Origin: Hypericum androsaemum
Lineage: Eukaryota > Streptophyta > Magnoliopsida > Malpighiales > Hypericaceae
Assembly: GCA_963995505.1 (NCBI GenBank)
Contig: OZ023186.1
Location: 20,157,570 to 20,221,569 of the forward strand
Direction: 5' to 3'
DNA: 64,000 nt
The notes beneath the pieces were generated by a model. That model did no database searches. It was given only the letters and a program-made list of their open reading frames with translations, and had not been told where the DNA came from. Positions within the stretch are counted from its first letter, which is position 1; each line of letters starts with the position of its first letter. Positions 1 to 64,000 of this stretch are shown one piece after another. Made by a program: the position numbers and the translations under genes.

Positions 1-3000
1 ATGGCAGATACATTTCATGAAGTTAAAAGGAAGCCTAGGAAGGAGGTAAGATGTTTCAAGTTTCAACCTTATTGCTGAATGATGTGAATTATTGATGACT
101 TGCATTTATCTAACCCTCTCTGGCCCAGCCGAATTAACCATCTGATTGTTTGTGGTCTGGTTGTTGCAGACATTTAGCACACAAGTTCGTGGAACCAGGG
201 GCTTTGGGGGAAACAATTTTGGTAATGCTCTCTGTTCCTGTGTGTCACGATGTAAAATCAGTGTTTTAGATTCATAGGGTTGGAGACCCTACGTACTGTA
301 ATTACTGTGTTACAACAATTTGAGGAATATATCTGTTTGTTTGAGGAATTGCCTTGATAGTCCCACTACTATGACTATCCATTTCAATTTTCATCCTGCC
401 TTCTGCTCATGTGCCATCTGACAGATATTTCTTGTGCCGGTCTTGTTAGATGGATTTGGTGGGCGGAATCCAGGTCCTAGAAGAGGGAATGCCAGCAATC
501 ACAGGATGAATAATTCTAATGCACCGATTACTGGGACAAGGTGCTCGCATTAGCTAAAGATAATTGCATCCAGCATTTTGCTTGCTTCTTGCTGTTGCAT
601 ATTCACTGCATCCTTTCCATCTTTCCATCTTTTAGGTCTCCAAATGTTACAATTAATGGTCCATCTAGTTTACCTGAAGGAAGTTCTAGTCTTGAGTTAA
701 ACTTGCCATTGCCTGCCAATGGAGTCATGAAAGACAGTTCTGCTGCTGATGGAAAGAAGACGCCTCCTCCAAAGTCGCTGCCTGTTGCACCTACCTCTTC
801 AACAAATATTCGGTCATACAGTGCTGTCATTCAATCTAAAGAAGTGAAATTCACGTCAAATTCCAATGCGCATCCTGTTCCAGCACTTGGGCTCAGATCC
901 CCTGCTTCAGACCTTGTATTGCCAAAACCTACAAGTACACATCATGCTGCCGAGAGTCGGGAGAAACCTGCTGCTGTTGAAGCAAATACTAGTGTTTCTG
1001 AAGACTATGGATCAAAACCAACTGTGCAAGATGAGGCTATATATAGAACTGTGGAGCCTGGTGAAGAAGACAATGCAGAAGAGAATCCATTGACTACTGG
1101 GAAGAATGATTCATCTCAATCATCTTCATTGCCGAAGCAGAACGGTTTCTTGTCTACTAAGGCTTCTAGTCTTGATGCTACCACAATTGAAGAAATGAGT
1201 ATCCCCTTGAAAGGTACTATATGCCCTGAACACTTACCTGCTTACATTTCCAGAACAATTAGTAACTCCTATTGAAGTTTTTCTGTTCTTAAATGTTGTG
1301 GTTCGAGTATTGGGAGTGGTTAATTTTTTTTTCCAAGCCATTCATTTCAAGAAGTTAGGTCTTTTGTTTTCCATGGTCTTGTGAGTTTGAGAATTTGAGG
1401 GGTCTCGGAAGGCCAAAGCAATTTCTGTGTTGCTTGTCTGCGATTTATCAACTTGCATGGACGCTTGGTCATAAGATTTGTTCACCCTTCTGCGGTACTT
1501 ATGTGTTCATCATACTGTCATTCAGAAGGTAGATCCTATTCTCCAGCTTCACCTGAGACAACCATGACAAATGGCCATGTCATTTTCCCGAACCACTTCA
1601 AGGTTCCTCGAGAAGTGAAAAGTGGTTTAGTTTTTGGAAATTTTGGGGGTAAAGCTGGACAAGAAACCAACTGTGGCAATGTTGATGGTATTAACACTGA
1701 GCCTGAATCTGCTATTGATTCCGCTGCGACATCTGATGAAATTGCTGGGGAATTGAGGTGATTTTTCACGTTCTTTTCCTATAAACTTACTTTTTGTGGT
1801 TAGAAGGTTCTTCAAATGTGTATATTTGATATAATAGATTGTGGATGTAATCTCTTCAAAAAAGAATATGGATGTAATGATCTCTCAAGTTTTGAGTGTG
1901 GAATTGTCATCAGTTTATACCTATTATCTCTTTGGATGGACATGCAGCAATGGAAGTGTAGCAATGGTGCAAGTTGACCAGCCTTCACCCTTTGACGATG
2001 GGCATGGGTCTGATTCTGTATCCCAGGGTGAGAGCAATATTTTCCCTGTAGTAGATTCCAAAAACGATCAATCAAAGCAAGAGACCGGGTTGGTTCTAGA
2101 AGGTCAACAGGTGCCCCTCGTACAAGTTACTCCAAGCTATAACTACAGCATCATGCCACAGATGGGCCACCTCCTGCAGTTTGAGGGACATGATACTCAG
2201 GCACAAGATACTTCCCCTGTTTCGACTGTTGTTGTAAGCTACTCTTACATATGCATATGTATTTCAATATTAAGACTAGTTGGTGTTGTACTTTATTTAA
2301 TAACCTCGCTGGTTCGTGTATGATCTGATCTGCGATATCACCTCAATCAATAGTGAAATTGAAGCTGCTAATTTTGGGGATTGGTGCGGACATTTTGCTA
2401 CCGTCGCATTAGAGGAAGTATTTGTTTTCATTTGCATAAGCAAGCTTATAGAAAAGATAACGTCCGAAGAGTCCTTGTTATGCTATGGACTTGTTTCTAA
2501 ACTTATATGCAATACATCATGAAAGATGCTGATTATTTTAAAGCAGGATGACCCTCGAGGATTCCTGCTCGTACTTATCTCTCATGTGCTTGTTAACTCT
2601 GCATATATCTCACACCCCTTTGTTTTGCATGCAGTCAGAGAGTGCTGCTCCAGCCAGCACAAGCTCTACTTCACCAGCGCAGATTAACTTAGCCACATCT
2701 CCTCAGCCAGTTTTATTCCGGCCGCCATATCATCCTAGTTACTTCCCTTATGGGCCTTATTTTCACCCTTACTTTTTCCCTCCAATGCACCACCAATTCT
2801 TAAGCCACAATGGACTTCCTCAGCAGCAGTCGGCTGCTAATCCCTACCTTGCTTCAGCCCCTAATGCAGCTGGGATCAAGTTCGCCATTCCACACCTAAA
2901 GTCTGGAGCTGGTGCAGGGAATCCAATTCCTGCAGGTCTTCCACCTATGTACGGTGCATATGGTTCAGCCCCAGCTGGTTATAATCCTGGTCAAACCGTG

Positions 3001-3520
3001 ACATCGGGAAACTCCTTGAGCAATGGGGATAGCTTAGCATCTCAGTTAAAGGAAAACCATACCTACACCACAGGACCTCTGGTTAGTTTTTTTCTTCTTC
3101 TTGTTTTCGGTCTTATCAAAATGCACGTGTTATCACCGATCTCGATATGGATGCAACCTGTCCTGAGTAATGAAATTCTTTTATAACTATGGCTGCTTCT
3201 TTGCTGGAATGCAGAGTGAAGTTCCATCCTGGGTTCCACCTCCAGGGCAAGAAATATCAAGCATGCAATTGAATTCTCTTTACCACCTTCACGCACAGGG
3301 ACAGCACCTTGCATTTTCACCGCCTCCTCATGCGGGACACGGCCCCTTTGCTGGACTTTACCATCCCGGTCAGACAATGGCTGCACTATCAACTGTTAAC
3401 CAACTACCTCAGCAGTCTCAAGCTGTCTCATCTACTGCTGCTATAGAGTCTGGAGGACAGCCATCGGGTCCTTATCAGCAGCCCCATCTTGCACCCGTTA
3501 ATTGGAACTCTAGTTACTAG
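1..3520 (+). CDS. GBF-interacting protein 1-like, 5'-partial, spliced
   Basis: The gene runs in from the left edge. The first exon (to about 45) encodes FHEVKRKPRKE, matching the end of the DUF1296/GIP1 N-terminal domain (usually ..DPFHEVKRKRDKKKE). Further coding blocks lie at about 170-221, 452-540, 636-1215, 1528-1759, 1948-2239, 2635-3080 and 3214-3520, bounded by GT-AG sites. The middle is Ser/Thr-rich and low in complexity. The C-terminus is Pro/Gly/Gln-rich with PSWVPPPGQE and a terminal APVNWNSSY, as in plant GIP1-like proteins. Members of the family are described as nuclear co-factors that enhance G-box factor DNA binding. That role is family knowledge, not visible here. The ATG at base 1 is probably an internal Met, because the domain should continue upstream. 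No frameshift was seen. Confidence 0.8.
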
Positions 3521-4569
3521 AACATTCGTTTATGTACCCGAGCCAGAAGTGTGACGAGTAGCCTCGAATTGCGAAGAAGTTGGCCTCATCCGAGTGTAAA
3601 TATCCAATGTGCCAATGAAGTTCATGATACAGAGTGATAGAGAACCGTGGTAGAGGTTCCCTAACTGCTCTTGGGAAGAAGCATTGTTTGGTTTTACTTT
3701 TCTGCTTCATCTTTCCACCAGATTAGTTGACTTTTTTTTGGTGTCAAAACTTATTATTAAGTCCAATCAATGATCTATAGGAACTTAAGGAGGTTGAGAG
3801 TCAGCGAGCTTACCAATTTTTTTCCTTTCTGATTCTCAACTGTATAGCAAATTTTGAGGGATGAGGAACAATACAAGCTATAATTGGTATATGGGACTTG
3901 TTCCCAATTGGTTAGTGAACTGGTCTTGAGCTACTCTTTGATTAAAAACCTGTTAGCTCTGGTAATATGACATGATTACTAGTTAAGACAGCTTGATCAT
4001 ATTCCATGCAGATTTTCTAGTGTGTCTGAATCCTGGTGATTATGATATTAAACTTTGAACATGGTATACAATCTCTGCCCTCGATTCATAATCCGCTGTC
4101 CTACTAATTGCCTGTTCTATTATGGGTCGAGCTCGGCTTCGGGTTTGGACAAAGGTAAAGTTTGCTTCAGAAGCTGGTTGCTCTGCTGCTTTTGTGACTC
4201 TTTCATGCTGGCTGATGTGTGGATAGACATTCCAAGAAGGGCAAGCATCGAGCCCACGAGGCTTGCGAATCCCGGATTTTCGGCACACAGTCTGTAGCCT
4301 CCTAGAGTTAGCACACAAGTATTGAATTGTCCTAGAAGAGAACCACATGGGAGGTAGCAGAAGTTGCCCTACAAAAACAATTGATGAAGTTTAGCATTCC
4401 GTCGACGCTTCTGGACGGTCCAGCCAGTGCTAACAGGAACGAAATCGTCATTGGCGTTTGTCGTCCACATCAATCTGCAGCAAGATAACTATCCGTTTAG
4501 GAAACAAGTAGCCAAAACTTTTCTGTAGCCTAGACAGAGTTATTCACTTGCGCAAGATTGCTTGGCCAC
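3521..4569. other. intergenic, 3' flanks of two convergent genes
   Basis: This stretch holds the 3' UTR of the GIP1-like gene and, on the other strand, the downstream flank of the NBS-LRR gene. The short reading frames show no recognisable domain. No RNA gene or repeat was found. Confidence 0.5.
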
Positions 4570-7500
4570 TCAGACTAGCAGATACCGGCCATTCCTTTGG
4601 ATCACAATGTCCTCGACTTTGATATTAGGAATGTAAGCGATGCAGGGCCAATCCAGACCGTTGTTGCTTCGGCATCTCTTCGACAGCTGACGACAGTCGT
4701 AGATAGTCAATCTTTGCAGTGAGGTGAGTTGATGAACCAACCACTCAGGCAGAGACATCAAATTGTTGCAGCTTCTGATTTTGAGCTCTTGAAGGGCATG
4801 CAAGTGTTGAAGCCACTTCGGCAGAGACACCAGATCGACGGATTCGAGAGTAAGATGGCGTAAGCATCCGAGGGCTTCCCAATGAATGAGCTGATGGTCT
4901 TGCAACAAGTTCAGTATCGTACAGTAACTTAGTTCAAGGGTCTCAAGGGACGTCAGATACCCAACTGCTGGGCTCAGGGCCTTCAATCTATACCACGACT
5001 TTATTCTGAGAACCTTGAGGGAACCCATGTGGCACAGCAATTCCTCTGGCAGGAACTCTACATCTTCAATGTGTGAGATTGTCAACTCTTGTAATTGAGA
5101 TAACACAGCGGAAAGTGAAGACGAAGACGAAGAAGAGGCAGCAGAAGAAGCGGAGGAAGAGGCGATGTGTTCTGCTATAGCCGTGGCCTTCCAGATATCC
5201 TGGAGTAATTTCATGCTGCCACTCTCAAACTCGAGAGACTTGAGAGGTGGAAACAGGGGCATTAAGGCCAAGTTTGGGCAGTTCCGGATGACTAGTTCCG
5301 ACAGAAGATGAAGTCTGGGCAGTAACCGTGTTGTTGTTGTTGGTGGCCTCCGCCACCACCCTTTCAAGTTAGAGCAGTAACTGAGACGTAGAACCTCCAG
5401 GGAAGGGAAGAAAGATGATGTTTCTTCATGCGCCGTGTCTTCGGAGTCCACAAACTCGAGAGCATCTAAACCCCAAATACTGAGAAATTGGAGGTAAGGG
5501 AGTTGATGCAATGGTGGGATATACTGGCATTTTCTGCAAAAGCTTATGACAATCTTCATTAGATTTGTCAGGGAAGAAAGCCATTTGGGAAACTTCAACC
5601 CTATGTTGAAGGAGACTTCGAGCTTTTTCAAGTTCTCGTGCGGCTCTAGTGCCTCCAGCGCCTTTGTCATCTCATCCTCACCCATGGCACTCCAGGCAGT
5701 GTCATCAGAAGATAGCGGAGGACTCCAGTCTAATTTCAAATGCTCAACATGTTCCTTCAGCTTTAAGTTTGCTGCTGCGACGTCGGATGTTGCATTCCCC
5801 AAATTGCAGATTTCCAAAAGCCCCCTCAGGTCGTTCATACCATGTAGTTCATCGAGACTAGCAGCGTTCTTGGAAGAAGACGAAGAAGAACCATTTCCCG
5901 TCACCACAAACATTGTTAACATGTGGAGAGAAGTCAGTTGTCCCAATCCGCGGGGCATGTATTGCAGCGAAGAACATCCGGTGAGGTCAAGCTGGCTGAG
6001 ACTGATGAGTTGGTAGATACTTTTTGGCAATTCAATCAATTTACTACAAGACTCCAATCTCAACACTTGCAAGTTGTATAACTTAGTAATTGAATCAGGA
6101 AGCGATCTTATTTCAACATTATAAGAAATGTCAAGTTCTCTCAGATGCTTCAACTTGCCGATGGAACGAGGAACCTTGAAGATCTTAGAGCTGTGCAGAT
6201 CCAAAGACCGTAGGCGTCTGAGCTTGCAAGAGAATACGTACCACTGCTTCTTGTCCATTATACATTCTGATTCAAAAGCATCCCCCGCGTCATGCAACAA
6301 AAAGAAGGTTCGCACGTCCTCGGCTTTCAATAGAGAGATCGGAAGTTTCCATGGCGCGGTGGGATCAAAACCGAAAGACACATGACGTGTTTTCTTGTTG
6401 ACGACCTCCCCTCTTGGATTTGACACTGCAATGTTCGATCCGGCCACTTGTCTAGCAAGATCATGCATCAGATCGTGCATCTTGCAAGTCTTTATATTGC
6501 CCAAATCATCCGTTGTCACCTCCTGAAAGAAGGACCTCCATAGTAGCTCCATGAAGTACTCGAGGCCAATGTCTTCCAGGCAATTGGAAGAAGTCTCTTG
6601 TTGATTCAGGTACCCTTGCGCCATCCAAAGATTTATAAGCTTCGGAACATTGATTATGTGATCTTTAGGGAACAGGCAACAATAAGCAAAACAATGCTTA
6701 AGATAAGATGGCAAATGATCATAGCTTATCTTAAGATTTGATAAGATGCTACCCTCTCCCTTGGCTACGGTCAAAAGCTCCTTGCTCTTAAAAGATGACC
6801 ACTCATGAATTGTTCTGTTGTACAACAAGCTCCCGATTACTTTAATGACCAATGGAACCCCCGAGCATTTTGCAACTATCTCCTCCCCAATTTTTCTGTG
6901 ATTTGTACTGGGGACTTGTCCTCCCTTGAACGCATTCAGAGAAAACAGAGACCAAGAGTCGGAATTCGACAAACCTTGCAAGTTGTGCACTTCCATCGGA
7001 CGTATCATCTCAGCAACATTGGCAAGACGAGTAGTGACGACGATCCTACTTTCCCTACTAGCACCACTTGATAGCAACTCTTTCAGACCAGACCATCTTT
7101 CGTACTCTTGGTTCCACACGTCATCCAGCACGAGCAAGTACCTCTTCCCGTTGATGTTCTTATGGAGCATGTCCACTAAGACGTTCATCTCAATGTCTCC
7201 ATCTATCTCCTTGGTGGCAGACCCTATAATCTTCTTAACTATTGTCTTCACATCGAAAGTGTCGGCCACACAAATCCATATCCTCATCTCGAAATGCTCC
7301 TTGACTCTCTCATGGTTGTACACGAGTTGAGCCAAGGTGGTCTTGCCTAGCCCCCCGATCCCTACAATTGGAATGACCCCCACGTTCTCCCCCTCGTAGT
7401 CTCCGGACAATAACAACTCCACGATCACATCCCTGTCGCCATCTCTCCCAACAACTCCTTCAGGAGGAGGAGGGTGGGAGTGTGTCTGCCGTCTACCCTC

Positions 7501-7950
7501 GACACGCCTCTCCGGACGACCCTCAACAAAGCGAAACATCTGGCTCGTCGCAGCGATCGCATCCAGCCTAGTCCTCATGTCCTTGATCCTGTGAGCTACC
7601 TTACGACCGAACACGAGCTGGTTCGAGCTTGACAAGAAAAGGCGTACCTCTTTTGAGGCCTTGCTACCAAGCATCACTTTTCGCCGCAAGGCTTCGTAGG
7701 AGACATCGTCCAGTAGATTCTCTGCGTCGTTCATGGCCTCCCTCAGCTGCCTAAGCCAGCCTCGGACCTGGTTGCTAGCCGCGGACTGCTCCTCGGCGTC
7801 GAGAAGCACATCTTGAATGGTGGAGACTGTGTCTTGGAACCTCTGGAACTCATCCTTAACACCCCACAGCAGCCCGATCTCCTTGTGAAGTTGGGAGCAC
7901 AACGTGTTGAGGATTCCTTGCGCCACGCTGAAGAGAGCTGCTTCCGCCAT
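4570..7950 (-). CDS. CC-NBS-LRR disease resistance protein (RGA-like)
   Basis: Uninterrupted 1126-codon single exon. Residues 1-130 form an Rx-type coiled-coil domain with an EDVID-like AENLLDDVSYE. The NB-ARC domain follows: P-loop GIGGLGKTT (~197-205), kinase-2 LVLDDVWN, RNBS-B RIVVTTR, a GLPL-type CSGVPLVIK and MHD-type CKMHDLMHDLA. About 500 residues of irregular LRRs run to the C-terminus. Proteins of this class are intracellular immune receptors that switch between ADP- and ATP-bound forms. A Ser/Ala run (ASSSASSAASSSSSSSLS) interrupts the LRR region. All nucleotide-binding motifs look intact, so the gene is probably functional. The specificity cannot be read. A broken copy of its 5' end lies at 19.2-19.4 kb, showing local duplication. 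Confidence 0.95.
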   Translation of the reverse strand: MAEAALFSVAQGILNTLCSQLHKEIGLLWGVKDEFQRFQDTVSTIQDVLLDAEEQSAASNQVRGWLRQLREAMNDAENLLDDVSYEALRRKVMLGSKASKEVRLFLSSSNQLVFGRKVAHRIKDMRTRLDAIAATSQMFRFVEGRPERRVEGRRQTHSHPPPPEGVVGRDGDRDVIVELLLSGDYEGENVGVIPIVGIGGLGKTTLAQLVYNHERVKEHFEMRIWICVADTFDVKTIVKKIIGSATKEIDGDIEMNVLVDMLHKNINGKRYLLVLDDVWNQEYERWSGLKELLSSGASRESRIVVTTRLANVAEMIRPMEVHNLQGLSNSDSWSLFSLNAFKGGQVPSTNHRKIGEEIVAKCSGVPLVIKVIGSLLYNRTIHEWSSFKSKELLTVAKGEGSILSNLKISYDHLPSYLKHCFAYCCLFPKDHIINVPKLINLWMAQGYLNQQETSSNCLEDIGLEYFMELLWRSFFQEVTTDDLGNIKTCKMHDLMHDLARQVAGSNIAVSNPRGEVVNKKTRHVSFGFDPTAPWKLPISLLKAEDVRTFFLLHDAGDAFESECIMDKKQWYVFSCKLRRLRSLDLHSSKIFKVPRSIGKLKHLRELDISYNVEIRSLPDSITKLYNLQVLRLESCSKLIELPKSIYQLISLSQLDLTGCSSLQYMPRGLGQLTSLHMLTMFVVTGNGSSSSSSKNAASLDELHGMNDLRGLLEICNLGNATSDVAAANLKLKEHVEHLKLDWSPPLSSDDTAWSAMGEDEMTKALEALEPHENLKKLEVSFNIGLKFPKWLSSLTNLMKIVISFCRKCQYIPPLHQLPYLQFLSIWGLDALEFVDSEDTAHEETSSFFPSLEVLRLSYCSNLKGWWRRPPTTTTRLLPRLHLLSELVIRNCPNLALMPLFPPLKSLEFESGSMKLLQDIWKATAIAEHIASSSASSAASSSSSSSLSAVLSQLQELTISHIEDVEFLPEELLCHMGSLKVLRIKSWYRLKALSPAVGYLTSLETLELSYCTILNLLQDHQLIHWEALGCLRHLTLESVDLVSLPKWLQHLHALQELKIRSCNNLMSLPEWLVHQLTSLQRLTIYDCRQLSKRCRSNNGLDWPCIAYIPNIKVEDIVIQRNGRYLLV

Positions 7951-8296
7951 TTTTTTTTCACGAAACGGAGCTCAAAAGTGTTTTTTTGGGAAAAGTGAGG
8001 TGATCAATCATTCTTTCACACGCTATCCTTTCAAACAAAAAAATTCTTTTTTTTTTGGTGGAATTCAAATAAAATGTATCTTTCACACGCTACACCTCCT
8101 TCTACGCGTCCCCAAAAAAAACATTCTATGCGGTTCAACACAAGGTTTTAAGAACGACCTAATTTTTTGTCCGACTTTTAGGTCAACTGGTTCATTCGGT
8201 CGGACCGGACCTTTTGAATTTTTATGATATTTAAAAATATATATATACATAATATGTGTAAATCAATAAGTGTAAGGGACACATGTACACCCAGGT
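7951..8296. other. promoter/5' flank of the NBS-LRR gene
   Basis: Oligo-T rich sequence upstream of the minus-strand start. The first ~60 bases recur upstream of the broken NBS-LRR copy at 19429-19480. Around 8140-8225 there is a stretch rich in GGTCCGAC-like words, also seen at 12.6, 18.8, 38.8 and 52.1 kb, probably a relic of a dispersed element. Confidence 0.45.
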
Positions 8297-8507
8297 CATG
8301 GCAAGGGATTTGGATTCAGGGGGGACTACATAAAAATCATCCCCATGGTTTTTACAGATCTGTGGTCAGAATCTGTTGAGGGTACCCCCCCCCCCCCCGA
8401 GACCGGATTGAGTGGGGATTAAAGAAAATTTGTCCACAGGTGGGGACTACATTTTGGGCCGTCAGATTTGATTATTTTTAAATCTGATGATCAATAACCT
8501 ATCAGGT

Positions 8508-8645
8508 ATTATTGGTTTGCATGTGACGTGATATTGGTTTGTATGTGAAGTAATATTGGTTTGGAAGACGCTGGTTTACATATGAAGTGATATTGGTTTG
8601 CATGTGAAGTGATATTGGTTTGCATGTGTAGTGATATTGGTTTGT
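8508..8645. repeat. degenerate ~22-bp minisatellite, ATATTGGTTT core
   Basis: About six copies of a unit like TGATATTGGTTTGCATGTGA. The core is the reverse complement of the core of the array at 9014-9345 within the same TIR element. Confidence 0.8.
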
Positions 8646-8691
8646 TTTAGTCCCCATATTTGGGGACTACCCCAGTCCCCACCAAATCCGC

Positions 8692-8693
8692 GC

Positions 8694-8722
<29 letters not shown>
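8692..8722. repeat. poly-C tract
   Basis: A run of roughly 30 C residues inside the TIR element. A shorter C run lies at 8382-8399. Exact length may be a sequencing or assembly artefact. Confidence 0.8.
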
Positions 8723-8725
<3 letters not shown>

Positions 8726-9013
8726 TTTTTATCCTCCACCCTCCATCCCCGCTTGAATCGTTGATTATTTGGGTTTTTTCTTGAAGTCTCATTCCCTCTT
8801 TTATCTAATCCTTTTTTTTGGTTTTTTTCACCAACTTTTTCGTTGATTATTTGATCCGAAAGAAATGACCCATATGCTGTTTCGACTTTGATTATTGCTG
8901 GATTGGTCGATTTCATGCGGTTCTGATGATTTTGTATTTAAAGATTGGAACTTTATGTTGGTGTTTGGTTGTTGTTTGAACTTTGTGCTTAAAATTCTAG
9001 CAAAAATTCATAG

Positions 9014-9345
9014 ATGAATGATACCAATATTAAAGTAGAATGATACCAATATCCTAGAACGATGATACCAATATTCGAGAAGAATAAAACCAATACATTC
9101 AAATGGTATACATTTTTACTTATAATGGGATACCAATATTGGAGAAGATGAAAACCAATATCACGGTGGAATGAAACCAATATCATAGTATAATGAAACC
9201 AATGTCATAGTAGAATGAAACCAATAACATAGAAGATGGAAACCAATATCATAGTAGAATGAAACCAATATCATAGTAGAATGAAACCAATAGCATAGAA
9301 GATGGAAACCAATATCCGAGAAAATGAAAACCAATATTCTCATAC
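9014..9345. repeat. ~21-22-bp minisatellite, AAACCAATAT core
   Basis: More than a dozen copies of a unit like ATGAAACCAATATCATAGTA. It is in inverted orientation to the 8508-8645 array, so the two could pair as a long imperfect stem. Confidence 0.85.
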
Positions 9346-9527
9346 TTGTATTTCCATAAATTATATTATTTTGCTGATATTTTTTTAATTCATTTTAATT
9401 ATTATATTTCCAATATTACCCCTATCCCTTTCAGTGGGGATTACCCATGTCCCCACTGAATTTGAACCCCATGGCAAGAGACACGTTTCGCTAGCATCGT
9501 AGTGTGTAACCTCTCTCCCTTTTTTAA

Positions 9528-10517
9528 GGGAAAAGTTCACTTAAATACCCTATGGTATCGCAAAAAATCAAGTCACGTATCAATTGAGTCAAACTTATTC
9601 CAATTAACATCAATTAGAGGCCCGGGCAGTCCCCGAAGAGGTGGGTCCCACCAAAAAAGTAGTCCCCGAAGAGGAGCCATCGTCGTAGTGGGCATCTGTG
9701 GCTTGGGACGAAGAGGAGCTGAAGAGGAGCCGTCGTCGTAATGGATATCGGCGGCTTCAAAAGGAGCCGAAGAGGGCAGGACAGGTTCCTCACTTTTGTC
9801 GCCGGAGCTCCAACTTAAAGAGCAGAAGGATTTCCTCACCACCGTCCACGACGTCGTCTCCTCCGACCCTTCCAATCCCGAGGTCCGGCGACCCAGGAAC
9901 AACGACGGCGGTAAGTTCTTCGCGAAGTTCTAAAAAATTGAAGTTGACGAGCTCCCAAAAATTGCTGCCGGTAAGTTCCTCGCCGCTGAGTCAGAGGTCG
10001 AGGACGGCGATCAGGCTGTGGCGGTCGCCGACGGCGAGGAAGAGGTGAGATGAGGAGGTCGCGGCGGAGGGGGAGTGTGGTCCACCTGACGGCGGTTATG
10101 AACGGGGAGAGGGAAGGGGCAGAGATGGCGAATCCGGATGGGAAGGCGATTGGATCCCCGATTAATATATAGATAGGTTTTAATATATTGGATCCCCTTT
10201 TTTTTTCCTCTCGGCCCTGGATTTTGGGGGGAGGAGGAGGAGGAGGAGGAGGATGATGATGATTAGGAAGAAGAAGAAGAAGAAGGGGGGGAAGAGAGAA
10301 AGAGAAGATCTATATGGCGCCATGTCATCAGATTTTGCTGATGTGGCAAATCCAGATGGATGGACAGCGCTCGGGCAGGACGGGGAGGGTCCATGCAGCT
10401 GCCCTAGCCTCTAATTGATGTTAATTAGAATAAGTTTGACTCAATTGAACATTTTAAATCACAGAATACTGACTTGATTTTTCGCGATACTACAGGGTAC
10501 TTAAGTGGATTTTTCTC
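9528..10517. mobile_element. MULE-like element with ~100-bp TIRs and GC-rich cargo (candidate Pack-MULE)
   Basis: The left end (9528-~9628) and the reverse complement of the right end (~10395-10517) share long blocks, including TCAATTGAGTCAAACTTATT, AATTAACATCAATTAGAGG and AAAAATCAAGTCA. The right arm carries a ~25-bp insertion. Candidate 9-bp target repeats are T-rich and imperfect (CTTTTTTAA and TTTTTTTAT). The interior is much richer in GC than the flanks, with GGA/GAA microsatellite at about 10229-10290 and coding-like stretches (9780-10050). No transposase was seen. Long TIRs and GC-rich cargo resemble Pack-MULEs. The captured gene was not recognised. Confidence 0.7.
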
Positions 10518-10534
10518 TTTTTTTATTTGTTGAG

Positions 10535-12115
10535 AAATTTATGCTTTAATATCTCGCTCTCCCCCTCCATTAGGTGATAATGGCGTCTCTCCTCCGCTGG
10601 TGACCCGCCCCCTGGCCGCTCAAACTCATGTGTTGGGTTTGCGTCCCTCTCCGGCGGTGGCCCACTCTCCTTCTCTGGTGGGCAGTCCTACTGAGGTCCC
10701 CATCTCATCGGCTGGCCCAGGGGCCCCCATGCCCAACCCCCTCGACGAGCCCTTCAACGAGTGGCTATTTTGCAGTGCGAGGACGTCTCTTCTCGCTGCT
10801 GGTCGCTCGTATTCGGTCGAAGATTTGCGGGTCTGGGTTTCCATTTTGAAGCCTTTGTTTATAGATTTGTGGTTGAATCTTTTGCAGGTTGTCGCTGGCT
10901 GCCTCACTTTTTCTCTATCTTCGGACGCTCTCGTGGGTTCTTTTGTTGCCGATCATTTTGGTGTTGTAGCAGATGTCAACGTCAACGTGGTCGATGTTGC
11001 TTTGGATGTTGGGCGAGCCTTTACTCCGGCTGCTGATGTGGTTTCAGATGCTGGCTTAGAGGTGGAGGTGTTGGATGCTATCGTGAGTGTAGATGTAGGG
11101 ATTTCTTCCTATGCTTTGGGTGAGGTGGTGTCCGATATGGTGCCTGCTGTAGATGGGGTTGATCGACAGCTTTCAGCTGCTAAGGCTGGTGTGGAAGCAG
11201 TTGTTGAAGTTGTGGCGGTAGCTGAAGAGCGGGTTATGCAGGATTGCGATGTTCTTGCAACTGGGCTAATTGTTGGGCAGCTTATTTTCTCGAGTGTTGC
11301 CATGCAGGATGGTCTTGACGCTAATGCGGCTGGCTGTGGCTGGTTGGAGAAGTTGGTTGTGCCCAAGGAGAGGGAAGTAGCTGTTAGTGCTTTTGCTATC
11401 GGGGACGAGTGCCACTGGTTGGAGAAGATGGTTGAGCCCCCTATTGGCGAGTCTGCTGATTGGATGGAGAAGTTTCTTTCATCGGTGGATGCTCCAGCCT
11501 CGGTCACAGTGCATTGCCCCAACTTTTCGCTGTCGAAGCCCACCGCTGCTGTCCGGGTGGACAAGAAGGTGAAAGTGAGTCATTTTGTACAGATGACTCC
11601 AATCCGTTCTAGCAGCCATATCAGGAAGCTAACTAGTAAAGCTGCCACCCTTTTGAAAACTTCGACTCCAAATTTTAAGGTAAAACCAACTTCATTGTCG
11701 GAGATGGAGCTTTGCCTCCCCTCGATTTTGGCAAATTTGGACTCGAACGAGGATGCTTTTCACGAAGCACTTTCGACCGAAGCGTGGCATCTTGCTATAG
11801 TTGCGGGGTTTTCGTGGGAGGAGGACGCTTCTCTTATCCTCTGCACGATTAAGGAGTCGGCCTTTGGGCATTCTCATTCTTGGTCTTTTGATCCCCTTGA
11901 TTTTTAGTTAGGTATTTGGTTAGATTCTTGCCTTCCTTTGTGGTGTTACTGGTGTATGTGGTTCTTTGGCTTGGTTCCACGTTTTCTAGGAAATTAGATA
12001 GTACTTATCTTGTAGGTTCTACTTTGATAGGTTCTATTGCATTCTATAAGGTTGTAATTTCTGGTTGTAATGAGACTCCTTTCAGAAGTAATATACTTTT
12101 ACTTATTAAAAAAAA
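10535..12115 (+). mobile_element. putative ORF1-only LINE-like retroelement
   Basis: A 435-codon frame (10600-11907) is followed by a ~200-bp T/G-rich trailer ending in an A-rich tail near 12110-12118, the layout of a plant LINE ORF1 plus 3' UTR. No endonuclease or reverse transcriptase follows. Left boundary is approximate and no target duplication was found. Confidence 0.4.
10600..11907 (+). CDS. 435-aa protein of unknown function, probably retroelement-encoded
   Basis: Intact frame with a Pro/Ser-rich start, a Val/Asp/Ala-rich middle and a C-terminus ending SFDPLDF. I recognise no DUF4283 domain, zinc knuckle or other known motif. A duplicated GWLEKLV / HWLEKMV / DWMEKFL pattern sits near residues 245-300. 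The position before an A-tailed trailer favours a retroelement ORF1-like protein over a host gene. A host or captured gene remains possible. Confidence 0.45.
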   Translation: MTRPLAAQTHVLGLRPSPAVAHSPSLVGSPTEVPISSAGPGAPMPNPLDEPFNEWLFCSARTSLLAAGRSYSVEDLRVWVSILKPLFIDLWLNLLQVVAGCLTFSLSSDALVGSFVADHFGVVADVNVNVVDVALDVGRAFTPAADVVSDAGLEVEVLDAIVSVDVGISSYALGEVVSDMVPAVDGVDRQLSAAKAGVEAVVEVVAVAEERVMQDCDVLATGLIVGQLIFSSVAMQDGLDANAAGCGWLEKLVVPKEREVAVSAFAIGDECHWLEKMVEPPIGESADWMEKFLSSVDAPASVTVHCPNFSLSKPTAAVRVDKKVKVSHFVQMTPIRSSSHIRKLTSKAATLLKTSTPNFKVKPTSLSEMELCLPSILANLDSNEDAFHEALSTEAWHLAIVAGFSWEEDASLILCTIKESAFGHSHSWSFDPLDF

Positions 12116-12696
12116 CCAGAAACAAGAAACAGAAAGGAAAATAAAATTAGCATACAAATTACAAAAGCAAAATAAGCAATCGAAGATTTCACCTCCTTCA
12201 AGAATGATTTTGCAGGTTACATGATTTTCCCTCCCTACACTCCAGCGACCATCTCGCCCATTACACCCCTCTGGCCCTCTTCCTGCACGCTCGCCTAACG
12301 GGTTTTTCTCCACCGGTGATGGAGGAGCTCTTGTTGTATATAAATTTACTTCTGGGTTTTGCTCCACCGGTGATGGAGGAGCTACTTGGGGAAATGGCAC
12401 TGACTGGAAACTCGCCCAACGGCCCGAGTCCACGGTAGAAGCATAAGACTCGTCACACTCGAGTACTGTAACAGGATGGCAACGACGTGTGGGACTAGAA
12501 GATGCAGAGGCTGCAAGGAGGGGATGGGAAAAATCGATTTAGGGGTTTTTTGGGCAAAAATCGGACTGGATTCCGAAGGCCAACCTAATGAACAGGGTGA
12601 AAATCCGGGTAAAAAATTTGATCAAACCATCTGGTCCGACCAGAATTTGGACAATTCGTAAGGTGAGCGAGTTTAAGGCCATAAACGGGATACTCT
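12116..12696. other. intergenic with a short direct repeat; left flank of the copia element
   Basis: Two near-identical ~27-bp copies at about 12300 and 12355 share CTCCACCGGTGATGGAG. From about 12580 the sequence contains TGGTCCGACCAG words and appears to continue at 18762 on the other side of the copia insertion. No gene was seen. Confidence 0.5.
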
Positions 12697-13429
12697 TGTT
12701 GTTTGTCGGAGTTGGTGTACTTGATTATGATCTACTTCAGTCGAGGCAAGTGTTGGACACTTTCTCCGTAAGACGAGATTGCCCCGTATATTTCAGTGCG
12801 GTACGGGCTTCGGCAATCGTCCCCAAGATACAACGACTGTTTAGGGCATTTCTAAGACCGTTGCACACGTATCTCAAAACTTTTGGGCGAACCCTTATAT
12901 ACCCAGAACTTTCGGACTCTTTTCTAAGTGAAGAACGGGGGGAGAGGAGAAGACAACAATGCTCAGAATATGCAATTGATGCTGGGATGAGGAAATGGCA
13001 AGGAGGGCACGCCTATTTATAGGCTGGAGGAGGCAGGGAGGCAGCCACCCCGAAGGGACGCGTCCGCTCGGTCAACAGGCTGACTGGCTGCACTCGTGGC
13101 CCTTCGGTGGCTTCCGGATTCTTCCAGGCGCGTCCAGGCGCCCATTGCGACCTGCGTCCAATGCGCACACGCACACACGCGTGCGCGTGCTCGTGCTCGT
13201 GCTCGTGCTCGGACGGTGCTTCGCACCATCCTCGCAGGCAGCTAGCGGTGGGTCAGCCTTTTGGGTAGCCAATCAAGTTGAGAGGCAAGGAGGGGAATTC
13301 CTTATAAACATGGAAAACCTCCTTGCTCTAATCAATGTGGTATTGCCCCATTCATTTCCCTTTTGGGCCTCCACTTTGGGCCTTTCCACTTTGGGCCAAA
13401 TGCATTAAAAAATACATTCAAACCCAACA
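12697..13429 (-). repeat. copia 3' LTR
   Basis: 733 bp, TG...CA ends. Relative to the other LTR it lacks ~130 bp, with the break at a shared GCGCCC, so a microhomology deletion is likely. It contains alternating GCGTGC/CTCGTG runs. Confidence 0.93.
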
Positions 13430-13972
13430 ATCCCCCACATGAATGATGATTAATGCATGCAGACTCTAATCGAAAGTTCTGACGTGTTATTATTGCATCG
13501 AGACAGGTAGCTTGCGGCTTTGAACCTTCTCTAGTAATATGTTATCGGATTTACTCGCTGCTCGGTGAACGTGATGTCTTGAACCGTCAGCTTTTGGTGT
13601 AAACCAAGACAATAACATTTACACAATAATAACCCTAGTATATTTAGGTTCTCACGTTGTGTCCGTTTCGGCCATGGACCGTATCTTGGATTCATAAGTG
13701 TTTTTCCCATTTGAAGCGGCCTCACTTCACACTTACATAGGTGATCTCCTATCAGGAGTATCCTGCCATACTCCACCTTAATCAAGGTATAGGAATCATT
13801 AAAAGCGTAATGCTTAACCTTACCACACCGCTGCAGGCTAACACCTGGGCAGCTTCTGAGAATGAGATAGGTTCCAGGTGATTTACTGAACCTTCCGTAA
13901 CTTAGTTGTCTCATTGAACCAAGTTTGTGGGATCTCCACTCATCATGGTTAAGTTACCACTATGGACGTTCT

Positions 13973-15430
13973 TTATTGTGTGGATTTTAATCCCATTCCC
14001 CTTACTACGTTGTACATTTGATCTCTATTGATTCCTTTCATAAAAGGATCAGCTAAGTTATCCTTGGACTTTACATAATTAATGGTGATCACCCCACTAG
14101 AGATCAACTGTCTAACGGTATTGTGTCTCCGACGGATATGTCGAGACTTTCCGTTGTACAATGTACTTTGTGCTCTCCCGATTGCAGACATGCTATCACA
14201 ATGTATCAATACGGGAGGCACCGGTTTACTCCAGCACGGAATATCCTCTAGGAAGTTTCTGAGCCATTCAGCTTCTTTCCCAGCTTTGTCTAGTGTTATA
14301 AACTCTGACTCCATAGTGGATCGAGCTATGCACGTTTGTTTAGAGGACTTCCAAGACACAGCTCCTCCTCCTATGGTGAATACGTATCCACTCGTGGATT
14401 TGGAATCCTTAGTGTCTGATATCCAGTTTGCGTCACTGTATCCTTCTAATACAGCTGGATATTTAGCATAATGTATGCCATGGCTTATGGTATGTTTTAA
14501 ATACCGTAGAACCCTTTCCAGAGCTAGCCAGTGATCCTTCCCTGGATTACTTGTGAATCTACTAAGTTTACTAACTGAGTACGCAATATCGGGACGAGTG
14601 CAGTTTGTTAAATACATCAAGCTCCCGATAATTTGCGCATACTTCAGTTGAGATACTGGGTCCCCTCGATTCTTGGCTAAGTGTAGATTCAAATCTACTG
14701 GAGTCTTAACTGGAGGTTTGTCAAAAGCTTCAAATTTCTTGAGCACGCTTTCCACGTAGTAGAATTGCGTCAAGATAATTTTGTCAGCTTTCCTAGAAAT
14801 TTTTATTCCTAGTATGACGTCTGCCAGACCCATATCTTTCATGTCAAAGTGATTCTTTAACATGTTCTTAGTTTTCACAATAACTTCTTTATTGCTTCCC
14901 ATAATTAGTAAGTCATCTACGTAGAGACATACAATTACGTAAGCTTCAGGTGTGCCCTTAATGTAAACACATTTATCACACTCATTGATCTTAAATCCAT
15001 TTGACAACATTGTTCTGTCAAATTTCTCGTGCCACTGTTTCGGCACTTGTTTTAGCCCGTATAGTGACTTGACTAGTCGGCACACTTTATGCTCTTGACT
15101 GGGAGTCACAAACCCTTCAGGTTGCTCCATGTATATCTCCTCTTCCAGTTCTCCATTTAGGAACGCTATTTTTACGTTCATTTAGTGGATCTCGAGGTTA
15201 TAGAGTGCTGCAACAGCTATGAGTACTCTAATTGATGTGATTCTTGTGACCGGTGAATATGTGTCAAAGAAATCATATCCCTCCTTCTGTTTGAACCCCT
15301 TAGCTACCAATCGAGCTTTGTACTTGTCGATTGATCCATCAGCTTTGTATTTCCTTTTTAGGATCCACCTGCATCCCAAAGGTTTGTAGCCCGGTGGGAG
15401 ATCCACGATTTCCCACGTGTGGTTTTGCAT
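13973..15430 (-). pseudogene. copia reverse transcriptase / RNase H (nonsense-interrupted)
   Basis: 15182-15430 encodes the RT start (WILKRKYKADGSIDKYKARL) and 15181-13973 the rest. Visible motifs are TAFLNG-like [21 protein letters not shown], catalytic [19 protein letters not shown] and RNase [23 protein letters not shown] codon separates the two parts where Gln-Met is expected. No further break was seen down to the terminal stop. Confidence 0.93.
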
Positions 15431-15558
15431 AATGGATTCTATCTCACTATTGATAGCTTCCTTCCAGAGAGGAGCATCTGGACTGGATAGTGCCTCTTGG
15501 ATTGTCCTGGGTTCATCTTCTAACGCATAGGTTAGATAGTCCGGACCGAAAGATTTGG

Positions 15559-17090
15559 TTACCTTCGTCCGTTTACTACGTCTAGGTTCATCATCTTTCT
15601 GATTTGACCCTTGCGTAGTCTCGTGAGCCCTTTTCTTCGGACTTGCTTCCTTTCTTGACTTGCTTCCTTTCTTTCCTTATTAGGAAAGCTATCTTCAAAA
15701 AACGTTGCGTTCCTTGATTCTATGGCCATTCCCGTGTTTATCTCAGGGTTTTCAGATTTATGCACCAAGAATCGATAAGCACTACTATTTTGCGCATATC
15801 CGATAAAGATGCAATCAATGGTCTTGGGTCCTATTCGCACTTGCTTAGGCTTAGGTACTTCGACCTTTGCTAGGCACCCCCACACTTTAAGGTAACCGTA
15901 GGAAGGCTTCCTTCCTTTTCATAGTTCATATGGGGTTTTATCCCTTTTCTTGTGTGGCAATTTGTTTAGAATGTGGTTAGCTGAGAGCACAGCTTCCCCC
16001 CACATGTTCTGGGATAAGCCCGAGCTAATCAACATAGCGTTCATCATCTCCTTAAGAGTTCAATTTTGCGTTCAGCTACGCCATTCGATTGAGGTGAGTA
16101 CGGAGCAGTCGTCTGATGAATAATGCCATGTTCTTGACAGAGTTCCTCAAACGGAGCTACATATTCTCCTCCTTGATCACTTCGGATCATTTTGATTTTC
16201 ACGCTGAGTTAATTTTCAACCTCATTCTTATATCTCTTAAAAGCATCAAGAGCTTCGTCTTTGCCCTTTAGGAGATATACGTAACAGTATCTCGTGCAAT
16301 CATCGATAAACGTGATGAAGTATTTCTTCCCGCCTTTAGTTTGCACGTGTTTCATATCGCAAGTGTCCGTATGAATTAATTCTAAAGGCGTAGTATTTCT
16401 TTCCACTGAATGGAAAGGTGCTTTGGTCATTTTAGCCTCCACACATACTTCACATTTATCGGATGGGTTGAACTCTAGATTCGGTAATAAATTTAAACTT
16501 ACTAACTTTTTTAGCGAGTTTAGATTTACGTGTCCTAATCTACCATGCCATAAATTAGAACACTCGGCCAAGTAAGAAGAAGCATTAACTTTATTTTTAC
16601 CGTTAAAGGTGCGATTTACAGTTATTACATTCATCTTAAATAGCCCTCTTTCTAGATAACCCTTTCCTATAAATTGACCCGCTTTGGTCAGTACAAACTT
16701 ATCAGCCTCAAATATAAGCTTAAGACCGGCTTTGCTTAACAGTGAGCCGGAAACTAAGTTCTTGCGGATGTCCGGGACATGCAGCACATCCTTGAGGGTC
16801 AGCTCCTTTCCTGAGGTCAGCTTCAGGACCACCTTTCCCAGACCAACGATCTTGGACGTTGCGGAGTTTCCCATGAACAGCTTTCGGCCGGTGATCGGGA
16901 TATAGTTCGAGAACATCTCCTTGTCCGAGCAGACGTGGCGGGTAGCTCCAGTGTCCACGAACCACTCTCTCGGATTGTCCACCAGGTTGGCTTCAAACAC
17001 TACGGCTGACAGATCCATCTGGGACAAGTCTTCAGTCAGGTTAGCCCTTCCTTGGTCGTCCTTCTTCGGCTGGCGACAGTCCTTAGCCAT
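15559..17090 (-). pseudogene. copia protease-integrase region (broken)
   Basis: Protease active site [11 protein letters not shown] is at the start, followed by the GAG-pre-integrase motif [10 protein letters not shown] and the integrase core [28 protein letters not shown] at 16206-16208 interrupts the core just before the IKMIRSDQGGEY segment, and the frame is lost again near 16060. The C-terminal integrase piece continues at 15559-15885 (GCLAKVEVPKPKQ). Confidence 0.9.
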
Positions 17091-17111
17091 GTGGCCGGGT
17101 TTCCCGCAGTT

Positions 17112-17879
17112 TTAGCAGTCGCCCTTGATCTTTTTCTTCTTGGGCTTTTGCTCCTTCTGCTTATCCTCGGACTTCTTCCTCTTCTTGCCACTTTTTCCCT
17201 CAGCGAGGTGCACGGTGGTCTCAGAGTTGGCCTTGCCTTGCTTGACTTCGGATTTTCGATTGTCTTCCTCGATCCTTAGTCTCACTATCAGGTCTTCTAG
17301 GCCCATGTCCTTTCTCTTGTGCTTGAGGTAGCTCTTGAAATCCTTCCACAGCGGGGGGAGCTTCTCGATCATCGCAGCTACTTGGAAGGACTCGCTGAGT
17401 TGCATCCCTTCAGCTTGGATCTCGTGAAGGATCAGCTGCAACTCTTGCACTTGGTCGATGACCTTCTTGGAGTCCACCATCTTGAAGTCGAGGAATCGTC
17501 CGACGATAAATTTCTTCGTCCCGGCATCCTCCATTTTGTACTTCTTCTCGAGTGAACTCTACAGCTCTTTAGCGGTCTTAGCTTCCGCGTAGACGTTGTA
17601 GAGCGTGTCGTCTAGTCCATTCAGGACGTAGTTCCGGCATAGGAAGTCGCTGTGACTCCATGCATCGAGGGCGTTGATCTTCTGTTGATCTGCCTCATTT
17701 TCTGCCACCTTCGGAGCCTCTTCTTTCAAGAATCGGACCAGGTTGAGCGTTGTCAGGTAGAACAACATCTTCTGTTGCCACCTCTTAAATTCGGTACCGT
17801 TGAACTTGGCCGGCCTTTCGGCGTGGACAGTTCCCGGGACCGCTGGTGCTGAGCTTGTCGATGCCATCTTCAAGTACAC
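17112..17879 (-). pseudogene. copia gag (two nonsense codons)
   Basis: Starts near [12 protein letters not shown] and contains the UBN2-type gag fold ([19 protein letters not shown]). A TAG replaces Trp at 17556-17558 (EL*SSLEKKY). A TAA lies inside the zinc knuckle ([13 protein letters not shown]) near 17113. Both are consistent with G-to-A decay. Confidence 0.88.
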
Positions 17880-17895
17880 AATCTCGTCTTACGAT

Positions 17896-18756
17896 TGTTG
17901 TTTGTCGGAGTTGGTGTACTTGATTAGGATCTACTTCAGTCGAGGCAAGTGTTGGACACTTTCTCCGTAAGACGAGATTGCCCCGTATATTTCAGTGCGG
18001 TACGGGCTTCGGCAATCGTCCCCAAGATACAACGACTGTTTAGGGCGTTTCCAAGACCGTTGCACACGTATCTCGAAACTTTTGGGCGAACCCTTATATA
18101 CCCAGAAGTTTCGGACTCTTTTCTAAGTGAAGAACGGGGGGAGAGGAGAAAACAACAATGCTCGGAATATGCAATTGCTGCTGGGATGAGGAAATGGCAA
18201 GGAGGGCACGCCTATTTATAGGCTGGAGGAGGCAGGGAGGCAGCCACCCCGAAGGGACGCGTCCGTTCGGTCAACAGGCTGACTGGCTGCGCTCGTGGCC
18301 CTTCGGTGGCTTCCGGATTCTTCCAGGTGCGTCCAGGCTGTGCTGGCGCCCTTTCCGGACTTTTCATCCCGTCGTGCCTCTTCGGCGGCCAACCTGAAGG
18401 CCCGGGCAAAATACTTAAGGCTCCTCCAGACAATGCGCACGTGCCAAGTGCCAAGTGCCAAATGCGCCACAAAGCGCCCATTGCGACCTGCGTCCAATGC
18501 ACCACACGCACACGCACACGCGCGCGTGCTCGTGCTCGGACGGTGCTTCGCACCGTCCTCGCAGGCAGCTAGCGGTGGGTCAGCCTTTTGGGTAGCCAAT
18601 CAAGTTGAGAGGCAAGGAGGGGAATTCCTTATAAACAAGGAAAACCTCCTTGCTCTAATCAATGTGGTATTGTCCCATTCATTTCCCTTTTGGGCCTCCA
18701 CTTTGGGCCTTTCCACTTTGGGCCAAATGCATTAAAAAATGCATTCAAACCCAACA
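17896..18756 (-). repeat. copia 5' LTR
   Basis: 861 bp, TG...CA ends. On the minus strand a TATAAATA box (reverse complement near 18211) fits a promoter driving the element. It is longer than its partner because the partner carries a deletion. Confidence 0.93.
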
Positions 18757-19200
18757 ACTCTTTACTCTGATTCATGGTCCGACTGGTCGAACCACTAATG
18801 AGACCACGTTTTTTAAAATTTTGGTTTAACAACCTTCAAAATAATTAACATGCTATTATGTCCAAATCGAAGTGTAGAAAAAGAGAATTGGTAACTAAAA
18901 ATAATCAGAAGGAATTAATAAACTAAATAGACAATTTTGACACATTTATCATTTCGAATTAGGTATCCAGATGATACCAAACAGAAAATAAAAATGAAAT
19001 AGTAGGTCGTCGGTGCCAATGCCAAGCTCACATTTAGTAGGTAGTCAAGCTCACATTTAGTTAGTCCCGGCCATGGTTAGAATTCAATTTGTGATTTGAT
19101 TCAATTTGATTCGTCAATAATTTGATTCGATTAAATGAAGATTCGTCCAAAATTTAATTCGAATTTATCATGTGACGAATTGAATACGGTTCAAAATTCT
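18757..19200. other. right flank of copia insertion; partly duplicated intergenic DNA
   Basis: 18762-18826 resembles the broken TIR-like element interrupted by the copia insertion. 18826-19030 is repeated in shortened form at 19483-19595 (shared ACATGCTATTATGTCCAAAT). No gene was seen. Confidence 0.5.
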
Positions 19201-19428
19201 CTGTGTGGTTCATGGCCTCCCTCATCTGTCTAAGCCAGCCTCGGACCTGGTTACTAGCCGCAGACTGCTCCTCGGCGTCAAGAAGCACATCTTGAATGGT
19301 GGACACTGTGTCTTGGAACCTCTGGAACTCATCCTTAACACCCACAGCAGCCCAATCTCCTTGTGAAGTTGGGAGCACAAAGTGTTGAGGATTCCCTCCG
19401 CCACGCTGAAGATAGCTGCTTCCGCCAT
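19200..19428 (-). pseudogene. NBS-LRR 5' fragment (first ~75 codons, frameshifted)
   Basis: Translates as the N-terminus of the 4570-7950 gene (MAEAAIFSVAEGILNTLCSQ). One base is missing from a G4 run near 19341-19343 (GLLWG becomes GLLWV), after which the downstream frame resumes as VKDEFQRFQDTVSTIQDVLL. Homology stops after REAMN and is followed by unrelated AT-rich DNA. The 5' flank also matches for ~60 bp, so it is a DNA-level duplicate and not a retrocopy. Confidence 0.92.
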
Positions 19429-21116
19429 TTTTTTCTAAGAAAGGGAGCTTTTTTTTTACAAAAGTGAGGTGAGATCACCTTCAACGCGGTTTAACATCCT
19501 TGAAAATAATTGACATGCTATTATGTCCAAATCGAGGTGTACAAAAAGAGAAATAAAATAAAATAGTAGGTAGTCGGTGGCAATGCCAAGCTCTGTTATA
19601 TTTTACTATAGTTAAAATCTGATTCGTAATTTGATTCGTTAAAAATTAATTTAATTTGTTAAAAATCTAATTTAATTTGTTAAAAATCTAATTTAAATTT
19701 GTCAAAAAATAAATTAAATATAGTTCAGATGGGTATGAATTGGGTACGGAATGCCACTATTCCGAACCGTTTGGAATGAAGACACGCAGAAACTTTTTTG
19801 CAAACGCGCTAAAATATGAGGACCAAAATGAAAAAAGTCGCGCACAAACACAGGCCGGATACAAATGCCATTATCACATAACTGCGCATGCCAGTATCAC
19901 ATAACTGCATATGCCAGTATCACATAACTGCACATGCCATTGTAACTTTTTTGTAAAAATGCTAAAATACGGGGAGCAAAATGAAAAAAACTATGCGTGC
20001 CATTATCATCAATGGAGACTTGCCGTTTTCACAAAAACAAATGCCATTATCACATAACTGTATTTGCAATTATCACATAACTACGCTTGCCATTATCACA
20101 TACTTGCGCTTGTCGCTACGGTCTCCCTTCACTCCAAACCATTCGGAATCAATTCATTCACTCCGTACTCAATCCAAAGCCCAGTTGAGATATCTGAAAT
20201 TCGTCGAACCCATAAATTTCACTCGTTTGAACCAGCGAATAGGGAGGCGGGCAGCAGCCACCTCATTTCTCTCCCTCACCTGACGCGGAAGACGCGTCCT
20301 TTTTTTTGTTTTTAATTTTATCGAAAACTTTTGAAAATTTTCAAAAGAAAAAATAATTAAAAATAATTCGATTCGGCAGTTCATTGTGAATTTATTTTTT
20401 AACGAAACAAATATAGTTCAAAACTTCAATTGAATCCGGATATTTGTCGGATCTAGTCGGTGCCAATAATGTTCAAGTACTGCTTTGGAATAAACAATGT
20501 TCCACTTGGGCCACGCCGAACAACGACGAAATAAATAAATAAATAATAAATCGTAAATAACATGAAATTTATTATTAGGAAATGCGGCTATAAGTATCCT
20601 TCGTATATCACGGACATTATCCACAAGTACTCTCCGGTTAAGTGTTTAATTAGAGACTAAATTTGGTCCTGAATACATTTTTACAGAACGGGCCTGAACT
20701 AAAAGGTAGATAGACAATATTGTAATCTCGCCCAAATTTAAGAATGAGGCGGAACGCGGCAAACAAGGAGCATTATTGATGGTCTGATTCGATATGATTT
20801 AATGGTCTCTTCTGATTACTTAGTAGTTTGATACGACTTAATTAAACAGTCTAATATGTTTGTAAAAAACGGTATGTCACGTTTCCTTAAATGATGAATT
20901 GGTTGGTTAAATGGATATCAATTGATTTGTTTCGATATGATTTATTAGATAAACACTGCATAATTAGGTGGTCCGTTTCGTTATGATGTAATGGTTTTTA
21001 TGTCATAATTAAATGGTCGATTTTGGTACGATGTATTGGGTTACCGAAAAATGATGAAATAGTTTGTCATATCAAAATTAGATGGTCTGTGTCGAAATAT
21101 TTTTATAGTGGTCTGT
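19429..21116. other. AT-rich intergenic with minisatellite
   Basis: Contains the repeat block shared with 18826-19030, short AATTTGTTAAAAATCTAATT repeats (19640-19700) and a minisatellite at 19857-20110. No supported gene. Confidence 0.5.
19857..20110. repeat. ~22-bp minisatellite, interrupted
   Basis: At least six copies of a unit like TGCCATTATCACATAACTGC, in two clusters (19857-19940 and 20040-20110) separated by diverged sequence. Confidence 0.8.
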
Positions 21117-21694
21117 AACAATACATGCCTAAGCAAATAAATCAATCTATCAAATAACAAAAACCACTAAATAACATGAAAACCCGAAAAAAGTGAACGA
21201 CCGAGGCTATCCAGAATCTATGCAATACAATCGAGAGGAGAAATACAAACCGTTTTCAAGGGACCGAGAGGAAAAATGGACGAAGAGGGCCAAAACAAGA
21301 AGAATGTTTGGAGAAGATGCAGGCCGAGAGAGAGGAAATTATGAGGACTTAATTCGGCTATCAAATTCCCTAAACCAAAAAAAGGTTACGAATCCACCTC
21401 AAACCCCAAAACATAAACTCGAACAAAACCTAAAAAACAATACATGCATAAGCAATAAATCAATCTATCAAACAACAAAAACCACTAAATCACAAGAAAA
21501 CCCTAAAAAAGTGAACGACTGAGGCAACCCGGAATCTATGCAATACAATCGAAGGAAGAAATACAAACCGTTTTCAAGTGACCGAGAGGAAAAATAGACG
21601 AAGAGGGCCAAAACAAGAAGAACGTTTGGAGAAGATGCAGATCGAGAGAGAGGAAATTATGAGGACTTAATTCGGCTATCAAATCCCCTAAACC
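21117..21694. repeat. direct tandem duplication, ~260-bp unit
   Basis: Unit 1 is 21117-21376 and unit 2 is 21436-21694, offset 319 bp, highly similar throughout (for example CGAGAGAGAGGAAATTATGA in both). A short frame over unit 1 (21193-21522) is not conserved in unit 2, so it is unlikely to code. Confidence 0.85.
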
Positions 21695-22625
21695 ATTTTC
21701 ATGGCAGAAATTTTGGGATTTAATTTTGAAAATTTTCCACAAATCCCCGCGCCTAAAAAATGGGTATAAAAGGGATTCTCCTAAGAGGGTAAAAAGACTA
21801 TCTTACCCCGCTTCATTGTCAACCATCCGATCATGACGTATTTTAAAAAAAATCCATCCAACGGCCCAAACAAATCCCAGGCCCGTGCTTGGTGCAAAAT
21901 ACAAGTCCAGGCTTGAATCCACTTCCGTTTAATTATGTGTCACTATCAAATGTCGTGAAATGCTAATAATAATAATAATAGTGGATGACGTCAACGAGGG
22001 ACCCTGGAGTATAATAAAATCAAATACGAGAGATGAAAAAATTATTTTTGGAAACTCGGGGATGCGAGAGGTCAAGAGTCAAAACACCAAGGACCTGAAG
22101 GCGGAATTCACTTATTCCATTCCGTCCGGGAGAGGGACAAAAGAATCAAAACGCGCTTGTGCATTGGAACCACACAAAAAATTTCATGTATCATAGCATT
22201 TAAAGCTCGTGTACTGTTGGAACCACAAAAATAAAACTCAATGTGTGATGACATTTAATACGTGTGTTAAGGTATTTAATGCGCATGTCAGGATATTAAA
22301 TAATTAATTTTTTAGTTATTGAGAAAATATTGTTACATCTCACATTTTTTATGGACTCAAATTTCACTTTGGAGTTTGGACACGTTGTGTCTATGTGGTA
22401 TAAAAAATATAACATTAAAGCGTGCCTCCGAAACTCCCTAAAACGAAGCTAGAGGTATCCGGTACATGGAATACAAATTACATCAATTTTATTTGAAAAA
22501 GGAGAGATTACTACGTCTCCAGGAGTACGTGCTGAAAAAGTAACTAGAGAGAATACTACGTCTCGAAGAACAAAACATTTCAAGATGGCACATAAAAGAA
22601 TCACAAAGCAATTTGTGGTTGCTTA
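21695..22625. other. intergenic, 3' flank of FPS-like copy 1
   Basis: No convincing gene. The last ~180 bp match the 3' flank of FPS-like copy 4 (48170-48371), so they belong to the duplicated unit. Confidence 0.5.
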
Positions 22626-24878
22626 TCAAAATCTTTTGGTCTTCTCGATCACTATTGTCCAAATAGCTTGGACAACCTTGGATGGATGCATCTCAACAGA
22701 CTTCTTCAACTCTTCGTAGTCCTCTATCTCGTACTGTTTGTACATATCCTGCAGATTACCTTAATCAATCACCAGAAAATTCCAGGTGGTGGTTTATTAG
22801 ATTTTAAATGTGAAATATTAGCGTAGTCCCAAACCTCAAGATCAAGAGACGCATAAACTTGTTTCACTTTGGCAACAGACGTCGGATCTGCTTTCCCGTA
22901 GTTTTCCTGCATAAAAATAAATAAACTTTGAATGAACAATCTTATGCTTATGATTGATTATTAGTGGTAGAATTCAATTTTGGGAAGGAGTATCTATCTA
23001 GCTTACATGTAGAATTTTCTTCTGTTCCTCGTTAGCATGTTCTAAAGCTTTGACAATGAACCAAGAGCACTTGCCATCTTCAATATCTGTTCCATCCTGA
23101 GAATTGGAACATGATTAACAAATATTAACTAAACAGAGTCGCTAGACAAGATAGCATGTTTAGGTCTAAAAAAACATACCTTACCGGTCACCTCTGGGTC
23201 TTCAAAGCAATCTAGATAATCATTCTGTAGAATGATCGTGCACATTACAACGAATGGAAAATGTTCACCATTGAGAAAGTCGTACTAAATATGACCCGAA
23301 AATGTTTGCATTACCTGTATTTGGTAATACCTTGCAATCTGAATAAGTATGTCCTCAACTTCAAAATGGTCATCTAGACGCTCGCCTGCCAAAATCAAAG
23401 CACATGCTACCTATACAAAGCAAAATAACTAGAGACTTGCTTAGACACAGAAACATTAGATATAACTACCGCATGTATGGTCTGGTGGATACGATATCAT
23501 TTCTTAAATATGAGGTGGGAGGATCGAGTCCCAACGACTGTCCAAGATCCGAAATTGTGGAAACAATTTAAACCCACAATTTTTTTGACAAAAAAAAAAG
23601 AAATATCAGATATATGGCTCAATGGTAAACAAAAGGTAACACCTACTACTCACCGGTAGATAAAGCGCCCAATAAGTACTCTTGTACTTGGCAATGCAAC
23701 GATATCTGCATTTTTTGACACATTAAGTAGATGTATCGAACAATAAGGATGTCGAAGTAGCGTTGCGGATTCATCATGTTTTACTTACAATTCCATGGAG
23801 TATTTGGAGAGATGTGTCTGTCGCGGGTTAATGGCATCTAACATTTGTCCGGACGCAGTTTGGAATCCGACCTCGCTAAATAGATCGAGCAACTGCACGT
23901 AATAAGGCTTCTCGCTGAAGTGCTTCTTGAGGATTCTAAAGATGTGAGACTGCAGAAGTGCTGCATCATTTGTAGCAATCATGCCGACCTACGAACCGAA
24001 ACGAAAACATTATCCGATTGCTGTTACACCACCCAGATTATGCAGAAGATGGCAAATCATTTTCACCTGGGGCAATCTAAACCAGCAAGGTTGACCGCGA
24101 CGATCATACGAGTTGTCCATGATGTCATCAACAACAACGGTGCTTGCTTGAAGCTGCAACATTGAATTGGAAAGAGAAATTAAACTAGCAAGAATAGAAT
24201 TAGTAGACATTGTCGGATCATCAATTGACGACTCCTACATACCCACTGAATGCACCAACCAAGAACGCAGAGGAGCAAGTTCTCCTCATCAGATAGCTCT
24301 TCTCTTCCCTGAAATAGTTGGTAGCAACTGATGACGGTCCATATCCGGTTTAGCCTCCCTCTGGGCACATTATAGTCCAGCATCTGCAGGGCGATCAGAG
24401 GACATGAGCTAAGTCAGCAATCATTTCAACAGGAAAGAAATCAGAGAGAGAGAGATACTTGGTGGACCCATTGACGCGATTCATCGGTGAAATCGAAAGC
24501 CGTGTCGTGGAGTAGCTCCGATTTCAACATGGAATACACCTCCATAACGTTCCTCGTGGCATCTCCCCCTCCCCCTCCCCCTGCTGCTGATTCCTCATTC
24601 CTGAGTGTTCCAATGTGCCCTGGAAGCTGTTCATGAACACCAACAATATTAATATTAATGTTTGTAGTAATTTTCTCGGACTTTTCGACTTAATATATAA
24701 ATGGTTCAGAATTCTAACGTACAGTAGTAATAGCAGCAGCAGCAAATGCCTTGATGGAACCAAGAGGTGGCCATGCAGAGACAATTAGGGCAACAGAACG
24801 TGCAGGCGCCCAGTATCGCTTTCTTGGTTGAAGAAGAGGAATCTCCCTCGTTGGATTTGTAATGCATCTCTTCATCAT
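22626..24878 (-). CDS. FPS-like prenyl diphosphate synthase, copy 1 (intact, NDYLD variant)
   Basis: Eleven exons: 24878-24723, 24626-24459, 24383-24243, 24153-24067, 23988-23789, 23705-23654, 23410-23315, 23224-23180, 23096-23007, 22906-22835, 22748-22626, giving 409 codons with consistent phases and GT-AG sites. Family members join isopentenyl diphosphate to allylic diphosphates. The first exon ([14 protein letters not shown]...) is basic, non-acidic and Ala-rich, like a plastid transit peptide. The first Asp motif is intact ([16 protein letters not shown]) and SGQMLD is kept. The second motif reads NDYLD, positions -5/-4 before the first motif are Ser-Thr instead of aromatic, and the Lys-Thr pair is Lys-Ser. 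The protein ends KTKRF. A Gly run lies in exon 2. An intron present in the other copies between MLDYNVPRG and RLNR is absent. The product is unknown: not safely FPP. Confidence 0.9.
23465..23604 (+). mobile_element. tRNA-derived SINE in intron of FPS-like copy 1
   Basis: About 140 bp with an A-box-like TGGTCTGGTGG, a B-box-like GATCGAGTCCC and an A-rich 3' tail. Flanked by near-perfect 10-bp repeats ATTAGATATA (23455-23464) and ATCAGATATA (23605-23614). The homologous intron of copy 4 lacks it, so it arrived after that duplication. Confidence 0.75.
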
Positions 24879-24915
24879 ATTTCGCTTGCCAAATTAAGTC
24901 CTCGTCACGATGCCC

Positions 24916-24922
24916 ATTTATA
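24916..24922 (-). promoter_or_regulatory. candidate TATA box of FPS-like copy 1
   Basis: TATAAAT on the minus strand, 38 bp upstream of the chosen ATG. This implies a very short leader. Copy 4 has TATAAAT at 50801-50807, 68 bp upstream of its ATG. Confidence 0.4.
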
Positions 24923-27900
24923 GAGAGTAGAATCTTGTCAGTAACGGGCATAGGATCAAACCCGTTCAGTTTTAATATCATGTTAGAATTTTTATATTTA
25001 TCCAAAATACTTAAAATAATGAATAGTTATATTTTTCATAATTATAAACAAATCCACCACTCTTGAAACTATTAGATTCCTCTAGATAGCCATATTGTGC
25101 CAGCAATTATTGTGAACCACACGATATTTTTATGTTATTATATATATAAATAAATATATAAATAAATAAATAATATATATATATATATATAATTTGGTAC
25201 ACCTCTAAAATAAAAAATTGTTAAACATTTAAAATTGTCATCCCTCTAGTTTTACTTCTTCATATTTTCTGCTATTAAGCATTCGGGCAGACATGAAAAT
25301 TTGAACTGGCTTTTTAGTGTCCCTATCCAAATTTTGAGCTATTCAAAGCTTTAAGAAATTTGAATTATCACTACATATTAATTTTCTATAATTAAAGAAA
25401 TTTGATTGAAGTCTCAAAAATTATAAAGACTTCAATAAAATTGGATGATGACTATATATCAATTATTTTTGTACCCGACAATATATCAATCTTGCGTGAG
25501 ATATCCCTTCCAATCTTCGCAGCTCTCCAGTTTGCAGCGATTAGATAAAAGTGATATTCCTTATGGTATAAATCTCACGTCGTTTACGATATACACAAAG
25601 ATTCTTCGGTTTCATCTAGAGTTCCATGACTCTCGTTTCATATAACATGCGAAAGAAATTGTTCAAATTTATGTTAGCACGTAAATTAAACTATACAAAC
25701 TTCGCCTAGTGGTTCTAATGAGATTTCGTTTAAAATGATTGAGCGTATGAACTCCAATCGTTTATAGAAATTCATGAACTATCTATATAATAAATTTAAA
25801 TCCACCCAATGGCTAAACCATTGATGTATGTGCTCCCAAAAAATTGTTCAAACATGGTGATCTGCCAACGGCAAATAATAATAATGTCCATTTATTAGTC
25901 CATATTGACGATCGGATCTGAATTTGCATTGGCCCTTGTTCCAATGTCCTATTACCCAAACGGGCAACCTCCAATCCATCGACTCATGGGTGAAGCAGAT
26001 TTGGTTTTGAAGAATGTGCCATCTTGTCGTCTCAACACGTTAGCATGCATGCAGTATTTTTTTTCAAATTGTTGTTATTTAGAATTGAGAATCATAAAAT
26101 TTATTTAAAAATAATTTTTTTAATAATATATATTATATTCATAAAATTTGAACCGTATAAATCAATGCAGTATTAACGAAGCAGCTTCATGCTTCTGACG
26201 GAGTATGGTCAGGTCAAGTCAAGACCAAAGATATGTTTCTTAATTATTTCTCAATACTGAAACACGACCACGAGATGTATTTCTCATGTACATTTTTGTC
26301 TTCCACAAAAAAAAAAGTACATTTGTGTCAACTAACGGACAAATTTGCCACCCGCATAATCATTAAAAAATTCCGAGATCATATCTGGGTGATCGCAATG
26401 TGCAGGTTTGGAGATAAGATACTTTAGCTTTTGGTCAAGTAATAATCTAGTAGTTTGCAGAGTTAGATTTATTATAGTAATTTTAATGATATCTCGTTAT
26501 AAAAGAGTCCAAAATTTGGATTAAAATTAATCAATTTATTTAAAAAATATGAGAAATTAAATAATAATAGATTACCATATTTAATCAATTTCTTCGACTA
26601 AATAACTAATTATTTTGGGTAATGTGGACGAATAGTGCATTTCTTCCAAACTACATAGATTGGATATCACGTTGAAAAATGTGCCATTTAGTAGCATACC
26701 TTGACAGTCAACTACTTTTTTTTTTGAGGAAACAGTCAACTACTTGACTGCTTCTATTTACGTCCTAACCTTGAAGAATTTGCTTTTCCACGCCAACGTA
26801 TACAAAATCAAACAATTAGATCATTCTATTTGCTTGTAGCTCCCCATTTAATACCGGATAAAATAAATTTTCATTTTCATTTTGCCTGTGACGGGCCTGG
26901 AAGATGGGGACATGCGAAGTCTCCGCTTGGAATCGTGCCTTCTTAGTGTGCTATTTTGGATGTAAACAGATTGTTCTAATTTAGTCAAGATGTTTCGAAT
27001 TTGAACTCTTGAAAATAGAATATTGTTAAATATTTATTAGAAAAAATTTGCCATCTCTCAAATATCACACTTGACTCAATCTGGATTAGTCTACATAGTT
27101 ATATTTGGATATCAAAAAAAAAAAAAACTTGTACAAAATCAAGCCCATCTTGTCGTCTCAGTTCAATATCTTCTTAGCCGCAGGCAGGGACAGCCGAGAA
27201 ACGATTAACAGGGTCGGAACACCAAAGCTAATAACTGCATCTGGTATATTTATACATTTATGTAATATTTATAATGTTAAATTTTTAAGAACGTTTTTAC
27301 ATTAATATCACATTCGTTAGGAATCGAATTCTGAACGTCCGTAAATTCATATACATCATGTTCTGTACGAATAAGTATCTTTGAAAATATTTGTAATATT
27401 ATACAAAAAATGTTCGATGATTAAATGATCCAACGATAATATTGGTCTTGATCCTCTAGATCTTGAGGTAAGGATATTAATCTTTTAGTAAAAAAATTGC
27501 AGGGTTTAAAATAGGATATGAATCTAACCTAGTAAAAACTCATATTCTTATCCTTTGCCAAAACAAGGTAGATAATACGGAAGTAGGCGAGCCGTCACGA
27601 GGCAGAGGCCGGGGCCCCTCTGACGCAACAACTATTTTAATGAATCTCCCAAATTAAAGTTGAGCTGGGGGACCCTATTTAGTGCAGCTTTACCGTTGAG
27701 ATTTCTTATACTTGCAAGTTGGAAGACTGAATCAAAAATTTTAAAATAAAAAATACAGAACTATAGTTACAAACTGATTGTAAATCCTAAAAACTTTCAA
27801 ACAAGAACACTAGTCTGTCTTGCTTTTTTGTTTTTTTTTCGGAGTTCAAAATCTAGTTCTGAAATACGATCTCAAAATTCCACTCCGTCTTTACTTATTT

Positions 27901-27931
27901 GAAAAGTAAAAACACTAACAAATATCCTTAA
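24923..27931. other. AT-rich intergenic between FPS-like copies 1 and 2
   Basis: Holds an AT/AAAT microsatellite at about 25138-25195 and a block at 25877-26345 that recurs at 44067-44222 and 51320-51800 (shared GTCAAGTCAAGACCA and TTGCATTGGCC words), marking the upstream part of the FPS duplication unit. No gene was seen. Confidence 0.55.
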
Positions 27932-30134
27932 TCAAACAATAAGAGTGCCCTCAAACCCTTTGTGATGATTCATCATCCTCTCCATAAACGTTCTCCAAAT
28001 AGCTTGTACAACATTGCTTGGATGCATCTCAACAGACTTCTTTAGTTCTTCGAAGCTCCTGTTTTGGTGTTGTGTATACACATTCTGCATATATGCAAGA
28101 TTTCATCATTCTAAAACTCGTGAAACAAATCGAAGCCTTATCTTAATTTATGCCACAATTTTGCGTCAAAAATTCATAAACACAAACCTGAAGATCAAGA
28201 ATTTTATAAAAGTCTCTCACTTTAGCGATACACGCTGGATCAGATTTTCCGTAATTCTCCTAATAACGCAAAGAAATTTAGTAAACGAAACAATTGTATG
28301 CTAATAAGATGGCATAGTCCAATTTGGGGAATGAGCTCTTGGCTTACCCACAGAATTTTCTTTTGTTCTTCATTTGCAAGTTCTAGTGCTTTGACAATAA
28401 ACCAAGAGCACTTTCCATCTTCAATATCTGTTCCCACCTATAAAATGTGACAATTTTTTTAAACTAAAATATGTAGAAGGTGGATAACTTTTTGTATATG
28501 GTAAAATTATCATACCTTGCCAGTAATATTTGGGTCTCCAAAGCAATCTAGATAATCGTCCTTCAAAATGTTCATACATATCATAAGCTCAAAAGACAAT
28601 TAGCACCCTATACTTGAAATCGGTACAGAAACTTGACGAGAATTAATTACTTGTATTTGGTAATAGTTCATCATCTCAACAAGTATGTCCTTCATTTCAA
28701 TGTGGACATCTAGACGCTCACCTGCCAAAATCAATGCGCATGCAACCTATATGCAGCAATAAACAAAGTTATATTATCAGAGGCACAACTGATAAGTGAG
28801 AATGTCTATGAAACCAATCCGCTACTCAATATGCTTCCCCATTTGACAAATTTCAGATAGTAATTAGGGATAATCGGGATTTGGATTCGGATAATCGGGA
28901 TCCGGATTCAAGTGCTACTCATATATTTAGTAGCAAAGCATGAAGAAGGTAACACTCACCGGCAAGTACAACGAGTAATAGGCAGTCTTGTATTTGGCAA
29001 TCCAAAGATATCTGTATCGAATAATGACGATCTCTAATTAGCATCAACAGAAGTGGAAACAAACCATTGATTTTTCGGATTAGATTAACGAAAGAAGTCG
29101 AATTACATGAATCGTTTATACTCACAATTTCATGGAGTACTTGGACAGGTCTTTCTCTCTTTCAAGTGGTGTAATGACATCCAGCATTTGGCCAGACATT
29201 GTTTGGAATCCCACCTCGTTGAACAGATCAAACAGCTGCACATAGTAAGGCTTATCCCTAAAGTGCTTCTTTAGGATCCTAAATATATGAGCCTGCAGAA
29301 CTGCTGCATCATTCGCAGCAATCATTCCGACCTGCGATCGAAGGGGAACAAGAGGAAGCATTATCCGATTGCGATTACCAAGTAACTCGGGAATATCAGC
29401 AGAGCGAATTGATGAGAGAACCTGGGGCAATCTAAACTAGCAAGGCCGACCACGACGAGTATAAGAGTTGTCCATAATGTCATCAACAACAAGCGCGAAT
29501 GCATGAAGCTGCAACGAAACATCGATCAAAAAGAGAAATCAAAGCATGAAGAATCAAATTGAGCTTGTTCGTGGCAGTAGACATTTCGTACCCACTCGAT
29601 GCACCAACCAAGAACACAGGCAAGAAAGCTCTCCTCATCGGATGACTCTTTCCCGTCCTGCAACACTTGGTAGCAATCGACGACAGAAAATATCCGGTTT
29701 AACTTACCTGTGAAGCAAAAGTTTAGAGGAAAATGTCAAAATTATGAGGCAAATTTGTTGCATAGGTAGAGAAAGTTTTCGTTCCTACTACCTCTTGGGA
29801 CATTATAGTCCAGCATCTGATGGATCCATTGCCGAGATTCATCGGTGAATTCGAAAGCCGGGTCGTGGAGTAGCTCCGACTTCAACGTGGAATACACCTC
29901 CATAATCTTCCTCTTTGCATCTCCGTCGGTGACCGCAATGGTTTGAGTTCGTCCTGAAGTAGGAGAAATTGTTGCCCTCTGCACATACTATAATTGATTA
30001 ATCTGTTCTTGTTACATACTAATAAATGGGACCAATTGGATCTCACTCACCGAAGCACTAGCAACGCACTTGATCGAACCCTTTCGCGGGTTGGGAGGTT
30101 GAAGATGAACGCCGGGAACACATCTTGTGATCAT
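27932..30134 (-). pseudogene. FPS-like copy 2 (nonsense codon in exon 5)
   Basis: All exon blocks from a transit-like first exon (MITRCVPGVHLQPPNPRKGS) to a terminal exon ending KGFEGTLIV are present with usable splice sites. The first motif exon reads [15 protein letters not shown] followed by TAG (29437-29439) where copies 1, 3 and 4 have Trp, so the protein would stop before the catalytic second half. The rest is closer to ordinary FPS: second motif DDYLD, YKTAYYSLYLP, and Phe at position -5 (Ala at -4). The intron between exons 2 and 3 is precisely missing ([13 protein letters not shown] is continuous). The variant C-terminus lacks the KRF/KRQK-like end. A sequencing error at one base is the main alternative to a true pseudogene. 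Confidence 0.85.
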
Positions 30135-32303
30135 GTTTCAGAAATATGTTTCTTCTCTTGATCGTACTGGAGCTAAAAGCTTGTCAAGGTTATGACATAA
30201 ATAGAAGTATTTCTTAGGGCCGAACATATAATTCGATATTCAATATCTGAATCCTGAAAATTTTTGCATTCGATTCAAATTATGAGTTTTTGCGAAAATT
30301 TTAGTTCATATTCGGATAGTAAAATATAGTTGTTACATCCAATTTTTTGCTACCCATTTTTCCACATAGTACAGAACAGAAACATTGCATTTGGTCACTG
30401 TTGGTTACATGTGGGCTGCAAAATGCAATGAATTAGTTCTACTGCCATTAATTAGACTTGTAATTTGGGAACGGAACTCTTGCGGACTCATCTCGTAAAT
30501 CAAACAATTCGGATTTTGCAAAGAATTGAACATACGTTTTGTAAATCGGATAATTCGGATTATCTTGTATGACCCAAATCTTTACCCTCTTAATAAATGT
30601 CTAATTGTCATCCCTTCGGATATAAGATTATTCACTATTTGGATTTGAATTTGGATAGTAACATAACTAAATCGGATAGTTTGAATAATGATAAATTCGG
30701 TAATTCGAATTCGGATTATCTTAATGCTCACCCTTGTACCCACCTTACAATACGCAAATTACGGGGTGAAATGTAATGTTTTGATAACTGAAAAAAGGTT
30801 GGAAAAAAATGAAGATATGTTTGGTCGAATACCATGCAATTGTCAAATATTGGTGCAGATGTCAAAGTACGGATGTAAAATGTTGAATATCTATGAAGTT
30901 TTTGGAAAATTAGTGCAAATTTTTTAAGATTATTAGAAAGTTTTTAAAACTATAACGAAGCTTACAGAAGATTTTGAATCAAAATTCTAAACAGTCAATG
31001 TTGCCCATTTGGGAATTTAGACCCCGCTGCCAATGTTGACTAAATGGACATGCATTGGAATGTATGTTTTCTTTTTAAAGTAGATGGGTTTTATTAGAAT
31101 AACAAAAGTATATCAAATATATAATCCCCAGGCATTTTTTTGCAGTATTTAAATAATATTGTGCAAAAAATTAGAGTTACATAAAGCAAATAAATTACAT
31201 TATATAGAAAACTCAGATTATATCAGATTGGACTAAAGAAACATTAATTTTTGCATTTCAAGTCATGGGATTAAAATTGTGGCACGTATGTTGAGAATTA
31301 GGTTAATTATAAGAGTGGTGGGTTTATTTATAAGTGTGAAAAATTAACCAATTTATTGTCTTAAAGTTTTGGATTGATTATAAAGATTCTAACATAGTAT
31401 CAGTTGATCTCATGGTCATTGTTGTGCTAATATGATCCTATTTTTTCACAATTTGGTAAAATCAAAGACTTGTTTATAAGTATGAAAAATCCATTAACTC
31501 ATTGTCTTAAGATTTCGATACAGAGATTCTAATAAAGATTAAACCACGCATTTGGATCCAAAGAACTAGCACTTGAGCATTAATATAACATGCAGCTGAA
31601 TCAAAATTCAGATCAGTAGTCTAAACGGATAATGGTACGTATGACTACGTAAGATATACTCTACCTTAAACTATATCTTTAAATGTTTTCCATATACTAG
31701 ATCCGATCAAATTTTTTAAAACCTCACGCCGGGTAGGGTAGCGTCCTGACATACTGGGAACTTCGATGGAGCAGATTTGGAACCGAGGAAGATGCATGGG
31801 GACATTTTGGTCTTGAGTTGACCATACTGCGTTGAAAGAACCTTCTACAAGGTTACGACACATTTATTCTGAGACAATAAGATGGCTTGATTTTGTACAA
31901 ATTGGCGGCCTTCTTCAAGGTTATGACAAAAGAAGAAGGATTCAAGTAGTTCACCTGTAAACCGATCCGAGGTTGCCAATTTTTTTATATATTACCTGAT
32001 ATCTTGACTTAATAATTTAATTCAGATTTAAATTTGATAAATTTTTTTTAACAAATATGTAACACTAACACGTTTATAATTATGAAGAGAAAATGTCTTT
32101 TGATAAGTTATAAAAACTCTATGATGAGTGGTCCATTTGGATAATAGAACATTGGATAAGAGCCATGCAACCATTTGGATAATAGAACATTGGAATAAGA
32201 GCCATGCAAGGTAGGGTTTCGTCATAGTGTTGCACCTGTTTTATGACAAGGGCGTTCTATTCCATGAGAATGGGACGATTGATGCTGCACATGCTATAAT
32301 TTA
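30135..32303. other. intergenic upstream of FPS-like copy 2
   Basis: 31663-31870 matches 46767-46950 upstream of copy 3 (shared CGTCCTGACATACTG and TTGACCATA), but lies ~1.2 kb further from its gene, so DNA was inserted here or lost there. 32125-32210 has a ~40-bp tandem duplication (unit around AATAGAACATTGG). No gene was seen. Confidence 0.5.
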
Positions 32304-32780
32304 CATAGTTTTAAAATACGGGTTTTGGTACGGGTCAGATTTCTCCTGTACTCTGGTCCGACCAATAATTCGACCGGTTGAATCAGAAATTTTTTAATAT
32401 ACCCAATATATATTATTATGTATCCAGCTCATCCCACCTAATGGTGTTTGTTTGCTTTATATTGAAGAGAGGGCCTCGGGGAAACAAGAAAATATCTCGC
32501 CAATTGTCCCCTCGTAGGGTTAGGAGTCCCTTCTCCTTTATGAGAGCTTATGTCCCTTTTTGAGGGTTTCTTTCTTTCTTTCCTTCGATTCTCGGGTCAC
32601 AGAGGGTGGGGGAGAGAAGGTGGGGGATCATGGGAAGGGGGTGATGGTGGCCGTTGACCAAGGAGAGACGGGCGCGGCGCTAGGGTTCTCTCCCACAGAT
32701 TCTGACGTACGGGGCCCCAATATCTGGCGGGTGAGGATAGAAGGAAAGGGGAAGATCAGCCGACCTCAGTTCTTAAAGAA

Positions 32781-33925
32781 GTGATTCTTAAAGAAGTGAT
32801 AGGGGAAGATCAGTCAGTGATTCTTAAAGAAGTGACAGGGGAAGATCAGCCGACCTCAGTTTCGCTTTTTCTGATCCCGATCTGGCTTAGAGTGTGTGAC
32901 CTACCACTGGGGGGATATAATCTCACGATGGCGAAGGCTATTGGCTCGCTCTTTAACTCATTTCTGGAATGGGATGATACACCAGATTTCAGGGGAAAAT
33001 ATATGAGGATTCGAGTCCTATTTGACGTCCGTTCTCCTCTCCCACGATCAAAGAACCTGAAATTCTTGGGAGGAAGAATGGCCACAGTCTATTTCAAGTA
33101 CGAACGGCTCCCCGCCTTTTGCTTTTGTTGCGACACTTTGGGACATATCGAGAAGAACTGTAATTTGGCAGCCTCAGACGACGCCCCTCCTGCATCGGTT
33201 GATAACTACGGAGTCTAGATGAGGGCCTCTCCTTATAAGCCCCGTCGTGTTGTTATGGATGCGAACACGAGATATGTTCCTTCTTCAAAAGGAGAAATAT
33301 TACACCAAAATTAGCCTCGTTCACTAAGGAGAACCAACCAGTCACCACTCTCCAAGACAGCTTAACCCAAATGACAGTCAACTCGACTACACCAACACCA
33401 CAACCCTTACCAGATTCTCTCCTTGCGACCACCATCTTTCCCAAACCCATATCAGTTTCCACGTCCCCATCCCACCTCACCAACCACCTCACAAACCTGA
33501 CCACTATATCAAAGTATGTCCCGCCACTACTTCGACATGGAACTACACTTTTATGCCCGTCTGAAACGATCGCCCAAGACAACACCTCCAAAAATACAAC
33601 CCCTTCTCCCACTGTCTCATCGACCCCACCCACCACTAATCACAATCCCAACATACACCCCCTACCCAGAACCAATCCCTTGCTAAACCAAACCACCAAC
33701 AACCCCCCAATTCCTCAAACCCACACTAGCCAAGCCGGAACACCTAGCCCACCGAACCAAGGCAACCCCGATCTGGAGAGGACTATACTGGATACTGTAC
33801 CTTTGAAATGTTGGAAGAAGCTCGCTCGGGCGTCTCAATCCAATGATGACCAGGTTATGTCAGAGGATCTCTCTGATGTGCTGGGGAAACGTTTGATATT
33901 TGATGTTGACTTATCAGCGGTCTGA
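32781..33925 (+). pseudogene. LINE ORF1 (DUF4283/CCHC), rearranged
   Basis: The segment IPIWLRVCDLPLGGYNLTMA..KYLRIRV-like is followed by the knuckle CFCCDTLGHIEKNC and a Pro/Thr-rich tail (33371-33925) in another frame. The N-terminal DUF4283 half is replaced by short tandem repeats of TTCTTAAAGAAGTGA (32774-32860). A stop at about 33216 separates knuckle and tail. Confidence 0.85.
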
Positions 33926-34012
33926 GTTAGCAAGAAGATGGAGTATGCCATCGAAGACCAAGACATGTCACTTTTTTCGGCGGAGGCTGAGGATCAGCCC
34001 TGCCGATCTCAA

Positions 34013-37000
34013 TGAATCTCTTAGCATGGAATTGTCGCAGATTGGGGAACCCCGAGGCAGTTCGTCAGCTTAGCAGGCTAGCAAAAGCTTGCAATCCCCA
34101 GGTTATCTTCCTCTCTGAAAGAAAACTGAAGGAGAGGGAGGCTAAAATCTGAAATGGAAAATCGGTTATGAATGTGGTTTATTTGTCTCATGTACGGGTG
34201 ATGGAAGGGCGAGCAGTGGTGGTTTGATGCTTTTATGGCATCGGTCCGTGGAGATTAATTTACTCACCCTGTCCAATCACCATATTGATGTAGAAGTTGG
34301 AGATCTTGATAGGTGGCGCTTCACTGGCTTTTACGGATGGCCGGAGACAGGGGAGAGATCTCGTTCTGGGGACCTTTTAAGGGAGCTTAAATCAAGATCA
34401 TCTCTGCCATGGTTGTGTGGTGGGGATTTCAATGAGATCTTATCAAATTCAGAGAAGAGAGGTGGCAACTTGGTACCTTTCAAGAGAATGGAGGCTTTCT
34501 ATTTGGCTGTTAGTGCGTGTGAATTCCAGAAAATAAAATAGTCAGGTCTGAGATACACTTGGAGCAACTATAGGGAAGATGAAGGTTGTATTGATTCAAA
34601 GCTGGACAAATTCTTCGTTACTCTGAGTTGGCTATCTATGTTCCCTGTCATAGGGGCCGAGGCACGAGAAAGAATCGAATATGATCATAGTCTAATTTGC
34701 TGCCAAATTAGACGCTCTGACGTCCCACCTCTAAGATGGCACTTTCGTTTCGAGGCCATGTGGTTGAGAAGTGATGAGATTGGGACTGAAGTGGCGAAGG
34801 GTTGGAATAAGGTGAACGGCGGCATGGATATTACTGACCGGTTCCGGTCATGTGCGAACCACTTGCACAAATGGGAACACACATCCTTTGGGCATATGAA
34901 GAGGGAGTCAAAGAGGTTTGAGGAGGAGATTTGTACCATCCAGCAGTTGGTACATACGAGGGAGAGGCAGAAGAGGATTGAGGGGCGATTCAAAAGGAGG
35001 GAGGAGTTATTCCGTAGGGTAAAAACCATGTGGGCACAAAGGTCACGGGTAGATTGGCTCAAGGAAGGAGATAGAAATACCAGCTTCTTCCATAAGAAGG
35101 CGAGCCACATGCATTCTAGGAATTGGGTAGAGGAGATTAGAAATGATGAGGGAGGAGTGGTTCAGGACCTGGGTGGGGTTCAGGAGATCTTTAGGAACTA
35201 TTACTTGTCACTCTTTTTCTCTTCGGATTGTATGCAGGTAGAAGATATTACAGACAAGGTGACCCGGAGAGTGACAAATGACATGTGCTCTATACTGGAG
35301 ACCCCCTATTCCTGTGCTGATATAGAAGCTGCTCTTAAACAGATGCATCCTACCAAGGCACCAGGCCCCGATGGCATGTCCCTCTATTTTTTCAAAAATT
35401 TTGGTCAGTGGTGGGCGATGTTGTAGTCCGCACCACACTTGCCATTCTGAACCATGGTATAAACCCCTCTTTCCTCAGCCAGACACTCATTACCTTAATC
35501 CCCAAGGTGAAGAAGCATATACACTATTCAGAATTTAGACCTATTAGTCTATGTAATGTTATTATAAAGTTGGTCACAAAAGTAATTACTAATAGACTGA
35601 AGAGTTTTCTCTCTGACATTATTCATGAGAATCAAGGAGCTTTTGTCCCAGGTAGACTGATTACTAATAACTCTCTTATCGCGTTTGAGGCCTTCCACTA
35701 CCTGAAGAAGAAGAAAGGACGGAAAGATTTCTGTGCTTTAAAGCTGGACATGACGAAGGCCTATGACCGTATCGAGTGGCCATTCTTGGAAAGAATGATG
35801 TATGCAATGGGCTTCCCTGTCTCTCTTATCGCCCTGGTTATGCGTTGCGTTACAACTGTCCAATATGCAATTCAAGTGAATGGTACTATTGGCATTCCTT
35901 CACTCCGAGTCGAGGGCTTCGTCAGGGAGACCCTTTGTCTCCACACCTATTTTTGTTTTGTGCAGAAGGACTGGCCTCATGTCTCCAATATGCTGCTAAC
36001 TCAGGGACGACCATGGCATCCATGTGGCCCGATCTGTGCTGGCTATTACACACCTCTTCTTTGCAGATGATTCCCTTCTCTTTGCAAGGGGCTCAGAAAC
36101 AGAGCTGAGGGCAACACTGAATATTCTATCCATCAATGAGAGAGCCTCTGGTCAAAAGGTTATTTTTAGTCGTAACGTTCTGGCTGCCACTGGTGAGCAT
36201 CTCTGGGTTATATTACAAATGCGGGAAGCTACAACAAATGAGAAATACCTGGGCCTTCCCACCGTACTTGGCTGATCAAAGAAAGCATTGTTCGGAGAAT
36301 TAGAGGACATGATTCGAAGCAAGGTTGGGACCTGGAAGGAAAAGTTCTTGTCCAGAGCAGGCCGCGAGACTCTTATAAAATCAGTTCTTCAGGCAATCCC
36401 AACCTATGTCATGAGTTATTTTCAGCTGCCAAGGGAGACCTATCACAGAATTGAGCAGCGCTTATGTAATTTCTTTTGGGGCGGAACTACTAATGATAGG
36501 AAACTACACTGGAGGAGTTGGGAGAGGATGAGTCGCTCGAAAAAAGAAGGAGGGATGGGCTTCTGACGGCTGGACAATTTCAATAGGGCCATGCTCGCAA
36601 AACTGGCTTGGTGCCTAATCTGTTATCCTGACTCCTTAACGGCCAAAGTCCTTAAAGCCAGGTACTTTTCGCGAAGTTCCTTTCGTAAAGCTACTACAGG
36701 TTATTCCCCAAGTCATGCCCGGCGTAGTGTTCTGGAGGGCCTCTCAGTGCTTCGGGATGATCTCGACTGGCGGGTTGGTGATGGCAGATCTATTAATATA
36801 TGGTCATATAGATGGTTAAAGGACTCCCCTACTGGGCATCCGGCTTATCATTTCCCCAGAAGTGACAAATATCAGGTCGTGTCTGATCTCTTACATGAAG
36901 GTACTTTCCAATGGAATGACCTCTTGCTGTCCTCCCTCTTTACTGAGCCCGAAATCAAGAGCATAAAGCCTATCCACTTGAGTTATCATAGACCAACGGA

Positions 37001-38070
37001 TGTGCAGCGATGGAGATTTACCCCGCATGGGGATTACACTGTACGAAGTGGTTATCATGTAGATCTTGCTTGGTGGTGGGCTTCCGAGGGATGCGACGAG
37101 CTCGGACAGGATCCTATCAACTACTGGTCACTTTGTTGGCAATAGGAATGCCCCCTCACGTCTTAAAATTTTTCTCTGACGAGCTATGAATAATAACTTA
37201 TTGGTCAGATGCAACCTCTTGAGGAGGGGTATACAAGTTGACACACTTTGTTCCTTATGCCAGTCACACGAAGAAACTTCAAAGCATGTCCTTCTGGAAT
37301 GCACATCCTCCTCCCTCATTTGGCTGGAGCATGGTTTCTCCTTTGATGTATCAGGTACAAACTCCTTCGCTCAGGCTTTTGCCAATATTGCCTCGGAACT
37401 GAACAAGGAGAAACAAGCCGTCTTCATCGCCCTCCTGTGGGGACTGTGGAAGATTAGGAACCTCCTCATTTTCAAACCTGAGAAGCCCGCTAATGTTCAA
37501 GAAGAACTCGGACGCGCTATCACTTTTCTCAAGGAGTTCCAGCAGGCAAACAAGGCTCTAATGGCTAACTCATCCCACCCTCTAGAGTCGTGGTCCTGTC
37601 CTCCGGCCGGTTGGACAAAAATGAATGCGGATGCGGGTCTCTCAGGGGATGGCAGAGGCCTGGTGGGGGCTGTCCTTCGGAACGAGAAGGGGAAGTTCCT
37701 GGCAGGCTCTGGTAAACAGTTTAACCACGTCAATCATCCGACCCTTCTCGAAGCCTTGGGGTTTAAACATGGTATAGAATTGGCTCGTCGAATGGGCGCA
37801 ATAAATATTATCCTGGAATCGGATTGCCAACCTGTTATTTTGGCTCTCAGTCGACCTCTTCTTGAACGGAGTGATCTGTCCGTTATTATCGAAGATTACA
37901 GGTCTTTGCTGTTGGGTTTCGAGAATTATCGCTTTTCCTTAGTTCCACGTAAGGCAAACCAAGTTGCCCATATGTTTACCAAGCTTTGTGTCTCTGTTAG
38001 TCCTGATGTCAGCTTTTTTAGCTCCCCGCCGGACTTTGTTTCTCATTACCTGGAGCTAGACTTGATGTAA
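34013..38070 (+). pseudogene. LINE ORF2: endonuclease-RT-RNase H, frame-broken
   Basis: Endonuclease start MNLLAWNCRRLGNPEAVRQL at 34013, broken near 34150, resuming at 34224-34541 (CGGDFNEI) and 34638-35426. RT: TKAPGPDGM, then a shift near 35405, LDMTKAYDRIEWPF, RQGDPLSPHLFLFC and the catalytic FFADDSLLFA (~36057). zf-RVT and RNase H (MNADAGLSGDGRG...ILESDCQPVI) occupy 37186-38070. At least five frame breaks or stops mean no protein is made. Confidence 0.93.
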
Positions 38071-38861
38071 CTTTGATTACCTATTAATGAAATTGACTTG
38101 TTTCCCTCAAAAAAAATGTATCCAGCTCATCCCCTCATTTTTTCCCCCTCATGAACATCACCTTCATCTTTATGCCTCAAACTTTTCTTTACCAATAATT
38201 TAAAAATAAAAAAGAGAAAATCCAAACCCACGTTACAATCCAAAAAATTAACCCCAACCAATAAAAATCCAAAAAGTTACCGCTTACAAGAGATTACCAC
38301 GGTCCAGCAACCTCCATCATCGGCGCCTCCTTCCTCGAGGCCTTCCCCAGGAATCTTAAACACCGACGGCAAACAAAAAATCTCCAAATCACGAACCAAA
38401 ACGCGGCGGAGATAACCGTGGCTACCTCGGGCCAGCAACCTACCGTCTCCAGGAAAAAGCCGTCGACAGTGAATCCGCCGCCTTCTTCTTCTTCTACGTC
38501 GGTGCCTAGGGCAAGGGCCGGATACAAGGGATCATCGTCGTCGCTGCCTTTCTGGCAACACCGTTGCGAGGTGCATCGTGGAGCTCTTGTTTTGGTCGGA
38601 GGTCGAAGCCCGATTTTAGGATTTTAGAGAGAGAGAGCAAAAAAGAAGAGGAGGATCGGGTTTAAAAGGGCGGGGTCGAACCTAAAATCAGGTCGAACTG
38701 GCATTTTTTGGTCGGAACGAGGCTAAAAACTACCCGGTCAGACTAGAAAATGGACGGTTCGATCGAAGCTCCTTTTTTACCATAAAAACGAGCCAGTGGA
38801 AGGAATAATTCGTGGTCCGATCAGTCGGACCGCTAGCCAGACCACATTTTTTAAAACTATG

Positions 38862-39402
38862 TTAATTGAGGCCCCCATTTCAGTTTTTTTCTTTAAATAT
38901 AGACCAGGGGATAAGATTCTCTAATCTTTATGCATCAAGGATCAGCCAATATGGAACGGAACGGGTGCACTCTATATCCAACAGGCTTTTATTTTGCCAG
39001 AAACGGGATCGTGCGAGCATAACAATGTGCACGGGATCAACTCGCTCTGATACCAATTTCGAATATCCACATCAAATCCAAAACCTTAAGGCAATAGGTT
39101 GGTGAATTTTTCACACTTATAATTGCCTCTTACTCTTACTCTAAACGATGTAGAATTCTCAACACACATCATACCAAATCATACAAAAAACGTAAAGGTT
39201 CAAATGTATATGCACACTAACTTTTACTCATCAACGATCAGGACCCATATCGGTCAATCAAATCAACTGTAGGAACATTCTGAAAAAAACAACAACTGTA
39301 GGAACAAATCATTGATGGTCCGCTCGCGGAGCTCACTGCTCCTTCGGGGAAGGGTGATAGCCACTCGAAAGCCAATGAGTTTGTCAATGACGTGCACCCA
39401 AG
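38862..39402. other. intergenic
   Basis: No gene recognised. 39310-39400 may be a copia relic but is too short to assign. Confidence 0.4.
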
Positions 39403-39703
39403 TTGCTGCAACAACTTATCCTAGTGTTTTTGGGGGTTTGTCGTGCATTTCTATAGTATAAAAGATGCATTTTTCAGTTAGTTAGTTGCCATGATTTCTG
39501 CTAGTGGTACGTACTACGGGTATAAATTTCGAGTGTTCAGTCGTCTGTAAATCAGTTTGCAGTTGAATAAATCATGTAATGCAGTCTTGCAGTTGTATGT
39601 TTCTGTTATATACACCAAGTTACCACCCGAACTATCTCGAACACAAGCGATTTCGTCGAGGTTCGACTTCGAGCAAGTGTACGCGTGAGATCCTGAAGGA
39701 TAA
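39403..39703 (+). repeat. duplicated block, LTR-like, 3' of CCDC22 copy A
   Basis: Matches 58407-58697 beside CCDC22 copy B. Both begin GCTGCAACAACTTAT and contain GCAGTTGAATAAATCATGTA and TTCTG..ATACA-like ends, reminiscent of a copia LTR 3' portion. It is part of the CCDC22 segmental duplication. Confidence 0.6.
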
Positions 39704-39708
39704 TAGTA

Positions 39709-40186
39709 TGTTGGGTATGGAGACTTCGGATACCGCGGGGGGGCGTAGCCCCCGTCCAGAACTGGGATCGACCTGCGTGTACGCATCGACGACGAAATGA
39801 AGTGTGGACAAAAATGCCCCTGCGTGTGTTGGTACTATAAATACCCACCTCACCTTCCCTGTATTCTTCTTCTTCTTCCTGGCAGACAGAGAGACATTTT
39901 AGAGAGAGAGAGAGAGAGAAAAGAGGAGAGAGAAACTACCATTGTTGAGCCTGCGTAGCTCCAAAGTGTAGATCGAGCTTGATATAGTGAAATCTCCTGG
40001 CTTGGTACGCCCCCGGACGTAGATCGGTCAAGATCGAACCGGGTTACCAAATTTCTTGTTCTTGTTTGGCTGTGGGTCTTCTTTCTTTGTGCTTGTCATC
40101 GATCTCCTCGTTGTGTTCGTAGATCTTGCTCCGATCTTGTTCGTTGCGTTGATTGGGTCCACAGAAAGTGGGTTGATTTCCCAACA
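39709..40186 (+). repeat. copia 5' LTR
   Basis: 478 bp, TGTTGGG...CCCAACA ends. Contains CTATAAATACCC (TATA box, ~39836) and a GA microsatellite at ~39904-39920. Confidence 0.93.
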
Positions 40187-40188
40187 AC

Positions 40189-40200
40189 TGGTATCAGAGC
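40189..40200 (+). other. primer-binding site (initiator tRNA-Met)
   Basis: TGGTATCAGAGC, two bases after the 5' LTR: the standard plant copia primer-binding site. Confidence 0.95.
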
Positions 40201-40215
40201 ACCTGGGTTTAGGGC

Positions 40216-42096
40216 GTGGTAGGAGCAATCACGATGGGTGATGTGAGATCGCCCGTGGAGAAGTTCGATGGCGTCGACTATGGCTTCTGGAAGATGCAAG
40301 TAGAAGACTACTTGTATGGCAAAGATTTGCACTTGCCGCTTGATGGGAAGAAGCCTGAGGACATGAAGGAAGAGGAGTGGAAGCTCCTAGATCGGAAAGC
40401 GATGAGCGTGGTGCGCTTGTCTTTGTCTAGGAACGTGGCCTTGCACACAGTAAAGTCAAAGACCACGAAGGAGATGTTGGAGACGTTGTCCGAGATGTAC
40501 GAGAAGCCATCGGCGGCCAACAAAGTTCACTTGATGAGGAAGCTCTTCAACCTTAAGATGGCGGAGAGTACCTCGGTATCGGTACACCTCCACGAGTTCA
40601 ATGCGACCATCGCTTCTTTGAGCTCGGTGAAGATTGACTTCGATGATGAGGTACAAGCTCTAATTTTGCTAAGTTCCTTACCCGATAGTTGGAATGGCAC
40701 GGTCACGGCGGTGAGTGCCTCGGCGGGGAAGGTGGTACTCAAGTTGGATGAGGTGAGGGACTTGATTATGAGTGAGGAGATTCGTAGGAAAGAGTCCGGA
40801 GTAGCCTCGGGTTCGGCTTTGAATGCTAGCAATAGAGGGAGGTCCGAATCTAAGTGGAAGGGGAAGAAGGACCGGAGCAGGTCCAAGTCCAAATCGAAGG
40901 ATGGTTCGAAGAGGGACATGAGTTCCATTAAATGCTGGAACTGTGAGAAGTTTGGCCACTTTAGAACCCAATGCAAGGCACCGAAGAAGGAGGACAAGTC
41001 GGCAAATGTAATAACAGAGGACCATGGGGATGCATTGATCTTGAGTGTTAGTAGCCCGTTGGAGGCCTGGGTATTGGATTCAGGAGCATCATTCCACTCT
41101 TGTAGCGACAAGGGGATAATGGAATTGTATACCCCAGGAGAATTTGGCAAGGTTTATCTAGCCGATGATGAGCCATTGCAAATTGTGGGTAAAGGAGATG
41201 TGAGAATCAATACTCCCAATGGATCATTGTTATTGTTGAAGGGGGTGAGACACATCCCAGGGTTAAGAAGAAATTTGCTTTCCGTGGGACAACTAGATGA
41301 AGAGGGGTACAATGTAACCTTTGGTTGTCGGACATGGAAGATCACCAAGGGAGCTAGAGTGGTGGCTCGTGGTGAGAAGGAAGGTACGTTGTACATGACA
41401 AGGAACACTCATGAAAGTATTGATCTTGTAGGAGCAACCAATGATGCAGATCTGTGGCATAGTAGGCTTGGCCACATGAGTGAGAAGGGGATGTGGGTGC
41501 TTTGTTCAAAGGGGAAGCTACCGGGTCTAAAGACCGTGGACGTGGGTCTTTGTGAAGACTGTGTATTTGGGAAGCAGAAGAGGGTGAGCTTCTCAAGAAG
41601 TGGTAGAACTCCTAAGCCGGAGAAGCTTGAATTGGTCCACAGTGATCTGTGGGGACCGGCACCGGTGGCATCCGTGGGTGGTTCCTTGTATTACATGACT
41701 TTCATAGATGACTCTACAAGGAAGGTGTGGGTCTACTTCCTAAAGCATAAGTCTGATGCTTTCAATGCCTTCAAGAAGTGGAAGGCTCTTGTGGAGAACG
41801 AGACGAATCTCAAGGTGAAGTGCTTGAGGTCCGATAATGGTGGTGAGTACGAGCTTCAAGAGTTCAAAGATTTTTGTGCGAAGTATGGGATTCGCATGGA
41901 AAAGACGGTAGCTGGGACCCCCCAGCAAAATGGCATAGCTGAGAGGATGAACCGAACACTAAATGAGAGAGCAAGGGCCATGAGGTTGAAGAGTGGCCTC
42001 CCGAAGATGTTTTGGGCAGATGCTGTAAACACTGCAGCATTCTTGATCAACAGAGGGCCATCAACTCCTAAACGGTACGCATCGACGACGAAATGA
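40216..42096 (+). CDS. copia gag-protease-integrase polyprotein, truncated by deletion
   Basis: 626-codon frame, likely initiating at MGDVRSPVEKFDGVDY (40234). Order: gag, zinc knuckle CWNCEKFGHFRTQC, protease WVLDSGASFHSC, LWHSRLGHMSEKG, integrase HSDLWGPAPV and FIDDSTRKVWVYFLK with RSDNGGEYE and QNGIAERMN. After NRGPSTPKR it runs into LTR sequence as YASTTK and stops. There are no other breaks, consistent with a young element. RT is absent. Confidence 0.95.
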   Translation: MVGAITMGDVRSPVEKFDGVDYGFWKMQVEDYLYGKDLHLPLDGKKPEDMKEEEWKLLDRKAMSVVRLSLSRNVALHTVKSKTTKEMLETLSEMYEKPSAANKVHLMRKLFNLKMAESTSVSVHLHEFNATIASLSSVKIDFDDEVQALILLSSLPDSWNGTVTAVSASAGKVVLKLDEVRDLIMSEEIRRKESGVASGSALNASNRGRSESKWKGKKDRSRSKSKSKDGSKRDMSSIKCWNCEKFGHFRTQCKAPKKEDKSANVITEDHGDALILSVSSPLEAWVLDSGASFHSCSDKGIMELYTPGEFGKVYLADDEPLQIVGKGDVRINTPNGSLLLLKGVRHIPGLRRNLLSVGQLDEEGYNVTFGCRTWKITKGARVVARGEKEGTLYMTRNTHESIDLVGATNDADLWHSRLGHMSEKGMWVLCSKGKLPGLKTVDVGLCEDCVFGKQKRVSFSRSGRTPKPEKLELVHSDLWGPAPVASVGGSLYYMTFIDDSTRKVWVYFLKHKSDAFNAFKKWKALVENETNLKVKCLRSDNGGEYELQEFKDFCAKYGIRMEKTVAGTPQQNGIAERMNRTLNERARAMRLKSGLPKMFWADAVNTAAFLINRGPSTPKRYASTTK

Positions 42097-42482
42097 AGTG
42101 TGGACAAAAATGCCCCTGCATGTGTTGGTACTATAAATACCCACCTCACCTTCCCTGTATTCTTCTTCTTCTTCCTGGCAGACAGAGAGACATTTTAGAG
42201 AGAGAGAGAGAGAGAAAAGAGGAGAGAGAAACTACCATTGTTGAGCCTGCGTAGCTCCAAAGTGTAGATCGAGCTTGATATAGTGAAATCTCCTGGCTTG
42301 GTACGCCCCCGGACGTAGATCGGTCAAGATCGAACCGGGTTACCAAATTTCTTGTTCTTGTTTGGCTGTGGGTCTTCTTTCTTTGTGCTTGTCATCGATT
42401 TCCTCGTTGTGTTCGTAGATCTTGCTCCGATCTTGTTTGTTGCGTTGATTGGGTCCACAGAAAGTGGGTTGATTTCCCAACA
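42075..42482 (+). repeat. copia 3' LTR, 5'-truncated
   Basis: 408 bp, nearly identical to the 3' part of the 5' LTR. Its first ~70 bp were removed by the internal deletion. Confidence 0.93.
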
Positions 42483-42613
42483 TAGTACAGTGGCTCAAAT
42501 GCAGATGAAAACTTGGGAAATAACAGTAAAAGAATCGGTTAAAGAATTGATACTTCTAAAAATCTTGAGCATGCTGCTCTAGAGAACCGTTTTCCTTCAT
42601 GACACAGCCGAGA

Positions 42614-44057
42614 TCAGCCTGTAGCTTGTCTACATCTACTCTTCGGGATGACCAATGCTGCTAGCTTCTTCTCAGGTCCAACACTTCTCTTCGTATTCTG
42701 TCGGTTGCAAGGATCTTCTCCGAAATCTGCTCGAAGCTTTCGTGGATACTGGTCAGGAGCCGGTAGGCCTGGCTTCCAACCGAGTCTTTCTTCGCTTCCC
42801 TGAGTAAAATTGAAGATATGATTAAGCTTCAAAGTCCTAGAACATGCAATTGAATGGATCAAATGTAATGCAGCACTTTGCAGGAGTTTCATTCAGATCA
42901 ATGGATACAGAGTAAACCACCGACGCCAAGAGCCAAATTAAATTTAGAAAGGGAAAAGAAAACCAGACCTGTAAACTATTTCATCTAGAACAGGATAAGT
43001 TCGATCAAGGCGTTCTTGGATCGAGTTACTCTATAGCTGAAGATCTCTAGTGTCTTTCAAGATATGCTCGATGTCAGCTTCTTGTTTCCGACTGTTCTTC
43101 GTGATCTCCTTTATTCGCTCAACATAAGATGCTCTTGATGGAAGCTTTGGCTGCTTCTCAATTTCCAAAGAGAGACTTGATATTTCCACGTCCCTAAGCA
43201 CGAGATAGAACATCATCTTAGAATACGCCAACGGAATACATATGCTAGGATTGCAGTCCAATAACATACCGCCTACTGATCTCAGACAAGACGAGGTGTT
43301 TTTCCCGCTCAAAATCTCTCAGCTTTTTGAAGCTTCTCTTGAGCCCCTGGTAAGCCAGCATACAGAGAATCCTCTGCAGTTCTCTTCTTCTCTTCCGTCA
43401 ACTTTTTGAAAGAATCCCAGATCAAGAGAGATGCTAGAGAATCAGTGCTACTCTTCAGTAACGATTTGGACAATCTAGAACAAATCCTTCTACCATAAAT
43501 AAGCAAATCAAAGATCCCAACAGATATACTGAACAAAAATAATCAGCATCCCACCACTGTGAATCGAGTTCCAAAGCATGTGACTTTTTAACGCTTATTT
43601 GCTCGTCAAGCTGCTTCAGGTAGAAGTCAATAGAACGTGGCTCATCAGATACCATGCTTGCTGCTGCTTTCAACCACTCGAGCTCTTCTTCCAGATGCTT
43701 TATATTTAGTGTCTTCGCTCTCAATTGCTCCTTCTTCTGCGTTTGTTCTACCTCATTATTTCCCTAAGCAAGAACAAGCATAAACAGACACCATTAGCAA
43801 CTACTATCCATTCTCCCACATCCATAGTACCGAATATCCCATCACCAACCACATGTAGCACATGTACCTTAGATGACTCATCCGGGGGTAAGCTCTTTCC
43901 GCCATGAACCCACGAAGCCTTGACAGACGAGGCATTTTCAGCTCCACCATTCAGCACGGCTGGCGCCATATCCTGGTTATCGAAACCAACACTTTCCTTC
44001 TCGTCCAACTCCTCCGCATTACTATCAACACAAGACCGAGACGATGATGATGATAAT
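42614..44057 (-). pseudogene. CCDC22-like, copy A (truncated, broken)
   Basis: Collinear with copy B (58826-60225) over exons 2-6, including introns, but lacks exon 1 and the start of exon 2. Homology ends at about 44057 in the Ser-rich stretch. An extra base in an A run (near 43325) shifts exon 4 (EKLQKAERF then stop), and a TAG replaces a Leu codon after RDLQL (~43031). It cannot encode the CCDC22 protein. Confidence 0.9.
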
Positions 44058-44066
44058 GTTTAATAA

Positions 44067-44222
44067 TGTCCATTATTGGTCCATATTGTCGACCGGATAT
44101 CAATTGCATTGGCCCTTATTCCGATGTTCTATTATCCAAATGAGCAACCTCCACCGATAGATTCATGGGTGAAGCAGCTTCATGCTTTTGACACAGTACG
44201 TCGGGTCAAGTCAAGACTAAAG
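44067..44222. repeat. orphan FPS-upstream block
   Basis: Matches the upstream blocks of FPS-like copies 1 (25877-26225) and 4 (51320-51760) in the same orientation, but no FPS exons lie to its left: the CCDC22 copy begins there. Confidence 0.7.
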
Positions 44223-44265
44223 TGTTAAAAGTAATGAGAGTTATATATATTAATAGACAAGGAAT

Positions 44266-44303
<38 letters not shown>

Positions 44304-44935
44304 TAAACTAGAACGGCTAGGAGGAGCCAGCTATTTACATTAATTATAAGTAGCCGTTAGTTAGAGTCCCAAGGCTCAACAGGCTTGATTATGCACAATG
44401 ATTAATAGATGCTTAATGGAGACTTCTGAATGGAGGAAAGAGACGTTGTTGATCATTGGAGAACAATGAGCAGAAACATCCACTTGTCAGAGCACCACCA
44501 GATTAAGCTTAAAGAGTCGAGAGAGGCTGCTGCAGAATTATGCAGCAGAACAGAGGAGAGCCAGAGCAAGTTGCAGACTGCAGGGGAGATGATCTTGGAC
44601 TGATTCATTCTTCAATAATTCACCATGATCTTCACATTCTTCAACACTCCCCCTCAAGTTGGGGAGAAAATATCACAAATACTCAACTTGGATAGATGAT
44701 ATTCAAATGTACTTGGTCCAACAGATTTGGTGAAGATATCTGCTGTCTGTTCTTCACTAGGAGTAAATGGAGTAGAGATCAACCCTTCTTGTACCTTATC
44801 TCTGATGTAAAGACAGTCAATTTCTATATGTTTAGTCCTTTCATAGAATACAGGGCTGGAGGCAGTATAGATTGCAGCCTTATTATCACAAAACAGCTTC
44901 ATAGGCTTTGAAACTAGAAGATGTAATTTTGGATA
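44223..44935 (-). mobile_element. copia 3' remnant: LTR plus RNase H end
   Basis: 44654-44935 encodes the copia RNase H C-terminus ([45 protein letters not shown]). A GAGGGGGAGTG polypurine tract then leads into a ~424-bp LTR (44223-44646) with TGTT...AACA ends and an AT microsatellite at 44272-44300. The element is cut off at 44935, where FPS-like copy 3 sequence starts. Confidence 0.88.
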
Positions 44936-45067
44936 ATTCGGATCCGGTTTCAAGTGCTACTCATATATTTAGTAGCATATCATAAAGAAGGTGTTGAGGT
45001 ACAAAAATAATCTCGGCATTGTCAACATATTTTGAGATACCCGGTCCGCAACAGAAGGTAACACTCA

Positions 45068-46625
45068 CCGGCAAGTACAACGAGTAATAGGCAGTCTTGT
45101 ATTTGGCAATCCAACGATATCTGAATTGAGTAATAATGATCTCTAATTAGCATCAACAAAAGTAGATGGCAACCGTTTGAATTGCAGATTAGATTAACAA
45201 AAGAAGTCGCATTACGTTGCCAAAAGGCCTGCCCCGTGATGCACAAGGCGTACATAAATTGGCAGAAGTCTGTGATCAATCCCTCACAAATGGTAAAAAT
45301 TTACTTGAATCACACGTTTATACTCACAATTCCATGAAGTAGTTGAACATATGTTTCTCTCTTTCAAGTGGGGTAGTGACATCCAACATTTGGCCAGACA
45401 TAGTTTGGAATCCCACCTCGTTGAACAAATCAAGCAACTGCACATAGTAAGGCTTATCCCTGAAGTGCTTCTTTAGGATCCTAAAGATATGAGCCTGCAG
45501 AAGTGCTGCATCATTCGTTGCAATCATGCCGACCTGCAATCGAAGGGGAACGAGAGGGAGAATTATGCGATTGCCATTACCATGTAGGTCAAGAATAGCA
45601 GCTGAGCAAGTTGATGAGAGAACCTGGGGCAATCTAAACCAGCAAGGTCGACCGCGACGAGTATAAGAGTTGTCCATAATGTCATCAACAACAAGCTCGA
45701 ATGCATGAAGCTGCAACGAAACATCGATCAGAAAGAGAAATCAAAGTAGGAAGGATCAAATTAAAGCTTGTTCCTGGAAGTAGAAATTGTTCGTACCCAC
45801 TCGATGCACCAACCAAGAACACAGACAAGAAAGCTCTGCTCCTCGGATGACTCTTTTCCGTCCTGCAACACTTTGTAGCAATCGACGACAGAAAATATCC
45901 GGTTTAGCTTACCTGTGAAGCAAAAGTTTAGACGGACCTGTCAAAAAAATGAGGCCTGCTTTGGGAGTGTGTTCGCAAGAATGAAACCGAGGAATTGACA
46001 AAATTCTTGCTAATGCTCCTCCAATGGAAATTCATTTTCTTGGTTGGAAAAGTTGTGATTCCTACCTCTTGGCACATTATAGTCCAGCATCTGCAAGGAG
46101 ATCAGAGGACATAAGGAAAAAACTTTAGCCAGTTAAGTTGGCAACCATTTCAGCAGAAAGAAATTAGAAAGGGAGGGAGAGTTATACTTGGTGTATCCAT
46201 TGACGAGATTTGTCAGTGAATTCAAAAGCCGGGTCATGGAGTAGCTCGGACTTCAACGTGGAATACACCTCCATAAGCTTCCTCTTTGCATCTTCATCCG
46301 TGTGAGTGATGGTTTGAGTTCGTCCTGAAGCAGGAGGCATTGTTGCCCTCTGCACGAAGGAATGAAGAAAGAAAGCACATATAACTAATTAAGTTGTTCA
46401 TCTCCACATAATAATCAATGGAATAATTGGATCACTTACACTTAGCCTGACCGTACAAAGCGTAGACATGAATTGACAGAATTTCAAAATTCCATTCATG
46501 TTGAGTATAATATGGTGTAAAAAAAATTGGATCCCACTCACCATATCATTAGCAACGCACTTGATTGAACCCTTTCGTGGGTTGGGAGGCTGAAGATGAA
46601 CAAGAGGAATACATCTTGTGATCAT
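45068..46625 (-). pseudogene. FPS-like copy 3, 3'-truncated
   Basis: Exons 1-7 are readable: transit-like MITRCIPLVHLQPPNPRKGS, the exon ending [50 protein letters not shown], an exon with SGQMLD, and YRWIAKYKTAYYSLYLP. Exons 8-12, with the second aspartate motif, are missing: homology ends near 44935 at a copia remnant. The reading frame of the remaining exons is open. It resembles copy 2 most (Phe at -5, Lys-Thr retained, shared flanks) but keeps Trp where copy 2 has a stop and keeps the exon 2/3 intron. Two or three short insertions lie in or beside its introns. Confidence 0.9.
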
Positions 46626-48371
46626 GTTTCTGCTCTTCTATTAAGGAAAAAATAAATTGAGAAATATATTTCTTCTCTTGACCGAACTGGGGCTAAAAGC
46701 TTCAAACTGCTGGTCTCTTGTCAAGGTTAAGACATAAATACAAGTAGTGATCACCTTGCAATATGTTAATTATATCTCTAAATGTTTATCCATATACTTA
46801 TGGGGTAGGGTTTCGTCCTGACATACTGAGACCCGAGGAAGATGCGTGTGGGGAGAAGCCGTGAAAGACGACTTTGACTCGGGACACCTCTTTGGTCTTT
46901 ACTTGACCATATTGTGTTTGAAAGAACCGCTAACCAAGAGGTTACGAGTTTGTTGTCTTGAAAACGTAATAATAATGTTAATTCAAGTTTGAGCTCGGTA
47001 GTATCTTTAAAATGCAACCAAAAATTTCAATGAGTACATAACATTGATGCGTTTACAAATATTCGAATTCAGAATTTCTTTGTTAAATTAGAAAAATTCT
47101 CGAATAAGTAGTCCAACATTGGAATAAGGGCCATGCAATTGAGATCCGGTCGTCAAGATGGACTACTAAATGGAGGGTTTTTTACTTTTTTCATGTTTTC
47201 CGACTTTGAAGTCGGTTTAAAAAGTTCTCTTTTCAGGTGTACGGGTTATTTTTTTCGTCAACTTTCTCCGGTTTATGAAACTTTTTTTTTTCGGACTGGC
47301 CTGGTGTACGAGATCTTTTCCCGTAGAGCATGAACGAGAAAAGATCTCGTACACCGGGCCATTACTAGGGTGCCCGATTATTCTGCAGTAAAAGCAGAAT
47401 TCGTGAAGCCTTGACGCCCTCGCTCTCCCTTCTTGCCACTTCCCCTTCCATTCGATTATTAGATAATGTTTGGATTAGACTAAATATTGAGATTTAATTA
47501 TTGCAATTAGCAGGAGAGGAGGTTTAGTGAAGGCGAGGTCTGGACAGTTAGGAGCGAAGAAAGGATGGAGGCTGGGAGAGAGTCGCAGCTGCAATTAGGT
47601 AAAGCGAAGGGCACCAACGCCACTGTTGTATGGGCACTAACACCGTTTGTTTATTTTTTGTGCATTTCCGTGGAGCAACGTTAAGATATTCTAATTTGGA
47701 AATGGTTTGGACTAGTTAGTTTCTGATTAATTACAAGGCTAAATTCTGAAAACGTGAACTATAAGGTACTAACAGGTACTTTTCCTTGTTTTAAATATCT
47801 GATCTTTTTGGGCGCTCCCAGAACCCGATAAGCTCTGTGGAATTTTCGTTTAACGACGTAACTATATTGTGGTTTTTCTGTACTAAGTGCGGTACTTATC
47901 ACAAAATTATCGCTTCCTAGAATCTTAATTATTGAATATAGGAGAGGGAGTAAAATTTTCGTTCGACGCGAAGTGAGATTTAAGCGTTTTGAGAATTGGT
48001 ACGGAGTTAGATAGAGTTTTTTTTATAAATAATCGAATAATTTAATTTTCTCTGATATGAATTTATATAGTTATAAGTTATAACTATATAACAAATAATT
48101 TTAGGAAAAAGAGAAGTTACTCCACTTCAATGCCAACCATTGGATGCTGAATGCCGGCACAAGTATGATTAGGAAATCCGGTACATGAAATACAAATTAC
48201 ATCAAATTTATTTGAAAAAAGAGAGAAAACTACGTCTCTAAGATTAAGTGAAATAGAAATTAAACTAAACTTATTCGCGAAAAGTAAATAGAGAGAATAC
48301 TACGTCTCGAAGAACAAGACATTTCGAGATGGTACATAAGAGGATCACAAAGCGATCTGTGTGGTTGCTTA
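46626..48371. other. intergenic between FPS-like copies 3 and 4
   Basis: Upstream sequence of copy 3 shared with copy 2 (46767-46950), then AT-rich DNA. 47325-47360 contains an inverted repeat of GAAAAGATCTCGTACACC with 47310-47325. 48170-48371 is the 3' flank shared with copy 1. No gene was seen. Confidence 0.5.
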
Positions 48372-50733
48372 TCAAAATCTTTTCGTCTTCTCGATCGCTA
48401 TTGTCCAAATAGCTTGGACAACTTTGCATGGATGCTTCTCAACAGACTTCTTTAACTCTTCGTATCCCTCTATCTCGTACTGTTTGTACATATTCTGCAC
48501 AATTACGCAATCAATCACTAGAAAATTATTTGTCAGCTTGATTTATACGAAAAATGTCATCGTAGTCCCAAACCTGAAGGTCGAGAGACACATAAACTTC
48601 TTTCACTTTGGCAACACGCGTCGGATCAGGTTTCCCGTAGTTCTCCTGAAAAAAAGCACTTTGAGTGAACAATCTTATGCTTATGATGATTGATGATAAT
48701 ACATTCCAAATTTGGGAAGGAGCTTCTAGCTTACATGGAGGATTTTCTTTTGTATCTCATTAGCATGTTCTAGTGCTTTGACAATGAACCAAGAGCACTT
48801 GCCATCTTCAATATCTGTCCCATCCTGAGAAATGAAGCATGATTAACAAACATTTTAACCATAGAGAGAAGCGGATAAATTAATAGACACATAATAAAAT
48901 GCGCTTTACATTTTCCGGATGAATTGAATGCCCAACGATTTCTTCTATACAAGATAATATGTTTATGTCTTAAAAAACATACCTTACCGGTCACCTCTGG
49001 GTCTTCAAAGCAATCTAGATAATCATTCTGCAGAATGTTCATGCACATAACAATATGAAATTTGAAATTAGCTTGGAACATATTTTGAGGAAAAAAAACC
49101 TCAAGCTAGCTATTTAAGCATGTAAATTACCTGTATTTGGTAATACGTTGTGATCTCAACAAGTATGTCCTCAACTTCATAATGGTCATTTAGACGCTCA
49201 CCTGCCAAAATCAATGCACATGCAACCTATACGTAGCAATAATTAGACTTACTTGGACAGAACAACATCATATATGGCTCAATCTTGAAGAAGGTAACAC
49301 CTACTCACCGGTAGATAAACCAAACAATAAACACCCTTATACTTGGCAATGCGACGATATCTGTAATTTTTCGATAAGTAGATATATTATTAACTCTAGG
49401 AAAAAATGTTTCAAGTTACATCATAGTTTCATCACGTTTTACTTACAATTCCATGGAGTATTCGGACAGATCTGTCTCTCGCGGGGTAATGGCATCCAAC
49501 ATTTGTCCGGACGCAGTTTGGAATCCGACCTGCGCAATCACAGTCTCTAGTTTCCATCATATTGCTTCATCCACCTTCATCCAGGGAATTAGGAAACACG
49601 ATCACCTCGTTAAATAGATCAAGCAACTGCACGTAATAAGGCTTCTCGCTGAAGTGCTTCTTGAGGATTCTGAAGATGTGACTCTGCAGAAGTGCTGCAT
49701 CATTTGTAGCAATCGTGCCGACCTGCGAACGGAACAAAAAGCATCATCCAATTGCTGTTACACCCAGATTATGCAGAAGATGGCAAATCATTCACCTGGG
49801 GCAATCTAAACCAACAGGGTTGACCGCGACGATCATACGAGTTGTCCATGATGTCATCAACAACAACCGTGCTTGCTTGAAGCTGCAACATTGAATTGGA
49901 AAGACAGAGTAATTAGGAAGAATAGAATTAAGATTATTCGCGGCAAGTAGACAATATTAGCTTAATTTGATCCTCCATACCCATTGAATGCACCAACCAA
50001 GAACGCAGAGGAGGAAGTTCTCCTCATTAGATAGCTCTTCTCTTCCCTGCAATAGCTGGTAGCAACTGATGACGGTCCATATCCGGTTTAGCCTACCTGT
50101 GATGATAATCAATGAGGCAAAATACTCGTCGAATCACTAATTATTCTCTTTTTCGATTATACAGCTCATGAAAGTTGATGTTCCTACCTCTGGGCACATT
50201 ATAGTCCAGCATCTGGAGGCAGATCAGAGGACATAAGGAGAAATTAATTAGTACCCTTAGCCAGTTAAGTTGGAAACCATTTCAACAGAGAGAAATAACA
50301 GAGAGAGAGAGAGATACTTGGTTGATCCATTGACGAGATTCATCGGTGAATTCGAAAGCCGGGTCGTGGAGTAGCTCCGCTTTCAACGTGGAATACACCT
50401 CCAAAACGTTCCTGGTCGCATCCCCCGCTGCTGATTCCTCATTCCTGAGGGTTCCAATGTGTCCTGAAGCACTCTGCAGGAAGAGAACAGAAGAAAAAGA
50501 AAGATCATGAACACCAACAATATTAATGTATGTAATAATTTTCTCGGACTTCCCGACTTAATACGATGGTTAAAATTCTAACGTACGGTTGTAGCAGCAG
50601 CACATGACTTGATCGAACCACGAGGTGGCCATGCAGAGACAATTAGGTTAACAGGACGTGCAGGCGCCCAGTATGGCTTTCCTGGTTGAAAAGGAATTTC
50701 CTTCACGGGATTGATAATGCATCTTCTCATCAT
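48372..50733 (-). CDS. FPS-like prenyl diphosphate synthase, copy 4 (intact, NDYLD variant)
   Basis: Thirteen exons in frame from 50733 ([20 protein letters not shown], plastid-transit-like exon 50733-50587; exon 2 50473-50318) to a stop at 48372, about 402 codons. It shares copy 1's signature: [41 protein letters not shown] and terminal KTKRF. Lys-Thr is Lys-Gly (YKGVYC). Compared with the other three copies it has an additional 76-bp intron (49530-49605) between ..LDLFNE and VGFQTAS.., and it keeps the intron after MLDYNVPRG that copy 1 lacks. No stops or bad splice sites were found. It is probably expressed and enzymatically altered relative to FPS. The product cannot be read from sequence. 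Confidence 0.9.
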
Positions 50734-51830
50734 ATTTCTGCGCTACAAGTTTCAATCTGCTGTTTGTGCTTGGCAAATTAAGTTCCGACGATGGCCATAT
50801 ATTTATATATATATAGTAGAAACCAACAAGATGACGTTGTTCTGGCTTCGAGTGCAAGTTGTTGAAATTTTAGATTGAATACGAAAATTATAATACGATT
50901 TCATTCTGACTATACCAGCTCTGACAAGAAATGGACATGCAATTAAGATTAGATACCGCCTTCAAGGTCGGCTACCAAAATGGACATATATTGCATTGGA
51001 TTTATTAATGTATTGTGATACCCTCTAAATAATATGTTCCATCCGAAAAGGTTAAGTGATTTGTTTGATACTATCTATACTAACAAGGTACACCTTATTT
51101 TTCAAATATCTTGAGAAAATTTCAGGGTTAAATGTGCTTGATATGAGGTAGTTTTAAGATGGGTGACCTTTTTGGAGGTTTCTAGGATGCGTGTGAGTTA
51201 AGGCAAAACACGTGAGGAAAAAATTGTGTTTGTTAAATAACGGGATGTTATGCTCACAAAAAAGTTTTCAAATAACGTGGGTGATCTGCCAATTGCAGTT
51301 AATAGTGTTCCTTGCACTTCATGTCCATTTAGTAGTCCATCTTGACTTCTACAGAAAAAAATTAGTCCATCTTGACGACCGGATCCTAGTTGCATTGCCT
51401 TTATTCCAATGTTCTTTTACCCAAATCAGCAACCTCTATCGATGGACGTAGATTTTCTATATAAAATTTATAATATTCGTAGTTGTAGAATCTTATTTAT
51501 TAATAATTATTTTTATAGTAATTTTTATAATAGTAAAATTTGAAACTTAATATAAAACTTTTTTAAATAAATTAAATTTTTTTATCACTTAAAACAATTT
51601 CGGATAGATTTGATTTCTTCTATTTACGTCGTAACCTTTGAAGAAGGTGCAAACTTGTAAGAAATCAAGTCATCTTGTCGTCTCAACACGTAAGCATGCA
51701 TGCAGTATTAACTAAGCAGCTTTGAACGCATTCCAGTCAAGTCAAGACCACAAGACTTATTTCTCCTGTACATTTTGGACTACTAACGGACAAATTTGCA
51801 ACCCACATTCACTGCTAGTATAATATGACC
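50734..51830. other. upstream region of FPS-like copy 4
   Basis: A TATA-like run lies at 50795-50816. 51320-51800 repeats the block found upstream of copy 1 (25877-26345), with a partial internal duplication of TTAGTCCATCTTGAC. No gene was seen. Confidence 0.5.
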
Positions 51831-52195
51831 TTAGTTTTAAAAATTGTGGTTCGACTCGTGTTTATACAGCTCCGGTCGGATAGTCAAAATTGGGTTAGAC
51901 CGAATGGTTCGCACTGATTTTTGATTCAGACTATTCAATTTGACCAAATTTTATCCAAATCAGCAAAAATTAAAACAAAAATTCATATCATATGCTCAAT
52001 TTTTTTAACTCAACAAAGGAAATGGACTTTGTATGTTATAAATTGGTTGATATTTCTAAAATGTGAATTTTGAAACCTATATTTTGACTATTTGGTCTAC
52101 ATATTATTCGAATAATAGTAAAAAAAAAATAAAAAGTGTCCGGTCTGACGGACCAAAATATAGGTCGTACCAAAATTCATATTTTAAAACTATGG
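51831..52195. mobile_element. small TIR element (MITE-like)
   Basis: Ends TTAGTTTTAAAA and TTTTAAAACTAT are near-perfect inverted repeats, matching the ends of the element at 32304-38861. The interior carries GGTTCGACT / GGTCTGACGGACC words. About 365 bp and non-coding. A clean target duplication was not seen. Confidence 0.6.
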
Positions 52196-53619
52196 TTATA
52201 TTTTTACTAGTATTAGGAGTTGAGCACCAGCTTAAATCCAATTCTTATAAGTGAATCAAATATTTTATTACTTGTATTAACTCTTACTAGTATAATATGG
52301 CTATTTCTTAGTTTATAACATCTGATCTCTAGACGTGCAGTAAACCGCCTAACCAAAATTTGAAATTTGACAAATCTCTCATAACAATTATTTAACACTA
52401 GTGTATTTTTAATAGTTTGAAATCAAGATTTCTTGATTAAATTAGTACAACTTTATTAAATTAACCAGATTCGTTGGTACAATATATAGTTATTATGTCA
52501 TGTGATGTGATATGATTTCGGATTAAATACAGTCCGGTACATTGTATCATTCAAAAATTCCGAAAGACCCCGACTTTTGGAATTGCCCAAAAAACTCTTT
52601 AACTATAAACAAATACAGTTTAGCCCCTGCATCTGAGAAAGTGTTCGATCCATCCACGTAATTTGGAAAACGTACTGAATCGTTCTTTTTTTTTCTCGAT
52701 CGTCCCTATGTTCACTTTTCCACCAAGCCAGTTGCATTTCTGGTGTCGACCAACAAGTCAACAACAATATTCCAAGAATTTTCCTATTTCAAACACGCTA
52801 AAATAAAAAGTAATATAGTATCTTGTACAAACTAAAAAAACTGTCCATCCAAAAAGACCGAGATCCTAGGGGGATGATCAAAATGGATGTGTTTGGAGAT
52901 GAGAGATTTTACTTTTGGTCAAGTGGTGATTCAAAAAAATTGTTACAATTTCTAGAATTATGAGTAAATTTTGGTACTTTTAAATAGTGAGTGGTCAAAG
53001 AAGTTGTGGAAATTCAGTTGATACTAATAAATTTGATTTGTAAAATATTATAGACAAAATAATATTAAATTATTTTGATTAATTAATTTTTTCAAACATC
53101 AAATACGATTTACTAATAGTACATTTCGTCCAACTACATAGATTGAATATTAGTTGTACTAAAAAGATGATCACATCGATAGACAGAACAAGTCCTACGG
53201 AATCAAAAGAAGATCGAAGGACCCGTCGGCTGCCATAGCACTAACCAAGGTAAGAACCTTGAAGAATGTGCCATTTAGTAGTGAACATTAAGACAGTTTT
53301 TTTTTTTTGAGGGAATAAACATTAAGAGGTTGACTACTCCATCTTCTCTCTGGGGCAACTTAATCTCTGGTTTGTATAATTTCTGCACTACTTCAACTTC
53401 TTCTGTCCCTCTCGTAGTGGGCTGGAGTATTTGGACGGATATTTGCAAAATACAAGCTAAGCAACCTATGCTCTTTAATGACTTAGCAACGGGTATCCGA
53501 TTAAAGTTAGGTATCCACAAAAAATTAATAAATGTGTCAAGACCATATTAAAATAAATAAATTTTAATACCTTATTAAAATCTAACAAGGTGCTTTCAAT
53601 CCCAATTTGTACCAAATCA
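52196..53619. other. AT-rich intergenic
   Basis: No supported gene, RNA or repeat array. A short frame at 53330-53551 shows no recognisable domain. Confidence 0.45.
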
Positions 53620-53639
53620 AACCCATCTTAATTTGTCGA

Positions 53640-53820
53640 TGTCTCTCCTCCCCCGCTCTCCCCCCCTCCCCAGATCTCCCCCTCCCGCTCTCCCCCCTCC
53701 CCCGACCTCCCCCCGCTCTCCCCCCCTCCCCAGCTCTCCCCCTCCCGCTCTCCCCCTCCCCCGACCTCCCCCGCCCCCCCTCCCCCCATCCCGCACCTTT
53801 CCCGAGCCCCCAACCTCCCC
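53640..53820. repeat. CT-rich tandem repeat in LINE leader
   Basis: Imperfect repeats of CCCCCTCCCGCTCTCCCC with a longer ~60-bp period. The proline-rich or glycine-rich frames here are low-complexity artefacts. Confidence 0.85.
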
Positions 53821-53883
53821 CCCGTGGCTGCCAGAGGGGTTGGTCTCTACGACCACCCCTCCGGTTTCGTTATGTATTAATTA

Positions 53884-55986
53884 ATGTTTCCCTCGGCTAG
53901 GGCTTCGAGTTCCACCACCGTCGCTGCTGTTCCGATGTCTTCAACGGCCTCGTTGAGATCCTCAGATGGAGGTTTTCAGCCGCCGTCGCTTAATCCCTGC
54001 CCTTCGCTAGGGATGGATTCGCTTCAATCCAGCATCCTTCCTCTCCTTCACCAGTTCTACACCTCCCTTGCCCCATTAGTCGGTAACCCTTCACAGGCGC
54101 TGGCTCGTGGGTTGACAGAGGGTGTGGGGCAGGCTGCGGAGGGTGCGAGGCCTACACCTTCGGGAGATATACAAGCGAGCAAAGATGGGGTTGCGGAGAC
54201 TATTGTGACACCGACTCCTAAGGCTCCAGCGGAGAACGCCATGAAGAAGATGTCCTACGCAGCCGCACTCCACCCGCGATCTGACCGGGTCCAAGAAGGT
54301 ACGTATATTAAGCCAGTCTTCGATGGCGAGCATATGGTCGTTGAATTGGATGCAGATAGATCATCAGTTTGTGCAAATTTTGGGAAGCGCGCTTTGATTG
54401 GAAGGTTAGTGATGCCGAGAGGCACCAAACCTTGCTCAACATTTGACTTGAAAGCTGCTATCTCCAAAGTTTGGTCTGTGCAAGCGTGGAAGTTGCTTCC
54501 TCTTGGCCTAGGGTACTTTGGTTTTCAGTTTGAGAAGGAGCAAGATAAGGACGTGGTCTGGAGCTCTTCTGATTGGAGACTTCCTCAGGGATGTCTTTAC
54601 TTGCAGCCATGGGTACCCTATTTTAAGCCCACGAAGGTTTCCTCGACTCTTACAAAGGTATGGATTACATTAGGGGGGTTGAGCATGGAGCATGTCGCTA
54701 ATGATATCATACTTGGACTAGCTGCGGCCATTGGTAACCCCATTCGATCAGACTTGACTGCATTAAATAGGTTTAATGGCGCTTTGGTACGGGTTTTGGT
54801 GGAACTAGACATGTCCAAGCCTCGTCGGAAAGAAGTTGTATTGAAGCTTGAGGAGGGCACGGTCTTAGTTGATGTGGTGTACGAGAATTTGCCTCTTTTC
54901 TGCGAGCATTGCAAAATCATTGGTCATGATTTAGACTCTTGCCGAAAACTGCACCCACGGGTTGAGGGTCCCAAGAGGTCCGTGGGGAAGCAGGTGTGGC
55001 AACAAAAGAATGAGTGCTCCCCTAGTTCACCAACCAGCATTGAAGTTGAGGAGTGCTCATCTCTTGCCCTTATTACTGTATTGGAAAATTTTGTGCAACA
55101 GGTAGTACGCAAAGAGGAGGATCAAGAGGATGGTGATTCGGTGGTACTTCAGGTCCCTGATGATGCGAGGGAAGAGGGTGAAACTCTACCTGGTGACAAA
55201 GAGGGTGAAACTCTACCGGGTGATAAATGTTCTCCATTAAGTACAGGTCAGAATGATTTGGTCCAGTTGATGGTGCTTGATGAAGTTCCTAAGCAGTCTC
55301 CAATGCCAAGTACAAATAACTTAGAGGGGGATTGTGGTGTAATGATTGAGGAGGTTTCGCCCTCCCAAGATACAGGTCAGGTATCTTTAGGCCCGATTAT
55401 AATAGAGCCGTTGACGCCAGCTTCACATGTGACTGACTCATCGGGTTCTAAGCCTAGGTCATCATCGGGCAAGAAAAAGGGGCGCAAGAATGGCCCTTCC
55501 TCGGCTGAGTTATTGGCATCACTGTCTCCTGAGGATTTGGCAATAGTTGAAGCTAGGAAGGCAGCATATGTTGCAGCGGGTGGGATTTTACCTACTAGCT
55601 CATTCAGTTCAAAGGGCTCCAAGCATAAAGGTTTGAAACCGGGTTTCCTTGGCAAGGGAACCCCAATAATACCGGGACCGTCCACATCTATTTTGGGCAG
55701 CGCCTCTGCTTTACCTACTACAGATCCCATGCCTATCCCAGGTCAAGAGGGCAATGGGGTTGTTGTTTTTTCTAACAACGATGATCTTCCGGACTCGTTG
55801 AAGTTCATGGGTTCGATTACGAAGAAGATGAAGAACAATTGGGCGGACGAGGCGGATTCTCAGCCGGACATGGAAGAATCAACTTTACCACCTGCCAAGA
55901 ACATTCGCTTTCAAGCGAGGAAGCAGGCTGGGACTACCTATGCCAGTAAGGATCTACGTTGGCTGGAGTATGAGGTGGACTTTTGA
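53884..55986 (+). CDS. LINE ORF1 protein (DUF4283 + CCHC zinc knuckle), intact
   Basis: 700-codon frame. Residues ~120-330 are a DUF4283 domain (CANFGKRALIGRLVMPRG, FQFEKEQDKDVVWSSSDW, VWITLGGLSMEH), followed by the zf-CCHC_4 knuckle CEHCKIIGHDLDSC. A long acidic/Ser-rich tail contains a direct repeat of EGETLPGDK and a Lys-rich SGKKKGRKNG. ORF1 proteins of this type bind element RNA. No in-frame stops, so the insertion is young or the frame is maintained. Confidence 0.93.
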   Translation: MFPSARASSSTTVAAVPMSSTASLRSSDGGFQPPSLNPCPSLGMDSLQSSILPLLHQFYTSLAPLVGNPSQALARGLTEGVGQAAEGARPTPSGDIQASKDGVAETIVTPTPKAPAENAMKKMSYAAALHPRSDRVQEGTYIKPVFDGEHMVVELDADRSSVCANFGKRALIGRLVMPRGTKPCSTFDLKAAISKVWSVQAWKLLPLGLGYFGFQFEKEQDKDVVWSSSDWRLPQGCLYLQPWVPYFKPTKVSSTLTKVWITLGGLSMEHVANDIILGLAAAIGNPIRSDLTALNRFNGALVRVLVELDMSKPRRKEVVLKLEEGTVLVDVVYENLPLFCEHCKIIGHDLDSCRKLHPRVEGPKRSVGKQVWQQKNECSPSSPTSIEVEECSSLALITVLENFVQQVVRKEEDQEDGDSVVLQVPDDAREEGETLPGDKEGETLPGDKCSPLSTGQNDLVQLMVLDEVPKQSPMPSTNNLEGDCGVMIEEVSPSQDTGQVSLGPIIIEPLTPASHVTDSSGSKPRSSSGKKKGRKNGPSSAELLASLSPEDLAIVEARKAAYVAAGGILPTSSFSSKGSKHKGLKPGFLGKGTPIIPGPSTSILGSASALPTTDPMPIPGQEGNGVVVFSNNDDLPDSLKFMGSITKKMKNNWADEADSQPDMEESTLPPAKNIRFQARKQAGTTYASKDLRWLEYEVDF

Positions 55987-56221
55987 TGCGCCGCGTTTGA
56001 TCGCTTTAGATCATTGTTTCCTTCATCGGCCTCGCTATCCCTCAAGTTTGTAGGGTCGAGTTCTTCTTTATGGCGATAGGCTTGCTGTTTTGCGGTTTTC
56101 TATTCGGCCTTTGTGTTTGGCTTCTCTCCTGTTTTCTTTTTCCCTTCCTGTAACTTTTTCGTTTCTTTGAGTAATAAAGTTTCTTTTCGCCTAAAAAAAA
56201 ATAACCCATCTTAATTTGTCG

Positions 56222-57530
56222 CCTAAGAGCAAATGTGAGACTCAATATTTTCTTAGCTCAGCGACAGCTGGGAAAATGATCGACAAAGATGGACTACTCT
56301 TGTTCACATCTCAACCCAACCGGTTGTGAATAAAAGACAAAAAAATTGGAAAAAAAATTAGAAAGTGAAAAGAGTTGGTGAAACCGTTGGTTAACTGCAA
56401 CGGAAACGTAAGCAAGGTGCGGAGTTTGTGGTCGGAGATTTACTTCACTTGTTCTGAGTTTTCCTCTAAAATTATATTAAAATATTCGTATTCATTAAGA
56501 AATCTTCAAGTTTAGTCGAACGCTTGTCTGAAGTCCTGAATGACAGTTAAAAGAATTTTATTTTTACTTTCATGCTCGTATAAATATGGATAAAATTTTG
56601 CAGAGGGGTTAGTAAGACTATTTTTTACCAAAATGGAATCTTCAGAAAATATTTTACCAATCTAGGATCGACAGCTTTTGACCATTTTCTGGCAAAAGCT
56701 GCCTATTTGGCAGGAGCTGTGACGGTAGAGATTCCTCGTGACAGCTTATGCTGGAAATTCATCAGCTTTTATCACAAAATGGCCATTTTCTAATAAAAAC
56801 GCTGATTTTGTGTCGTTTTCTGACACACTGAAACGGGCATATAGCGGTACACGAGATCTATGTGATTTTATAGTTTGCAAAGCTGAATTTCTTATTGAAT
56901 TATTCACCAACAATGTAACCAATATATACACTTGCGTCAACAGAAATATCAGATTTACATCTATTCATAGGTTGGATTGGATACTGGTAATAATAAGGTG
57001 GGAAGCACCATCCGGGATGCGTTGTGAGCCGTTGGATGGGAGAGGGGGCCCGCATGTGACAAATTTGATGGTGGGTACCAACAGATTAGAATGAGGGATA
57101 TTCTCGGATTTTCTCCTAAAAATATACAATTATTAATGCATGATGTATCATTGTTCCCCATTAATGCCCATTAACATACTACTGTTACTGTATGAACATG
57201 ATGTATCATTGTCGCCTATTAATGTACCATTGTTAATGCATGAACATGTTGTACCATCGTTATCGCATGGTGCATCATTGTCGCCCATTAATATAATATT
57301 GTTTCTGCATGAATATTTCAAAATTGTCTCTATGTAAATTATGATATTACAAGTTTGCCGTCGTGTGCGTTGGCCAGCAAACGTTGTCTAAACCTTTCTA
57401 CTGGAAGCCCAGTAGCACTGAATCCAACCCCATGTTAATCTATTAGTAAAAAAATTACAAGGCTTAAAGATATGAATCTAATCTCTACAACTAAATACAT
57501 CAAAACTCAAATTCATATCCTATGTCAAAT
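56222..57530. other. intergenic with short degenerate repeats
   Basis: 57140-57310 has several imperfect copies of ATGATGTATCATTGT / CCCATTAAT words. No supported gene. Confidence 0.45.
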
Positions 57531-57887
57531 CTAGGCTACCATCGGACTTCCGACTCCTACGTCTTTTGCAACATACCCTTGAAGATGATAACTAAACTTT
57601 TGGAACTCGTATTCAAGTGTATATGCCTCAATAGGTGGCAAGTGCTTCATGCCAGATTGGAGCATCGCCGCGAACATTACTATTGCCAAAGAGGCAATCC
57701 ACACGATGAGGAGCAGGAGATAAGGAAAAGGGCTAATGGCACTAAAAATTGACATAGTAAAGGTATAAGATCGGCTTAGCTGGAGCTTTATCAGGGACAC
57801 CCTTGTACTCCTTAATCTGCCAGGCCTAGGGATACTTAAATGTGTAACCACTACTTCCTTGCAGGTCTTGTGGAACGGAGAAGCCAC
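57531..57887 (-). CDS. possible 118-aa membrane-anchored protein, unrecognised
   Basis: Open frame with one strong hydrophobic helix (FPYLLLLIVWIASLAIVMFA) and a soluble tail (GMKHLPPIEAYTLEYEFQKF). Partly overlaps the start of the LINE relic on the other strand. No domain recognised and no paralogue in the window. It may be a gene fragment or chance frame. Confidence 0.25.
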   Translation of the reverse strand: MASPFHKTCKEVVVTHLSIPRPGRLRSTRVSLIKLQLSRSYTFTMSIFSAISPFPYLLLLIVWIASLAIVMFAAMLQSGMKHLPPIEAYTLEYEFQKFSYHLQGYVAKDVGVGSPMVA

Positions 57888-58406
57888 TCAAGAGTTCAAG
57901 TCATCAAGATGAATCCGGCAAGGAGACCCACTCTCACCATAGTTATTTGTCTTATGCCTTGAGGGATTAGGGCATATGATAAGTACTTCGGTGGGAAAAG
58001 GAGGGCAGAAGCCAGTCAAACTGTCAATGCCCTCTGATCTCTCGTCTCTTTTTTGCAGATGACTTCATACTGTTTGCGAAAGCCAATAAACACCAGGCAT
58101 CCATTATCACTGATCTACTTGATGAGTTTTGTGTCAACAAGTTGTATATTTACAAATACGTATCGAACAGCTTGGAGGAGGAGTTGGGGCAGTCACTTGG
58201 GATAACTCTTACAATGAACCTGGGGAAGTATTTTGAATGCCTCTCTTGCATGAGAGGGTTACCAAATCCACCTACAACTTAATGGTTGAGAAGGTGCACA
58301 ACCGCCTCCATGGGTGGAGTATGGATAATCTCTCATTTGCGGGAAGAGCCACTCTGTCCCAATCCGTTATCTCAGTGCTCTCATCAATGAAGCTGCTGGT
58401 GTCTGG
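57864..58406 (+). pseudogene. LINE reverse-transcriptase relic
   Basis: Stop-riddled RT: VLWNGEATQEFKSS, RQGDPLSP*LFVLCLEGLG, LFFADDFILFAKA and the thumb-like VEKVHNRLHGWSMDNLSFAG. Both ends of the LINE are missing. At its right edge it abuts the block duplicated next to CCDC22. Confidence 0.85.
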
Positions 58407-58697
58407 TAGCTGCAACAACTTATACTGATGTTCTTGGGATTTGTTATGCATTTCTTTAGTGGAGATTTGTCTTTCAGTCACTTAGTTGCCATAATTTCTG
58501 TTGGTGGTACTACGGGTAGAAATTTCGAGCTTTCGGTTAGATTCAGTAGTCTGTGAATCAGTTTGCAGTTGAATAAATCATGTACTGCAGTCTTGCCGTT
58601 TTATGTTTCTGCTATCTACACCAAGGTACCACCCGAACTATCTCAAACACAACGAGTTCGCGAAGTTCGAATTCGAGCAAGTGTGTGCGTGAGATAG
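58407..58697 (+). repeat. duplicated LTR-like block and unoccupied copia site
   Basis: Counterpart of 39403-39703. At 58691-58705 (GCGTGAGATAGTACAG) it runs straight into CCDC22 3' sequence where copy A carries the copia element. Confidence 0.65.
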
Positions 58698-58825
58698 TAC
58701 AGTTGGTTAAATGCAGATGAAAACTTGGGAAATAACAGTAAAACAATCGGTCAAAGAATTGGTACATCTAAAAATCTTGCACATGCTGCTCTAGAGAACC
58801 GTTTTCCTTCATGACACAGCCAAGA

Positions 58826-60918
58826 TCAGCCTGTAGCTTGTCTACATCTACTCTTCGGGACGACAGCTAGCTTCTTCTCAAGGTCCAACACTTGTCTTCG
58901 TAATCTGTCAGTTGCAAGGATCTTCTCCGAAACCTGCTCAAAGCTTTCGTGGATACTGGTCAGGAGCCGGTAGGCCTGGCGTCCAACCGAGTCTTTCTTC
59001 GCTTCCCTGAGTAAAATTGAACATATGAGTAATGTCCTGGAACATGCAATTGAATGGATCAAATGTAATGCTGGCGGCAGTTTCATTCGGATCAGCAGAT
59101 ACAGAGTAAACCACCAACACCAAGAGACAAATTTAGACAAGAAAAAGAAAACCAGACCTGTAGACTATTTCATCTAGAACAGCATAAGTTCGATCAAGGC
59201 GTTCTTGAATCGAGTTACTCTCTAGCTGAAGATCTCTAGTGTCTTTCAAGATATGCTCGATGTCGGCTTCTTGTTTCCGACTGTTCTTCGTGATCTCCTT
59301 TATTCGCTCAACATAAGATGCTCTTGATGCAAGTTTGGGCTGCTTCTCAATTTCCAAAGAGAGTCTCGATATTTCCACGTCCCTAAGCACAAGACAGAAC
59401 ATCATCTTAGAATACGCCAATGGAATCCATATGCTAGGATTGCAGTCCGATAACATACCGCCTACTGATTTCAGATAAGACAAGGTGGTTTTCCCGCTCA
59501 ACATCTCTCAGCTTTTGAAGCTTCTCTTGAGCCCCTGGCAAGCCAGCATACAGAGAATCCTCTGCAGTTCTCTTCTCTTCCGTTAGCATTCTGAAAGAAT
59601 CCCTAATCAAGAGAGATGCTAGAGAATCAGTGCTACTCTTCAGTAACTATTTGGACAATCTAGAACAAATCCTTCTACCATAAATAAGCAAATCAAAGAT
59701 TCCAACAGATATACTGAACAAAAATTATCAGTATCCCACCACTGTGAATCGAGTTCCAAAGCATGTGATTTTTTAACGCTTATTTGCTCGTCAAGCTGCT
59801 TCAGGTAGAAGTCAATAGAACGCTGGTCATCAGATACCATGCTTGCTGCTGCTTTCAACAACTCGAGCTCTTCTTCCAGATGCTTTATATTTAGTGTCTT
59901 CGCTCTCAATTGCTCCTTCTTCTGCGTTTGTTCTACCTTGTCATTTCCCTATGCAAAAACAAGCATAAACAGACACCATTAGCAACTACTATCCCTTCTC
60001 CGACGTCCATAGGACCGACTATCCCATCACCAAGCACACGTACCTTAGATGACTCATCCGGAGGTAAGATCTTTCCGCCATGAACCCACGAAGCCTTGAC
60101 AGACGAGGCATTTTCAGCCCCGCCATTCAGCACGGTCGGCTCCACATCCTGCTTATCAACACCAACACGTTCATTCTCATCCAACTCCTCCACATTACTA
60201 TCAACACAAGACCGAGACGATGATGACGATTCAGGAAGCCTCTCCACCAGGAACCTCACCAACTTATAGCACTCTTCCTCCGATGGGTATAGTAGCTGCC
60301 GTAAGCAACACATACACATTAATACACCATTTTGCTCTAAGCACAAATACCACCCTTTTCAAACAAAAAAAAAACAAATACCACCTCCTCAAATCTCAAA
60401 ACCCCATATTGAGGAAAGCAAAAAAAGAACAAAATTTTCCCCAAATTAAGCCAAAGCTAAGTCAAAAAAATTACAACTTTCCAAAACAAATGAGGCAGAA
60501 AGGTAGACAGATCAAAACCCATATCGGGAAGAGCTAAAAGAATCGATCTTTTTCAAAGTCATGTCTAATCTCACCAACAATTCCCAGAAAACCCACCGAG
60601 CACGTAGAAAAAGATTGCAACTTTGTTAGAAGGAAAAAGGAATAAAGCGGAGACCTGGTAGTAGGTGATGTCGGATGCGAGGTAGCCCAACAGCTTAACC
60701 GCCACGGCTATGTCGGTGCACGCCTTGAGCCTGTCCTCCGTGGAAGCACCTGGGCCGGTGGTGGTGGTCACGGGGAACGGCGCCGCTGGGTCGATGAGGT
60801 TGAGGCACTGGGCGCAGATGGATACCAGGGTGTCCGGGTTGGTCAGTACGGCGTCGTTTGGGATGGAGACGCCGCCGTTTCGGAGGGAGCTGAGGAGGAG
60901 GACTCCCTCTTCTTCCAT
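58826..60918 (-). CDS. CCDC22 homolog (coiled-coil protein), copy B
   Basis: About six exons: 60918-~60657, ~60296-60043, ~59949-59750, ~59640-59458, ~59380-59158, ~59006-58826. Exon 1 (MEEEGVLLLSSLRNGGVSIP...) and exon 2 (LLYPSEEECYKLVRFLVERL) match the N-terminal calponin-homology-like fold of CCDC22. Later exons are coiled coil (KHLEEELELLKAAASMVSDD). In animals CCDC22 is in the CCC complex that controls endosomal recycling with Retriever. The plant role is less certain. The last exon ends SRCRQATG, while a sibling frame runs on as RRVDVDKLQADLGCVMKEN, so the C-terminus may be frameshifted. The exon 3/4 junction is not precisely placed. Confidence 0.8.
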
Positions 60919-62687
60919 CTCTCTCTCTCTTCGCTGTTGGTTTTTTTAGTCAACGACCGCTGTCGTTAGTGATGATTGGTATGCTCGCTCTTGGAAATTC
61001 TGGGACAATTGCCGACCGGTCGTCTATCTGTCCCATTCGTAACAGGTTACCGATGCTCGACGTTGAAAGGAAAAACCAAAGAAAATGGGTCAGGCAAGTT
61101 AAATATATATAATTTGATATACTATGATTATTTGGCCATTATTTTTTTGTCAAAATTATCTACTCTTTGAACAAATACTATATTAATCTAACATTGTTCT
61201 ACATTAAATATCAAAATTCATTGAGCAAACTTTTATTAATCATTTTCTTAATTGATTAGCATGCACCACACAACAAAGCTGCTCATGTCATAACAAGAAA
61301 CCCAAACAGGCAAGTCTCTGACATAGTGCACACACCCAATTTTTCTCTCTTTCTCCAACTCCAACTCCAACTCCAACTTAGCAGCTTCAATTGATCTGGC
61401 AAGAAAAAAAAAAACAGTTGCAGTTGGATCATATGTTCCTTATTTTGTCCTAAAATAGACATAAAAGTAAAACTCCTGAAAAGTACCTATTATATATCAA
61501 TCCCACTTGGCAGCTTCCCATTGGTCACCCCACAATAAAACTCCATTTTCTCTCTCCACAAGTGATGATACCAAGCAAAAATGGGGACAAGATTTGGTAA
61601 TATCCAGGACCAATCTGGCAAGGATAAAAATGAGAAAGTGTAAATATAGGGACTCACATAGAAGAAGGGACCAAAAGAAAGAGGATTTACAAGGGGGCAG
61701 GTCCCGCCTATTATTTAATGCTCAATTTAATATTTGGAGTGGTTGACTTTATTTTTTTCCTTACACATTTTATTCCCGCAAAAAGGACTAACACATTTTT
61801 ATATCAAATAGTTTATTTTGTTATATCAAAAGGTTTACCAAGTTATTTAATTTTTTTAGTATAAGTATTTTTAATAACCGGATATAAAATTCGATATAAT
61901 TGAGTAAACCATTTGATTAACCAGGTATACCATTTGATATAATCAGGCATACCATTTTACCATAGCCGAACATGCCGTTCGATATTATTTAATTTATTAT
62001 TATAAATATTATTAGATTTTTTTGGGTGAAATTATTAGATATTATTTAAGTTATTATACATATTCGATATAATTGTGCATACCATTTTATATTAATGCGC
62101 ATGTCATTTGAGATATAATCAAGTATATTAGTGAGCAAACCATTTAATATATTCAGACATACAATTTAATTTAATCGGTCTTACCATTTAATATAACAGG
62201 TCGTACTATTTAATATAACCGGACATATTAATTAATATATTCGGGTATATTATTTAATTTAACCGGACATACCATTTAATTTAACCGGATATTACGAACT
62301 ATTATATTATAACATCACGAATCATTATATCATAACATCACGAACCATTTCCTTAATAAAAATTCACACAAAAATTCATCAATAAGGGTCCACTCCAAGC
62401 CTAACAATTGAAACGCCAATTAAAGGGTAAAAAAAAAACTCGGGAAAGAAACCAACAACAGATTCCAAGTTGCAGTAGTCCACACGAGACCCATCAGTCA
62501 TCAGGAGTGGATTAAACCACCAGCCTTTCTTAGGCCAATCCAATCCATGAAAAAAGCAAAACCATCCTTGACATTGCCAATCAGATCCAAGATCTCTTGC
62601 AGGGGACAATAACCTTCAAGATAAACCAAGCGTAATCCTTGAATTAGTACTCTTAGCACGCAATCGATAGGTGCACATCAAGGACTA
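60919..62687. other. AT-rich intergenic with degenerate minisatellite
   Basis: 61870-62350 has many loose copies of a ~24-bp unit containing CCATTTAATATAACCGGACA / CCATTTGATATAAT. 61352-61380 is a short CCAACT repeat. No gene was seen. Confidence 0.55.
61870..62350. repeat. degenerate ~24-bp AT-rich minisatellite
   Basis: Repeated CATACCATTTAATATAACCG-like units with strong drift. Confidence 0.7.
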
Positions 62688-62814
62688 TACTCGCCCTACT
62701 CCTTCTTCATGGCGGTCGGGAACGTCCTCGGGTACGCGGCGGGGTCCTACAGTCGCCTCTACACGCTCATCCCCCCCTCAAAAACCGTCGCCTGCGATAT
62801 CTACTGTGCCAACC
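62688..62814 (+). pseudogene. sucrose transporter exon fragment
   Basis: Encodes [20 protein letters not shown] then [11 protein letters not shown], the transmembrane 5/6 loop region typical of plant SUT/SUC proteins ([18 protein letters not shown]...ACDIYCANL). No other SUT exon lies within several kb on either side. After CAN the frame becomes an acidic low-complexity tail (to ~63000). A captured or relic fragment is likely. Confidence 0.65.
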
Positions 62815-63307
62815 ACGCCGACCGGAGCCGCGACAACGGTGAAGGAAACAGCGGAGCCGCAGAAGAGGACGAAGATGGCGAGGACTTGGAGGAGGAGGAG
62901 GAGGAGGAGGGCCTGGTGGAGAAAGGAGAAGCGGTGGGTCCGAGGAAGAGGAAGGAGAGGGAGAAGGAGGAGATTGGGAGGGAGATGAGGTGGAAGTAGA
63001 GAAGGAGGAGGGGCGGCTGTGTGGGGTTTGTGTTGGGAGAGAGAGCATTTTTTTTAGGGTTGAAAAAACGTGAGAGTTAAAAGACAATAATGCCTACTTC
63101 ATTCTTATCCATCAAATCTGCTCCTCTTTTTTTTTTCTCAATTAATGACTGAAAATAATTTCAGGATGGATCCGGAAGAAATTGTACATGCAAGACCGAA
63201 TCCAATCCCGCAAAAATGATTGGAAGATACGGAGAAGAGAATCTCCATCTCCTTCCCCTTTCTCAATCTCACTGTCCAAATCATTTCCATTAGAGGAAAA
63301 AGAGAGC

Positions 63308-64000
63308 ATGGAATTAGTCCCATACAATGACCCTTCAAAGCCAGGAGGACCTTCAAGTGGAGAAAATGTCCTCCCATGGCAGGACATGTTCAGATCAGGC
63401 ACGTTCCGGGAGCCAACAACCAATGTCCCTACGAACCCACCTCCGAAACCGCCCCTACCGACCCAGAACCCAACTGGGTCGTCCAATTCGACCGACCCGG
63501 ACCAAAAAGATTCCACCTTTACAGGTGACAACTCTGAGGTCAGGCTTGCCCTTTACATAGCCATGGCTCATGCTGGCTTGGCCTTCTTCATCTTTGTTCT
63601 CTACTTTGTGTGTAAGTTGTTGCAACAGTACTTGAGGTCTCTCCAGTGGGCTGTCCTGTGTTCTATTCCTCTTAGAGGGATACAGCAGACCCTTGTTGCG
63701 TTTTGGACAGAGCCTCTCAATTCGGGGATCACGGAGACTGTTCTAGCTGTGCCTCTTGCTGTGTTTAAGGCTTTTGTTAGGACAATTGTGGATATCAAGG
63801 ATGTTTTCTTGAAGAGGCCTAAAAGAGTTAGAGTTAGGAGGATTAGGAGTGCGTTCTCCAAGCTGTTGAGGTGGTTGGTTTCCTTTTTCGTGTTCGTCGT
63901 TGCTTATGAGAGGCTAGGTGGGGTTGGATCTTTGATGATTCTTGGGTTTGGGTTCTTGTGTAGTAGTAAGAATGTGGATTCGACGTTCTCTGCTGTCGCT
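63308..64000 (+). CDS. TMEM245-like (At5g55960-type) membrane protein, 3'-partial
   Basis: 231 codons open to the right edge. The start [14 protein letters not shown] was chosen because MELVPY is typical of the plant family. A Pro/Thr-rich cytosolic segment containing PWQDMFRS is followed by a hydrophobic segment (residues ~80-102), [19 protein letters not shown] and a second hydrophobic stretch ([20 protein letters not shown]). The C-terminal part, with the AI-2E-transporter-like domain, lies outside the window. The family is poorly characterised and a transport role is only suggested by domain. No intron or break seen so far. Confidence 0.85.

Follow-up and report, generated by a model that had tools for sequence, protein, structure and literature searches.

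Two intact FPS-like genes in a tandem cluster of Hypericum androsaemum resemble CDS and Eucommia trans-polyisoprene synthases at different active-site positions

Four active-site changes were described for CDS (chrysanthemyl diphosphate synthase, CDS/FDS-5, of Asteraceae): T201 to G or S, F239 to Y, D243 to N and R351 to G (PMC3518182). The FPS-derived trans-polyisoprene synthases (EuTPTs) of Eucommia ulmoides are marked by a Cys-Ala pair at positions −5/−4 of the first Asp-rich motif, and this pair acts as a switch that sets FPP or polyisoprene as the product (PMC7887238). According to two further reports, a yeast FPPS with Y90A makes GGPP besides FPP (PMC11048977), and FPS in which the second motif is mutated at its first Asp is much less active and has a higher Km for IPP (PMC11765665). 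Among the FPS of Malpighiales, HbFPS3 of Hevea was grouped with MeFPS3, RcFPS2 and JcFPS2, and the transcripts of HbFPS3, MeFPS3 and RcFPS2 were quantified (PMC4613314). The passages on these FPS concern cloning and expression and contain no enzyme assay.

The analysed stretch of DNA (the window) comprises 64,000 nucleotides. A six-frame motif scan and spliced alignment to a plant FPS identified four FPS-like genes in tandem on the minus strand, and the spliced models of the outer copies have the same limits, 22626 and 50733, as were proposed in a preliminary description of this DNA. The cluster is real and does not represent a chance match, since copy 4 matches the Pfam family polyprenyl_synt (PF00348) at 5e-67 with 226 bits (cut-off 27), and matches of its core to chains of plant FPS reach 4.5e-134. 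No fifth copy is present in the window, where tblastn gave no matches outside the four models. Retrotransposon-like sequence lies between the copies.

Copy 1 (22626..24878) has 11 exons encoding 409 aa, and copy 4 (48372..50733) has 13 exons encoding 402 aa, 12 of which form the core, as reported for euphorbiaceous FPS genes. All introns of both genes (10/10 and 12/12) are of the GT-AG type, and neither contains a stop or frameshift. Each begins with an additional exon encoding an N-terminal extension (24723..24878 in copy 1, 50587..50733 in copy 4), and the first 50 residues include eight basic and one acidic residue in copy 1 and seven basic and one acidic in copy 4. TATA-like boxes are located 44 bases upstream of the ATG of copy 1 and 74–82 bases upstream of that of copy 4. 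Copy 2 (27932..30134, minus strand) is near-complete and carries one stop, a TAG at 29439 in place of the TGG of copies 1 and 3. Copy 3 (45069..46625, minus strand) is truncated after its seventh exon and is followed by a frame reading like copia RNase H; motif scan, spliced alignment and tblastn of the window did not reveal its second-motif exon.

The 10-residue stretch of the first Asp-rich motif (24115..24144 in copy 1, 49844..49873 in copy 4) has Ser-Thr at −5/−4 of DDIMD, so that the aromatic pair of canonical plant FPS is absent. Copy 1 reads YKSTY at 23672..23686 (T201 to S, then Y204 to W) and copy 4 YKGVY at 49327..49341 (T201 to G, then Y204 to C). The second Asp-rich motif is NDYLD (23210..23224 and 49013..49027), and YYQIQ ends the preceding exon (YYQ for YFQ, F239 to Y); both copies thus read YYQIQNDYLD in place of the DDxxD with preceding FQ of canonical plant FPS. 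Copy 2 has F-A at −5/−4, YKT and YYQIQDDYLD, and copy 3 has F-E and YKT. Motif scan and spliced alignment thus agree with the preliminary description on the Ser-Thr pair, YKS/YKG and NDYLD of the intact copies, on DDYLD of copy 2 and on YKT of copies 2 and 3. An assembly error as the origin of the Asn and the Ser-Thr pair can be ruled out, because both are common to two separate copies. Copies 1 and 4 also show K57R and T111D, and their C-terminus is EKTKRF instead of KIYKRQK, without KRxK; the placement of R351 in the alignment is uncertain. D103, D107, R112, R113, D174, K200 and K257 are kept, as are R60 and Q96.

These changes are rare among relatives. Among 39 canonical-type sequences chosen by hand, D243 and F239 are invariant (39/39 each), and T201 is Thr and position −4 is Phe in 38/39 each. 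The second motif begins with Asp in 226 of 232 relatives taken from the best 120 matches listed in each of three protein searches. A single relative, Linum P0122, has Asn, and in five the pattern was unmatched; one of the five, the CDS-like Ambrosia P0205, reads NDYHD. We found no literature test of the exact Ser-Thr pair.

The cores of copies 1 and 4 differ by 44.5 nonsynonymous and 30.5 synonymous changes, which corresponds to a pN/pS of 0.38 (one-sided binomial p 3.8e-5 under equal probability of all mutations), and dN/dS was 0.35–0.48 by three methods. Both copies are under purifying selection. Their common stem branch is threefold longer than that of copies 2 and 3 (0.30 vs. 0.10), which is also compatible with relaxed constraint. 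The data did not support the idea that the catalytic segment holds most of the differences between the two copies, as their clustering in the YK segment was not significant (2143 of 20000 shuffles were as dense; the −5/−4 change counts exclude Hevea P0189). The selection data bear on the view that the genes are relaxed or non-catalytic paralogues, either decaying duplicates or a regulatory subunit, for which the small subunits of GGPP synthases are a precedent. The long stem, two broken copies out of four, the joint alteration of several normally invariant sites and the retrotransposon-like sequence between the copies would fit this view. The low pN/pS, the retention of the three Asp of the first motif and of K200 and K257, and the existence of two separate copies free of stop or frameshift argue against it, and we regard it as a rather unlikely explanation.

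The explanation that we prefer, to which we assign about an even chance, is that both intact copies are functional and encode trans-prenyl diphosphate synthases that arose from an old FPS lineage by rewiring and whose main product is probably not FPP. Ser-Thr in place of the aromatic pair would open the gate, so that a chain longer than C15 could enter the tunnel, and the changed acceptor side (T201S/G, F239Y, D243N, K57R, C-terminus without KRxK) would hold IPP differently. FPP would then probably be replaced by another prenyl diphosphate. Head-to-tail condensation to a longer or otherwise altered chain is the most probable route to it, and irregular (allylic-allylic) coupling a less probable one. 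Since the N-terminal exon is basic and poor in acidic residues, the proteins may be imported into an organelle. The intact spliced frames, the kept catalytic residues, purifying selection and the TATA-like boxes favour this explanation, as do the Eucommia −5/−4 switch, the yeast Y90A variant, the changes in the FPS3-type clade and the HbFPS3, MeFPS3 and RcFPS2 transcripts. The broken copies, the long stem, the lack of significant clustering in the YK segment and the lowered FPS activity upon mutation of the first Asp count against it. Furthermore, weaker IPP binding and longer chains work in opposite directions, and Ser/Thr are less frequent in the extension than in the transit peptides of CDS.

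FPS-derived insect terpene synthases ionise a prenyl diphosphate without IPP condensation, and copies 1 and 4 could in principle have become terpene synthases of this IDS type. Several changes on the IPP side together with an intact first Asp motif would suit such a role; nevertheless R60, Q96 and R113 are kept and the Arg replacing K57 remains basic. To our knowledge there is no plant case, and we consider this very unlikely.

A phylogeny of the copies, as suggested in the preliminary description, was calculated with 46 public proteins hand-picked for spread of orders, which were also used for the residue table. No close ortholog was found among the 120 matches listed by the protein search, where identities were 51–64%. 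The high score of the top match, Ilex P0001, is due to a repeated domain, and P0001, P0002, P0025, P0029 and P0060 were left out of the 120 rows as fused or repeated predictions. A search with only residues 245–320 of copy 4 added Linum and Erythroxylum relatives that were absent from the best 120 of the whole-protein search. The window copies and the FPS3-type Malpighiales clade were joined with support of 98/97, and of 100/96 in a second tree, the window copies being the sister group to all seven Malpighiales members sampled. Since this sister clade includes HbFPS3, already grouped with other FPS (PMC4613314), the system, put forward earlier as a candidate for an undescribed one, is not wholly undescribed. 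One clade of the window copies with four canonical Malpighiales FPS rows was rejected (AU p 1.4e-6; the gene prediction behind one row, Hevea P0189, is garbled). A clade of copies 1 and 4 with Ambrosia P0205 was likewise rejected (AU p 0.0006), as was a clade of the window copies with six Asteraceae rows (AU p 0.014). Descent from the Asteraceae CDS duplication and direct CDS orthology are thus rejected by the AU tests, in which the CDS-like P0205 served as proxy for CDS. Because the grouping with Ambrosia was rejected, the likeness of copies 1 and 4 to CDS is read as convergence.

The same tests bear on a role in trans-polyisoprene (gutta) synthesis, as in EuTPT3. A clade uniting the window copies, the Malpighiales proteins and EuTPT3 was not rejected (AU p 0.22), and the −5/−4 pair is non-aromatic as in EuTPT1/3/5, but the window copies with EuTPT3 alone were rejected (AU p 0.024). 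EuTPT3 keeps T201, F239 and D243, all changed in copies 1 and 4. The EuTPTs, located at the Golgi, have an extra insertion and no targeting extension; copies 1 and 4 have an N-terminal extension and lack the insertion, copy 1 having the same length there as copy 4. We would therefore rate polyisoprene formation as very unlikely. As the −5/−4 pair switches the Eucommia enzymes, the earlier suggestion that this position affects chain length in the present genes is reasonable.

The preliminary description had linked Asn at the second motif to CDS-type enzymes. This was correct, and the resemblance extends to three of the four CDS changes (T201 to G/S, F239 to Y, D243 to N). The earlier interpretation, of irregular or altered-length products, is partly supported. 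Copies 1 and 4 might be pictured as joining a pair of allylic diphosphates (DMAPP, or bigger molecules that an open tunnel would admit) in a non-head-to-tail manner, independently of the Asteraceae, which we judge unlikely. Besides the three replacements, the C-terminus is changed where CDS lost R351, the N-terminal extension is CDS-like, and Ambrosia P0205 combines NDYHD and YKS with an extension. Data from mealybug enzymes point the other way: D308N in transIDS5 abolished irregular coupling, the natural NDYYD enzyme transIDS11 makes GPP and FPP and no irregular product, and the NDYCD enzyme transIDS10 was inactive in both tests. Moreover, F239Y is already present in the DDYLD copy 2, T201 is also changed in relatives that keep D243, and R351 is not placed with certainty. 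A second, independent plant origin of such coupling from FPS, with a CDS-like acceptor site and an opened, polyisoprene-synthase-like gate in an organelle-targeted protein, appears more doubtful still. If it were true, coupling of allylic diphosphates of GPP size or larger could give skeletons, branched or cyclopropyl, that are new to plants.

The CDS rewiring concerns the acceptor substrate and the EuTPT rewiring product size, and related forms of both are combined here in one protein, in a lineage that groups neither with CDS-type proteins nor, clearly, with EuTPT. The cluster is thus a natural experiment on the residues that govern substrate choice and chain length. It also draws attention to the neglected FPS3-type clade of Malpighiales, present for instance in rubber tree and castor bean, whose members are annotated as FPS and depart from the canonical active site partly in the same way. 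Copies 1 and 4 share the first Asp-rich motif with canonical plant FPS but differ in the aromatic pair, T201, F239, D243 and the KRxK C-terminus. With CDS they have in common, besides the three replacements, that the C-terminus is altered and the N-terminus extended, but their origin in the tree, with P0205 as proxy for CDS, is separate. From the EuTPTs, likewise non-aromatic at −5/−4, they are set apart by Ser-Thr instead of Cys-Ala. None of the aligned relatives has an N-terminal exon of the kind found in copies 1 and 4. The closest relatives, the FPS3-type proteins of Hevea, Ricinus, Mercurialis, Linum and Erythroxylum, have Arg or Lys at position 55 like the window copies and, like copies 1 and 4, lack an aromatic residue at −4 (Ala in 7/7), have an altered C-terminus without KRxK and show a changed T201 (7/7 sampled). 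Their −5/−4 pair is C-A, F-A or Y-A instead of S-T, and they keep F239 and, except for Linum P0122, D243, whereas copies 1 and 4 are changed at both.

The window is plant DNA rich in retrotransposon-like sequence and carries four tandem genes resembling farnesyl diphosphate synthase (FPS), all on the minus strand. Each copy was modelled by spliced alignment to Eucommia FPS2, a plant FPS of known structure, and first exons were added manually with conserved start codons and donor sites as guides. Copy 1 (22626-24878) has 11 exons and encodes 409 residues, copy 4 (48372-50733) has 13 exons and encodes 402 residues, and in both spliced models every intron is GT-AG and stops and frameshifts are absent. 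Copy 2 (27932-30134) carries a single TAG at a codon that reads TGG in copies 1 and 3. Copy 3 (45069-46625) ends after the exon bearing YKT and is followed by a copia RNase H-like frame at 44654-44956, named by motifs alone. Window-wide tblastn found no further pieces of the FPS-like family besides the four copies. The motifs and cluster limits proposed in the preliminary description were thus borne out by motif scan, spliced models and tblastn.

With its 12 core exons, copy 4 matches the exon count that the available text of PMC4613314 gives for each of its ten euphorbiaceous FPS genes. It has 11 core introns, while two are cleanly missing from copy 1, two from copy 2 and one from copy 3. At one site only copy 4 has an intron, despite its sister relationship with copy 1, which implies repeated losses, losses spread by conversion or a gain in copy 4. 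In the 200 bases before the ATG, TATA-like boxes lie at 44 and 118 bases in copy 1 and at 74 and 82 bases in copy 4; the same pattern found none in copies 2 and 3.

The LTR-like ends of a copia-like element at 39779-42482 share 99.3% identity over 408 bases, suggesting a recent insertion. The element directly adjoins a duplicated segment (42482-44054 and 58694-60230, 91.6% identical). Pieces at 60571-60945 and 59133-59507 matched the Pfam CCDC22 N-terminal and coiled-coil domains and the piece between them had no Pfam match. The FPS cluster thus seems to have received a partial copy of a CCDC22-like gene. Elsewhere, direct repeats at 12696-13430 and 17895-18757 (93-98% identical) flank broken copia polyprotein-like frames at about 13973-17888. 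An NBS-LRR-like open frame (4570-7971, minus strand, 1133 aa) reads by motifs as an intact disease-resistance protein, and its start recurs as a 256-base fragment of 93% similarity at 19196-19449.

Across 329 core codons copies 1 and 4 differ by 44.5 nonsynonymous and 30.5 synonymous changes (pN/pS 0.38), which departs from neutrality with p 3.8e-5 in a one-sided binomial test taking all mutations as equally likely. Their dN/dS (NG86, YN00, ML) was 0.35-0.48 for the core, compared with 0.49-0.63 for the N-terminal part. For copies 2 and 3 pN/pS was 0.19 over the shared core, and the stem of copies 1 and 4 is threefold longer than that of copies 2 and 3 (0.30 vs 0.10). Both pairs are shaped by selection, which is looser in copies 1 and 4. 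Copies 1 and 4 differ at 5 of 8 residues in the YK segment, a clustering that was not significant (equally dense in 2143 of 20000 shuffles). It is rather unlikely that copies 1 and 4 are decaying or non-catalytic.

Residues are numbered as in human FPS (PMC3518182), anchored on motifs rather than on an alignment of the human protein. Copies 1 and 4 keep G56, R60, Q96, D103, D104, D107, R112, R113, Q171, D174, K200, Q240, D244, D247, K257, D261 and K266. At the 98/99 gate, positions -5/-4 before the DDIMD motif, both have S-T instead of Y-F. T201 is replaced by S in copy 1 and G in copy 4, and Y204 by W and C, respectively. Both copies further carry Y for F at 239, N for D at 243 (the first Asp of the second motif), R for K at 57, R for G at 55, D for T at 111 and D for I/V at 258. 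All 39 canonical-type rows have F239 and D243, while 38 carry T at 201 (Morella has S) and 38 carry F at -4 (Oryza has A). At the C-termini of copies 1 and 4 EKTKRF replaces KIYKRQK, a change that may involve R351. Another FPS paralogue without the aromatic pair, Oryza meyeriana P0136, has S-A at -5/-4, DDITD as first motif and a very long branch. On sequence criteria, copies 1 and 4 are two intact, constrained, FPS-derived genes altered at gate and acceptor site. A literature search, with figures unsearchable and subscription journals mostly outside it, found neither this combination described nor "NDYLD" as a word.

A whole-protein search matched 1128 proteins; the best 120 of these (51-64% identity) are canonical FPS by family name and motif, apart from Hevea FPS3 (P0040) and predictions that are fused or repeated. 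Searching with residues 245-320 only brought up Erythroxylum P0121/P0123 and Linum P0122. A profile search, scoring the 7999 candidates with most words in common, gave high ranks to Hevea FPS3, the Erythroxylum pair, Linum, Ricinus and two Mercurialis proteins, six of these seven Malpighiales proteins being rows of the query profile and only Mercurialis P0206 new. The repeat proteins Ambrosia P0205 and Ilex P0001 ranked above all seven, and canonical Camellia P0039 above Ricinus. In a 51-row tree, to be read with long branches, weak backbone support and tested groups chosen once the first searches had been run, the window copies and the seven formed one clade (98/97) with the window copies as sister to the seven (100/97); the clade persisted with four extra Asteraceae rows (100/96). 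A single clade of window copies, the seven and four canonical Malpighiales rows was rejected (AU p 1.4e-6). On this tree N at 243 requires two changes (Linum; copies 1 and 4), altered T201 three and non-F at -4 three. The independent Asp-to-Asn case, Linum trigynum P0122, has C-A at -5/-4, YKS and NDYLD, and its database cluster represents 11 sequences. In the tandem FPS cluster of Euphorbia hirta, DDYxD is common to all members according to excerpts of PMC11765665.

In the Eucommia trans-polyisoprene synthases (EuTPT), Cys94-Ala95 at -5/-4 is required for polyisoprene synthesis, and its replacement by Tyr-Phe abolishes this synthesis, with the dimer switching to the FPS form; the reverse kind of change in EuFPS gave products longer than FPP, in a garbled sentence of the source (excerpts of PMC7887238). 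Yeast FPPS Y90A makes GGPP in addition to FPP (PMC11048977, in part). By these precedents, set by other residues, the S-T pair of copies 1 and 4 would be expected to give an open gate. That both are catalytically active and mainly make something other than FPP is about an even call, and this and the other readings of the two copies overlap, so that their probabilities are not exclusive. A joint clade of window copies and the seven with EuTPT3 was not rejected (AU p 0.22); window copies with EuTPT3 alone were (AU p 0.024).

Chrysanthemyl diphosphate synthase (CDS) is changed at four substrate sites, with G or S in place of T201, Y of F239, N of D243 and G of R351. It also has some 50 extra residues at its N-terminus, interpreted as a plastid transit peptide (PMC3518182, available text). 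Copies 1 and 4 have the first three replacements identical in kind and are likewise extended, with some 72 and 65 residues ahead of the core. Their first 50 residues include 8 and 7 basic and one acidic residue each. Ser/Thr number only 5 and 6, well under the CDS average of 22.7% Ser and 9.44% Thr in the excerpt, and we therefore name no organelle. Irregular coupling by copies 1 and 4, as in CDS, appears unlikely. T201 is altered in all seven Malpighiales relatives, six of which retain D243, F239Y is already present in copy 2, which retains DDYLD, and a mutated first Asp in the second motif makes FPS less active and increases its Km for IPP (PMC11765665, in part). In mealybugs, D308N removed irregular coupling from transIDS5, the natural NDYYD enzyme transIDS11 yields GPP and FPP but no irregular product, and transIDS10 with NDYCD showed no activity in either test. 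N at 243 may thus be taken as a lead toward CDS-like function, not as diagnostic of it. The assayed CDS enzymes were represented in the tree by their nearest proxy, Ambrosia artemisiifolia P0205. This CDS-like paralogue, from a genus outside the tribe Anthemideae, has NDYHD, YKS and a Ser-rich extension, its predicted protein contains two repeats, and it groups with Asteraceae. Joining copies 1 and 4 to it was rejected (p 0.0006), so their CDS-like residues look like convergence.
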